Below are positions 1 to 64,000 of a stretch of DNA of 64,000 nt, piece by piece (within the stretch, counting starts at the first letter, position 1; each line of letters opens with the position of its first letter). The stretch is from Heterotrichella gracilis (lineage: Eukaryota; Sar; Xanthophyceae; Tribonematales; Xanthonemataceae). Location: the NCBI GenBank assembly GCA_032358255.1, contig JAULBX010011100.1, positions 124,001 to 188,000 of the forward strand, in the 5' to 3' direction. Made by a program: the position numbers and the translations under genes. A model generated the notes under the pieces. That model worked only from the letters and a program-made list of their open reading frames with translations. It searched no databases and was not told the DNA's origin.

Positions 1-2903
1 GTGGCGCAAGAAAGTGCAAGGCTGATTGCTGATCTGGATTTCTTGCCTGAATGCATTCAACTAAGTTGGGGCACTGCAGCTCAAATGTGTTTAAACACGC
101 ATAACTTCCAGTTGGCAAAAGGAGCGGATTTTCCCAAGGCCTGCAGTGCATAAAACGCCATTTTTCGTGTTGGCAAACCAAGCGATTTGTAAGTGTGCCG
201 CCTGTGGCTTCACACCACTTCCAACCCCTCTCTTGCCAATGTCTGGTACTATACCACATCTCGCAAAGCAGTGTTACCTCAGAGCAAACAGCGTGCATGA
301 GCAAGTGTTTGGTATATTGTCGCAACTAACTCACCAGGAATGGTGTTGAGCAGTCTGCTGGAGGCTCAGGTCCATTAGGACCTGCTGGCTGGGCTGACAG
401 AGCAGACAAGGGGTTAGTGCCAGGAGCCTCCCCCGTGCCCGGATTTTCGGTTGATACCTCAGGGTCCCCATCACTTTTCCCTGTCACTGGCTGCAGCCAG
501 CTCGTTCAACCCCCTGTCGTCTTTTTGGGCTAGTTTCTGCAATTTTTGAAAAGGCCTTTTCTTACTTCACTTGCCTCGTCTGTGAGGCTTGAGGAGCCGA
601 CAAGGCAGCTGCAGGCATTGCAACCTTTCAAGATACCCACCAGTGCAACCTTCAGCCTGGCCACCCTAGTATGGCCTGCGCTCAAAAACAGCGCGGTTGT
701 GCCGACCGCTCTTGTCACTGACACCAGTGCACTGAACCCTTGGGCCGTAAGCAGCGGTGGGGAGCTCCTCGAGGCAGCAGCAGGTGTGTTGCAGGTGGCA
801 TTGGCACGGCAAGGGGCATGGTGCAGCATCCGGACAGGTAGGGGGCCCTGGAGTCAACGCCCGACTGCCAGCGGGAGTTTGAGAATACCCCGAACCGAAT
901 ATCTCTCACTGATAGCTAGCGTTATGGTGATAGCTAGCGTTCAAGGGATACCTTTTGAATACTCTTCACAGGGTGTGTATCCGGAACCCTTTAGTAGGGT
1001 TTTCTTTTGAGGCAAAGCAAACCCTGATCTAGGGATACGCGCAGCCAGGCAAACACACGAGTGGCACTGCTACACTTGCACGTGTGCTTGAATTGTGTTG
1101 TAAAATATAAAAATTGCAACCCAAAGAGCTGGGTTTGAGCCTGATACTGCTACGCCATGTCCATGCCCTACGGTTTCATTGTATATTTCTTTTTCTTCAT
1201 TTTGCCAATACTGCAGCAAACGTTGCACGCGGATATGCCATACGGGTATACCTGCACCATCTAGTGAAGATTTAGACAACATTAAGACGGCGTACAACTG
1301 TAGCACTGGATGTAGCGTAGCACCTGACAGACTGCAGCCCATGCAGGCTCGCTGTGTGGCACTGTCCCCGTCAAGGTCACCAGAACCATCACCAATCTCC
1401 GGGCCCCTGTCATCCTCGTAAGCGTGAACACTGTAGGGCTGTCCCTGACCCAAGCCCTGTTTGGCTGCATCAAAGGGACTGCCAAAGACAACCAGAGGGG
1501 GAATGGCACCCTTGATGGCAGCGGTCATTTTGAGGCTGAACGATTCAACCTGGACCAATGGGCCATGATGGAACAGCTTTTGCGTGAATTTATTTAGTTA
1601 AATGTGTCCAGCTATCAAGCTGGAGGGTTGGCAGTCTGCCCAACATACCATGCCGCAGCCAGCCAGGATATCCATCAAAATGCTTTGATTCTGTTGTAAT
1701 AGGCAACTTTTCCTACCATCTACGCAATGTCTTGCGGATCATTCCATTGCCTTGCAGATCAATTTATGAATTATCGTAGATGCAGGTCACACCAATCACT
1801 GTCATAAGCGGTGGTTTAGAATTTATGCTACAACGCCCAGGTACTAACTGAGTGGAGGCATTGCAGGCGCCGGCGTGGGGTGTAGTGCGCTCCACTACGC
1901 CCTGCTCGTAACCCGCGCAGGTGGTGTTCAAGGGCAGGGTAATACTCCTAATGACTAGGGTACGTTGCCCTGCAGGGTACAGCCATGCAGTTGAATGTTC
2001 CAGTCTCAGAATGGCCATGGAGTGGCATGATACCCTTGCCTGCGGCAAATTAAAAACACACCGTTGAATCCATTGAGTCTCAGAAGTTAGCAACATTTCA
2101 CATGGTATTGCATTACTGTCACGTTTCCTTACCTGTGGAAGGACCCTTTGAAAATGTGAGGAGGGTTCTTCATGCAATCAACTTGCTGAGCAGCACCTAG
2201 ATCAAGGGACGGGTAATACTCGTAGTGTCACCAGTAGCAACCCCCAGCAATTGGCACGTCAGCCAACTGGTGCTTATTAGAAGACAGGGGGCATTCGTAG
2301 TCCAGTCGCTTCTTGTGGACTGGCTTGACCAGCTGCTCCAAGGCAAGGAAACGTGACAGTCGTAAGCTTTGGCTTGTAATACAAGTAATTGCTGCATGCA
2401 AGGCAGTGTCTGGTGTGTGCTCTCTGAGGGCGCTTGAATAATAACTCCCTTTGAAAAACTTCGAGACTGCCCTGCAGTGCTTGAACTCGCCACTTTGCTG
2501 GTCGTATAATATTACACAGGCCTCGTATACAGGTTCTGATCCTTAGGGCTGGGCTAACGGGTGTGGGAGTCCATTGTTTCAGCTGCTGGAGTCTCAGAGG
2601 TCAGTTACTACAAGTCAGAGTCTGTGCCTATGAACGCCATCTTCAAGACTTATCTTACACACACAATCAAGTGGATCAAGTGATATGCAATGCTGACTGT
2701 AGATACACAGCACCACTGTGCATGCCTGTGATTCTGGGTTGTACTCTGATCAGAAAGTGTCACATCAGTAATAGCAAGGTGTAGTGCCATTGGTCACTGA
2801 TCAGGACTCCCTTTCCTCAGGTCAACATGGTTGCAGCTTCACAAATTTCACTGGGCACACCCAGCAGCATGTTCCTCTGAGTGGGTCAAGTAGTGCAAGG
2901 AGC
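1..2903. other. Region without a supported gene
   Basis: I found no convincing coding gene here. Short open frames exist on both strands (for example 546-1010 on + and 1070-1558 on -), but none shows a recognisable domain or continues through plausible splice sites. An acceptor-like CTTTCCTCAG at 2811-2820 directly precedes the open frame of the next gene, so part of this stretch may hold its 5' UTR or an upstream exon. Confidence 0.4.
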
Positions 2904-4124
2904 ATGCCAGTGCGCACCCACCCACAGCCAGCGCTGCAAGTGGTGGATGGTCAGCATGGGGTGTGGCGACCCACAAGGTTGCCCCAAACCCGCTTCACTC
3001 ATGCCTCCAAGTCTGACAACCACCACCCAGTTGGCAAACAAGCAACTCCTCTGAGGAAGCCACTAGGTTCCCCAAAAAGCCACTCTGCAGCCACCCACAT
3101 AACCCAGTTTCAGCCACGCAGTGGAGACTCTGGTGGCCAGTTGCCATTCCATGATAGCCTGCAGGATCCAACAACCAGTGCCCAAGACCATGAGAATGCC
3201 TCAGCCTGTTCACCCCATGATGGGCTTGCTGCAAGTGATCCATCACCTTCACACATGGGAGAGGAAGCTGCCAACTCACGCGCAATAGAGTCATCTGCTC
3301 ACAAGTTTGAGGAAGAGGTGGATGAAATCCAGGCTGTGCTGCAGCTCAGGAATATGGGCAAAGAGCAGGCCCAGGAACTGCTACAAATGTGGGCTCGCGG
3401 GGGCATGCGCAATCCCCAGCAGCTCAAAAGGATCATTGGCCACGCATGTGTGCGCTCCATGGTTGTCTTGCTGCTTCAGCTTGCGGTGGATACCATAGCA
3501 GGTGGGTTGCTGCCGCGATTGTTTGTTGCACATGCTGTTGCACTGAGTGCATCTTCTGAAATGGGTTGTCTGCTTTAGGGTTTTGTGTCTAGGATATAGG
3601 TTTTCGGGTTTCGGGTTCATGCTTGCACAGTGTGCGTCTCTACTTCACATCAGCAGACAGAGGCCGCGATGGCTCATCGCTGGTTTTTGCATGCAATCAA
3701 TTGATACTGCTACTACAAGCATCGTTTATTACAGTATTGCGCGACGCATATTGGGCAGAAGTTGACAATATGCCCAATCTGCGTGAGGGTGCATTACATT
3801 TGATATGCGTGTTTGTTCAGCCAATGGCCAACTTAGTAAACCCTCCTTGCAGGTGCTGCTGCATTCTACAGCGGTTGCGGCATTGGACAGCAAAACCTAT
3901 TGGGCATGTACTCCAAGCTGGTCCAGTATGCAGCATACTACGTTGGCTGCTGGTTTGTGGCCACCACCATCTTTGACTGCACCAAAGTAATTGCCCTGCT
4001 GATTCTCACAGCCCAATACCATGGGAACGTCACCGCGCTGTGCGAGGCTGTCAGTCGCATTGCAGACCCAGACAAGGGTCTGCATGCTGCCTGTGCCCCA
4101 GGCTCTGGCTCAGGCAAGGAATGA
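2904..4124 (+). CDS. Small conserved-looking membrane protein, function unknown
   Basis: Two exons (2904-3501 and 3853-4124) join in phase to give 289 residues. The start is the first in-frame ATG; the frame is open further upstream to an acceptor-like site at 2820, so an earlier exon is possible. The first half is low-complexity and rich in His, Ser and Pro, as in an organellar targeting or disordered region. Then comes a helix-turn region (QLRNMGKEQAQELLQMWARG, about residues 150-170) and at least two hydrophobic segments: one spans the splice junction (VVLLLQLAVDTIAGAAAFYS) and one lies in exon 2 (YAAYYVGCWFVATTIFD, followed by VIALLIL). The charged helix followed by two or three membrane helices suggests a plastid membrane protein, but I do not recognise the family. 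A TGTAA lies 135 nt after the stop. Confidence 0.6.
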
Positions 4125-4258
4125 CAGCCTCCTTCTGAAGGCCAGCAACCCACCACCAGCAGCACCCAGCATTCATACAGGACTCTGGGGCAGATCGGCA
4201 CCATGATGGCCAAGAAGGGCAGGAAATCAAGGTGAGCCAGCTTTACAGGCTGGCCAGT

Positions 4259-4263
4259 TGTAA
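4259..4263 (+). terminator. Putative polyadenylation signal TGTAA
   Basis: TGTAA lies 135 nt after the stop codon of the membrane-protein gene, at the distance usual for the green-algal signal. A 5-mer is weak evidence alone. Confidence 0.4.
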
Positions 4264-5393
4264 GCAATGTGTTACACATCTACTACAACCGGCAACTGAT
4301 GCAGCACCTGGTGGCCTCCAGGGTGTCCAGCAGCAGTCTTAGGTATCTACGCGTTGTCAGCCAAACATGCGCCATGCGCACGACCATGTGCACATGGAAT
4401 CCTGTAGACAAATACAGCGCACACTGCAGTGGGTATGGACACGCACATGTATCCAATTAGCTAGCTCCTGTCAGTACGGTGGTGTACTTACTGTGCACTA
4501 CAGTGTCTCTGGATACTTGATTATCTGGCAACTCGAATCTTTTGCACATGACACCAAGTTTTACCTGTATGTGGACACCATGTATGCTTTAATGCCTCAA
4601 AATTGTCATACCAACCTATGCCATGGACTCATTGCTGCATGATTTAGTTATATTTCCCTCGCTATTTAAGGGTCAAAATTTGCATGGTCCCACTTGATCA
4701 TGGGGCGTCATTCTGTATGCTCAAACGCGCTTGGTTTGAGACCTTAGCTTTGGAGTTAAAATCAGTTTCTTGCTTGTGAGCACTGCTTTGCAAGACCACA
4801 TGCTTGCTGTGTTTAGCTTATTGTGAGAGACAGTTGCGTACTATGGTAACTACTTCAATCAATTACACGTCCCAATAGAGTGTGACAGTAAAGTAGAAAG
4901 GGAACACGCTGCGAGTGCATGAGGCGCACTGGGCAAGCCAGAAGGCACACAGCAGAGTAGGTGGCCACGGCTGCCCGCTTAACATTGGCATTACTACTAG
5001 CAAATGCCAGCATACATGCCAAAGGTTACACGCCTTCGGAAGGCTTTGCTGCATGGTGATGCCTTGAAAATGCACAAATAAATCAGATTTTAGAACTATT
5101 ACCCAAATGAAATTGCATCAGATTTTGTACCTTTGTCAACAAAGGTCCCCATTGACCAGCTGTTGAAATGTGAAAGCGCTCTCACAACCCCAATTTTCAT
5201 CATAGAGCGCCCAGCCTGAGTTACAGCCTCGAGGGAACATGATCCATTCGTCCACATCCCTGTTGGGTTCAGTATTAGTACACCAAGCGTGACCCTCTTA
5301 CAGCCGTTGTTACGACTGCAGTCGCTTCAAGTTCTGTGCTGTTAAAACACTGAGTACAGTATCCTTCCTAAGGCTTGACCACTGGTGACTGTG
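4264..5393. other. Intergenic region, no gene seen
   Basis: This is the spacer between two same-strand genes. It is AT-richer than the coding parts and holds only short, unsupported open frames on both strands. It must contain the promoter of the coiled-coil gene starting at 5394, but I see no clear motif. Confidence 0.4.
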
Positions 5394-6839
5394 ATGTCGG
5401 TCAACAACAGCACAATGATTGCCATGGCCACAGAGTCGACGTTGGTAGAGGGCAAGAGTGCCTCTCGTCATGAATCAATTGACCCAGAGCGAGAGCTGTG
5501 GCGCCAGGCAAGAAGGCAAATAGCAGGTACAGTTGCCAAGCTTGCCAAATTCGTTTTCTAAGGTTCTCAGCAATGGCCATTTTGCCTGTGAGCGCCAAGG
5601 GGAACCTTGTGAGTTGCAAAGGACTGTAAAATAACTTTTCCCAGCTCAGGCTGAGCTGCTTAGACCAGCCACTAGTCGACATGTACTGGTAGTGAATGAT
5701 ACTCACTGACTGTTTCATTTGGTGTTGTAGAGTATGAGCAGCAAACCTTGGAGCTGCAACTGGATCTTCAAAAGGAAAAGAAGCTGTTGAGCAATACAAT
5801 GGCCAACATTGCAGAAGTCAGGCAAGGTAAGTCACCGCGGTCCTGAGTCAGGTCCTGACTCAGTCACTCAACCGGGTTCAACCAACTTGGTGTCCTGGTG
5901 CGCGCCACTGCCCCCCAAGTTAGTTCAAAATTTGAGGCTCTGCCATCATGGTGTACATGATGTGCATAACGCCTTTGTGCGTATTTGTTACCGTACACTG
6001 GCAGTTCCCTTTCAAGAAGACAGTGTCTTCTTGTTGGCATGCAATGTCACCCAAGCTTGTTCTAGAATAAGGCATTGCCCCCAGGCTGACAAGTGGCAAT
6101 GGCAATAGTTGCGTCATAGTTGGTGTCGCAATCACCATGCTTGGCCATGCCATGCCAGTTGATTGCAGCCTTTGCATGTGTCCCCAAATGGCACCCCATG
6201 TCACTGAAACTCTGGTGACGTTACAGTGTCAGTATTTCACCCGAAACAATTATGAATTAGTCAATATGGAAAATTGCTGCAATGTATGCCCATAGGGCAG
6301 CTGCATCATGAGTACCCTAAAGATTAACACGTAACGTGTGTGTTGCAGAAATACAAGGCTTCCAATGCAAGCACCGCGAGCTGAAAGATACCACCAGCGA
6401 AAATCGTGCAACACTTCTGGTGCGTTGCTCAATATACAATTGAGTAGTCCTTTCCAAAATAACTCCCAATATGTTGCTCAGCCATTTACCGCATAATTTA
6501 TGCGCTCAGCATGCCACCACACGTTGTTTACCAAAATAAGATGCATGCAATGCAGCGGCTTCAGCAGGAGTCAAAGAAAGCAACTGAAGAGAGGTCTCGC
6601 ATTGCTCATCAGCTGAAATACATCAAAGAAAGTGTGACAGCGTACAAAAGCGACATGGAAACCAAAAGGTAAGGTTTGCACTCGCATGGGGTCTAGCATT
6701 GCGTATGCTGGTGGGCTACATGACCTTGACATTGCTGTGCGCACACAGGAAGCAACTCCAAGATCATCTGGCCGAGCAGAGGAAAGTCCTAGATGAGTAC
6801 CAGGCCTTCTGCAGGGCAAAGAATGATATGATGTCCTGA
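5394..6839 (+). CDS. Coiled-coil protein, five exons, function unknown
   Basis: The exons are 5394-5526, 5731-5826, 6349-6419, 6556-6668 and 6749-6839. All four joins keep frame, giving 167 residues. After about 30 N-terminal residues nearly the whole protein is a charged heptad-like coiled coil (for example EYEQQTLELQLDLQKEKKLL, then RLQQESKKATEERSRIAHQL). There is no catalytic motif, signal peptide or membrane segment. Small single-domain coiled coils of this kind occur in cilia, centrioles, kinetochores and vesicle tethers; nothing in the sequence picks one. The gene model is good because five exons with consensus GT and AG ends give one uninterrupted frame; the function is open. Confidence 0.75.
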
Positions 6840-7287
6840 TTTATTGCCACAAAATTGTGGGAATCTATACCTTGGTATCCAGCTCTGACCCCGGGTCACT
6901 CGGCTGCGACCGACCCCCCATTGAGGTGTGGTCCTCTCACCGAAGAGCAAACAGTGCGTCATTGCCGCTGTCTGTGTCAGCCTGCACCCCCGCTCGATGG
7001 TACCAAATATCGCGCAAGTGCGTGTCGATGACAGCCAGCAGATCCAGCAATTCAAGCCCATATCTCAGCCATCAAATGTCAGCTGTGCAGCCATTGTTTG
7101 CGAACCTTATCCTTCATCTCCAATTTTCTTTGTTTCAAGTACTTCCAGTCTGCATGAGGGAGGTTCTGGTTTTTACGTTTCTGCAGCAAACCAAAAGACG
7201 ATCAGAAAAGCGCTGACTCAAAAAGGAAAGAAATGCATCCTAGAGGAAGCAAGCAGAAAAGCATGAGCAAATTCTTGACAGCTCGTG

Positions 7288-7292
7288 TGTAA
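7288..7292 (+). terminator. Putative polyadenylation signal TGTAA
   Basis: TGTAA lies about 450 nt after the coiled-coil gene's stop and just before the convergent WW-GYF gene. Its distance is rather long, so assignment to this gene is tentative. Confidence 0.25.
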
Positions 7293-7326
7293 GTGACAAT
7301 GCGCACTGTCAAATCAAATGTACTCT

Positions 7327-8527
7327 TCAGTCTGATAAAGACTGTGTAACAATGACATGGCATTGCACTTCCCAGCCGTTATTGGACTGCTTTCTCACCT
7401 TCAATTCTTGTAAATGCTGCTCTAATTGTGCTGAATCACACCACGATTTGCAGTCGCTGTAAACACTCTCATCCTGTGCACCACCTTCAACCTCCATTCG
7501 CCCAGTCCGTGGATTCCTCACAGCTGACACGGTATACTCTGTATAGCCATCATGGGTGATGCTCTTTTTGGAACCAGATGCAGCGTACTGGAAGTTCATG
7601 ACATCTTGAACGCTTTTGCCCGCCGACGCAGCTAAATTTGCGAGCTGGACTGCATCATCGCCTGGTGGCAGGCCCGCAAGAACAGCATCGGCATATGAGG
7701 AAGCACTGTCCTTCTGTGCCGCTTCATATTGCGCAGCAGGGGGTCCACAGCAGCCAGCATACTGTGCCTGTTGCCACAGGGAAAGCACTGAGTAAGTAAG
7801 AAGCAAAGAAAAAAACGCCCCCACACATGGCTGCACACCACAAGCCAACAATGTTGAAAAATACAGACAGGTCGGGCAGCACCCAGTGGAACAACCCATG
7901 GTAGCTTCAAGCAATAGCCTAGGCTAACAGGCATGGCCAATAGAGTTGCGAAGCGTCCATGTAGTCATGCAAATGGCCAAGGCAGCTCACCTGCTTGACA
8001 ATATCCTCGTTCTCCTCTTTCCAGCGTGCCAGCAGCTCACCGTCTCCAGTGACCTCTGCAAGCTGCACGCACATGTTCGGCTCATCCGCTGCTGACTCGT
8101 CCTGGTACCAAACCTCCAAGTCCATGGGCAGAAAGCTGCGCCACTGACGCAGCTGCTCCTCTGAAAAAGGACCTTGCGTGCACTTGTGTGCGTCCTCATA
8201 GTACCACCCACTGGCACTGGCGCTTGTGCTTGCTGCCGCAGCGTCGGGCAACGGCAGCATGTCAGTATTCACACCTTTGCCATGTGGGTGCACTACACTT
8301 CCAGGGTGAAATGAGGTGCCTGCAGTATTCCCCAGGTTTGCACTCTGCTTGCTAGGTGCATCTGCAGCACCAGCGCCATGTCCTGGTGCAGTGGTGCTGG
8401 CCCAGACTGTTTGCCCTGTTGTCCTGTTGAAATAATACCAGTGGCCTGTTGCATGATCGAAGGCTGCCTCCCAACCGTGGCCACTGTATTGCCCTTGTAG
8501 TGGTGCAGACTCCCCACTGCCTTGCAT
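7327..8527 (-). CDS. WW plus GYF domain adaptor protein
   Basis: Two exons on the minus strand (8527-7991 and 7767-7327) join in phase 0 to give about 325 residues. The WW domain is at about residues 18-46 (GWEAAFDHATGHWYYFNRTT, then a second conserved Trp). A GYF-like domain is at about 107-142, with GWYYED, the QGPFS core and a following Trp-rich stretch. Both domain types bind proline-rich peptides, and the combination is typical of pre-mRNA splicing or translation adaptors. The second exon has a conserved-looking block (SKKSITHDGYTEYTVSAV, then NPRTGRMEVEGG) and a charged helical C-terminus. The frame is open 5' of this ATG, so the start at 8527 is the first ATG in frame and not proven. 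The gene is divergent from frataxin, 407 bp away. I do not recognise a named orthologue. Confidence 0.75.
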
Positions 8528-8934
8528 GCTGTTGTCCACTACAGTCAGCTTCCCCTCCTGACCACTGTTCCCAACGTGTCTATGCCAAAAAGGGTGACCA
8601 AGTAGTTTAAGTGTGCTCAGCGTCGATCAACGAACAGCCAAAAAAGCAGCAGCCTAAAAAGCAGCAGCCCAAAAAGCAGCTGTGGAGCCCAAAAGCTGCA
8701 GCATTCTAGAGTCAGCGGTGCATATTTACATACAAAGCGCCACTTGCTGCTTTCTCAGCTCGCGCAACCCCTGCTGCTTGGCTCGTTGCCAGATGAAAAT
8801 AAAGCTCACGGCTATAAGCTATTGAACGTTGGGGGACTCGTTGAGGGCACTTGAGTTGATATATGCATGCATGCAAAAGCCTGATTGTTATATACGGCCC
8901 CAGGAGCACTCAAGCACGACAACGGCACAGAAAC
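8528..8934. promoter_or_regulatory. Divergent promoter region between WW-GYF and frataxin genes
   Basis: Only 407 bp separate the two outward-facing start codons, so the promoters of both genes should lie here. The region contains a short tandem repeat at 8638-8680. I see no clear TATA box that can be assigned to either gene. Confidence 0.5.
8638..8680. repeat. Short tandem repeat, unit about 15 bp
   Basis: Three imperfect copies of CCAAAAAAGCAGCAG or CTAAAAAGCAGCAG lie head to tail in the divergent promoter region. Confidence 0.7.
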
Positions 8935-10499
8935 ATGACCAGCAATATGTTGCGCCGGCGCATGCTTACTTGCCTGGGCCGCGCTGCGGCCCATGAACGC
9001 TCATGCCTGGGGGGTGCATCCACCTCTACATGCATGCATATGCCACTGGATAAGCTACCTCAGACAGCACGGCACAAGGTACAGACCTGGCTATAATACT
9101 GTACCAAGTTGCACAGAAGTGGCTTGCGTTCACCCACAACCCAATTTATCCGTTGTTGCAACAATGTAATGGTGTGCATGTGTGGGCTTCAGGGGCACTG
9201 CTCACAAACTGTGCAGCAGCACGGTCAGATAGCACACAGCTGGCAAAGTTTGCAACAACGGTTGTTCTCAGACACGTCCACAACAGGGTGAGCTGCAACC
9301 TGTGTGAGAAAGCATGTTTGAACATGCCGCGTGGCTGAAACCTTCCTCCTCAACACCCGGCCAGCGATTGTGTGAGTTGTACGGACTGCAATATATGTGT
9401 CTGACTGCAAAGCATTCTGTTCTGTCGCAGCCACCCCCAAGTCAGCGAGGAGGAGTTCCACCACCTTGCAGACCATACCCTGGAGGGTCTCCTGGAGCAG
9501 ATTGAGGTAGGTCTAGGTCTAGGGTCTTGGGCCTAGGGTCTAGGCAGGCAACAGGCCGCAACACTGCACGCATTCAATTGGTGTGCCATGCCCTTGTAGT
9601 GCAGAGCCTGCATCTTGGTAAAGTGGTGTTTTTTGGGAGCACCTCAGGCGCATGTGATACACTCCACAAAGGCTCGACTGCAACTGTATGAGTATTGCTC
9701 ACCGCCACTTTGAACTTACGGTGCAGGCATATGTTGAGGACCTGGATCTGGATGATGTTGACGTGGAGTACTCGGTAGGTTTTTGTTTGGATTGCCACTC
9801 AGCGCCTGAGTCCACGTTGCTGCAAGCTTCACTGCACCACTTGAACGCCCTGCGCATGGAATGGAGGATGAGTGAATGCACATCGGTCTTGGCTAATCCT
9901 GGCTTCTCTTATTGGGCCATAATTTGTGCATGGTTCACCCTTGCCATTGTAAGTGTTGCACCAACCCGCTTTCGCCAGCTTGATTGCACCATCAAAGGAT
10001 GCCAGGATCATTTGAGCTGGGGGTGCGCATGCAGATGGGTGTCCTCAGCATCAAGTTGGGGCCGCTCGGGACGTACGTTCTCAACAAGCAAGTGCCAAAC
10101 AGGCAGATATGGATGTCATCCCCTGTCAGGTAACATCATAAAGATCGCCTCGAAAGATGCACCATCCCCGACTTTCGCCATGTCTCTGGGTTATCAAAAA
10201 TGACGTGGTAGGGGTTCGCACCATACTGGCATGTTGAAAATGCAAACTATTTTTGAATTTAATAATTGAAATATGACTGGCCTACACCATGAACCAGCCC
10301 CCTTACCGTGTGTCAGCAATGCACTCATCAACCCCCAATTAAAACCACATTAACCCTGTGATCCTGCAGTGGCCCAGTGCGCTACGACCCTCTGGATGGG
10401 GACTGGGTGTATCACAGGGATGGCCACAGGCTGCTACCAAGGCTGGAGCAGGAGCTGCAGCAGCTGTGTGGAGCACCCATCACCCTGGTGGATAGCTGA
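8935..10499 (+). CDS. FH: Frataxin, mitochondrial iron-sulfur cluster assembly protein
   Basis: Six exons (8935-9078, 9193-9287, 9431-9506, 9727-9774, 10035-10129, 10370-10499) give 195 residues in a continuous frame. The N-terminus is rich in Arg, Ser and Ala with few acids, as in a mitochondrial presequence. The mature part starts near [20 protein letters not shown]. The acidic first helix and strand ([16 protein letters not shown]) match the iron-binding acidic ridge of the family. [20 protein letters not shown] and [11 protein letters not shown] form the conserved sheet whose Trp and Asn contact the scaffold and desulfurase. The C-terminus ([14 protein letters not shown] and the last helix) is complete. 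Frataxin helps the NFS1-ISCU complex make Fe-S clusters in the matrix. Exon 2 is needed to keep phase but encodes a non-conserved linker, so its borders are the least certain. Confidence 0.93.
9507..9547 (+). repeat. GGTCTAGG-type short repeat in frataxin intron 3
   Basis: Directly after the exon 3 donor the intron holds several GGTCTAGG and GGGTCTAGG units (for example GTAGGTCTAGGTCTAGGGTC). It is a degenerate G-rich repeat starting at the donor site, reminiscent of the TTTAGGG runs after donors in other genes here. Confidence 0.6.
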
Positions 10500-10625
10500 C
10501 CTGCTGTTGGGAGTCCGATACATGTCCGACACATGTCCTTGCTTGCTAGTACCTCTGATGTACTTGCTAGTAGCAGGTTGACACTAACTGAGGACTGGGC
10601 CATTAATGGGGAGTGAAAAAGTTGG

Positions 10626-10630
10626 TGTAA
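10626..10630 (+). terminator. Putative polyadenylation signal TGTAA (frataxin)
   Basis: TGTAA lies 127 nt downstream of the frataxin stop codon, at a typical spacing for this signal in green algae. Confidence 0.45.
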
Positions 10631-11234
10631 ACAGTTGCAGGTTGTTTTGCTTGGCGGTTGTTGGCAGCTTTTGACCTCCTGTACTGCAGGCTGTAGCTCT
10701 GTTGTGTGAGCATTTGCCCTTGCCGGCCAACCAATGCAGCCAGACAGTGTGTAGCAGCAAAGTCCAGATGTGGGTTGTTGGAAACGTTGTCAAAACACCA
10801 GTTCATGGCGCGAGTGGTGCAATCTTTTACTTTTGTGGTGTTGCATTTTCTGGGGTTCCAAGGGATATCTCCATCCCAAAGCATTTAGTGACTAACCCCA
10901 GGAGCCGATCCGACTGGTACTGTTGAAACTTGGCACAAGACAGTGGACATTGGAACAATACATAGCTGCATTGCACCTGTTAGCAGTTGTTTACACACCT
11001 GTCGTCGCTACGGATGTCGTTTACCAGTTCGTTGGACTAAGTTTAGCTTCCAAGCGAAGACCCACTGATAACCGTGTTGCGTGCCTTGCTCCCTCTTAGA
11101 AAACCTCTCTACAAGTAATTCGGCGTTGCTGGGGCTGGCCGTTGCGTAGATAGTGCCGTTTGTAGGCACAGTGTCAGGAACCATGATACGGCAATGCAGA
11201 TGAAGTAGCCACGGCTTCATATCCAGCGCATTCT

Positions 11235-14200
11235 ATGGGGTGGCTGTGGGTGCTCGCTGTGAGCTGGGTGGTGGTGGCACACGTTCAAGCGCAAGGTATG
11301 GCACTCAGCGGCGGCCAGGCGCCCAGTTGGTTTGGATAACTGTTAGGTTGCCGATCCAAGCTCGTGCATGGCGAACGGGGTATGGTGGTTTCGCCACTGT
11401 GGGTCTCAACTAATTGACACATGCATATGAAATACATGCAACTGCACAGAAGTCCTGCGCCACGCACGGCTGGACATACGAGGGAAGGGTTCAATCCACT
11501 CTATATATACGACAACCAACTTCATACGAGCTGCTACGGTCCCACTGTCACGCTTTTTGTTCTCGGTTCTTCGCGCCAGCAGCCTGACCCTCGCCAACCG
11601 CAAAAAGCACCCATGCCCCACCACACGGTTTCTCCCCGGATCGAACCCCTTCGCTCACCAAACACGGCATTGTTCGCACAGGCGTGTGTCCTAAGGGCAC
11701 CTTCCACAACCCGGACAGCGGAGGCTGCGCCCTGTGCATCACAGCACAGTGCAGTGGGACCAACAGCTCGCACTGCTCTCCCACCCGGGGGTGCGAAGGC
11801 TGCCCACAGGAGAACGCCAAAGTCATAGGGTACATAGGTGCGGCATAGGGACTGCACTAACGCTGTAAGCAAGGCACAGCGGACTGCCTGCAAACACTGG
11901 ATCACATTGTTGTGGGGGGGGACATGTAGGGCACCCCTGGTACCCCTACCTGTGTGGCACTGGCTAAACAGAGCCTCGCCTTGCATTGCCCATATGGCAG
12001 TGCTTCAATATATGCTTGTAGCCACCTCTTCCCAGTAGATCCTCCCTCATCGCCACTCGTCTGCACTCCCCTTGTCTGCACAATGCAATGTGTCAGGGCG
12101 AGGCCCCATAACTACGCCGCCTGCTGCCTGCTGTGCACTCAGCCCTTCTTGGCACTTGTTGGCAGCCATTCGTCACACCATAACACCCCTTGGGTTCCCT
12201 CCTCAACAGGCGCAGGCGCCCAGACCGTCTACCCCCCTGCGGTGTGCCAAAACTGGACCACCGTCCCCAGCCTGACCGGCTGCGCGGTGGCACTCTGGGA
12301 CAACACGCGCATGGGTTGGCACTGCCGCCAGTGCGACCCCAACTTCACCCTAAACACAACCCTACACAGCTGCACGCACCACCCCGCGCGCCTGCCGACC
12401 GGCTGCGCTGAGGGCTGCGAGTGGTGCGGGCACGAGGGGTGCATCCGGTGCGCCCAGGGGTACCACAAGCGCTACCTGGATGCGCGGCTGGAGCACGACG
12501 GGTGGTGCGAGAACTGGCATTTAAAGGGGAGGGACTTCAAGTCTGCACCCACCCAGTGGGCGGCGCAAGTGAACGAGTCGGTGCTCCCGCTGCCTGAGTG
12601 AGTGTTGCTGTCGGGCGGGGGGGATGCGGTGGTTGGGGTGGAGCCGGTGGGGATGGGGTGGTTGGTGGGGCGGGTGGGGCGTGTTCTGGGATGGGTGGTT
12701 GCATGGGCTGGTGCGGGTGCGCCCACAGCTGCCCTTGCAAAGTGCTTGCTTGCAGTGGAGTTAACACTGATGGCTGCCCTGGCATGCACCGTCACCACCA
12801 AGGCCCCGCAGCGCTCCCGAGGGATGGGCGGTAGCGTGGGCTGCTGCACCTGCACCTGCTTTCAGCAAGGGCACACAGACAGCTGCTCTGGCGTGTGCAC
12901 TGGCACCCATACCCAACTCATACTACTCTGCGCCCTCTTCCCTGCACGTGTGGCGCACCCGCCGCGGCCTGCACTGCCGGGGACAAGAGTCGCCACCCTC
13001 CCCAGTTGTTGCAAACCCTGTTGCTCCTCTTCCTGCAGGTACCCTCGCCCGCAGCTGGTGCGCCCTGACTGGCTCAACCTCAATGGGGTGTGGCAGTGGT
13101 CGGAGTCGCCCTGCACGCACCTGTCAGTGCCGTGCTTGCAGCAGCCGCCATTCGGCATCACGCTGCCAAACACGGTGCGCCATGCATATGCGCATAGCCT
13201 GCATGGCATGCCCTTAACCCTAAATCCTAAACCCTGGAGGGCAAAGTCTTGAATTACGCACTCCCTTGTACCGCTTGGCCTATCACATCTCACCTCCTGG
13301 AGAAGAAGAGCCAATCGGAATTATGCACCCTATGCTGCCACCTACCCAGTCACCATCCCTGGGCTGTGCCCTGAGCTTTGCGCAACCTCATCAGCTAGTC
13401 TGAACCCTAAACCCTAAGCAGCCTGCAACCTCATCAGCCACCCCAATCCCAACCAACCTGGCCCTCTTCCCCTGCAGATCCTGGTACCTTTCCCGGTGGA
13501 GGCCCCTCTCTCCGGCATGGCGCTCCCCTGGCGATCCATGTGGTATCGGCGCACATTCAGAATCCCGCGGGGGTATGGCGGGCGGCGGCTGATGCTGCAT
13601 TTTGATGGCGTGGATTGGCAGGCACGGGTGTGGGTGAATGGGCAGCTGGTGGGGCAGCACAGGGGGGCGTACAATAGGTTCTCGTTTGACATCACGGATG
13701 CTGTCAAGGTAGGGTTTAGGGTTTAGGATGGTTTGGGTGTGTGTGTGGGTGGGAGGGGGGAGGGGGAGGGGCATTGTGGTACATGCGAGGGGTATCCATG
13801 TGGGGCTGGGTAAGGGTGAGGCTGCATTCTGATGAGGTAGCTTGGCGGTTGGGGCGGCAGCACCGGGAGGGGGGGTGGGGTCAACAGGGTCACGTGCGAC
13901 ATCACAGATTATGTTCAGGTAAAGGGTGTATGTGTGTGTGGTGGTGGGGCCCTGAAGGCTGTGAGGGCATAGCGATGCACGTGGTGGGATTACGCATGTA
14001 GGGCGGCAATGCGATTGCATGTGGCAACCTTGCAGTTTCCCATATGGGTCAGATTGACCGGTCAATAGTATCCTGACGAAAAATCCCCAGATGTAGTAAG
14101 TGCAATCTCCATATGCACTTCCATGCAATTCCCAAGTGTCATGAATATACCTCCCTGCGTGTTTGTTGGTTTGATCCATGGCGCATCTGTGCTGTTCCTC

Positions 14201-17200
14201 GCGGGATTTCAGCAGCATTCAATCCCATCTGACGGTATTTGACCACATTTGCAGGATATCAAGGGGGAGCAGGAAATTGTGATGTGGGTATGGGACCCCA
14301 CGGAAGACCACTCTGAACACCACGTAAGTCACATCTCCACCAGATCTTTGGCTGCATTTGTTGCTGCAAACTGCCGCAATTTATTGATACCCTGGCTGCT
14401 TACTAGGTCCCCATGATCGAAATGAAACGAGCGCGAACCACACCAACCCTTGATCCTTGTCCCAAATGCTGAACCCTGTAAATCGTAAACCCTGAACCCT
14501 AAACCACGCAGGTGTGGCGGCCGGCAAGCAGGGCGTGAACCACACCAACCCCATGCCCCTAAACCCCAACCCCCCAAAATCTAACCCTAAACCTGAATCC
14601 TAAACCTCCGCAGGTGGCGGCCGGCAAGCAGCGCGTGAACCACACCAACCCCATACCCTAAAACCCAAACCCCCATTCTAAACCCTAAACCCTGAACCCT
14701 AAACCCCGCAAATGGCTGCCGGCAAGCAGCGCGTGAACCACATCAATCCCTGACCCAAAATCCTAAACCCTAACCCCTGAACCCTAAACCCCGCAGGTGG
14801 CGGCCGGCAAGTAGCGCCTGAACTACACCAACCCCATGCCCCTAAACCCCAAATCCCTAAAACATAAACCTGAACCCTAAACCCCGCAGGTGGCGGCCGG
14901 CAAGCAGCGCGTGAACCACACCAACCCCATGTCCCTGACCCCCATGTCGGGCATTTGGCAGCCGGTGTGGCTGGAGCCCCTGCCCCAGGGCCACATCACC
15001 CGCCTCCAGCTCACGCCTGACCTGGACAGGGCACTGCTCAGGGTCACGGTGTTCAGCGGTGGGCCGGGTGCCAAGGCGGCTGTCAAGGTTGCGGTCAAGG
15101 TGCGCTGGGGAGTGGTTTTGTCTGGAGGACTTTCATACATCAGTCATATATCAGAGTCTTTCTGGTTTTGTCTGTGCTTGGCGCCAGCGCCATGCCGCCA
15201 TGTGGATACAGATGGGGGCAGGGGGATATTTACATAATATAATTGAAAGTATTAGTCAAGGTGGAGACAAATGTGCCACATTGGCATACTCACCTGTCAG
15301 GTGATAGAGACAACACCGGTGCGCTGCTGTATGGCCTCTCCTGTCTGGATTGAAAGCAATCCCCACCCCTTGACACCTGCTTGGTCCCCAGGTGATGGAT
15401 GGGGATACGACAGTAGCAACGGGGACTGGGTCCCCAAACAAGGAATTCGAAATCTCCATCCCAACCCCCAAACTTTGGACCCCCGACAGCCCCTTCCTGT
15501 ATGGCCTCCATATACAGCTGCTGGAGCGAAGCCATTGGTGGCACCTTAAACCGTCGGATGCAGTGGAGTCGTATTTCGGGATGCGGAAAACGCACATTGA
15601 GCACCACGGGGATTTGAACACCACCCGCCTGCTGCTCAACAACGAGTTTGTGCTGCAGCTGGGGCTGCTGGATCAGGTGGGTGCCTGGTTAGGGTTTCCA
15701 GGTGTTGGCTAGGGTTTGTGTGAGGGTGGACGATGTGCACAGCAGGTGCTCCAATGATACACAGTTGCAGCTGTACCTTGGTGTAATGAGCGGCCTGCTT
15801 AGTACAGTAGACAACTTGCAGCACTACAGCCCAATTCAGCAGCCAGCCTTGCACCCGCGGCGTTACGCTGTCATGTCCTGCCACTGGCGATACCATTTAG
15901 TTGCCTTGCTCCATAGAAGGACTGCTGGGATAAGTCAGCCCACGTGTCCCATGGGGCAAACACGGCACTCTTCCCTGCAAAACCCTGACAAAACCCTTGC
16001 CAATGCAGGGGTGGTGGCCTGACGGCGTCTCTCGAGCTCCCACTGATGACTCGCTCATGTTTGATATCCTAGCAGCCAAAAAGCTAGGGTTCAACCTGTT
16101 GCGCAAGCACATCAAGGTAAATACCCTAGGTAAATGGGTCCCCGTCAGCCCATGTCCAGCATGCACTACGATCACAGGCAATTTTTTTGCAACGTGCATA
16201 GGGATGTTGCTCATTACCTGGTGTGTGATAGTGGGTGAAGGGGGTGGGCAGCGTTTTGGTTTAGGGTTCAAGGTTTGATGGCATGATGCTGTGTGCTTGA
16301 GGTGGAGCATCGTCTGCAAGTGCATATGCGCATGGGCAAGGTTCCGGCAGCTGCTAGAATTTGATGTGAACCCTACTTCCTGGCCCTGCAGGTTGAGAGC
16401 GATCGGTGGTACTACTACTGCGACACCCTGGGCATGCTGGTGTGGCAAGACATGCCGTAAGTGAAACCCTGACCATAAACCGCGCACAGCAACCCAACCC
16501 AGCACCAACACCTTATGCACTGTTTGCTCAACACAATCGTGGTACGTGACACACTGCACTTGAAGTCTCCTTTGTGGGTTGGTGTTGCGATCAGCTGTTC
16601 CATGACCACGAGGAAGCTGCATGCTGGTGGCATGTTGATGATGTGACTATGATTAGAAACAATACGTGAAATATAGAAACAAAAATAAAAGTAACCGTAA
16701 ATGATATAGGGCCGGTCCAAAACTGCCGTTGCTGTTGCAGGTCCTTTGCCGCGTTTGCAGAGGACAAGCTGACGCCCAGCGAGGAGGATTTGGCGCAGTG
16801 GACATCTGAGCTGAAGGACATGATTGCGCAACGCAGGAACTCCCCCGCTGTGGTGCTGTGGATCGTAAGTGTTTCCCCCTTGCTTAAGTATTTATCCTTG
16901 CTTTGGATCGTGAGTGTCTCCCCCTGGCTGTGAATCGTATGTGTTTCCTTCTTGCTGTGGATCGTGAGTGGTTCTCCCTTTGCTCCTTCTCGGTCATCTG
17001 CAGCTCTGGGAACAACAGCAGCAATGAAGTTGCATGGCTGTACCAAATTCCATGCACAGCCAAACACGCTCAGATGGATCAACACGCATGTTGCACAGGG
17101 ACTGTGCGTTTCTCAAGGTCTTTTACTGCACGTGATAGGCTGCTTCAAGCGTTCACTGATACCCCTGCTCATGATGCAGAAACTACCCTGAAACCCTTAC

Positions 17201-19174
17201 GCATCCTGCAGTTACACCTTGCGTGCCACAGGACTACCCTACAACCCTGTATCGCGGTGCAGAAATATCCTTAAGCCCTTGCTTGTCCACCAGCACTGCC
17301 CTTAAGCGTCCACCCGAACTAGCCTAACAAAACGCTTGCGCATGGTGCAGACATTCAACGAGAACTGGGGGGCATTTGGCAACGACACCATCCCCAACCT
17401 CGTCAGGGATTTGGACCCTTCCCGGCCGGTGGACGGAAACACAGGGGTCCCGTTGACAAACGTGGGGGATTTCGTGGATGAGCACCCGTACGTGCTATCT
17501 CCCCATGCATGTCCCAGTGAGGAATCCCTCCGAAACCTGATCCTTTGATGCCCGTATGCACTGGAAGGAATGGTAGATAAGAAGCCCTGGGGTGCTGTTA
17601 CTGTTTGCCTGCATGTGCATGCGCGGGAGTGCTCATGGCGGCTGTGGTGTGCTCACGCAGCTGCCCATGCTTGCGTGGGCAGGTGCGCAAGCACCCCCTC
17701 TGCAGTTACTGTTGCCCTTGTGGCCTGCCGCCGCCCACCTCTCCCAATCCCACCTACATAGGCCAAGTGCCACATCAGTTCCCCCACAATGTCTGCTGTG
17801 TGTGTGCCCTGAAATGCATGAGCACATTGGGAACCAAAACCCTAAATGTCCTATTGCCCAGGACCATGATTCAAGTATAAATATTGCATTGCACATGCGA
17901 AACGCGGAAAAGCAGATGCGCCGAGTGGCCGCTTTCGGGGCAGCGGGACAGGGGAACAGTGCTACGCAGGCGCCCTGCTGGGTGCACGGAAAAGAATGCC
18001 GAAAGCTGTATACCAGTCATTGTCACATGGCGCCAACTCGCCATTGATCCCTCCTTTTCCCCCCTTTTTGCAGGTATGTAGGCCCTGATGCGCATTACAT
18101 GGCGGACCACCGGGCGTATGTCATTGGGGAGTTTGGGGGCCTGGGGTTTCAGGTACAGTACTGTGGACTACAATACTATGAGCTAAGGTGTTCTGAACAA
18201 TATCTTCCATCAGTCAGTTTAGAGGGCTTTGGTACCTGGTATACTCAGCTGCATGCATTCAACCGACATGAGGCCCTTAATCCTCATCAGGGACTGTTAG
18301 TTCCCGCATGCATCCCATCCACATGCACGCACTGGCCGGGTTGCATCTGGTCGGAATGCATCTTGCAACCGCAATGTAGCCGGATGGCTAGCCATCATCG
18401 CAAAAGCGGCGCCAATGCGTCCTATCCTGGCACTCTGGATATCGTACCCTGTGCTGGGATATGTGTTCCAATATAGCTTAGCAGCTTTGTTTTGGCCCCT
18501 GCAGATTTGGGAGCATTCCATGGACCCCCGTGGCGAGTGGGGCTACCAGTACTCCTACTCCTCCCAGGAGCTCACCGACAAGTACCTGGGGCTCATGGAT
18601 AAGCTGGAGCTGCTACTCATGGTGAGTACCACTGTTTTATTTTATTCTGGAGTTAAATAGAATTTTATTCTCACTGACAAGTACCTGGGGCTCATGGACA
18701 AGCTGGAGCTACTACTCATGGTGAATTATCCTCCATTTTTCAATTTTAAAGAACCTTTTTCTCACAAAAAATGACCTGGGACGGATGGACAAGCTGGGAG
18801 TTCGCACTCATGTGAGATTCTCTAAATACAATCCTGTAAATTTTTCGCAATATGCATTTTGGTACAATATTCCATTCATGCCCAATGTCTCTCACTGCGT
18901 TCCTACTTTGCAGCACCACGGCATCAGCGGCTCCATCTACACACAGCTCACTGACACCGAGGCTGAGTCAGATGGCATGATGACCTTTGACCGGGCGCTG
19001 TTCAAGGTCAACGCCACACTAGTCGCCGACAGGCATCGGCAGCTGATCAACCTCTCCCGATCACTCAACAATCTCGAGGCAGGGCCGGCGTACCGCGCCA
19101 CCCACCATCAGCCACCGTCGCCGCCGACCCCACCCCCCAGGCCGCCAATGCCACCACCACCGCCACTCACATAG
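11235..19174 (+). CDS. Secreted glycoside hydrolase family 2 enzyme with Cys-rich N-terminus and Pro-rich tail
   Basis: Fifteen exons (11235-11295, 11682-11837, 12210-12597, 13039-13174, 13478-13708, 14255-14323, 14890-15099, 15392-15676, 16009-16116, 16392-16456, 16741-16864, 17351-17487, 18074-18152, 18505-18621, 18914-19174) join without a phase break to 808 residues. Residues 1-20 are a signal peptide. Residues 21 to about 200 are Cys-rich with CxxC pairs (GCEGC, CRQC, CEWC, CIRC), a domain I cannot name. From about 205 the protein is a GH2 fold: jelly-roll ([24 protein letters not shown]), middle immunoglobulin-like domain, then the TIM barrel. Catalytic residues are visible: acid/base Glu615 in TFNENW and nucleophile Glu676 in GEFGGLG. 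The family cleaves beta-galactosides, glucuronides, mannosides or glucosaminides; specificity is not clear here. The last 30 residues are mostly proline, as in algal wall glycoproteins, so the enzyme is probably exported to the wall. Confidence 0.88.
13175..13477 (+). repeat. Telomere-like CCCTAAA units in GH2 intron 4
   Basis: Degenerate CCCTAAA units lie at about 13211-13235 and 13401-13418, on the coding strand and upstream of the exon 5 acceptor. They are interstitial, not chromosome-terminal, since complete genes flank both sides. Confidence 0.75.
13709..13925 (+). repeat. Copy of GH2 exon 5 3' end with its donor, plus TTTAGGG run
   Basis: The real donor at 13709 opens with GTAGGGTTTAGGGTTTAGG. 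About 205 bp further, 13845-13925 repeats the end of exon 5 in degenerate form: a Gly-rich block, then CGACATCACAGATTATG where the exon has TGACATCACGGATGCTG, then a second GT donor-like site. The copy is out of use in the model because the frame is not kept. The spacer is very G-rich. Confidence 0.7.
14482..14889 (+). repeat. Tandem array of GH2 exon 7 acceptor and exon start, spaced by CCCTAAA units
   Basis: Four extra copies of the acceptor plus the first 45 or so bases of exon 7 precede the real exon at 14890. The copies begin near 14512, 14614, 14711 and 14797, a period of about 90-100 bp. Each contains GGC(G/T)GCCGGCAAG followed by the CGTGAACCACACCAACCC block and ends in degenerate CCCTAAACCC repeats. 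Copy 3 has lost the acceptor G (GCAAAT), copy 4 carries an in-frame TAG, and copy 1 is shifted. Only the last copy continues into the full exon. Four AG acceptors in similar context therefore compete with the real one. Confidence 0.9.
16857..16985 (+). repeat. Tandem copies of the GH2 exon 11 donor site
   Basis: The real donor region CTGTGGATC/GTAAGTGTTTC at 16856-16875 is followed by three degenerate copies near 16904, 16931 and 16958 (TTTGGATCGTGAGTGTCTCC, GTGAATCGTATGTGTTTCC, TGTGGATCGTGAGTGGTTC). The period is about 28-30 bp. Each copy keeps the last codons of the exon and a GT donor, so four donors lie in a row. Confidence 0.85.
18571..18815 (+). repeat. Three tandem copies of the GH2 exon 14 3' end and donor
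   Basis: The exon end CTCACCGACAAGTACCTGGG with its GTGAGT donor (18571-18626) recurs at 18671-18726 with about 90 percent identity by eye, ending ATGGTGAATT. It recurs again, much degraded, at about 18761-18815, ending CTCATGTGAGAT. The unit is about 100 bp and includes AT-rich intron start sequence. Confidence 0.88.
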
Positions 19175-19212
19175 TGTGAGCAGCTGGCATGAAAACCTAC
19201 CTTAGGTGATGT

Positions 19213-19415
19213 CAACATATCAGCAGCAAGACAAAATTCACCATTCAGTAGTCTTGCCAGGTCAGCCCAAGCAGTGCTGTGAAGGGGGAACGGGAGGAGG
19301 AGGAAGGGTCAGCGGCAAGACAAAATCTCACCATCCAGTAGTCTTGCCAACCGTCAAGTCAAGCCCTAGCAGTTCTGTGAAGGGGGAACAGGGGGAGGAG
19401 GAAGGGGAGGGACAG
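19213..19415 (+). repeat. Tandem duplication in the GH2 3' UTR
   Basis: Two copies of a unit of about 100 bp start at AGCAGCAAGACAAAA (19220) and AGCGGCAAGACAAAA (19311). Each runs through TAGTCTTGCCA and GTGAAGGGGGAAC to GGAGGAGGAAGGG. The stretch gives an open frame of 122 codons, but this follows from repeat composition and not from a domain. Confidence 0.8.
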
Positions 19416-19728
19416 CTGACAGTGATACCATCCATGGCACTGCTTGGGCACAGACGCCACTATCGCCAACTTGACATTGAGGAAGGCGGTACAGCATGGC
19501 GCGCTGGTATGGAAAGTATTAGACAAGGCACATATTTATTTCCAATCACGTTCACCACACGACAGTATCTTTAGCCATAGCAGCAGCAAGTTTCATCCCT
19601 TTGCGGACGCCATCACAGGTAGAGAAACACCCATGTCCATTCGCTTCCTTTGTTTTAGCAAAGTTTGGATGGCAACTGCATTGGCAATTTCCTGTGCAGC
19701 CATAGTGTGCCCCACACCCTAGACCCCA

Positions 19729-19733
19729 TGTAA
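19729..19733 (+). terminator. Putative polyadenylation signal TGTAA (GH2)
   Basis: TGTAA lies 554 nt after the GH2 stop, beyond the UTR duplication. I see no closer copy. Confidence 0.3.
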
Positions 19734-21009
19734 AAGGCCACGCGATTCACAGAGTTGCATAGAGAGTGTCCATTACCAGCTGGTGTGTCAGTCGGCATGC
19801 GACCACCTGTGTATTCACGCATCAAGTCACTATGATCATATGCGAGGTCTGGCAGCTGCCAGTCCACCCACGGGGGCAAACTTTTTTCATGCATGGGTGC
19901 GTCAATAATAAGAATGTCTAGATTCTCTAGTGCATGGTTGACCTGTTTTTCCTTATAGACATGATACCAAGCCTCTTGACATGACTTAGGTAGATTACTT
20001 CAACCCTTTCCGCCTAATGCTTGTAATAGCTTAAGGTGAAGCGTTGCATGTCATCGCTAAGCAGGTGCCATTTAGTGTGCCCCTTTATTTTTACGTTGCA
20101 GGCAATTTTAACTGCAACTTGCACCCGTTCAATATATTTTAATGATTTACGCCAACTTCTTTTAAGAGCAACTCCTTGGAAGGAAAGTAAGTGTAGAAGT
20201 AGGACATAGGATACCTGTGTATTATTTTAATCCATACTTTCAGTATGTACCAGTCGACATATTTGTATCAAGCGTTTTACAATTCAATTTGTAAGTGCTA
20301 GCATTTGTTACAGAGATTGCCATATGCTGGTCGCCATGGCCAAGGTGCCGTGGTCTACAGTGCCGTGTCACACGAGCCTCGTCGATGGCCCTTCAAAAGC
20401 TGGATTGCGCTTGTGTTCTCTGAATACGCATACAGTGGACCAATTGGCAGTGCGCGACGCTGTTCCTTCAAGCTGAAGAATTTCTGACTAAGTGGGGTGA
20501 TCGAATTACAACGCAGGCATTTTCCGCTCACGTAAAAAGGAAAACGATAATGGGAATTTCAAACTCGTTAGATAAATAAGATGGGATTGCAAGTACCCAG
20601 TCTGAGACGCGTCAAGGAAACCCATCATAGATGATGGTAGCACACTGACAGTGTGCACAAATATAGGGGCTGCTGAAAAAGCAGGTACTGCCAGCTTCAC
20701 ACGGTGTGAAGCTGAAAAAATGCCAGGGGATTGAGCTTGACTCTAAAAACAGCGGGGCAAGGAGGCCAGAGGAATTGTCATTAAGGTTGCAATCCAGCGG
20801 TGTCTGGAAGAGGACGGGAAAACGTGTAGGGGAGTAAGTGGAAGCGGCTAGTGGGAGGGCTAGAGTGGGTGGGGTGCCCGCCGCTATTGGTACTACCACG
20901 GGCTAAAATCCATGGTCTACCGTCTCCCTACCCTCTGCCCACTTCTATTTCCTGGATCTGCCGGGTGCACCTAACAAGCTTCAAGCTACCATTAAGCACT
21001 AGGTCGCAA
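19734..21009. other. Convergent intergenic region
   Basis: This lies between the 3' ends of GH2 (+) and the deaminase gene (-). It is AT-rich, with only short, unsupported open frames and no recognisable repeat or RNA gene. Confidence 0.4.
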
Positions 21010-22793
21010 TCAGCCCACTGGAGGGTTTGCATCAGGGTTTTCATCCAGCGCTTCGTCCCCGCTGTCGCTGCTGCTGAAGCCCGCCTCGCGCCGCCTGCGC
21101 TGGAAGAATTGGCGCATGAGGTCGGCGCACTCACCCTCCAGCACCCCACGCACCACCTGCGGACCATAAAATTGCAAAAGTGAAATATAATTATGAGCAT
21201 TGAGAAATAAGAAAGTAAATGTAGCAGATTACATGCTGCCTGTCCTTTAACAAGACAAATGTTGGCTATCAAGCAGCATAAGGGAAGGAGTTAGCGAAGA
21301 GGAAGGCAATGCGCAAGTACCCACTGCGTCTTGTGAATGGAACCCTATCGTTGCACAGTCCATGCACAAGTACTTGCGGTACTTGCCTGCATGTTTGGGT
21401 GAAACGGGTGTGGACGCGCGGGTCGGCACGCATCCCCATCACCACCCCCATCCCCGTTTGGGTCCCCACTTGACAGCATAGAGATCCAGCTGCCATCGGC
21501 ACCTGTAGGAAGGCATGTCAGTGGTATGCGCACAATCCTCATGGCTAGGGTCACAGCCCTCACAGATCGTACGGTTCCTGCCAAAAATGACTACAAACAT
21601 GCAGGATGCTGATGTGCCCGAGCAAACCCATCACCAGTGGGGTACGGTTTGCAACGACGATGATGATGGTAGCATACTAAAAACAAGCAGAAAAAAGGAA
21701 AATAAATTAAATAATGCATGTAATTACAAACAAACAAACAAAAGGCGTTCCAAGCCGTCATCGGCTTATTGCCCTGTGTGCCCCTGAAGGGCACACATTT
21801 GGGACTCAAAGTCCACAATGTCATGAAAAGTATATAATGCATGTAATTACTAACCAATAACTACTGACAATTGTTGGTAATTCTGTTGTTATGTGGCCAA
21901 CCAGGTGGCTCGCTCACCTAGCAGCGGGTTCCTGGCCCCGTACACCACCCTCCCCACCCGGCTCTGCAGCAGGGCGCCCGCGCACATGGGGCAGGGTTCC
22001 AACGTGACATACAGAACAGCGTCCGTCAGCCGCCAGCTGGCGCCCTGTGCCGCCGCCTGCCTGATGCACGCCAGCTCAGCATGGGCGGTGGGGTCCACGT
22101 CCCTCTCGGTGGTGTTGTGTGCGCTTGCCAGCACCTGGCCATCCAGGACCATGACCGCACCCACTGGAACCTCCTGGAGCCGGTCTGCCTGCAAGGGGGG
22201 GGCAGTGGAAGCAGGGACTGGAGTGGCACGGGTGGCAGATTACTCTGTGGCAAAGCATAGGTAATGCTTGTGTCCAGTCCTCATCGCCGCCAGCTGGAAG
22301 ATGAGTGGAATAACTTGGAAGAGGTGGCATCCCATTGATGTCAGACCTTGTCACCGTGAATGGTTTGCTTGTGCTTGTCTCGTACCTTGCGTGCCTCTGC
22401 CACCGCCAGCCGCATGAAGTGCTCATGTACATTGGCGCCATCCTGGCCTGCTGTAGCCTGCAGTTCCACGTTGCTGTGGTTGCCCAAGCCCACATCATCA
22501 CTCAGTGTAGCCCCTGCTCGACTTGTATGCCTACTGAAACCGGTAACCAGCATTGGTGAGCGAGCTGTTTGTTTGCTCCTGTCCTTCTTGCTCTTGAAGC
22601 CAGGCGTGCATGAGCCTCCAACACTATGGAAGGATGTTGCTTTGCCCAGCACCGTATTGGTGCTGGATGTCAGCCAGCTTTTGGTTTGCAAGAGTGCACT
22701 ATGGCTGGTGGGCTGTTGACACGTGCGGTGTGCTGCGCTGCTGGGATTGTACAGCAACAACTTCCCAGCCAGATGGAGCGCTTGCACGCGCAT
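21010..22793 (-). CDS. TADA: tRNA adenosine deaminase, TadA type
   Basis: Four exons on the minus strand (22793-22386, 22188-21918, 21502-21387, 21156-21010) give 313 residues. The ATG at 22793 follows an in-frame stop, so the start is firm. Residues 1 to about 125 are Ser-, Thr- and Arg-rich and could be an organellar transit peptide. The deaminase domain follows: HAE at 172-174 and PCPMC at 201-205 supply the zinc ligands and proton shuttle. The VPVGAVMV strand, the VVYGARNPLLG segment and the last helix (LEGECADLMRQFFQRRRREA) match bacterial TadA. The enzyme converts wobble adenosine 34 to inosine, in plastids for tRNA-Arg(ACG). Intron 3 starts with GC (CAG/GCAAGT), the only donor that keeps phase. 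A cytosolic TAD2-like role cannot be excluded. Confidence 0.88.
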
Positions 22794-23425
22794 TTAGCTT
22801 CCTCTTACGGCTTTGGGTAGTCACATTCTTGCTAGGAGATAAGGGTTCAAGGTTCAACAACACTTGGCAAGCACTGTATGGAAATGCCTCAACAACCTGA
22901 ACAGCAGCACGCCACTAGCCTTGCCAAGTAGCATATGCACACGTTCTTATGAGTATCTCAAGTCTGCAACTAGCCTGTGTGCGGTGCGTCAAGTGATATA
23001 CCTGTCCCAACACGGTGGCTTACAACAAAAACAGCCAGCTGGGCGTTTATTAAGACCACTGGAACCACATATCTCTATATTTTGCGTTAATATTCGAGAA
23101 CTGGGCTCCAGAGACCCCTTTCTAGCAGCCTTCCTACTCTTGACAACCGTATTGCTTCGTGTTCTTTGCAGCAACAGTAGGGATCTAGGTGGTTCGAATG
23201 CATGCATGCATCCCACAACAAACACACACAATGCATGCGTAGGCTCTCTTCGTTGAATGTGCTGCGGTAGTAAATAAACACTTCACTAAAACAACGCATA
23301 TGATTCAAATACACTGTCATTAACGAAAGCGACACTCTCACATACCGCCAAGACAGTAGCTCCCAGCTGACAACTGCTGCTCAAAAGGGACTGACTGCAC
23401 CTTGTATTCGTGGCAACACGTCTCA
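22794..23425. promoter_or_regulatory. Divergent promoter region between TadA and DUF2358 genes
   Basis: 632 bp separate the two outward start codons. Both upstream regions lie here; no specific motif is assignable. The small open frames inside have no recognisable features. Confidence 0.45.
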
Positions 23426-25803
23426 ATGACAGCGTCAACAGCCATAAAAGGACTCCACATCCAGAGATCTTGGCGGTGTGGCGCCCAAAGTCGGGCATCC
23501 AGCGCCAGGATCACGCCTATTAGGCACCTGCCCTTCCAGCCATGTGCAAAGGCAGGCAAGGACCCAAAGACAGCAGAGGATCTTGAAAAACCGGAGCCAG
23601 GTATGTCCTATAGGCTTCTTGTTACAGATGAAAACACCACAAGGACCACTGGCTTCAGGACTGACCAGGACTTAGCTTCCAATAGACTGCGTCTCCACCA
23701 CCACCAGCAAAGTGTATGCCTTAGTGTACAAAGAGTGGTCACTTGCTGGGCTGCATGTGTGCAGGGTTGCTGCTGAAGGCTGCATGGGTGGGCGCAGAGC
23801 AACTCGGTCAGCTGGTGTCAAAACCCAAGAACGAGGATGAACCCACCAGCAGTGTACCCGCCGCCAAGGTATATATGGCACCCAGGTCCACTCTAGACAC
23901 TGGTAACACGACCATGATACAACACCTGTGGTATGTTGCTTCTGCACAAGGCATGCACGCTCCAAGTGTATGCTTACTGTGTCCTCTGCTGAGTGGCCAG
24001 CCTGCTTCCGAACACCACTGCCGCTCCCAAGTTGTACAGTACTCCAGCTCGTGCCTGTGGGGTTAGTAAGGTAGTTTACATGCCTGCCAGCATCACAGCC
24101 ATATCAGCAGTGGATGCCTTGCTTCAGTCAGCCCTATTCTGTGTGCGTCGTCAAATCCAATGTCTGCCGCGCAGCTGAGTCGAGAGGAGGTCATTGCTAG
24201 CATCAAAGACGACTACGCAGCAGACTATTTCATCAGTGGCAAGGGCGCCATGGATGCATACGACCCACAGTGCCTCTTTGCCGACCCATTTGCGTCTTTC
24301 AAGGGGGTTGAGCGGTTCAAGAAGAATGTGAGCAACTTGGGAGGGCTCCTGTAAGTCCCGCACCCCTGTCGTGCCCTGCATGCATGCTGTAACACTGTGA
24401 TGGACGTTATACCTTTGATGTTCTGTATGTATGTGATTCTGCTAACATGCTTGCGTGTGTGGGTGCGCCTGTGCATTGGCTTTGGAGGATGTATGATGTT
24501 GTTGGTAATCATTGTGCATGAAACATGCCAGGAATAAAATGGGCAGTTGTGCTGCCACAAAAGTATAATGTGGCAGGACACTGGAAGAGGTTGTGGTGCA
24601 GCAGGCCATGACCCATTGGCCATGCTTGCAGGGAGGACATCCGCATCGACATCTATGACTGGCGGGAGGACACGTGGGAGGTGGAGGCCAAGTGGAGGTT
24701 CAGCGCAATTGTGAACTTGCCTTGGAAGCCACGCCTGGCTGCTGCGGGGCGCACATCGCACGTCATCTCACAGGTAGAGTAGCAAAATTAAAAACAGACT
24801 ATTGACCACCTGTACAAAGCGCAGGGTGCCATGTGGGCATGGTTGCATGGGGCCTGGATGGAATGCCAGATCATTTTGCTGCATTGATTGTACACACACA
24901 AGATCGTATAACGTTTATTGCAGTGACAATAACTCAGGGCATGTTCATCAGTAGGGCACAGCAATGCTGTTATGGTGATATAATGTAGTATATGACATGG
25001 GGCATTTGCCTAGTGTCCCATTAATAGTATGGACTGTACTGCATTTTCAGGATTCAGGACTTGTTGTGAAGCACTACGAGCAGTGGGACACTGAGCCATG
25101 GAAGGTGATCAAGACCCTGCTCAAGCCAGCTGCAGGGCGGATACCTCAAAGCCAATCAGAGGTGTTCTTCTACGCACTCAGCGCCGGGGACCCCAAGGGG
25201 ATGTGGCTGGCGTCGTCGGGAACTGCGCTCAAGGTTTCCATCCCCATTGTGGTGGTTTCCCTGGTCACTAAAGTGGTCACTGGAGAGGGCCTTCCGGTAG
25301 GTGCTGTGGGTGATCGCCACCTGTTCCTGATCTAGGAGGATTTAAGTGAAAAACACCTGGTTATTAAAATATAGAAGTGAACAGGAAGTCTCACCCTCAA
25401 ACCTCAACACAGTCCCATGCGTGCAATGTGAGGCATCCGCACACATTGTTTTTGTCGCTGCTGTAAAGTCTAGGCCTTCCGTGTATGGCCCTTTGTTTGT
25501 GTTTGATCTGCATGGAGTGTGCTGCAATGTCATGTTACTGTTGTGTTACTGTTGTGTTACTGGTGAATCCGCAATTCTGCATTTGCACTGGGTGGTTGCT
25601 GGTGACTTCACAAATCTGTATCTGCACTGGGTATAGTAATGCTGTATGGGGATATGCCCCAACTCGTCACCCCATGAGATTATCAACCGTCTGATGCGTG
25701 GCAGGGGGTGCTGCTGGGCTCTGTTGAGGGCATTGCGTATCTTCTGTTGGTGGCCGCAGCTATCACCGAGGTGCTCAAGGTGGCTCAAGGTGGCAGGATG
25801 TAG
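23426..25803 (+). CDS. DUF2358 family protein (NTF2-like fold), probably plastid-targeted
   Basis: Six exons (23426-23600, 23765-23868, 24175-24350, 24632-24773, 25051-25296, 25705-25803) join in phase to 313 residues. The first 45 or so residues (MTASTAIKGLHIQRSWRCGA onward) are basic and Ser-rich, like a chloroplast transit peptide. After a linker, the DUF2358 domain runs from about 95 to 205: EEVIASIKDDYAADYFISGK, then YDPQCLFADPFASFKGVERF, a Trp-rich strand region (DWREDTWEVEAKWRF), LPWKPRLAAAGRT and VKHYEQWD. These are the hallmarks of the plant and cyanobacterial family, whose biochemical role is unknown to me. The C-terminal part has two hydrophobic segments (VSIPIVVVSLVTKVV; GIAYLLLVAAAITEVL), suggesting membrane anchoring. 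Confidence 0.85.
25533..25632 (+). repeat. Short tandem repeats in the last DUF2358 intron
   Basis: A run of GTTACTGTTGTG units (25534-25561) is followed by two degenerate copies of a unit of about 40 bp that end in TTTGCACTGGGT and TCTGCACTGGGT. It is intronic with no coding role. Confidence 0.6.
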
Positions 25804-27077
25804 GGGACCTACAGCAGATTTGGCTCGAGACCAGCATGCGTGGTGCTCCGCAGCACACCCATAATCGTCAACTTCTTCAGAACTCTTTCTCAGTGCAATC
25901 ATCTACAAGAAATTGTTTGACCTTGCTGTCATAGTTGGGGAAGCAAGTGGGGTTTCCAAAACAGGGTTTGCGGCAAAGTACAGCTGTATTGCATTTGTGG
26001 GGCAGCACAGGCGACCAGGGACGACCAGCGTGTCTGGCGCAGTGATGCCTGGTGCACATCACGTCCAGGTAAAAGATTTACTAATTAGTAGTGACTGGAA
26101 AGTTTGACAATAAATCTTGTAACAATCTTGTAACAATGGTATGGTCCATGGAGCAGGAAGGCTGCAGCAGTGTGGTCGATTTATTGTAATAACTTAGCGG
26201 TGGCCCTGTGGTGCAAGTGTGCGCCTCGCAGGCCTAAGACGTGGTGCTAGGCTGCCACCCTTTCAGCTTTGTAAGAGATTCCACATCTTTCAACACCAGG
26301 GCAGCCCATGCATGTGTTGCTGGGGGCCCCCACAGTCATGGCCTTGGAACCAGGATGTTCAAAAGTGCCACAGGGTGCGTTTTATATCTTCCTTTTTTAG
26401 GGTGCGGTTGAGACAAACTTTGCGCGGCATACAACCTCGTACATCTAGCGTACAATTCGCGAGCAAGCAACCAAAGAACTTATTACCCTTTGCTGTGGTG
26501 CACCATGGTTGGCTTTCTTTTCCCCTAAAAAAGGATAAGTTGTATCTTTTCTTGCCCACCAACAATTATTGGAGGGTTGGAGAAGTTATATAAACAGGTT
26601 GAATGAGGGTGCAAGCAGTTGACATACACAGAAGGGCTACCTTACACTTGGCGACAGCTCCAGATTCTTGAGCTCTTCTGTGGCGAGGTGACTTGCCAAG
26701 CCAGAAAGTCATATGCATGCATGCACATGCTGACTGTACCGTCACCGGTCAGCTGGCATGGCACGGAACAAGCAGTTTTCTTCGAAAGAGGTTTCGACGT
26801 TGTTGACGTGTTTCGTTTTTGTTGGCACTGTTTTGTGGAGCGCTGTTGATAAAACCTGCAGTTTGTGATGGCGCCAAGGACAGATTGATCTGAGGTTTTA
26901 AGAACCTCAGATAACCTACCTCGTCAAAGTGCCACCAACAAGGACAAAAAAGCTTGTAATATCCTGTGTCTGTGTTCATAGCAGTATGTACAGTATCTGA
27001 AGCTGCAAGACGTGCTTTAAAGCGAGCGTCTGCCGGAACGGGAGCCTTCAGGACAGGCTACAGCGCGGGCGAGCACC
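25804..27077. other. Intergenic region between DUF2358 and septin
   Basis: Two TGTAA signals near 26118 and 26129 mark the likely 3' end of the DUF2358 transcript. The remaining kilobase should hold the septin promoter; I see no other gene. Confidence 0.45.
26118..26133 (+). terminator. Double TGTAA polyadenylation signal (DUF2358)
   Basis: CTTGTAACAATCTTGTAACA contains two TGTAA motifs 11 nt apart, about 315 nt after the stop codon. Confidence 0.45.
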
Positions 27078-30000
27078 ATGTCAGTGCAAAGGGTGGACTC
27101 CAGTGGAGAGTTTGGGGGGTAGGTTGGCAACTGCCTTGCATCCAGTTGTTTGAGTTGTCACTGGGTATTGCTTCGCTGCAAGACATGGACATGCCATAGA
27201 GCCCAGACGTCCAGACACCTTGTACACCCTCTGCTGTTACTTCTCAGGTGCACGAGGTGTTGAGCTACAGTCGAAGGTCCTTATTTCGGTGGTGGTATTA
27301 TTCATAGGCAGTGTGTATAAGTATTATTGGTTGCACCACAACTTTTATCCATAGTACCCATGGCATCCCACACCCACCCAGCCCCCCCTCATCTGATACC
27401 TGACACCCTTCAGGTTGCATTCTGATGGCACCATCACACCCCGCACCTCCACCAATGGTCCCTCGGGACTGTACCCCCAGCTCCACGCCAGCGCACAACC
27501 AGTGCCTTCATCCCAGCTCAACACCAGCGCCAACACCAGCTATGGCCAAGACGTGCGCCACGCGTTCAGTGCAGTGCCCTCGGTCAAAGCACAGTGGACG
27601 GACCGCTGGATGAAAATTATGGTCGTAGGCGAGTGCGGCATGGGCAAAACAACCTTCATCAGGAACTTATTTGCCTCCTACACACAGGTATGATACTCGT
27701 CAGCAGCATCCATGGCAGGCTGGTCTCTGGCCCCAGCATATGTACCCTGCACTATCTCAGTACTTTTATCACTTGATTTGCAACTGCCAGTGTATCCATT
27801 TGCTGGGTTTAACAATGTATCACTGTCCACAGCACCACATATCCCGAGGATGATGCGCCCTTCCCCAGCCACTTGAATTCCATCCTCCCCTTGACTGCAT
27901 GGCCTCACTCACGGAACCTCGACCCTTGCCTGTACAAGTCCCTCTCTGACCATAGCCACTGCCCTGCCTGCCAGACGGCTGACCTCACTGTGCACGACGC
28001 ATCTGCTGCCACCAGCCAGGGGGTGTTCCTGCGCGCCCCCGAGGAGCTGTGCACCGAGATTGTGGTCAAGGACGAAATGCAGCTCATCGCCTACCACTAC
28101 CAGGTGAGGTGGCCAATTGTGGTTACCGTAGTTGGTGGCATGTTGGACTCAAAATGGAGGGGGGAAAGGGGTATGGGGTAATGAAGCAGCAATGCAGCCA
28201 GATAAGTAGCCTGCCGTTCATGCCTCCAGCTAAGCAGCCCTGTGCAGCATGTGTGGAACAATGCTGTCTACCCATTGCGCCGCATGGCATTGGGTTTGGT
28301 ACCTGTCCTGCTGCTGTGAGTGTCTCCTGGCAGCGTGGATCATATCTGTGACAGCCTGCCAATCACCCACCATGAATAGATTACAACCTTCTTGGTTATG
28401 CGTACCATTTTTGGATGCATGCATTATTCATGCGCTCATCATGGGAATAGGAATAGGAATTTCATTCAACCTATTCACCTAGCATGGCTGATGGCCAACC
28501 CTGAGTGGCACCACTGTGGCACATGTGCAAGATACCGTATCGATTACCCGTACCATGTGCTGATGCATGGAGTATCCATGGTTGCATTGCACCTATTCAT
28601 GACCTAGCCCAGCTGACGTCAACCCTGAGTGGCACGACCCTGAACGGTACTGTGGCACAGGTGCAAGACACCCCTGGCTACAACGACGACGTGCAGCTTG
28701 AGACAGGCATGCAGGACATACTGGACTACATTGAGGAAAACAACTGGTGAGGACAGCACATAGGGTTGGGAGCAACCTGAGGTGTATCATCTGTTGATCT
28801 TGCGCAAGCACATGTTCTGCTGGGTCAGACTGTTTAACTGGCTGTACTGCTTGACCACTTGCATGCATCCCAGTGGGTTGTAAAAACTTGTGAAACGTAC
28901 TTATTTGCCTCGCACCCCACCTGCAGGCGGTACATGTCAATGGAGCAGGACCCACTGCGAGGGGGGCCCATGAACCGATTGCCGGACCCCAGGGTGGACG
29001 CATGCCTCTACTTTGTGCCCCCTCACAGGCTGAAGCAGGTGGGTGCACAGGGCGGCGGGGTGGACTGCAACTAGGAGAGTGATGTTGGCCCGCTTTGGTA
29101 TAATGGAATTAACGGGATCCCAGGAGGGACGCATGCCTCTCTATGCATGCATGATAGAGCATACTATCTCGTCTCTCCTGACCCACAGGCTGAGGTAGGA
29201 GGGTGCAAAAGGGGTTATGTACTTCTTGTGTCCAACTTTTGGTAGTGGACCCTGTCAACATTCCATGTAGCATGCATAGTCATGTCACCAGCCCTCCCTG
29301 ACCCCTGGCGTTGCTCCACCTGACCCTGGTCTATATTGCGCTCATTAGCTCATCGGAAGCCCTGCCATTGCGCCATTGTGTGCAGGTGGATGTTGCGTTC
29401 ATGACTCGACTGGCTGAGCTGGTGCCCGTCATACCCATACTGGCCAAGGCGGATTCAATGACCACGCATGAGCTGGAGGAGTTCAGGGCTAGGGTGCGTT
29501 GTAAACCGTAAACCCTGAGCAAAACCCTCTGATGCTTGGGTGCCAATGAAATGTCCTGCTTCATCTTCATCGTCTTTCCTGGTAATCCGGGCAATTGGTA
29601 TGAATTGCAGCAGTGCATTTAAGGCATCTGTGTACATCCATAGCTGTGACCACATGTACCTGCACACTGTTTGTTGTGTGCTGTAGGTGCCCTGCATGGC
29701 ACCCTCTGGAAAAATTAAATTATGCAGTAAATTCCATGTAACAAGCTTGCACAGCGCTTTCCAAAATAACCACCGTTGCATTGATCCAATGTCGTTATAT
29801 TACAAAACATTAAATAATTAATCTTCATAAGAAAATCCAAGCATTTGTTGTGGTGTAGGTGCGCTCTGCGCTGCACTCTGCCGGCAAGGGGATCATCCAC
29901 GAGTTTTCCGAGGACGCGCTTCGTGAGGCGGGGTCCCAGCCGCCCTTTGCAGTTATTGCAAGCAATGTCATGGACATGGCGGTGGGCGGGTACGCGCACA

Positions 30001-31433
30001 ACCCTCGCAAAACAACATCCTGCTCGTGCATGCGGCTCCGCCAGGGTGGCCAAAGGGGTATTCCGTCCATTTGTGGGCGTGGAGTGGTTTACATCATGTA
30101 TTTTGGCAGAGCAGCCAGATCAGCGGCTCATGGTCTCGCAACCCCTCCCCACCCCCCACAGCCTCTGTCACTACCCTGTGCACAGCCAGTCACCTGCATT
30201 GCATGACCAGCCCGGAACAGGAGGAAAAATATCACCTTCCCTTCCCTTTCCTTATTTTTTCTAAAGAAACTTCTTCCTTTCCAGCTTCTGGCCTGTGCGG
30301 CGCTACCCCTGGGGCGTGTGCGAGGCGCTGCGCAGCCACCACTCCGACCTGCCGTGCCTGAAGAAGCTGCTGTTTGAGGTGGGGTACGAGGAACTCAAGC
30401 TGGAGACGGAGCGCAGGTATTATGGCTTCAGGAAGGAGCAGCTGCTGCAGGGGAAAGGTGCGTGGGGTGGGGTGAAGCTGGGTGTTTGAGGAGGGTGTTT
30501 GAGTGCTGGGAGGGTGGGTGCTGTGGTGGCGGCAGGTGGGGGTATGACAAGCTAAGATGGAGACAATGCAAGGGGGCTAAGGGTTCAGAAGGGGCAGCTG
30601 CTGATGGGGGGTATGGGTGGCAGGGTGGAAGGGGCTTGGGGTTTGTGGATGCGTGGGCAATGCAGGTCAATCCCTGAAAATGCTGGGCTTTGAAACGAGG
30701 CGCAAGGTGCCGAGGGCCACAGCTAAGCAGTTGGCCTCGATTTGCTCCCGTGATTCCGCACTGTTGACTCAATCGCACCTGTGGTTGTGCAGAGCGCAGC
30801 CCCAAGGATACCAACCCTAAACCCTAGACCTGTGGATGTGCAGAGCCCAGCGCCAAGGACACCACCCTTAAACCTAAACCCTAAACCCTGTGGTTGTGCA
30901 GAGCGCAGCGCCAAGGACACCAACCCAGTGCAGAGGCAAGCGCTGTATCGCAACCGGCGGCGCCGGCGCCAGAAGTGCGGCTCGGGGTTCCAAGGGTTCC
31001 TGGCTAAGGGCCTGGCTCGGGTGGCCCTGTTTGGGGCCATGTATGCCGTGGCGCACATGCTGGCCAACAAGACCTCCCCCGGTGCACAGCTCAGCAAGGT
31101 GCGGTGATGTGGTTGGTGGGTGGGGCTGGCGCTCGTAATTAATATTCATTACACCTATACAATTTCCTTTAATATACAATAACCCAAAAAAACACGTAAT
31201 AAAAAAAGCTAAAGGTGACCCTATAAATATTGGCGCAGGCTCGAAGCGCACTGCACGCCAGGGTGGAGCAGCTCAAAGCAACCTGCGGCAAGCAGCAGCA
31301 GAAGCAGCTGGGCAGGTGGCTCAAGCCAGGGGCGGAACCCCAACCAGCGCCAGAGCCGCCTGCGCCTGAACCAGAGCCTGAGCCGGAGCCTGTCCCTGCG
31401 CCGCCACCAAAGAGGAGAGGCTGGTTCTCGTGA
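27078..31433 (+). CDS. Septin GTPase with C-terminal hydrophobic segment
   Basis: Exons: 27078-27118, 27414-27687, 27833-28103, 28613-28746, 28927-29038, 29386-29493, 29859-29989, 30285-30457, 30666-30749, 30902-31098 and 31239-31433, about 570 residues. G1 is GECGMGKTT (about residue 86), G3 is DTPG in VQDTPGYNDD, and G4 is AKAD. The septin-specific RRYPWG motif is in exon 8. The exons for the G domain are in phase except the 27687/27833 join, which is off by two bases. After the G domain come a basic stretch (YRNRRRRRQK), a hydrophobic helix (RVALFGAMYAVAHMLA) and an acidic, Pro-rich tail of EP repeats. Septins form filaments on membranes at division sites; the hydrophobic segment may anchor or bind membrane. 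The end of exon 9 (weak donor GTGATT) is chosen by phase only. Confidence 0.85.
28485..28670 (+). repeat. Duplicate of septin exon 4 start and its upstream intron end
   Basis: 28480-28543 (CTAGCATGGCTGATGGCCAA, then ACCCTGAGTGGCACCACTGT and GTGCAAGATACC) is a degenerate copy of 28603-28673. The latter contains the real acceptor at 28612 and the exon start with ACCCTGAGTGGCACGACCCT and GTGCAAGACACC. The period is about 120 bp. The upstream copy lacks part of the codons before GTGCAAGA. Confidence 0.75.
28985..29215 (+). repeat. Duplicate of septin exon 5 3' end
   Basis: The exon end GGACGCATGCCTCTACTTTG, then CTGACCCACAGGCTGA-like sequence and a GT donor, recurs at about 29125-29205. There it reads GGACGCATGCCTCTCTATGC and then CACAGGCTGAGGTAGGAGGG. 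The copy lies wholly in intron 5 and is interrupted by a TGCATGCATG insert. Confidence 0.7.
30775..30901 (+). repeat. Tandem copies of septin exon 10 acceptor and start with CCCTAAA spacers
   Basis: Two extra copies of the acceptor plus exon start (TGTGCAG, then AGCGCAGC and CCAAGGA) precede the real exon at 30902. They begin near 30793 and 30842. Each is followed by telomere-like repeats (CAACCCTAAACCCTAGACC and CTTAAACCTAAACCCTAAAC). The layout is the same as at GH2 exon 7. Reading through copy 1 from exon 9 gives a stop at the first CCCTAAA unit (30818-30820). Confidence 0.88.
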
Positions 31434-33435
31434 GGTGGGGCACCGCGGCAGCACCATTTGCCGCGGGCGTTGGATGCGCACGGGTATTGAGCAGCGGGCT
31501 ATTTGTCCCATGCCGGCAGGTCATAAAGTACATTGTGGTTGTAGGTAGGTAGGTTTTCATGCTGGATGTGCCGTACCCCAGTTTGGGACCCAGCGCGTGC
31601 CAAGCTTTTGTTTTCGGTTACCATACAGTACTCTGGGTGAAGTGCTTTTTTAGCCTACCCCATTCTCAACAACAGTGGTCCTGGAGCTCACAATGTGCAA
31701 TCAGCTTTTTGCTTGGGTTGAACCACTGTACAATGAGGTGGTTAGAGTCATACATCTCGACCTTGTCGATCCACACACACCATGGAAAGGATTGACTGCC
31801 GTGCATTGCGATTATAACCAGTACCCTCTCTGTTTAGCGATCTCCAATAGTGGCAAGCAGCTTGAGCACTCAGCAAAGCACCTTTTTATTTGATTTTGGT
31901 GGGACGTACCAGGTTGTCTCTAGACTAGAGCTGGGATTTTGAAAGTAATTGTGGGGGTTGTAAGCCACGAGATTCTGCGGGAGCACCCCCCGTTGTGAGC
32001 AGGGTCACCATGGCATTATACACAGTACTCACTGAGTCTCTTGTACTTGCCCTTGCAATCCAAATGCCATTCGGATAGCTTCACGCCTTGGTGCTGCTTC
32101 CCTTTTTCGGTTGTTGTAGTCTATCATAGCATAGGAAGGGAGGGAGAGAAAGGGAAATGGACGTAATTTGAGTAGAAAACGGCATTCATTATGTGCAAGT
32201 TGGGAGATTGTAATTTATGGCCTGCCAGGGGTTTCTGATCACTGACAGGGGAAAGTGTGACAAAGGTATGGCACCATCATGCTGGCTCAGGCATGTCGCA
32301 TGCAACATGCTCTTAGCTTGTCTGGTTTTGAGTGTCCAACAGGTTGAATGTTTATTGCAAATTCGTACATGTGCATGCAATGATATCGTTGCCAATGGAT
32401 TGCAGCGCTCAACTCAATTACAATCTACAGTTACAGTCTGTTACAATTCTATCAAACGTCAAGTGTGGCGAAGGTATGTCCAATCATCTGCCATAATATT
32501 CAGACTGAGCGCAGCCATGGCAGCATATAAATGATCCCTCGTCCATTGTGCAAAATGAATCCTTGCCGTAGAGTGTGGGTTTCTGAACAATCGGCCATTG
32601 GATGATCATGAGCTGCCGCGCAAGTCTCTTTGGGAAAAGGTGTTCAAAACCATGAATGATACCGTAGACGCTGGGCCTAGCTAACGCATCGTATTGGATA
32701 ATTTATGGTATACCATACATGGCACATAGCAATGTACAATCGTAAATTGATGGTAAGTCCCTAAATAATGCATGGCAAAAGCCCTGTTGCTCCCCATGGA
32801 CTTGTCGCAGTAATTCCAAATGATTCACATGATCCATATGGCCAGTAATACATTTACCTGGTAAATTACCTAATGGTTGTAATTGATGCACTCTGATTGA
32901 AATGTACGGCAGCAGACTGCATAATGCTGGATGTGGCCACACTAAAATACTCATCCAGTGGCAGTCTGCACAATGTCAATGGGTGCAATGTTTACCTCAC
33001 TGAACTCTGGTCTGCTCTGACATGGTCCACACGCGGGAAATTGCAGTCACTGTGCCCAAGACCCTCAATTGATATATACATGTACAACAACCCCGCTGCT
33101 GGAAAGGCAAACATGCGTGTGTACAATGATCCGCCGAACCAAAGGTGCGCGAGTTTCTTGCCACACCGCTCATTGCCTAGCCAGCACTCACCACTCAGCT
33201 CAGACAATCCCCAATGCAAATGAAATTACTCATGACCGCTGCCCTGACGACCATTGACATGGAGAGATGACCATAGTCTCCCAATCCCCCTGCAGTTGCA
33301 CCCTGGGTAGCCATGCCCAGCTCGCGTCGTGACCAAGCTTGGTAGAAGAATGCCTTGACAGCTGCGCAGCACTGTCCTGGCTCATAAAAGAGGCACCCCT
33401 CATGATCCTTGCATGTAACTGCACCCGTCCTGGCC
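31434..33435. other. Convergent intergenic region, no gene seen
   Basis: This lies between septin (+) and a PPR gene (-). A TGTAA at 31959-31963 may end the septin transcript. Three TTACA motifs (TGTAA on the minus strand) near 32419-32441 could end the PPR transcript. Short open frames (for example 32897-33223, +) show no recognisable domain. Confidence 0.4.
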
Positions 33436-35256
33436 TCATTGCGTGACAGCTGGCGCGGCTACCAATCCCAGCTGCAGCAGCTCGTCTGACCCCACTTGTT
33501 GGCTAAGCAGCATGCCGTGCTCCAGGATCTTCAGCCTCAGCTTCTGCGCCAGATCAGCATCTCCCCCCTTTTCACACGCCACCACCAGGGAGCTGCAAGT
33601 GGCCTGGGGCATCACCAGCCCCAGCTCCTGCAAGAAAAATGTACTGCACTCTAAAAAGGGAGTGATCATGCAGTCTTTTTTTAGGCTGACCTTGCACTAC
33701 GCATTTAAGCGGTGGTGCAGCTGCTGGATGCTCATCTAATCTGGCTGTACTTCTGGAATACATGTAAAACCTGGTGCACATATGGTGCAACCAGTGGCTG
33801 GCTGGCGCATGGTATGTGGGGCAGACTGCCACAGTGCAAAATAACAGTAATGCTGGAACTGATGCAAACAACTTTTTTTGCAACAGGCGCTTCGGTCAAG
33901 GAGCAATGCCCTGCTGTCCACCCCGCCCCCTGCCCTCACCTGCACCACCTCGAACACCTCCAGGGCGTCCGCCCACCGCCCGTGCTTGGTCAGCAGGCTC
34001 AGGAGTGAGGTCAGCGCGATGGCGTCCAGCTGGTAGTTGGCCTCCATGGCCCCCCGCATCAGCTTCATGCCCTCCTGCACCCGGCCGCAGGCATCAAACA
34101 CCGACATGAGGGCGCTGAGGGTCTGGCGGGTGGGCTCAGCGCCTGCCAGCTGCATGTCGATGAACAGCTCGAGGGCCATGCGCCACCTGCGCTGCTTGGC
34201 GGCGGTGGCAAGGACGAGGTTGTAGGTGGCAACCTGTATCGGGAAATTAAGATTCAGAAATTCCACAGACTGAAATTACGGATCCAATCATGGCACAACC
34301 AATGGTTGGATAGGGTACTAGGGACAGATAGGTAGGTAAGCCAAGGGCCACATGGGCTGACCTGTCTCACGACACCTCAGATAGCGCAAAATGGTATACC
34401 TAATGCCAAGACCGAATTGCGTGTGCATGCATGGCGGCGCATTGCTGACTGATTGGTCAAGCTGTCCTGCTGGAGTGCATGTGACAAAGTGCCCTACCTG
34501 TAGCGTGTAGCCATCTGCGTGGGCCGAGTCCATGGCCTCCACGCACTTTTGCAGCATGCCTTTCTTCTCGCACGCCGACACCACCGCGCTGTAGGCGATC
34601 AGGTCGGGCCGGATGCCCTCCGTGGTGACCATCTTGGTGTAGGACCTGAGCGCCAGGTCCAGCCTGTTGCCCCGCTCGCACGCTGAGATGATGGAGGAGT
34701 AGGTCACGGTGTTGGGCGCGCACTCGGGCGAGGTTTTGGCCGCCTGCTCCATCTCCGTGAGCACCTGCAGCGCCCGCTCCCACTGCCCGCCTGAGCTGAG
34801 CGCGCTGATGAGCGCGCTGTAGCTGATGGTGTTGAGCTTGATGCCGGGCGTGTCGCGCATCGCCGCAAACACCTCCTCCGCCTTCTGCCAGTCCCGTGAC
34901 CGCGCGCACAGCTGTAGCAGGCTGGTGAAGGCGGCTGCGCGTGGCTTGAAGGCGGCGCTCTTAATCACGCGTTTCACGTCGCCCGTGCCGGGGCTGGCAG
35001 CTGCGACCGCTTTTTTGAGCGAGTCCATGTCCCGGGGATCCCCAACAGGGGCGGGTGAGGGCTTGTGGTGCTGCATGGAGTGGCCGTGTGCGCTGGGGGC
35101 CATGCGCGCTGAGAAGGGCAGGCCGGTGATTGGCCAGCTGCCGGACGGGGTGAGCATGACCACTGGCGAGTTTGCGTAGGGCAGCATCGGGTAGGGCATG
35201 GTGTAGGCTGGTGAGTAAGGTGCTGTGCCCAGGTGGGTGGGGGGTTTCCTGAACAT
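33436..35256 (-). CDS. Pentatricopeptide repeat (PPR) protein, copy 1
   Basis: Three exons on the minus strand (35256-34498, 34233-33940, 33627-33436) join in phase 0 to 414 residues. The N-terminus is Pro-, Ser- and His-rich. From about residue 95 come P-class PPR-like helical repeats of about 35 residues: AAFTSLLQLCARSRDWQKAE, ISYSALISALSSGGQWERAL, VTYSSIISACERGNRLDLAL, IAYSAVVSACEKKGMLQKCV, ATYNLVLATAAKQRRWRMAL. PPR proteins bind organellar RNA and act in its processing, stability, editing or translation; the target cannot be read from the sequence. The ATG at 35256 is the first in the open exon, but an acceptor-like TTCAG overlaps it, so an upstream exon as in copy 2 is possible. The gene is a close paralogue of 40372-42424. 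Confidence 0.85.
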
Positions 35257-37079
35257 GGAAGCAAGGGGCGTTCAGGGCATGCGCTGTGGCTGTGATAAGG
35301 TTAAGTCGTGCAAACAGGCGCTGCCACAACGTCAAGATGGTGGGTGGGCTGCAACCTTGCAGGGTCAACATGCCTCAAGCACCTCGAGCTCTGTTTGAAT
35401 ATCTTGTTTAAGATGCAAAATGGAAGAGTGCGATGCGTGGGAAACGGTCCAGTCCATGGAACTGCCTCTCTGGAGCACTTACTTGGCGGCCATGAAGCCA
35501 TCAAGGACTTGACGCCACAGGTTGCGCCGCTTGGCCAACTGCACACCCAGTAACGCCCACGACTACATGTTCTGGGCTATCCAGCCGTGTGCACGCCAGT
35601 GCAAGTCTGCGCATCACGCCCTGGGATACACACACAGAGTCCGTTGATGGCAAGCACGGCAACGTGTCTCTTGCCTGATCCGGTTTGAACAGCTTTGTAC
35701 AAAACCCACGTTCCTGTGTCTCCTGACCTGTACATGGGCACAGACAAGATCGCCAGTAGAGGCCGGGGATGCAGTCGTGATGCGCTGCTGATGTTTTGCA
35801 GCGGTTTGCTTGTCAACAATACACAGCTATGATGGGGACGTGTATTAACGCCCACATGGTGCGGAAGCCATGTCTGCCCTTGATTTGTGTTGCTGCGGCA
35901 CTTGTCGCGACGACAAACGGCCGTGGTAACTTGAGTGAATATGTCAAAGTGCACTCACGCACACCTTCAGAACACGAGGAGACTTTATGCCTTGGGGTTC
36001 AAAGGTGTTGGTTGGCAACGATGCGGCCCACAGCTCACAGTTCATGCGTCCCTGTGCCCGCGGTTTGGCATAGCCCTCCAACAACTCATGACGAGGTACC
36101 AGGTTAATGACGGCATGCAAGTCGTCAGCTGCAGTCCGTATCTTCTACAAGCGTTTTAAAAGCATGTATGCCGATTAAAGTCAGCAGAACAGTGAGCAGT
36201 GGTGCACACAGTCTGTTGGGCTTGCACTGTCAGGCTGAGAACCTCGCACTTTAAAGGATATGTACGGGCGTTTCTTTCTTCAACGACGACCGTGTAGGTG
36301 TCTACTAGCTCGAGTCTTGCAGGCCTAAAACACTTCCAACGAGTTTTCGAGTAGTTTTGAGTCACATTGTGTGCAGCCAGCCATTCAGCTTCCGATATTG
36401 ATGCATGCATTCAGTGCGAGCGATGCATGCATGCATGTTGCTGGAGACCTATGAACTCCAGGTCAACCAGCAGCTGACGAGTGACAATTCCCCGTTTAAC
36501 TTCTGCATGTGGTGCCAACTAGCAAGGTGTCAGGTGGTCTGTGGACTGTGAAATCTGCGTAAAACACATTGTAATGCGATGCATGCATGCAAGGAAACAG
36601 GAAACGTTGCCCGTGGTGCATACAAGTACAAAATCTACGAAGTGGGCATTAGGGATGGTTACAGGAGGAAGCAACCCGGCTGTTTGAACAGCACAGGTGC
36701 GGTGTCTTGGCCTATAGAAGGCTTTGTTTACAGCATGCACCACGGCTTCCGACTTGCCTTCCGACAGACCTTCCCCCACGACTTCATTAGATGAGTCACA
36801 AACGGTGGCCATTGACGGTGTCGGTGGTTGCCCGCCGGCCATCAGTCAGGGGGAGATGTTATTTACTTCTCTGCTTTGGACGTCACCCATTGCCCAAAAC
36901 CAAACAGCAAAACCGTGCCCATAGGCAGACTTCGTTCATCAGTGTGATGATTGGAAACTGCTCGAAACAAGGGAGCCTGCACTGTAATGCTCACATGCCT
37001 CCGTCGGATTGCAACTGGACTGTTGAGGCGTTTTAAACGTCAGTAGCACGATACCTCTGTTCACTACCCAGTTGTCAAG
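35257..37079. other. Region without a supported gene between PPR copy 1 and SEM1
   Basis: It should hold the divergent promoters of the PPR gene (-) and SEM1 (+). TGCATGCA palindromes cluster near 36400-36430 and 36580. Open frames on both strands are short and without recognisable domains. Confidence 0.4.
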
Positions 37080-37397
37080 ATGAACCCCCCACAGACGCAA
37101 AACCTTACTGAGGACGACGAGTTCGAGGACTTTCCTCTGGAGGGTGCGTTTGATTGGGTTTCCAGCGATATGCATGCATATATGGGGATGCATGCATATG
37201 GTTTGCTTGCTGTGAAAACACAAAGAAGGCAGGTTGCTTTGTTGGACGGGAACTTCACTTATGTATTTTTGGCTTTTGTAGACTGGAACGAAGCTCAGGA
37301 GGACCCAAAGAACCAGACGCTCTGGGAAGACGACTGGGAGAACAACGCCATTGATGACGACTTTTTGAAGGAGCTGGGCAAGCAGATTCAGAAGTAG
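37080..37397 (+). CDS. SEM1: 26S proteasome regulatory subunit SEM1/DSS1
   Basis: Two exons (37080-37143 and 37282-37397) give a 59-residue, highly acidic protein. The family signature is clear: an acidic N-terminal half (EDDEFEDFPLEDW) and a Trp-containing acidic C-terminal half (LWEDDWENNAIDDDF), ending in a short basic-amphipathic helix (LKELGKQIQK). SEM1 (Rpn15, DSS1) sits in the proteasome lid. It is also found in the TREX-2 mRNA export complex and with BRCA2-type recombination factors. The length is slightly below the usual 70-90 residues. The intron is 138 nt, a multiple of three, without a stop, so its retention would give a 105-residue protein. The stop codon lies only 43 nt before the next gene's ATG, and no TGTAA lies between. 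Confidence 0.92.
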   Translation: MNPPQTQNLTEDDEFEDFPLEGAFDWVSSDMHAYMGMHAYGLLAVKTQRRQVALLDGNFTYVFLAFVDWNEAQEDPKNQTLWEDDWENNAIDDDFLKELGKQIQK

Positions 37398-37440
37398 CTT
37401 ACAAGGTTCAGCTGTATTGTCGCTGCTCCTGGTTTTGTGA

Positions 37441-39029
37441 ATGCCCAGCTTTTTGTATTACACATCAGTGCCGATGAGTGTCCAACAACTCATCTCAACC
37501 AAGGTCTCGCCATCCCCTAGAAAGTGCACTGTTGCTCCACCCCGGATACGATTCAATGTGATTGCCAAAGCCAGTGCGGTGGGCTTGGAGGTTCAAGGGG
37601 TGGCATATCGACATCCAGGTACTTTGCTTGAAATAAGGTTTTGCTGATGATTGATTCAGCCAATTCAAGAGTGTCCATTGAATTCTTGGCCGTCACACGT
37701 GCCCAGGAAGCCCCAAGGAAACCCTGAGCAACGTGCAGCTCTCCCTCGGTGCAAACCAGCTGGGCTTGGTTTCGGGCCGCAGTGGTTGTGGCAAAACAAC
37801 ATTGCTCCATGTCCTCTCTGGCCTGCTGGAACCCTCCTCTGGTGTCATTTCCATCACCAGTAAGTGTTTTAATTCCTGATTGGCAGCTCACACACTTACA
37901 AGCGAAAGCTCATTATTGTGGCAGTAGTCAGGCCTTCAAGATACACTGTCTGATGAGGTCACTACCACCACAGGCAAAGGTGGGCGTGCACAGCCGCACA
38001 CCGTCTCTGCGGCTGAGCGCTTGGCGCAGATGGGGCTGGTGTTCCAGTTCCCAGAGCGACACTTTGTTGGCAATGACATCCAGCAGGAGCTGACATTTGG
38101 TTGGCCGCAAGGCGCTGGGGATGCAGCCCTGTGGGAGCGGCAGCAGATGGCGATGCGTGTGCTGACTGCCCTGCTGGAGGTTGGGTTGCAGAACTTCTCC
38201 TTGTCAACACCGGTGTCTCACCTGTCAGATGGATACAAGCGGTGCGTGAAGAATACCATGCCAGCTGCCCATGTTCAAATGACCCACTGGGTGCTTGCGC
38301 TCATCTCAGTTGACTGAAATACTAGGCATCTGTGCAGGCGCCTAGCGCTGGCTGTACAGCTTGTGAGGCAGCCGGCTGTGCTGCTGCTTGACGAGCCACT
38401 GGCAGGGCTGGATTGGAAAGCTCGCGCTGGAGTGGTAGAGATCCTTGGTACGCAGAAGCATGTGGTTGTACTCGTCACCTGCGGCATTGTGCTGGCAAAT
38501 TGAGTGCATTTTATAGCCCATGTAACCCAGCACCATTGCAGCTGTTTAAGAATCACTGCATTCAATTTCAATCAATAAAGAGCTGCTCAACACCTTGGCA
38601 TGACACCTGTGCAACCTGCCTGTGCAGCCAGGATCAAGCGCGAGTGCACCGTTCTGGTTGTGTCACACGATTTGAAGGAGTTGGCACCACTGGTAAGCAA
38701 ATTGCCCAGCTGGTTGCTCACTGACATCTGCATACAGCTTGCAATATCTGTCAACATCTCATATTTCTACCAGCGTGGTGCTTTGTTGGCATTGGGTGTA
38801 CCACAGCGAGGTGTTTATTGTTTCCCAACCGCATTATGAGCCCGGGGTGGATGCTGTAGACTTTTGGCAATCTAAAAGTATGTGTGTTTTCAGGTGTGTT
38901 TAACAAATTTTGTCACAATCGCAGGTTGACCGCTGCTGGCAGATGACGCCGCAGGGTTTGCTGCAGGCTTCCACGCAGCAAGTGCTGCAAACCAAGGTGA
39001 GTTGCTTTCACAAACTTCCTGTCATATAG
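37441..39029 (+). CDS. ABCI11: ABCI11/NAP14-like plastid ABC ATPase (ECF-type transporter subunit)
   Basis: Six exons (37441-37618, 37707-37859, 37932-38241, 38338-38447, 38628-38692, 38925-39029) give 306 residues. The ATG at 37441 directly follows an in-frame TGA. Residues 1 to about 45 are Ser-, Arg- and Lys-rich, like a transit peptide. ABC motifs in order: Walker A GRSGCGKTT (83-91), Q-loop in VFQFPE, signature LSDGYKRR, Walker B VLLLDEPLAGLD, H-loop VVSHD. LDEPLAGLDWKAR and LSxGYKRRLALA resemble plant ABCI11 (NAP14), proposed to power an ECF-like transporter for a metal or cofactor in the chloroplast. The signature Gly is replaced (LSDGY for LSGGQ), as I recall for plant relatives. No transmembrane partner is encoded nearby. 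Confidence 0.88.
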
Positions 39030-40371
39030 GAGGCTGTTGGCTGTGCTGTCTGATGCTGGAAATGGGTATGTGACAGATGCAGCATCATGCGCCCTGGCAT
39101 CCCTGGGGTTTTGATCCTCCTGGCAGCTTACCTGCGCCATGTGGTACTTGGCTACGCAGGCTTGAGGCAAGTGCGGACAGAGCAGGCAACACTTGGGGTG
39201 TTGATGGCACAGAATCTGCTTTGGCAACAGCAGCAATTTAGACTGAAGAATGCTTGGCATGGGAATCTTGCACTGCCCTGCTAGGCCTTCATTTACTGCG
39301 TTGTCTTTGTCACACTCGGGTGTGCATGTGACAAATGTATAGCATTCGATGTTTGACCAGCCAGGACGACGCGGCATTTTAGGTGGCTTGTCAGTTGTCA
39401 GCTGCCAACTAGGGGGTTGAGCAGCATGATTGAGCGTGCGCTGTTCAAGCAAACACCAGATATTGGCCTCCCAGCCTGCAGTGTAACGCGTGATGGTGTC
39501 CTCGCAGATGAATCGTGAATCCTACGATGTATAATCCTTTCATGCACACAGCAATTTTTGGGAATGCGCATACAACTACTGCTGGTAAAGTGCTCGCCAA
39601 GGTCCTGATTGATTAATGGGCATAGATAAGTGACTGGCCATCGGTAGCAATACTATGCTTTTAGCAGGCTCACGATTCAATGACATTGGTCTGGGCAAGG
39701 CAGGACAATGGCAATGTTGGAATTGGAATTTGGCAGAAGATACACAGCTGCTGAACGAGCCACAGTGTGACCCCGGGACTCCCAAGTTCGTTGCAGACTG
39801 CACAGGGCGGGCATACACTGCTGGTAGTCCCTGCTAGCAGCTGTCCAAACCTGCCAGGCCTGACGCCACGCAATATGCAATAGTAGTACGTGGCCACTCA
39901 AAAAGCTCCCAGGGCTGGGTTTCAAAACAGGTGGACAGCAAGGTCATCCACATTCTACACTGCGCAGCGCTACAGGATGCCGTCGTTTGCCAACTTTTTA
40001 AGGGCCATCAAAACTCTCACAATTAGTCAAATACGTTGCTGACCCAGCATTTTGGGCTACAGGTCCTCAAATACATTGCTGCATGCACCCTTTCGGAACG
40101 CATTTGCCACGCCTCTTCAAAACTCCAGCTAGAGGCCACTGCCATGCCCCCCCATGCCCTGTCTGGTCCTGATTTCAAGGCCATGCCTTTGCTACCATCA
40201 AAACATAACAGTGTACAATTGCTGACCAATGATTGCAACCACAAAGTGTGTCACAATGTTAAAATAAAAAACCTTCATCACACTGTTTGCAGCAAGAAAC
40301 ATGCATGGCATCTTATCAGCTATATTGTGGTTACGCTACCATATACTGCTGGCCTGACATGGGCCCCCCTC
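39030..40371. other. Convergent intergenic region
   Basis: This lies between the ABC ATPase (+) and PPR copy 2 (-). A TGTAA near 39482 could end the ABC transcript. The long antisense frame at 38913-39452 has no domain and overlaps coding exon 6 of the ABC gene. Confidence 0.4.
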
Positions 40372-42424
40372 CTACGCCTCACGCACCTCCTCAGGAGACT
40401 GCTTAATGACCTGCACTGGCCCTGGTAGTCGTACTGGAGCCATCACTTCACCCAGCGCTGCGACGTCGACTGAATGCTGAGATGCCCATGACACCACAGC
40501 TTCACCAGAATCCTCCCCTCCAATACCAGGAGACTCCCCCCCACCGGTGCTCCCCAGCCCAGGCACCTTGTGAGGGGTGTCATGCCAGGGCCCACCCACC
40601 TCCACCATATCGCTGCCCTGGCCATGGTGCTGACCGCTCTGGAGGGCATCTGAGTGCTGCTGCTCAGCCTGCGCGCCACCCTGTGGCAGGACATAGCCCT
40701 CTGGCAGCACCCCCGCCTGCAGGAACGTGTGGGCAAACGCCACTGCCTGGTCCATGTTCCCACCCTGCACACAGGCCTGGACCAGCGCCTTGGCGGTGCC
40801 AGCTGTCGCCTTGATCCCCCGCTCCTGCATCCGCTGGTACACCCCCTGCGCCTTCTCCCACAGTCCATGCCGCGCCAGGAGCCCCAGGAGCGCATTGAAG
40901 GTCCCGATGTCGAGGAGATAGCTGGCTGCCAGGGCACTGCGCATGAGCTCCAGACCCTCCTGGACCCTATCGCTGGCGTCAAAAGCTGACATGAGGGTGT
41001 TGATGGTCTGGCGGGTGGGCTCCATGCCTGCCAGCTGCATGTTGATGAACACCTCCAGCGCCACCCGCCACTTTTTGCGCTTCCAAGCCACAGTCAGCAC
41101 TGAGTTGTAGGTTGCTGGCTGCAGCACAAGGGGAGGAATGGCGTCAGGGTAGCGCAAGGTGGTGTAGCGTTCAGTGCAGCACAAGAGGGGAGGTTGTCCA
41201 GCAGCCAGCTACCATGTCGAGTGCATGTGGCTAAGTACCCTTACCTGCAGCGCGTAGCCATCCCTGTGAGCCTGGTCCACCACCTCCAGGCACTTGTGCA
41301 GCAGCTGCTTCTTCTCGCAGGCGGTGATGATGGCGCTGTAGGCGATGAGGTCGGGGCGGATGTGCGGATGGGCAAACATCTTGTAGTAGAAGGATAGGGC
41401 CTGGTCCAGCCTGTCGCCCCGCTCACACGCTGATATGAGCGAGGAGTAGGTCACGGTGTTGGGGGCGCACTCTGGATCCTTGTATTTTTCCTGCTCCATC
41501 TCCTCCACCAGCTCCCGGGCCCGCTCCCACTTGCCCGCTGCACTCAAAGCTGAGGAGGGGGAAAATTGATGTCAGTGGAGGGGGAAAAACTGCATTTCTC
41601 TTTATAAAGAGCAGGGTTTTGTTTTCTGCTCCACAGCACTAGGAGGGAGAGGGGAAATTTTACCTCAAATGAATGCACTGTAGCTAACCCTGTATTAAAC
41701 GCGCCAAGCTCCAACCGTGCAAACGCGGGTTCGTTGCAAGCAGATGTTTGAACCCATTCATGGCATACCTGAGATGAGCGCGCTGTAGCTGATGGCGTTG
41801 ATGGCGACCTCGGGCGTGTCGCGCATGACCGCAAACACCTCCTCCGCCTTCTGCCAGTCCCGTGACCGCGCGCACAGCTGCAGCAGGCTGGTGAAGGCGG
41901 CTGCACGCGGCTTGAAGGTTGCGCTCTTGATGAGGCGCCTCACGTCACCCGTGCCGGGGCTGGCTGTGAGAATGGCAGCCTTAAGGGCATCCATGTCCTT
42001 GGGGTGGTCAGGGTCGGATGGAGGGGATTCCCTGACAGGATGGGGGCATGGGGGGGGCGCTGGTGGTGGCGGTGGCCCGGGTGGTGGTGCTGGAGGAAGG
42101 ATGGACTGCAGCGGGGCGGTGGGGCTGCCTGGCCAGGAACCCATGGGGACGATGAATGGCTGGTACTGGGATTGCCACATGGGTGGTGGCGGCAGGAGGA
42201 AGGTGGCCCCAGGGGAGTAGGGCGGGGAGCTCTGGGGATGCCGGAACGGCAAAAAGGGCCCTGCGAGGCAGAAAAGTCAGAGATCAAGCACCCTCTAAAG
42301 CTTGCACGAAGTTGGTGCTTGCAAGCACCAAGGGTTGTTACTGTCAGAGGCAAAATGGTTAGCAATACTCACATACAGGGTGACACTGTGGGCAACATGA
42401 TACCGCTGAAAATGCAGCAAGCAT
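40372..42424 (-). CDS. Pentatricopeptide repeat (PPR) protein, copy 2
   Basis: Four exons on the minus strand (42424-42373, 42260-41769, 41549-41245, 41118-40372) join in phase to 531 residues. Exon 1 is a 17-residue start (MLAAFSAVSC). A Pro-rich stretch (PPAPPPGPPPPPAPPP) follows, then PPR repeats nearly identical to copy 1: AAFTSLLQLCARSRDWQKAE, INAISYSALISALSAAGKWE, VTYSSLISACERGDRLDQAL, IAYSAIITACEKKQLLHKCL, ATYNSVLTVAWKRKKWRVAL, with two or three more near the end. The C-terminal 130 residues are Gly-, Gln- and His-rich and probably disordered. Against copy 1 it has an intron inside the ISYSALIS repeat and lacks the separate last exon. A role in organellar RNA metabolism is inferred from the family only. 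Confidence 0.87.
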
Positions 42425-44749
42425 GGGCAGGAAAAATAGTTGCACTAGCTTGCATTTGACTTTATTGCCTTTTGCAATTGTACCATGCAGCAACACCTTC
42501 ATGCACTATACAAATTGATGTACTTCCCCGATGCATACACTGACCACCATGGAACTCAACACTTACTTGGCCATTGTGGTTGCATTGTAACGTCCGGTTT
42601 GGCAGCCCCAGAGGAGGATAGACGCATGGGTGTTTGGCAGCTTGTGCCCCGTGGAGCAACGCCAACGGAAAGGATTCAACTGCTCTGCCAGCAGCAATGC
42701 TGTCCTTCTTGCAGATGGTTTGAAACGGTGCAGGCGCGAGCAATACGGATCTACAAGCAAATTTGTTGCTATGTAGAAAAGGTGTTCTAGGCTAGGTATT
42801 GCTGCTGAGAGACCAAGGGCTAGGTCAGGCTGATCAGGAGGAGCACGTAGAAAAAAATCAAGACAACTGGAAACAAATGCTGCAGTCCGATTTAGCGCAA
42901 AAACCCCTGCTGTAAAATGTTCGACAAAAACATGAATATCTGCACTGGGTACGGCTCCTGCTGAAACTTAAACAAATGCCCGTTTTAAATGTGAGGATCA
43001 AATACGCTGCACACTGGGTATTTCCTCTGTCAGGGCTCAGGCAGAAAGACCAAGCTGCTCCCCTCAGGGCTGATTCCAGGTTGCCGCACGTTGCCCTCTG
43101 TATTCCCTTCCTGCCAACGCGACAGTGGCACTTGCATCACTTGGCTCCCTCAGGGTGGTGGTGCGCACAATCAATGTCTGCGGTAAAGCACACTGCTTAG
43201 AAGGGTAAAAGGAAGCAAGTTGTTGACCAGGGTCACCCGCTTTCAGGTGCAATTGCGCGACAAGGGTCCATGCTGCATATTGCAATCTGTCAATGGCATG
43301 GGACTGCAGGTGATACCACAACTCCGGCATCCTGAACGTAGATCTTGGCATGGCCTTCCCCATGGAATGCAACTCTTATACATATAATAACTGCTGATCA
43401 CGGTGTGCAAGAACAAGCAAACGGGGAAGGCAAACAAGCAATACACGCTAGGTGAGTAGTTCTGTGCAGTAGTTGCAAGTCTATCCCTCAGGAAATCAAT
43501 CACCCTATTTACTTGTGAAAGCCACAGCATCAGGAAGGCGGCAGCGCTGCATGCACATGCAAATTTCCAATTTAATTATTGGCTGAGAAAATATCAAGCA
43601 TTTACATTTTGCCACCAAAAGTAGCTGCCAGGTAGGATGTTGATGGACTACAATCAACTGCCACAGCAAGATACCTCTGCAGGTGAACGTTCTGAGGAGG
43701 CTGAGGTCCCCTCCAAATCACTTCAGGACCTAATAGGCCTAGGGGGGTTGACACAAGTGCTGTTCTTCCTATTGCTGCAAGTGCCACGGTACCACCACTG
43801 GCTGACAGATCCCTTTCAAGCTGGCAGCGCAGAAGCTGTCCTGTCTTACTGCCCTCTTGCGGTTGGATGACAAACGCTTTTCATAATCTGTAGAGTAGTG
43901 TAACACTTGGGGACCTTTAAACCTTCTAGAAGTAAAAGCTTTGCAAGGCTATAGGGATGCAAACAACTTGCTCAAACAACGAGTTTCAAGGAGGCAGAGG
44001 GTCGGCTGTTCGGCGGAACTTGCGACGGTATTCGGGTCGCAGTTATCAGGCACAAGGTCAGGCTAGCCAAAATGGTCGCCGAGAAGGAAATGGTGACAAA
44101 AAACAGCCATGCGGAGACTGCCTTTTGGTGTCCAAAAGATCGCCGAGTTGTGTGGTGCCTTAGAAAGGAATTGCGCCCATGTGATTCCCATGGGACCCCT
44201 GGCAGCTGCGAAGAATTACCCTCGGGGCTTCTGCATACAACTACTTCATCCCTTCAGCTTCATGGCGTACCTGCAGGGTATTCAGTGACATCACATGCCC
44301 CACGCGACGGACGACCTTGGTGGGCGAAAACCCATAAACCTTTTGCGTAAACAGCTGGTAGAGCGCGTCGGAGTGAAAGCAAGTAACAGCATTGGTCGAA
44401 TGACGCTCAGCACTCTTCACTGAGTGCTTATATTTATCCCCACTATCGGCGCTTGAACGTGTTGCTCCTTCAATATTTGCTTTGGCTCAGGCTTGTGCAG
44501 AGGTTGCTGCGAAGCTATCCATAGGGAGCCCTGCTTTTGCTCGCTGTGGCCACTTTCAGCGGCTGAAAGCACGCCTTTTATCCTGCAGAGGTTAGAAGGG
44601 TCGAAAGTGTGAGGTTGGTCGACTCTAGTGCACTGGATATCTTACAGCTAGCTCACAAAAAATTGCTGCCCACCCAGCCAGTGGCGCACTTGGGCAGCTA
44701 CCACCTCCTATCAAGGTCAAGGGTCAGCTGTCACAGTCTACCTTCAAAA
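42425..44749. other. Region without a supported gene
   Basis: This lies between the divergent starts of PPR copy 2 (-) and the membrane-protein gene (+). Open frames at 42485-42790, 43637-43870 and 43957-44163 (+) have no recognisable domain. The one at 43637 ends in a donor-like CAGGTGAAC and could be an untranslated or alternative first exon of the next gene. Confidence 0.35.
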
Positions 44750-47700
44750 ATGAACAGGTATTTCTTAATCCAACAGGACAGTGTGATCATGAGTGCAGTG
44801 CAATTTGCATGTGAAAAGCACTGCCTTTACAGTGTGTCCCCTAAAAGCATGCCATTTTGCAACTTATGGTATTAAATAGATGACATGGTGTTTGGAGGTG
44901 TAAATTGGGTTTGTGATGCCCCATATAAATTACCTCGGACATAGGGCCAACCAAGATAATTGCCCTAAATGATTCTGCACCCCTTAGCAGCCATTCTTTC
45001 AATGCAGGATATTCCATCGCAAACACAAGCAGCACCTCCACAGCAAGAAGGGCACTGAGACGCACCTCACAGAGCCCGTGCCCCTCATCAACCCGGAGGA
45101 CGATGTAGACCCAGACTACGCATCAGCTGGTTCTTCAGAGGAGGAAACTCAGCTGCCTGTGCAGGCAAACCCATCTGAAGCGCCACTGGAGACCGAAAAC
45201 ACCGAGCCCTACACGCCTGACAGGGTGGATGAGGGCACTCTTGCTACACAGCGCCGCCAGGCAGATCCCATCCAGCAAGGCGCCCAGCAGGGGCAGCAGC
45301 CTGGCGCAGAGAAAGCAGCTGAAATAGAGACCAGCATGTTGAGTACTGGCCCAGATGCAGGTCTGCGGGTGGCAGCCAACGCACCCAGCAGAGGTGCGGC
45401 AGTGGGGCAGTGGGGCAGTGCCATTGTTTATTGGCTGATGAGTGTGCCACAGGGTGTCTAACATTCAATAAAGCAAAAATATGTGCAAATAATAGAACAA
45501 GAAGGGCTGCACAACTGAATCCTGTAAAATCTTGTAGAACTAAGTCGTTGCTAAATTGCTCAGTACAATAAGGAACAATGGGTACGCTAATTGGTTTGGA
45601 AGACTTTGTAAATGGTTGCTGTATGTGGCTGTTACAGTATTTATACCCATGATGGATTCGTATGTGCAGGCTGTGCAGGCGAGGCTTTGGCAGATGAGGA
45701 AGATAGCGTCAACCAGTTGGTGCATGCCATGCGTGACTGCGGGGTGGCCTTCATTGCATCCAGCATACTCAATCTCATGGTGTCGCTGTCAGAGGTGTGC
45801 TGTGATAAACCATCATAGTCAGTACCCGCGTATTTTTGCTTTGCTGACAATATTGCTGAGAGCATATTAAATGGGTGCACAAGATTGTCTCTTGTCCAAC
45901 CATCGCCATGCCCCACGGTTCCAACCAGTCAGCACCTTACTGTTCACCCCTATACTTGCAACCAGTGGGGGTCAATTTTTTTGTTGAGATGTGTCAGATC
46001 TGTCGACAGCAGTCATGTAGAAATAACATGTTAGACAGTGCACTGGTGTAGCATCCTACATTAATAATTGTCTGTTGGCACCATCGCAGGCGGGCGACAA
46101 GGGATGGGGGCTACTCACCATAGGAAAGACCTTTGTGCAAGCGCTGAGTCAGGGCAACTACGCGCACGGTCTTGAAGGAGTGATAGTGGGGGGATTGCTG
46201 GCATTGGCATCGCGCAGTTTCAGGCATGTGGCCCTTGCACCCGCAGGTGCAAAGCCAATGTATGCGTTTCAGGTGAGCAACATGCATTGCGGCAGTCTTC
46301 ATTAGCCGTTGCCATGCTGATATGCGCTGACCCAAATTGCCCCAATGTCTGATTCGGACAACATTAAATCCCCTGATTTGCACACAAAACAAGTGACAGC
46401 TGCAAGTAAAATATTTTGCAGAAATGTCCACTGTGGCTGATATCTGGGTCTGGATAAGAATCCATTCTCCCAGGGTGCATTTTCACAATTGTAGGAACAG
46501 AGTGCTGGATAAAAGTGAATGTGGGGCAGGGGGGAATTTCATTACTCCAAACACTTGCACCTGGTTGAAACCCTCAGTGGCATCCCTGTTACTGCACCGT
46601 GCACTGGCAAAGGTGCGTGTTATTGGACTATGCCGTGCAGGCAACCCCAATCTACCGTAATTGCTTTGTGCAGGGACTGCATCGCCTCTCCCTCATCCTC
46701 CAGCAAGTGGCCATTGCTGTGTTTACCACAGCCGCGATTCAGATGCTGTACGCAGCTGCCATGTGGCCGCCAGTTGTCAACTTTGCAGCAGTGCTGTTCA
46801 CGGCAGCAGCTTTGGTGCGCTTTGCCGCCATGTGGCACGTGGCTAGGCACTCTGGCAAGAACAGGTGGGTTACCCTGTACCGTACGGTCATCATTTGGAC
46901 TCATCTACCTGCTGCGGTTTAAGTTGTTAACAAGAGTTACATACATACATTATATGTGAACAGCTGTTGTATAAAGCCAGTGTCAGCCTGGCATAAGCAA
47001 CGCAACAAAGCTCTGGCCTGGCAGATTTCAACCAATTTGCTGATATAATTCAATGTCACATATGTCATGTTCTGTTGGTAAGACAAATTTACGTTGCCCA
47101 TGTGGTCTACCCAGTCTACGTCTTTAGCCATAGCCACCATGTCAACTCCCGTTCCTGGAATTGTGCAGCGTGGGTGGCATGGTTGCCTCAGCGGTGCAGC
47201 ATGCTGAGCCTGCTGGAGCCATCAGCATGCACATGATCATATGGGACCGCATCGCCTTCAAGCTGGGGGGTGGGGTGCTGTCCGAGGGTGTGGAGCTGAT
47301 GCCTAGCCGTGGCCAAAGCGAGGAGGCAAGTGAGAGGAGCGAGGGGAGGCAGGTGAGTTTTTGTTCAGGGGGATGAAATTGTCCATATATGTTGTCCAGG
47401 GGGGTATACAGTTGATGAACCAAAGGCGCTGGCGCGGCACAGAAACGAGGTGCACAACCATAAGCACGTGCTTGCATGTGAAGCAGCGAGGTGCACACAA
47501 CATGGTATCATGGCAATGGCATCATGCCCTTCGCATTTGAAAGAGCAACAGGCATTGCGCATTTGTAACCGTGCTACGTCTGCCATACAGTCCCCACACC
47601 ACAGTCTATCACAGAAAAACCACGAGTATTCTGTTGTCAACCCTTGTGCTGTTGGCATGCAGAGGCAGGGCGCAAGCAGCACAGCGGCCAGCCAGCTGTC

Positions 47701-48670
47701 CAACCTTGAGCAGGCAATTGTGCGCAGCTGCAATGAGGCGCTGCTGGCCTGCTGGGCAGCTTTCACCCTTGGGGCATTCGCCACGCTGCTGCATGGTAAG
47801 TGCTGGGTACCATGTTTGGGTACACTGCAGTGCCAGTTCTGAACAATGGTGTGCCATGAAGCATGCAGTTTACTTATGGAGGGTTTGTCATGAACAACTT
47901 TTGTGTACTTTTCAGCAAATGCGCCTGTTCAGGGACACATTGCAAAGTTCACTTACTTTCCCAGAGCGTTAATGTTGTGCTCTATTATATTAATTGAATT
48001 TGCATGTTTACTTGTGTTGCCTGTGCTTGCAGCGGTGGCCCAGCTGGGCAGCGGTACCCTCACCTCAGGCCTGGGCAGCCTGTGGACATGCGGCAGCAAG
48101 GCAGCCATGGCCATCAACGCATTCATTGCTCTGGATGCTCTCTCAGCGCTGCAGGGGTCAATGCCAGAGGGGGGAGTGGGGCGCGCACTGGCCGATGGTA
48201 GGTGGTTGTGGTGGGAGAGGGGGTTTGCTTCTGAGAAATTGCTGAGTTTTGTGCATTCGAAAAGCATACAATACCTTGACGTAGATAATATCCACAAAAT
48301 GGTTAAAATGACTATGCATTACTGCTTGGTGCTGCTCAACGATTGCTACCTCCCCACGCCATCACTGACAGTGCTCAACTCCGTTTATTCACAAAACTTG
48401 CAAGTTGCTCCTCTGGCTGCGGAAGGGACATGTGCATTGCTGTAACCCACATTATATCCCCATTTTGCAGGCCTGGGTGAGCATGGCCTGCGCACAGTAT
48501 TCGCCAAGCTGGGCAACCTGGTGTGGGGCGCTGCTCTGGGGCGGGTGGTGTTCAGCGGCATGCCGCTCCTGCTCAAGGGGGTGGTGGGGGTGGGGGTCCC
48601 CCTGGCGCTGGCCAGGGTGTCGCACATGGTGGTGCAGGAGCCCGCCAGGATGGTTAAGAAGCTGGCCTAG
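44750..48670 (+). CDS. Multi-helix membrane protein, function unknown
   Basis: Eight well-joined exons (45008-45393, 45670-45794, 46090-46272, 46674-46864, 47169-47352, 47663-47795, 48033-48197, 48471-48670) form one frame. A tiny first exon at 44750-44757 (ATGAACAG/GT) fits the phase and would complete a 524-residue protein; this start is tentative. The N-terminus is basic, then acidic and disordered (EETQLPVQANPSEAPLETEN). From about residue 140 several hydrophobic segments appear: GVAFIASSILNLMV, LEGVIVGGLLALA, VAIAVFTTAAIQMLYAAA, FAAVLFTAAALVRFAAMW, LLACWAAFTLGAFATLL, AAMAINAFIALDAL and VVGVGVPLALARV. I do not recognise the family. The exon pattern and high Ala/Gly/Leu content suggest an organellar or endomembrane protein. 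Confidence 0.65.
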
Positions 48671-50214
48671 GAGAGGGGGAGGCGCATTGGTGTCCAACAC
48701 TCTCTTAGCAAGAAACAGTCAGATACGCAGTTAGTCCTACATGCATTGCGCCAACCAGCCCTGTCCTGGCACCGCACGGACATACAGGGTATCCTGAGGT
48801 GAATTTTTTTAAGTGGCAGCCCGTGTTGCTCAGCCTGATTGAGTGTGCAAACTGTTGCAGCATACCTGGCAGTCCAAGTTAGCATGATGTAAGAACATTG
48901 CTGCAAACAAATGCTGGGATGCCAGCTTAAGACACTGCAGCATGCTTGTTGAGGACAAGTTTCGGCTTGCCTTGTGGCACCACGTTTGAAATTCAAACCA
49001 AGTTGGCGCCTCAGCAATTTTAAAGGAGTGTTGGCCAGCAGAATCACCTGTTGTGTGGTGGTACTTGGACAATCACCTTCTTATTTTTCACGGCCCAGGC
49101 TAGTTTAACTCAGTCACTGGCAGTGGGTGCACCTCACATTGAAGGTACACATAAAAGTGAGCCATCGTAACACATGACTTGTTGTAGACGTTTTGCGATT
49201 CTGTACCACTTCTCACTCTGGTGACCTTTTCTTAAGAAAACTTGAGAAGAATATTGGTCTAGACAGTACTAACGTCAGTGTTTATCAGGATTCACACCTG
49301 GGTCAATTGAATTCTGTTATCTGCGAGAATGATTTACAAGCTCATTCATACTCAGGTATTAGTGTAGTACTATCAGTGCATTCTATTCACCCGGACATTC
49401 TGTGTACAAAAAAAGACTGTAACATTTACTAGAGATGCAATACGCCAAGTTCTTCGAATGAATCAATACTGGTTGTGCTACCATGGATATCCATGAGGCG
49501 CAGACTCTGAGCACTATGCATTGATGCAGTGATACTACAATTTTAGGTTCAAATAAATGCTGCAGCGCTAATAATTCAGGACATCGTTGCCATTGAACTT
49601 TATGCCCACGGCTGCATTGACTGCTGCTCACCACATTTTCAATGTCAGTTTTGCTGTAAATGGCGTGCAGGATCGTTGGATTGATTTTGCACTGCCTCTG
49701 CTAGCAAAATAAGCAAGCAAATAGTACATTATACCACTAAATTATTCCCCCATAACAACAAATCGTTCATGCCCAAACCCCGAAACTCCTCTTGAAATAC
49801 GGGAACCCAATACCCAATTGCATAAATCCTATCTCTAGCAATGCACAATTGTGGCACATCCACACATACCCACACATCCAGCCACTTCATTGTTCCCCAG
49901 ATCTAATCGACCATGTACCCCCCAAGCCCCACCTTCACTCGGCATCGTCCCCGCTAAGTGCTGCCGCCCGTGCTGTGCAACCAAATCGGACACAATTGCA
50001 GCCAAATAAGCAAATTTGCTGTCATTGTTGCAATACATGACGACGAGGTGCGTGCTGCCCCCACCCTTGCCAGGCGCAAAACCCTCCACAGAAAGGCGGG
50101 CATTGCAGCACAACGAGGCGCCTCACCCTGGCACCACGGGTGTACGATTTACCACAACAGGCTGCCCCCACTACCCGGCCCCAAACCCCAAACCCTAAAC
50201 TCGCCGCGCCACCC
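48671..50214. other. Convergent intergenic region
   Basis: This lies between the membrane-protein gene (+) and the isoamylase gene (-). The central part (about 49050-49780) is clearly AT-richer than the rest and holds only short frames, so it may be an old insertion, but I see no terminal repeats. A CCCCAAACCCTAAAC telomere-like stretch lies at about 50183-50200, just past the isoamylase stop. Confidence 0.4.
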
Positions 50215-53200
50215 TCACTTCGCCACAAACATGACGGATGAGAAGGGCTGCACTCCGTAGCGGGCCCCCAGCTTGCTGGGCGCATCTGGCGCAATGTCCT
50301 TGGGTGCCGCCAGGTTGGTGTCCACCACCCTGTGCCAGGCCTTGCCCGAGGGGGGCGAGGGCAGGGGGGCGTCGATCATGAAGCTATGGGAGTTGAGGGC
50401 GATGTACAGGCTGCCGCCGCCCTGGCCCCTGCCGCAACAAAAGGGGGTGTGACACAGGGTTATCGGCAAGGGTAAAACCCCAGCTAAGGGTTTCAGGAAC
50501 TCCAAAAATGTACATGGCTGCCGCCGCCCGGCCCCTACCGCAAGAGGGGTGTAACACAGGTTATCCAAAAGAGTAAAAACCCAGGTAAGGGTTTCAGTAA
50601 CCCTCAAATGTACAGGATGCTGCCATCCGGGGCCAGGGGGTTATAAGACGGGGGTCAGCCCCAGTGGTTTAGGGTGTATGGGACGGCCACGAACGCAAAC
50701 CCTAAACCCTCATCCCCACGCACCTGTCGTGGTATGTGAAGGCCAGGAACATAACCCTAAACTCTAAGCCCTACCAGTATGCGCAGGCCAGGAACGTAAA
50801 CCCTAAACCCTCATCCCCACGCACCTGTCGTGGTATGTGAAAGCCAGGAACCTGCTCTCCAGGTTGTCCCACTGGTCCTCGTGCCATGTGATGTCCTGGG
50901 GAGACAGGAACTCCTCCCTCCCCAGCAGGGGGTGGGAGCGCCGGAACTTGATCAGCAGGCTGCGCAGGGAGTAGGATACAGGCATTAGTAGGGTTTAGGG
51001 TAAATGGGTTGGTAGGGTTTGGGGTTTTGAGGCGCGGCGGAACTTGATCAGCAGGCTGTGCAGGGAATAGGATACAGGCATTAGTAGGGTTTAGGGTAAA
51101 TGGGTTGGTAGGGTTTAGGGTTTTGAGGCGCGGCGGGGCTTGATCAGCAGGCTGCGCAGGAGTAGGATATAGGCATTAGTGTGGTTTAGGGTAAATAGGT
51201 TGGTAGGGTTTAGGGTTTTGAGGCGCGGCGGGGCTTGATCAGCAGGCTGCGCACAAGAAATGGGCAGACTGTGCACAACGGGGATTGAAAGCATGTATGT
51301 TATTACTAAAACCGACACAAGAATAGGGTGCACTATTACCCAAAACCATTTGAGGGGCAATGGGGAATTCTTGCCATTCCAGCATAAGGCGCATGCGCGC
51401 GTTACATCGCCGATGGGCGTTGATGTTTTCAGCATCACCCCAATACCGTCCCACCCGTCCACGCCATCCCCACATGTGACACTGTTGCCATGTTTGACAC
51501 AATCCCCACAGGTCCCATCCCATCTTTACGCGCCAGCTGGGGATGCACAGCGCAGCCCAGCGCCATTACCTGAAGAAGCGGAAGAGGTCGTCCTTCCGCC
51601 CGCCCAGCGCATCCCAATCGAAGCTGGTCCACTTTGCGTCGTGGCCGTACCAATTGTTGTTGCCGTTGCGCGTGGCGGCGTACTCGTCACCTGCGCCACA
51701 AGACAAAGCACACCGTTGATGTTAAACATCTCCACGTACAAATTTGCACTGCGTGGGACCTGGGTGGGTGTTGGCGGCGTGCACATCACGTATGCCATAA
51801 CCACTGCAAGGGCACTGCACACCGCCACCAGCCACTTCCCAGCCCCCACCTGCTAGCACCATGGGCGTCCCTCGGACACCATCAGCAGCAGCATGGTGTT
51901 CTTCATCTGGCGGTACCACATCTTACACATGCACGCTCCCACTTTCATCCCACCCCATCCCCACCGCCAGCATCACCCACAAGCAATGCAACACCCCCTC
52001 CCCCTCCGCTCCCCTCCCACTTTCCATCACCAACCTGCCAGCACCATGGGCGTCCCCTGGGACACCATCAGCACCAGCATGAAGTTCTTCATCTGGCGGT
52101 ACCGCATGCCCTTCACGCTCCCATCCCCCGTCTCGCCCTCCACCCCGCAGTTCCACGAGAAGTTATCATTACACCCATCCTTGTTGCCCTCCCCGTTTGC
52201 GAAGTTGCGTTTCTCGTTGTAGGACACAAGGTCATAGAGGGTGAAGCCATCGTGCGCCACGATGAAGTTGATGCTGTGGTAGGGCTTGCGGTTGTTGGTG
52301 TGGTAGAGGTCTGCGGAGCCGGCCAGGCGGGTGGCCAGCGCAGGCTTCATGCCTGCATCCCCCTTGATGAAGCGCCTGGGGTACAAGGGAGGAGGAATGT
52401 GAGTGGGATGAGATGAATCCTCTCAGATGGGGTATTGGGGAAGCAGGAGGGTTACGCGAAATGGTGCACGGTATTGTAACATGGAGCCAGACCATTGGCA
52501 GCAAAGCTGCATGCAGGTGGCAGCTGCGGCCATGGCATGGAAAGCGGGAGGCATTGGAGCAGATACGCCCCCACTCCCCTCCTACCATCCCACCCTCCTC
52601 ATGCCTTACTCTGAGTACTTTTCGCTCGACTGCACCTACACAACCCACTTGGAAAATGACCCAAATTCACCACCCACCTGACGTCATCCCTGTACTTCCC
52701 GTTCCACTCCGCCCACACATCCCAGTTGGGGAAGGTCCCCACTTGATACGCGCCGCAGTCCCAGGGCTCCGCAATCAGCTTGGTCTTACTCAGCACAGGG
52801 TCCTTGGCTATGGCTGCGATGAGTGGGGGCCGGGCCAGCATGTTGCCGCGGGGATCCCGGCACAGGGAGGTCGCCAGGTCGAACCTGAAGCCATCCACGT
52901 GGTACTCCTCCACCCAGCTGCAGGAGGGGTGGGTGAGGGTGGTGAGAAGGGTTGGGATTCAAAAAGGCCTTATCATGTGTGTAAATAGCTGGCGCGGGTG
53001 GGGGGGCTGCGGCGGGGGCACGCTGGCGGGCGTGCAGGTTGATATCAACTGCAGAGCGGGCACAGTAAGGTTGCCAGGTCAAACCTGAAGCCGTCCACGT
53101 GGTACTCCTCCAGCTGCAGGAAGGGCGGGGAGTGGTGGTGAGTGGAGGGTGGGAGGGGAGTGGGACTAAAAAAGCCCTTCCATGTCTGTATATATTTGTC

Positions 53201-56200
53201 AGACTAAATTTAGTAGAATTTACAAACATTTTAAAACAAAACAATGATTCCACGTACTGCTTGAGCGAGTCCACGATGAGCTGCAGGACCACCGGGTGGT
53301 TGCCGCTGACTGTGTTGCCGCAGCCGCTGTAGTTGAGCAGCTTGACGTATGCTGCGGGGTCCATCTGGTAGTAGACCGAGGAGTCGATGCCGCGGAAGGA
53401 CAGCATGTAGGGATCGTCATCGGCGCCTGGGGACCAGTAAATGATAAGCGGGGTTGCGCAGGGTTACTGAGGATGTGTGTCGAGTTCTGAGTGGGGTCAT
53501 GTATGGCTCATGATTCACAATATGAGTGGGGTGATGGATGACCAGGGTCCATGTGGTAGCAGACCAAGGAGTCGATGCCGCGGAAGGACAGCATGTAGGA
53601 ATTTTCATCGACGCCTGGATGGAGGAGTGTGGACCGTGATCAGGGTTTGATCAGTACTGGATGAGAGAAGGTCCCGATTGCCATAGGCGCCTGTGGAAGG
53701 CATGATGCACATGCGCCGGGTGATGCTGGTTGTGGTTTGGTGTTCAATGCACTCACGCACCGCCTGCAGCCTAGCTCCCCCCCCCCCCCCCCCCGCACAC
53801 CACAGACCTTTCACCATGTGGGCCTACACCACACCCAACCTTGATCCCAACCCATCAGCACCCAGGCCATCCCTACCGCATGCATAAGTCCCAGCCCCAG
53901 GAATCCAAATCAGCTCATGGGCGCTCTGAAGCTACGTATGACATGCACATGGCCCATTATCGCATGCACCACTGTCTGCGCCCCCCCACCCACATCCACG
54001 CACCTTCCACAGTGTGGTTGTACACCACATCCAGGATCACCTCGATCCCCTTCCCATGCAGCGCGCGCACCATCTCCTTGAACTCCCTCCCCGCGTTCAC
54101 CGGACCCAGCCCCCCTGACCCGAAGCGGCTCATGGGCGCCATGAAACTGAGGTGCGAGTATCCCCACACGTTGACCATGTGATCCCGGGGATTGGGCAGG
54201 CGCTGGAACTCGAGCTCGTCGTACTCAAACACAGGCAGGAGCTCAATGGCGGTGATGCCAAGCTCTGCAAGGTGGTCAACCTGTGGCAGGGCAGGGTTTC
54301 ATGCGATGAACATGGGTGCTCTAATTACTGGATGATACAACCAGTTGCCAAAAACTAGGGCAGAAATGCTAAAATATAGATTCGGCAGGCCCTGGATCCC
54401 GAGCTCGTTGTATTTAAAGACAGGCAGGAGCTCAATGGTGGTGATGCCAAGCTCAGCCAGGTGGTCAACCTGTGCATGGGTGATATGCCTGTGAACCACT
54501 GATTTGCTAGCGCCGGAATGACGTCAATCGTGAGTTTTCTTATGGCACAGCATGTTGCAGGGTTTAGGGTTTGGGGCGGTTTTGAGGAGCTCGATGGCGA
54601 TGATGCCCAGCTCTGCCAGGTGCACCTGTGGCAGCATTAGCATTAGCCTCTGCATGCAGGCATCCCTTTGCGCAATGCTGTTGTGCATGGTTCATGCATT
54701 TCAGTCACAATGTGTGCAATGCCCTTTGCCTGGAGATACCCTACTGGGATGCATGTGCTATTGAATAGGGCTACAACTGGGTTTGGGGTAGAGCGTTATG
54801 GCGCCAGATTCAGCTGGACAAACCATGTGCATGTAAGAATTGCAATGGGAATGGCGTCTCACCTTTTCGGCGATGCCCTTGAACGTCCCCTGTGCGCCTG
54901 GCGACACCCCACTGGATGCATCCGCTGTGAAGGAGCGCACCGGGCACTCGTACACGATCAGGTCCTTGAAGGCCACGTTGGGGCGCTTGTAGTCCGCCCC
55001 CCAGTCAAAGGGCTCAGACTCAAAGTCAAAGGTGCCGCGGAACACGCTGCCCACCTGCGGGGTGAGCGGGTGGGCGGTTAGGATAGATTGGCGGTTAGGG
55101 TAATTTGGTGGTTAGGGTAGTTTGGCGGTTGGTGGGCCTCGCACTGCATTGCCTTGGCCTTGGCCATGCGCGTCTGAGCTGCAGTGGAAAGGTGTAAGCA
55201 GTGCCAGGACAGGGCTGAGAGGTGCCATGCAGGCTGCTGGTCTGGCTGTATTGCTGAAATGCATGTAGCCAATCAACAGTCTGTTGCCTGGCAGAGGTGG
55301 TGGTGCAACCCGAGACAAGCCCCACCTTTGGTACGAAGGCCTCAAAGCTGTCCCTGACGCCAAACGTCCTCCGCCCCGCCACAAAGGGCGCGTAGGGGTC
55401 CAAGAGCACGGTCTTGGGGTCCCACCTGTGCAGCGTTTCCCACCCCCCCTTCCCCGACACTTTGTATCCATACAGCACCCCAGACAAGGGCAAGGCAGCC
55501 AGCGCCACATGCCAGTTGTTGCCCGAACGCGTGCAGGGGAACTCCCCCAATGGGTTGTTGTCCCCGTCGAAAACGCAAAGCTTGACTTCTGTAGCATTTT
55601 CTGAAAACAAGCTGAAGTTGACCCCGTCCCTGTCAGGCAGGGCGCTGGGTCCCAGGGGACTGGCACTGCCTACAGCAGGACGATTAGGAGAGGTCAGAGG
55701 TTGTGTGTCGCTTGGCAGGGCAAAGATGCAAAGACCTGGTGTTAAGGCACCAAGCAACCGTTTTGGTGAGTGCCTGTGGGATGGACGTGTGGCTTCCCAG
55801 ATCTTGGCTGCTAGCACATATGCATGCATGATGGCGGGTAGCAGCCCACTCACCCGGAGATGATCTGAGCGTGGGTTCGGAGACGTCCTGTACTTCTGGT
55901 TGGGAAAGAGTCTCTTGACTAGCCCGGCCAACAAGCCTCCCTGTCTCGTGTCGCAGCTTCTTCACGGCCCGTGTGGGAAGTGCCCTCCCCTACATTCGGT
56001 AACCATGCTCAGAAAAAAACGCCATGATCAGACACTGCAAGACCAATTGCAGCAGCAACAGCTACGCATAATGAAATAATATAACTGGGCGGTCGTTTGC
56101 ATTTCTCGACCAAGCCCAGACCGTGCAAGGCACCATTTGGTGGCATGTTCACCTTTTGGATTGGGCCCTGTGCGATGGCCCGTGGGACATGGCTAGACGA

Positions 56201-56302
56201 TCTGGCGCCGAGGCTGCTCCTGGGCTGCAGGTGCAGTAGGTCTCGAGACCTATCCTCACAGTGTGCAGCAGCCGGTTGCCGCATCACAGAGGACGACCTC
56301 AT
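50215..56302 (-). CDS. ISA: Isoamylase-type starch debranching enzyme, plastidic
   Basis: Eleven exons on the minus strand (56302-56153, 55989-55854, 55669-55326, 55054-54863, 54280-54004, 53426-53258, 52917-52678, 52375-52035, 51690-51570, 50959-50825, 50428-50215) join in phase to 772 residues. The Arg- and Ser-rich start looks like a chloroplast transit peptide. From about 97 comes the CBM48 domain ([20 protein letters not shown]), then the GH13 barrel: [10 protein letters not shown] (region I), VDGFRFDLA with nucleophile Asp436, LIAEPWD with acid/base Glu473, and HDGFTLYDL with Asp545. NGEGNKDG and [12 protein letters not shown] are isoamylase-specific. The enzyme cleaves alpha-1,6 branches: ISA1/2 trim pre-amylopectin, ISA3 acts in starch breakdown; I cannot tell which this is. 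The introns carry many boundary duplications. Exon 1 rests on phase and a good donor only. Confidence 0.9.
50429..50640 (-). repeat. Tandem copies of isoamylase exon 11 acceptor region
   Basis: The real exon 11 start region (plus-strand GATGTACAGGCTGCCGCCGC at 50401, then CCCCTGCCGCAA) recurs near 50508 (ATGTACATGGCTGCCGCCGC, then CCCCTACCGCAA) and, shorter, near 50608 (ATGTACAGGATGCTGCCATC). The period is about 100-105 bp. Each unit includes the following GGTTATC(C/G) and AAGGGTTTCAG intron sequence. Confidence 0.82.
50655..50824 (-). repeat. Tandem copies of isoamylase exon 10 donor region with telomere-like spacers
   Basis: The exon 10 end (plus-strand CACGCACCTGTCGTGGTATG at 50818-50837, then CCAGGAAC) recurs at 50718-50750 almost exactly. 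Two shorter remnants (GGCCACGAACG near 50683, GGCCAGGAACG near 50785) also occur. Each unit ends in AAACCCTAAACCC on the plus strand, which is TTTAGGG after the donor on the coding strand. Confidence 0.88.
50960..51253 (-). repeat. Tandem copies of isoamylase exon 10 acceptor region with telomere-like spacers
   Basis: The acceptor plus exon start (plus-strand ACTTGATCAGCAGGCTGCGC at 50946-50965) recurs at about 51040, 51138 and 51234, a period of about 95 bp. Between copies lie GTAGGGTTTAGGGTAAATGG and GTTTAGGGTTTTGAGGCGCG stretches. On the coding strand these are CCCTAAA units upstream of each acceptor. Only the copy nearest the exon (50959) continues into the full coding exon. Confidence 0.92.
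51845..51935 (-). repeat. Copy of isoamylase exon 8 3' end in intron 8
   Basis: 51853-51927 (AGCACCATGGGCGTCCCTCG, then TTCTTCATCTGGCGGTACCA) is a degenerate copy of 52039-52108 in exon 8 (AGCACCATGGGCGTCCCCTG, then TTCTTCATCTGGCGGTACCG), including the donor. The spacing is about 186 bp. The copy encodes a near-identical peptide, but the model skips it. Confidence 0.85.
53015..53190 (-). repeat. Copy of isoamylase exon 7 5' end in intron 6
   Basis: 53070-53175 repeats 52870-52975: TTGCCAGGTCAAACCTGAAG and TCCACGTGGTACTCCTCCAG match exon 7 and its acceptor, followed by the same intron sequence (GGGTGGGAGGGGAGTGGGAC, then AAAAAAGCCCTT). The spacing is about 200 bp. In the copy CACCCAG is lost at the acceptor. 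Confidence 0.85.
53540..53620 (-). repeat. Copy of isoamylase exon 6 5' end in intron 5
   Basis: 53547-53618 repeats 53359-53430: GGTCCATGTGGTAGCAGACC, GAGTCGATGCCGCGGAAGGA and CAGCATGTAGGAATTTTCAT, ending GCCTGG at the acceptor. The spacing is about 188 bp. The reading frame and the GCC-CTGG acceptor context are nearly kept. Confidence 0.87.
53777..53794 (+). repeat. Homopolymer run of 18 C
   Basis: An uninterrupted run of 18 C lies in isoamylase intron 5. The exact length may be a sequencing artefact. Confidence 0.9.
54381..54635 (-). repeat. Two extra copies of isoamylase exon 5 5' end in intron 4
   Basis: The real exon 5 start with its acceptor (plus-strand CAGGAGCTCAATGGCGGTGA, then AGGTGGTCAACCTGTG, up to 54286) recurs at 54400-54474 (CAGGAGCTCAATGGTGGTGA, then AGGTGGTCAACCTGTG). 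A shorter copy lies at 54580-54631 (GAGGAGCTCGATGGCGATGA, then CCAGGTGCACCTGTG). The third copy is joined to CAGGGTTTAGGGTTTGGGGC. The middle copy is open in frame for about 35 codons, so it could act as an alternative exon. Confidence 0.88.
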
Positions 56303-58275
56303 GAGTACAGGGTTTTGCACTGCTGGGCAAGAGTGGCAGTTCACCTTCACAGTTTACGGCAAAGTGGTACTAGCGGCTGCACATCGGTTGCTAGAAAGCA
56401 ACAGCGGTGGCCATATGTTGGTTTTGTACTACTGACAGGTCAGGTACATAAACATCTCAAGTGTAGCGTTCCAATATTACTTGTGTGCCAGCTTCGGCTC
56501 AAGGGGCCGAAACCACAGTACCTGTTCTCAGGTCTAGATTGGAACCAAATTCTATTGATGTCTCCAACAAAGTCACCCTGAATAATACGACTTCGATTGT
56601 ACAACAGCCTTTGGCCTTCTTGAAGGCGGGACTTGGAGAGTATGCGCGCGCGTTGTTGCAGCTCGCATATATATGCATTCATACAGTAGGATGGGGGAAT
56701 TATGTGGGTGCTTGATCTGGAGGAGACTGCGACTACCCAACCGGGTCACATATGGATTACGTCGTTTGCTTCCTAGGCAAGGAGGTGTGGGTAGAGCACA
56801 TCTTTTGACGATGTCCTTCAACAATCCAATTCTCGGGAGGTGAATGCATGCAAGTTGGCGTGACTGATCAACCTACCTAATTGCAGACACAAGGTATCAT
56901 ATGGTGGAAGTATTGCCTATTTTTGCCCGGATAATAAGTGCTGCAGTCACAATCAATGTTTGCCAGAGGTGGGTAAGCATCGTGGGGCTGGATCACCTTG
57001 TTGACACCCTCATGCTGCAACCTGCCAACCACCGTGCACCAACCCACCTTGCCAACGACAGCAAAACTTCCTACAAATTCTGCTACAGTCTATCCATGTA
57101 GATACTGTATTGTCTCGCCACAACCGCACCTATAGTTTGGCTGTAGTACAGGATATGATGGGCTGTGAACAGCAGGATTGGCCTGGCACAGTATCCCTCC
57201 TAACAAACCTGGAAAACGGTACCTTGCAAAATCCAACACAACTGTTGTGCCTCGGTTGCTGTCCACCGCCGTGCTTGCAGTTCACCAACACTACCCAATT
57301 GCCCACTTGATAAAGCACAATTGGTGGGCTCGTTTTTCAGTACTGGTGAAGTTCAACGTGCAGCGCCCTCGGGGGCCATGCACAGCAATTCAATGTTACA
57401 CCATGACACGCAGCACGAGTGCATGTATCCTACAGCTAGTGCATGTATCCACACAGCCAGAGCGTCCTGGACGCCGCGTCCACACTAGGGATCCGACTGG
57501 ACGTGTTTTGGGCTGTTGTAGACTGGTCCCTTTGAAAGGGCACCCATCGGATGGATACCGTAGATTTCCATACTACACTACCCGTGGTCACCCCCGTGCG
57601 CATTGATACGTGGCGGTGGCGAGCTCCCCTTGAGGCCTGGCTGCGACAGGGGCCACAAACACCCACACGCCCTCCCTGGCGCAGCCAGTCACGTTCCCGC
57701 ATCCAGAATCGCCCCAACCTGCGGCGCTCTGAGCCACAGCCAGAGGGGATGGCAGGGGAGGCGGGGCCAGGTGGGTTCTCCGCCGCCATGCCGCGCGCGC
57801 GGCCCGGTCCCGCCGCCGCCTGGCGCAGTACCCTGCCCGACTGCCCGACTGGGCGGAGTCGCCTCTCCCTCTCAGTCGGGCACTCGGTCGGGCGAACAGC
57901 TTGACGGTCCCCGACTTTGCGCCGTGCGTTTCAAGGCGCGTTGAAGTTATTCAAAAGGAGCCCTGCAAGCTTTCACCTACCTATTCTCCACGAGTGTTCC
58001 CCATCTGCAGCGGATTCGAGTTGAGCTTTCACAGCTCCTCATCCCTGCCTTCTATTCATACCCCGCACTCCGTTCCTTCTAACCCTGCTTTCTGTACTGC
58101 TCCTGTAGCGTACTCCGATCTGTCTGATTGGCTCCCACATTGAGGCGGCTCGTTCAACCCTTTGGGCTTCCACCTTCGTTCCACTCCACCTGCTGCCCAA
58201 GCGCAGTTCGCTTCGTTGTATAAACCACTATCAACTCTCGTCACCGCCTAGGCTTGTTCAAAACCCCACAACAAC
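56303..58275. promoter_or_regulatory. Divergent intergenic region between isoamylase and expansin
   Basis: This 2-kb spacer holds the upstream regions of both genes. Its right part is GC-rich, with a long inverted repeat at 57835-57892. Open frames here (57178-57606, 57551-57904) have no recognisable domain and are not supported as genes. Confidence 0.4.
57835..57892. repeat. GC-rich inverted repeat
   Basis: GCCCGACTGCCCGACT at 57835-57850 pairs with AGTCGGGCACTCGGTCGGG at 57874-57892 (one-sided bulge), with a loop of about 23 nt. It could form a stable cruciform or RNA hairpin about 400 bp upstream of the expansin start. Confidence 0.65.
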
Positions 58276-61000
58276 ATGCAGCTCTCCATGGACCGCCCAG
58301 GTGAGCCGCACACCTCAAACCGGGTCGTACTGCTGCCGCCTCACTGCACGAGTTGATGACGACGCCTGCGTTGTACCCTGTCGTGCTGCGCAGTTGGGTA
58401 GACTAGCTGCACTGGTCGCCTGCGTGTTTCCACATGTACCGTATCAGTCACCTAGGGTCAATCGTCATCAGGCTGAGTCTGACTTAACGCGGATTGCCAT
58501 CATCGCAAAGCCTGCTGCTTCACCTGTGTTTGCCAGCTTTAGGACTACCGCTTTTCCTACTTTTCCCTGTACCAACGCTCACCCCTCCTCTTGCGCATCG
58601 CAGCACTCGTGTGCCTGGTACTGGCCATCACTCTCTCCTCCGCATGCGCTGATAACTGGCTCAACGGCTGGGGCCTAACGGGCTGGAGGAACGGCGACGT
58701 GACAAACTACGGAGGCCCCTGGGAAGGCCGTTCTGACTTCAAGAACCCCAACGTGCCCACCTACGGCCTCAACGTGGTAGGTTTTTACCCTGATCTGCCG
58801 CAGCAGTCGGTCACACAGCACCGAGGCTAGGTGGAGCGCCCTGTTATTTGCAGACTGGGCGTGGGCTCTTGAACTGTCATCCTGCGGGTGTCCATCGCAC
58901 GGGTTGTTGTAGTTTATTGGGTGTGTGGGAAAGCGGCCTGATTGCTGTGTGGGTGTTGCAACGGGGTTGTGGTATCCGACGGCGGTACATCTTGCTCAAA
59001 ACCCTGAAGTCTCATCGCCCTGCTATTTATCAACATCCGCTGTCCGCTGCGGGCGCTGTTCTTGTTCAAATTTGACCTCCATACCCTTGCACTGCACTCA
59101 GTAGTTCCTGGTGTTGATGGGTGGTGATAGGTGATGATCCGTGGTGTTAGTCATGACTGACCCTTGCATTGCCTTTGCAGGGCTCCTGCGGCTATGGACT
59201 CATTCCCAGGAACTCGTACCCATTCTGGAGGGCCGGCGCTCTCCCTACCAGCGGCATCTTCTTCAAGTCTGGCCCAGTGCAAGGCTGCGGCCAGTGCTTT
59301 GAAATCAGCTGCGACAGCTCACGCTCAACCAGGGTACGTCCTGGCCGCCGCATGTAAACCCACAGCACGTTTTGCACCCCCACAGTCCTGCGATCTGGGG
59401 GAGTTGAGCTGCACGCACAGCCTGTTTGACGCCGTCCAGAGTGTATGCAAGGCAGTTTTGCTGACCCTTCTCCATTTATTGCACAGGGTGCCTGCAAGTC
59501 GGGCAGCGTCAAGGTCATTATCACAGACCAGTGCCCAGAATGCGGTAACGACCACCTGGATGTCCACTACTACACCCTGAAGAAGATTGTGGACTACAGC
59601 AAAACCGGCACTGTGGGCATGAAGTACAGACGCGTGACTTGCGAGCCACCCACTGGCCTGATCGTGTCTGTGGACCAAAACAAGGGCACAAACGGATGGG
59701 TCCGCCTCATGATTCAGGTATGCTACTTGCTCTCCACTGCAGTCGCACCTTTTGCACAGTGCAATATACATGCAAAGCCCTACATGCACCTGCGTCAGTG
59801 CTGCGCCATCAACAAGTTGCACTCCACGTGCTCGCTCTTCAGAACGCTCAGTCTTTGTCACCTGCACCAGCTGCTGCACTACCACACACTGTGCAGGTCC
59901 AGCGCTCATTTTTACCCCCCTTTGCCTGCAGAACGTCGGCTTCCGCGGCGCCTTGAGGCACGTGTATGTGCGCGGCGCTGGGGACAAAACCTGGAAGCCA
60001 ATGTCCAACACCTGGGGTGCGTCCTGGGAGACCGGCACCTCACCCAGGTCCCCACTGTCCTTTCTGTTTGTGGACGACATGGGCCAGCACGTGACCGCCA
60101 ACAACGTCATCAACGGCGCCAGCACCGGCAAGTTCAAGACCAGCGTGCAGTTCAGTGTCAAGAAGACCTCCAGGAAGAGCAAGAGGGTGAGTGTGGGACC
60201 CAAAGAAGCACTAACTTGTTGCACACAATAGGCTGGCAAATACCTGCACTGGCTGCTCACGTGTCCCTGCTGCATTGATTGCACTTGGTTGCACTGGCTG
60301 CTTATCTGCACCTGCTTTGCACTGGTACTACGGCTGCTGTGCTGTTCTGCCTGTGCGCCAACAACTTGGCTGCTTTGCTGCTTGCTGACCTGTGGGTTAT
60401 CGGCTGCAGAACCTGCTTTCCAACGAGACCATCACCTCGTTGGAGGACGACTTCCAGACCTTCCTGTCCCAGCCCTATGACGCCGGCAACGACACCCACC
60501 TGATCAACTACGAGCCACTGGAGGACAGCCCCTACCCCGCGGTGCCCTTCATGACCAACGACCAGGTGCATGCATGGAAGAAGTCCACCATGGGCCTGGT
60601 CGCCAAGGCCCCCGTCAACCACACCGCCGCCATCGCCCTGTCCAACAGGATCAAGGTGACGTACCATGCAGATGATGACTCCCCCAAGACCCTTGTGTCA
60701 GCTGCCAACCAGGCGGCTGTCATCAAGCAGACTGCCAAGGGGGGCGCCAAGAAGCCCACCAGCTCACCCAAGCCCAAGCCCACCACCCCCAAGCCCAGCA
60801 GCACCCCCAAGCCCACCCCCAAGCCCACCCCCAAGCCCAGCAGCACACCCAAGCCCACCCCCAAGCCCACCCCCACCACGACAAAAACGGTGATTTCCAC
60901 CCCCAAGGACAGCGTGCGGTCAGGCAAGATTGACACCAAGTCAATCGGCCGGCGGCATCGATCGTTGCTATCAGAGGGCGCAGACAGTTTGCGAGGTTAG
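58276..61000 (+). CDS. Expansin-like secreted cell-wall protein with Lys-Pro repeat tail
   Basis: Six exons (58276-58300, 58604-58776, 59181-59333, 59487-59717, 59932-60186, 60410-61000) give 475 residues in one frame. Residues 1 to about 26 form a signal peptide (ALVCLVLAITLSSACA). The double-psi barrel domain has GSCGYG, GCGQCFEISCD and TDQCPECGNDHLDVHYYTL; the usual HFD motif is replaced by HLD. The expansin C-terminal carbohydrate-binding domain follows (VGFRGALRHVYVRG, then SWETGTSPRSPLSFLFVD). Expansins loosen walls without hydrolysis by disturbing polysaccharide contacts. An extra region of about 120 residues and a tail of KPTPKPSSTPKPTPKPTP-type repeats come last; such repeats are often hydroxyproline-glycosylated in algae. 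The final 40 residues are basic. Exon 1 encodes only eight residues, and its choice rests on phase. Confidence 0.88.
60772..60890 (+). repeat. Coding repeat of Lys-Pro units in expansin
   Basis: About 120 bp of CCCAAGCCCAC(C/A) units encode (S/T)PKP repeats. This is internal to the expansin exon and explains the Gly/Val- and Trp-rich false frames on the opposite strand. Confidence 0.9.
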
Positions 61001-63261
61001 ACCAGCTGTCAATAGCTATTTGTTTTCAGTTCAGCATTTAACTTATGGTTCTGTTTGCTTCGAGATCGTCTTTTGATACCATAGATACCACTATGAGAGC
61101 CGTTGTAGACCAATAAGCGCATGCAATCCACGCCTGCCAGGCAGGCTAACGTATTTTCAGTCTTGTGTTTTCAAAGAACTTTGCCATTGGCTTTTGTTGG
61201 GGTTTTGGATTACAACTGCAGACCTGCTTGCCATTCTTTTGTTTTTGGCTCCAAGCTAGGTCACGCTGCAACACGCTGTGCACCCTGCAATGCAGTGCAG
61301 TTCATGCTGCCAGCTTCAGCTGTGCTCGCACGACCCCCGCACTGCATTGCACGAGCACATGCAGCTTGTGCATTCAGTTGTTTCTTGCCTACATATAGGC
61401 TGGGCTATCGGATTTTTCCAGCTCTAGTGTCAACAGAACGGGTGTCTCTCTAGCTAGGCACTGCTCCTTTTATGGGCCATATCGCTGGAACATGCGGTAT
61501 GTACACTGCAAAAAGTGTATGCTTTTCCCTAGGGTACCGTCCTGTGCACCAGACCTGTGAACTTCCGCTTTTTCACTGCTAAATGTTCACCTATTTTTTG
61601 CTGCCAGCGCGGTCAGCACCACACTGAGAAACCCAGTCCTCACAGAACCATTCTTTCCAACCATTTGGAGCTAGGCCGAGGTGCCACGCCCCTTATTCTT
61701 TCGATCGGGGCAACCTAGTTCGTGGCACCGCATTGGTGCGCACACTGCCCCACTGTGACTACCGTTGGGTGAACGTATGACTTGCCTATGGCAACATCGT
61801 TGTCAACAAGTCCCTTTGTAACTTACACACACCATCAACCTCTGCCATGCCATCTTTCAAACACTGGCTGGCTGCTGTGCCTGCCAAGCCCCATGCCAGG
61901 CAGGCAGCCCGCCACTGTCAAATGCACTGCTGCAGTCACCAAGTATCGCCACAGGCAGGCACCGTGCGCACCCACTACCTAGTCTGTCAAGCCAGCTGTT
62001 CCCAACCAGACCACTGATGGCTCTGCTTGGTGTCTCCTCTCCCGCGCTGCACTTGAGGTGGCCCACCATGGTGCACCAAGGCACAGCATCAGTGTGGGAG
62101 TTTGTCCATGCATATGAGAAACCGCTGTCCATGCATACTTGCTACCCAGAAAGAAAGAGACAGATGCAGGCAAACACAAAGGGAATGTAGTTTGTGGGCA
62201 CTGTTGCCTTGATGTTTATCATGGATGTGGGCTGTGCACCACTTGTGCATTCCATTTGTAATTGTGGCTTCAACTGAAAGCCTTGCCAGTCCTGGTACTA
62301 ACAAGGCTGATTTGATACTTTGAGACGTTCAGAGGTTCCTATCTTGCTGCAGAAAATATATTGTGGTGGAGACTCTTCGAAGGATACTCTGCGATGGATA
62401 CGACTCAGCCACTGAGGTGTGAGACGCGTGAGCTCACTGGATTCCAGCCACGCCTCCCGCTGGATTCCTGTCTGTCGCGGCTCAGACTGTCTGACCTGAG
62501 TCGGACTGAGTCGAGGCACCGATGTCACACCCAGCCTGGCGGGTTTCCCCACCCAAGAACCCATTTCAAAATGCACCAGCCCAAGGGAGAACTGTCATTT
62601 TAGCGTTGGGGTTGGTTTGTCGACTGTTGTCTCGCCGCTGGGGTTTCACTTTCGCCTGTTCTTACCGGCATGCCAAACTGGTGACTCGCATGTGTAGTTT
62701 CCCAGTCTCGATTGCGAGTTGGCGTTGTGTGCTGCGACCTCAATACACATTGGGTTGTTTTTTAAAGAATACCTCAGTTGGCTCGCTTCGAGCTGTCAGT
62801 AAACAAAAGGTCTGTTGGGGCATATGCATGCATGCATGCATGCATACTGATAAGCGGTGCTCCTGAGCACATACTTCTTGGCGTGTTGCTGCAGCTGCCG
62901 TTAGCCACACACTGCCGTGTACAAGCGGCTTTGCTGCACAGTTTAGTTTGTGCATGCATGAAACACGGTTAGTGACAGGTCAGCTACCAACGCCTACAGG
63001 CATACCCCACCCACAGTTCAGATTCTCAAACGTTGTAGCTGCGAGGCACTTACAGACCCTTTGTGTATGTTTGTGAAGCCAATCCAGTGCCAATCTCTCG
63101 CAGGGTGGTCCGAACATTGCAGCTATACCAGCCAGGCAGCTGAGCAACAGCTGAACAAAAGCAGGGCGCAGGGCACAGGCAGCAGCCACACACACCGCCA
63201 TTGACACCAGATAGCTACAACGCTGCATAGCACTCGCCCTGTGGGCCCCCGCGGCTCAGCC
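61001..63261. other. Intergenic region, no gene seen
   Basis: No domain-bearing frame is visible on either strand. Pure TGCATGCA repeats lie at 62825-62845. A short hydrophobic frame at 63061-63228 on the minus strand could be the first exon of a gene, but I cannot extend it. Confidence 0.4.
62825..62845. repeat. TGCA tetranucleotide repeat
   Basis: Five TGCA units in a row form a self-complementary microsatellite. Shorter TGCATGCA palindromes are scattered through most intergenic parts of the window. Confidence 0.9.
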
Positions 63262-63635
63262 ATGAAGCTGCCTGTTGGGCTGTGCAACACGTGCCAGACC
63301 CTCAACAGGGCCTGCCGCTATGCCAACACCACCGCACAGCACCAGCCCCCAGCCAAGCGTGGCCAGGGCGTCATCTCCGACCTAGTAGGGTCCCTCAAGC
63401 TGCCAGCGCTGACCCTACGGGCGGTGAAGGCACCCTCCGAAACCCCCGGCTCCTGGACCTCGCGCCTATCAGACGCGCTGCCGTGGGCCAAGGAGACCAG
63501 CCACAGCGCAACCCCAGGGACGGGCACGGTCCCAGAAGACGAGCATGCGCATGATGAGCACTTGCCATGCGATATTCTGCCAGAGGCAGTGCAGGCGAAC
63601 CAGCTAGGGTTTGGCTTCAGCGCTGGAGGCCTGCT
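63262..63635 (+). CDS. First exon of a possible patatin-like phospholipase (partial, runs off window)
   Basis: The open exon starts at ATG 63262 and ends at a good donor (GGCCTGCT/GTAAGT). It encodes about 124 residues. The N-terminal part is basic with a CxxC pair (CNTCQTLNRACR) and looks non-conserved. The last residues, QLGFGFSAGGLL, resemble the start of the patatin domain, where a glycine-rich oxyanion loop opens the fold. The catalytic GxSxG and DG motifs would lie in later exons. An acceptor-like GCTCGTAG at 63754-63761 is followed by a short frame that does not show a patatin sequence, so the next true exon may be outside the window. Confidence 0.4.
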
Positions 63636-64000
63636 GTAAGTTCCTGGGGGCCTGCTGTACAAGGTCGCGACTGTGGGGCTGTGGACGCATCCTGTTGTGG
63701 CAGTTTCCTTTCTGAATCATTCCACTCCTTACCGCGACCCTTCTGTGTGTGTGCTCGTAGGTGGGCGGCATACCACCCCGCCCGCGGTGCACCACAGCCC
63801 ACACACCTATTCACACAAACCACATAGCAAACGGCTGCCGGTGTGGTGGTGCATTCATGATCATGACACAAAGTGCTCCCCGCACATCCACATGCACGGC
63901 GACATCCGCACCCACATCTACCCGTCAAACGGGATGCCCGATTCCCCTCCCATCCACCTATTCTTGGTGCACAACTCCAGCTTTACACCCGGTTTCACCC

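Follow-up and report, generated by a model that had tools for sequence, protein, structure and literature searches.

Copies of exon ends in adjoining introns are concentrated at exon–intron boundaries in Heterotrichella gracilis

The window analysed here, a whole 64-kb stretch of contig JAULBX010011100.1, raises the question of why the ends of exons recur in the introns beside them, and of what kind of process might place them there. Pfam identifies GH2, septin and isoamylase domains in its three predicted genes, and the initial annotation had counted at least 14 copied boundaries among these. At a score of at least 30, a copy of an exon end is found in its own intron at 15 boundaries (three in the GH2 gene, four in septin and eight in isoamylase; Table 1), with two more cases at 29 and one, involving a doubtful terminal exon, at 26. 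A score of 30 is reached by none of 485 shuffled donors and none of 485 shuffled acceptors, the shuffled queries being slightly shorter. The exon models are those of an ab initio, self-trained gene finder, and the isoamylase exons alone were compared with solved proteins; when the isoamylase protein is assembled with each duplicated segment used once, its alignment with chloroplast isoamylase 1 covers almost the full length (E = 4e-164). The real exon does continue from an end copy, as had been remarked, but this is nearly automatic for a copy residing in an intron and is also imposed by the masking rule.

Table 1. Exon boundaries in the window with copies in the adjacent intron (positions are those of the window)
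Gene	Boundary	Span	Strand	Score	Features
GH2	donor 13708	13685..13925	+		diverged copy with GT at 13919; identified by eye, weak case; copy annotated as exon (13841-13918) by the gene finder
GH2	acceptor and exon start	14398..14944	+	114	extra copies with CCCTAAA-like spacers; real exon start 14890; first, partial copy at 14398 (by eye)
GH2	donor 16864	16854..16978	+	34	copies with period 45
GH2	donor 18621	18571..18812	+	93	extra copies ~18670-18720 and 18770-18812
Septin	acceptor 28612/28613	28460..28672	+	42	upstream copy
Septin	exon ending 29038	28984..29140	+	32	piece copied at 29115-29140, without splice site
Septin	donor 30457	30422..30612	+	34	exon end 30422-30454 copied ~30582-30610 (placed by eye)
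Septin	acceptor of exon 30902	30777..30926	+	70	two extra acceptor copies upstream, CCCTAAA-repeat spacers
Isoamylase	acceptor 50428	50402..50630	-	55	copies
Isoamylase	donor 50824	50676..50851	-	73	real 50777-50851, copy 50676-50750; CCCTAAA-like repeats nearby
Isoamylase	acceptor 50959	50935..51253	-	70	array of period 96, telomere-like sequence in each unit
Isoamylase	donor 52034	51832..52107	-	79	real 52017-52107, copy 51832-51921
Isoamylase	acceptor 52917	52859..53194	-	89	real 52859-52987, copy 53059-53194
Isoamylase	acceptor 53426	53357..53618	-	84	real 53357-53430, copy 53545-53618
Isoamylase	donor 54003	53786..54049	-	36	real 53981-54049, copy 53786-53848
Isoamylase	acceptor 54280	54190..54634	-	95	real 54190-54285, copies 54379-54474 and 54585-54634; real exon consistent with alignment to chloroplast isoamylase 1

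The copying of exon ends within introns is real and extends past the window. A mechanical search of 284 kb of the 68.5-Mb genome recovers 168 local duplications, whereas five shuffled versions give 0.0. A set of 18 loci placed arbitrarily contains 295 introns, of which 48 carry a copy of an adjoining exon end, and 169,731 bases of arbitrary loci hold 41 distinct junctions. Removal of low-complexity pairs from the 168 leaves the 146 considered below, although some other counts took other subsets. An artefact of assembly or gene finding is exceedingly improbable: the self-trained models do over-merge genes (3.5% intergenic), but the copies differ from one another by a median of 8.5% and so are not assembly errors, the isoamylase exons agree with solved homologues, and the uncorrected annotation leaves the intron-internal class at just 11 of 146 pairs. 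A mixture of two genomes in the assembly was also considered. In a principal component analysis (PCA) of tetranucleotides the loci overlap, but each of the nine in which no duplication was mapped falls at PC1 <0, alongside four loci that have them, and composition and duplication density may therefore be linked. A search of the assembly for a second haplotype (haplotig) with empty sites found none, and the predicted protein of locus L015 has no Pfam family.

Exon boundaries are affected by duplication much more often than intron interiors. The 146 pairs include 87 that span a boundary, 22 that are exon-only and 22 that are intron-internal, of which five are independent; pairs with exon in both copies number 11, and exon-exon pairs three. 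Conceivably, ordinary small duplications fall everywhere, without targeting, and the ones across a boundary persist in recognisable form because one of their copies is constrained exon. No additional process would then be required; events within exons would be eliminated, leaving few such as the three exon-exon pairs, and the neutral drift of the copies and the resemblance of 14 of 56 spacers to decayed tandem flank are both consistent with it. However, models that include such survival and recognition effects predict a very different distribution. A neutral forward placement model gives a boundary-to-internal ratio of ~0.72, from which the observed 87 of 109 departs at p = 7e-16 (p = 4e-27 against the five independent internal pairs), and a second neutral model, based on the observed ages, calls for ~169 internal pairs per 94 boundary or exon-derived ones. 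The intron edges of the units also cluster near splice sites, and untargeted duplication is improbable and strongly disfavoured. Copies are thus not equally common elsewhere, and the general, boundary-anchored process proposed in the initial annotation is supported by this comparison. In the 151 of 168 pairs with a period of at least 40, exon-only copies show no excess over random shifting (15 observed, 19.7 predicted). Affected introns have a median length of 373.5 bp and others 271 bp, which bears out the suggestion that introns are lengthened. Among these 151 pairs, 86 map to a single boundary, with exon in one copy only.

The geometry of the duplicated unit can be described from 70 of these 86 pairs, the divergence, indel and length tests having left out two reverse-order acceptor pairs and short exon parts (70 remain in the length and nonsynonymous/synonymous sets). 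The exon part measures 27 bp at the 10th percentile and 84 bp at the 90th, which corrects the 15 to 80 bp first given, and the intron part is short, with a median of 18.5 bp. The intron-side edge sits near the splice site: the intron part is at most 15 bp in 47% of the 70 pairs, compared with 15% in simulations that assumed unit lengths of 60 to 140 bp. Among the mapped pairs, donor copies lie downstream in 45 of 45 and acceptor copies upstream in 39 of 41. Whole-exon duplication followed by decay, which predicts acceptor copies downstream of the exon, was rejected, only two of 41 being so placed.

Head-to-tail tandem units, as originally described, are not the rule, most copies being separated by unrelated sequence: an unaligned spacer of at least 25 bp is present at 57 of 73 junctions, and contiguous copies are found at 14 of 73. 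Slippage, one of the mechanisms put forward at the outset, fits most spacers poorly; in 56 of the 86 boundary-mapped pairs, used for this test, 14 spacers match the flank expected of a plain tandem duplication at z >3, against three of 56 controls, and a minority of cases may be plain tandem events. Mobile filler was rejected as well, since the spacers mostly share no repeat family: 17 of 59 match other parts of the sample, several of these 17 being telomere-like, and the one spacer tested genome-wide has a single partial relative, in another contig (L037). Microhomology at AGGT junctions, also suggested early on, was abandoned for want of enrichment, exon-terminal AG occurring at 23 of 39 duplicated donors and 246 of 446 others (p = 0.74) and exon-initial GT at 10 of 35 duplicated acceptors and 83 of 450 others (p = 0.18).

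Once formed, the extra copies decay like neutral DNA. In 30 pairs, divergence of the exon part relative to the intron part is 0.65 (0.47-0.91), and nonsynonymous divergence relative to the intron part is 0.44 (0.29-0.68), which matches the prediction for a neutral copy. These values bear on the proposal that the copies are functional, serving as decoy or alternative splice sites or as poison exons under selection. In its favour, putative splice signals are often kept in the copies (GT in 39 of 45, AG in 36 of 41), in 60 of the 146 pairs the uncorrected gene finder assigns exon to both copies, and the nonsynonymous/synonymous ratio in 70 pairs, 0.33 (0.26-0.41), lies below the neutral expectation of 0.46 to 0.52. 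This ratio was the first hint of coding or splicing constraint, which the intron-part clock made unneeded: the ratio is low because synonymous sites change fast, and nonsynonymous change, scaled to the intron parts of the same pairs, proceeds as fast as in a neutral copy. GT and AG are retained about as well as the neighbouring bases, the indels nearly all disrupt the reading frame (36 of 38), and the distances between copies are random modulo three rather than multiples of it. A selected function for the copies is very improbable.

The filler between copies has a telomeric component. The telomere repeat of this genome is TTTAGGG, runs of seven being present in 11 contigs, of which six have the run near their start and three at their end. 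TTTAGGG-like sequence occurs in 14 of 61 spacers, the set comprising the nearest spacer of at least 15 bp at each junction, compared with 56 of the 1,220 intron segments matched as controls (p = 5e-7), in agreement with the early suspicion of a link to telomere-like repeats. Relative to the real exon, the G strand of the filler runs outward in 13 cases and inward in one (pooled, p = 0.006 against control polarity), and exact heptamers run outward in 20 spacers and inward in four. The polarity is 8:1 on the donor side (controls 16:22, p = 0.02) and 5:0 on the acceptor side (controls 14:4, p = 0.54); because unaffected introns before acceptors also lean toward the C strand, the excess is confined to donors. 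Selection against orientations that make the copy an exon could also give rise to this polarity. At the intronic tip of the unit, GGG is modestly enriched (15 of 44, against 18.8% of controls; p = 0.018). Since 47 of the 61 spacers are without telomere sequence, telomerase is not a general participant.

The preferred reading, which falls a little short of being probable, is that the copies are scars left by misrepair of staggered breaks a short distance into introns, involving 3′-end fill-in and occasional extension by telomerase. Staggered breaks (paired nicks) near intron ends would yield long 3′ overhangs bearing the exon end, and these, if filled in on both sides by a CST-Pol alpha-like activity and then joined, would leave the segment duplicated. 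In some events telomerase may first extend a G-rich intronic 3′ end, producing the TTTAGGG filler, and later growth of arrays may come from unequal exchange. The preference for boundaries and the content of the spacers have been measured, whereas the enzymes are inferred. Against this explanation, fill-in alone predicts contiguous copies, the arrangement seen at only 14 of the 73 junctions, and the simple fill-in model does not produce exon-only copies. Moreover, the effect of G-rich outward strands at intron ends looks too small to account for the whole boundary preference.

Penelope-like and similar reverse transcriptases are linked to telomere repeats, and in a second, RNA-templated route telomerase, a Penelope-like enzyme or another reverse transcriptase might copy locus-tethered nascent pre-mRNA into DNA while a break is being repaired. 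Such a route, which is unlikely, would account for the exon-derived copies (87 boundary and 22 exon-only of 146), for their staying within their own gene and for spacers with telomere repeats. The copies retain intron sequence (as much as 174 bp for one donor pair), so spliced RNA was not the template. A pre-mRNA template would leave no trace visible to the tests run, and the side on which copies lie (donor 45 of 45 downstream, acceptor 39 of 41 upstream) is given equally by a DNA model.

Stated more broadly, and more tentatively still, the break-repair reading would describe a process of this lineage aimed at exon–intron boundaries, in which breaks just inside introns and telomere-type processing of 3′ ends (fill-in, sometimes telomerase) keep adding exon-end and splice-site copies to introns, lengthening about one-sixth of introns of at least 120 bp. 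Intron lengthening and distinct mutation at exon edges are open questions that are usually argued from single cases, and by extrapolation this one genome would give thousands of events that can be dated by a clock of their own. Should the preference for boundaries be mutational, DNA breakage or repair would be steered by exon edges themselves, whether through base composition, through transcription or through splicing, and the process would also furnish raw material for alternative splice sites. For annotators, the 60 of 146 pairs in which a self-trained gene finder marks an exon in both copies serve as a warning.

Similarities to several known systems can be drawn. Introner elements constitute a genome-wide intron-reshaping process in which the insertions share family sequence; introns are likewise reshaped genome-wide here, but the spacers, telomere repeats apart, are mostly without shared family sequence. 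Plain slippage duplication differs in its filler, only 14 of 56 spacers here being homologous to the matching flank (controls 3 of 56). In AGGT intron gain, as reported, tandem duplication of an AGGT-containing exon makes a new intron between the exon copies (Rogers; Hellsten; potato, PMC4974935), and both cases show exon sequence repeated in tandem next to splice sites. Here, in contrast, an existing intron grows, the copy bears a splice site of the same type and AGGT is not enriched; the donor-to-acceptor alignment of such a gain is absent from the 86 pairs, chosen for having exon in one copy, which align at the same boundary. One near-fit exists among the 11 pairs with exon in both copies (L020:1223-1284 with 1447-1508).

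When CST-Pol alpha fills in 3′ overhangs, small tandem duplications result, which are described as short, direct and formed at break ends by a complex that also serves telomeres (PMC8355091). The present copies are likewise short direct duplications, whereas those are, as described, filler-free and these have spacers of at least 25 bp at 57 of 73 junctions and are concentrated at boundaries. Telomerase inserts telomere repeats at breaks, sometimes with target duplication; duplication alone reportedly accompanied three of 66 interstitial telomeric insertions in horse, and the authors find the human ones compatible with random placement (PMC2246262, PMC7215372). Duplication is instead the main feature here, with 47 of 61 spacers lacking telomere sequence. 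Nonetheless, the mammalian insertions share with these introns internal telomere repeats, sometimes accompanied by random sequence and target duplication (PMC2246262, PMC7215372), and, as in telomerase-made insertions, the telomere-like filler corresponds to the organism's own telomere repeat, TTTAGGG.

Local duplications are common in the sampled DNA, which comprises the window and 23 stretches (1.3 to 10 kb) from elsewhere in the same eukaryotic assembly (68.5 Mb, 903 contigs), for a total of 283,731 bases. Eighteen of these stretches lie at arbitrary positions, three (L006, L012 and L022) contain earlier pattern-search matches, and two (L009 and L010) reside on the contig of the window. Aligning the sample with itself at offsets of 20 to 400 bases, with a minimum score of 36, yielded 168 duplicated pairs; five local dinucleotide-preserving shuffles gave 0.0 on average. 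Gene models were obtained with a small gene finder self-trained on the sample (672 exons, 652 introns) and re-run with a copy masked wherever the exon of its partner runs on past the duplicated stretch. Because this rule picks which copy counts as real, the initial claim that the real exon always continues from an end copy is partly imposed by the masking.

In the window, 15 boundaries of the GH2, septin and isoamylase genes have a copy within their own intron at a score of at least 30, which is reached by 0/485 shuffled donors and 0/485 shuffled acceptors; the initial annotation had put the number at 14 or more. Pfam upholds the three family assignments, and when every duplicated segment is counted a single time, the isoamylase protein matches chloroplast isoamylase 1 over almost its whole length. 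Across all introns of at least 120 bp, the adjoining exon end is copied at 52/485 donors and 44/485 acceptors (84/485 introns overall). Away from the genes of the window, in the 18 arbitrary loci alone, 48 of 295 introns are affected, which bears out the proposal of a general process. Copies were found for 11/374 mid-intron control segments (shuffled, 1/374) and, for control segments lying 60 to 112 bp into the intron, at 17/299 donor ends and 10/299 acceptor ends; these near-end matches may belong to the same events as the boundary copies.

The affected fraction varies strongly between loci (heterogeneity p = 1.5e-10) and climbs with telomere-heptamer density (rho = 0.73), a correlation to which the fillers between copies themselves contribute. 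Nine sampled loci lack any mapped pair; some of their predicted genes read, to judge by the sequence letters, like housekeeping genes, among them elongation factor 2 and a DEAD-box helicase. All nine lie on the same side of the first tetranucleotide component, and there may be a link between base composition and the density of duplications.

With periods (distances between copies) of at least 40 and low-complexity pairs dropped, 146 pairs could be classed: 87 cross a boundary and have one of their copies in the intron, 22 are exon-only and lie inside an intron, 22 are intron-intron (17 of which overlap an already counted copy, leaving 5 independent), 11 have exon on both sides, 3 are exon-exon and 1 is of another kind. 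When 151 pairs were randomly shifted within their loci, about 34 boundary and 52 intron-intron pairs were expected, versus 84 and 26 observed; exon-only copies were not in excess in this comparison (15 observed, 19.7 expected). The 22 exon-only copies, which lack a splice site, sit in the adjacent intron and are not made by simple duplication across the boundary.

Such a preference might arise from geometry, detection bias and purifying selection together, and all three were represented in a forward model in which duplications are random, exon-breaking ones are removed, one exon copy alone drifts, and the same detection threshold applies. This model expects a boundary-to-internal ratio of 0.72; at the observed ages, 98% of boundary pairs and 92% of internal ones are detected. 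The combination does not explain the observed 87 boundary versus 22 internal pairs (87/109; p = 7e-16), and the scan thus finds copies commoner at exon boundaries than elsewhere, as initially proposed. Under the uncorrected annotation, the internal class amounts to just 11/146 pairs. Only 3.5% of bases are labelled intergenic, so some intergenic DNA is labelled intron, an effect that the model limits through introns of at most 600 bp; in these, 94 boundary or exon-derived pairs were observed, for which the model would call for approximately 169 internal ones.

The mapped set consists of 86 boundary pairs (45 donors, 41 acceptors), with the copy downstream in 45/45 donors and upstream in 39/41 acceptors. 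Where the exon part measures at least 20 bp (70 pairs), its median is 44 bp and that of the intron part 18.5 bp, and the intron part is 15 bp or less in 47%, versus 15% in simulations with units of 60 to 140 bp. Copy edges can be abrupt: in one donor pair, 31 bp of intron match without difference, and then the match ends. Fourteen of 73 junctions are contiguous, and 57 contain an unaligned spacer of at least 25 bp. Since 14/56 spacers resemble the flank predicted by plain tandem duplication (z > 3; controls, 3/56), a minority of cases may be decayed tandem events; 17/59 spacers match elsewhere in the sample, several via telomere repeats. By eye, the periods of the 86 pairs look bimodal, peaking at about 80-100 and 180-200 bp with a dip at 140-180 bp, which may have to do with nucleosome spacing.

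Individual duplications and repeats in the window, in sampled stretches (L) and at G000:C179 in the assembly
Location	Observation	Reading
Window 19220-19406	Duplication of ~89-98 bp just 3′ of the GH2 stop codon; no known exon involved	Rare non-boundary case
Window 60752-60875	Repeat of a 42-bp unit, 3 copies, within a predicted exon	
L015:6652-6724 / L037:713-785	Part of a donor spacer, ~81% identical to a stretch on another contig (C28), inverted	Could be a captured or mobile piece
L020:1223-1284 / 1447-1508	Exon end aligns with the intron end just before the next exon	Geometry that exon duplication leading to intron gain would give
G000:C179:65410-66037	Six identical CCCTAAA...TTGCAGG sites; spacing of exactly 106 bp among the last five	Suggests recent expansion of one acceptor copy

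The copies retain GT in 39/45 and AG in 36/41 cases, about as often as neighboring bases are retained; 36 of 38 exon-part indels cause a frameshift, and copy-to-copy distances are random modulo 3. Comparing real with copied exon parts gives an N/S ratio of 0.33 (0.26-0.41; 70 pairs), below the 0.46 to 0.52 of one neutral plus one constrained copy; the ratio is low because synonymous change is fast. Thirty pairs contain sufficient intron to serve as a clock, and in them nonsynonymous divergence amounts to 0.44 (0.29-0.68) times intron divergence, as for a neutral copy, and synonymous divergence to 1.41 (0.98-2.02) times. Constraint on the copies is not needed, weak constraint being possible, and the fast synonymous change may reflect hypermutable third positions or copies from a diverged allele.

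Eleven contigs contain runs of seven TTTAGGG, which lie close to the contig start in six (there as the complement) and no more than 5 bases from the contig end in three; this identifies TTTAGGG as the telomere repeat. On a sensitive score, telomere-like sequence is present in 14/61 spacers, versus 56/1,220 matched segments of unaffected introns (p = 5e-7), with the G-strand directed away from the real exon (outward) in 13 and towards it in 1. Exact heptamers are outward in 20 spacers and inward in 4; by bases, the two orientations make up 6.5% vs 0.8% at donors and 6.6% vs 0.7% at acceptors. Three of 17 intron-internal spacers contain heptamers, in the C orientation only. In unaffected introns an outward bias is absent after donors (16 G, 22 C) but present before acceptors (14 C, 4 G), and relative to these controls the polarity reaches significance for donors (8:1, p = 0.02) and for both classes combined (p = 0.006), but not when acceptors are taken by themselves (5:0, p = 0.54). 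This polarity could also stem from selection against fillers that make an exon of the copy. Genome-wide counts agree weakly with it: in the 20 bases after GGTGAGT, TTTAGGG occurs 186 times and CCCTAAA 106 times, and TTGCAGG is preceded by CCCTAAA 295 times and by TTTAGGG 215 times (reversed-pattern controls: 15, 9, 2 and 7). At the intronic edge, the 3′ end is rich in G: GGG occurs in 15/44 tips versus 18.8% in controls (p = 0.018).

The origin that best fits these features is error-prone repair acting on staggered breaks close to the ends of introns, which would duplicate the exon end; the main rival is that RNA-templated repair made the copies. Break repair accounts for the short direct duplications, the filler, including telomere filler, and the outward polarity at G-rich ends, but does not by itself explain the boundary selectivity, the exon-only copies or the majority of spacers, which are non-telomeric. 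No empty sites or alternative alleles were found in this assembly. The matches listed, drawn from the open-licence literature and thus not establishing absence from print, include, in the portions available, no description of boundary-anchored duplications with telomere filler. In the break-repair scheme, complementary 3′ overhangs would be filled in by CST-Pol alpha to leave a small tandem duplication, as one study describes for such overhangs (PMC8355091), and telomerase, which we infer to act here, would extend the same 3′ ends and leave telomere filler, much as mammalian telomerase inserts repeats at breaks, sometimes with target duplication (PMC2246262, PMC7215372).
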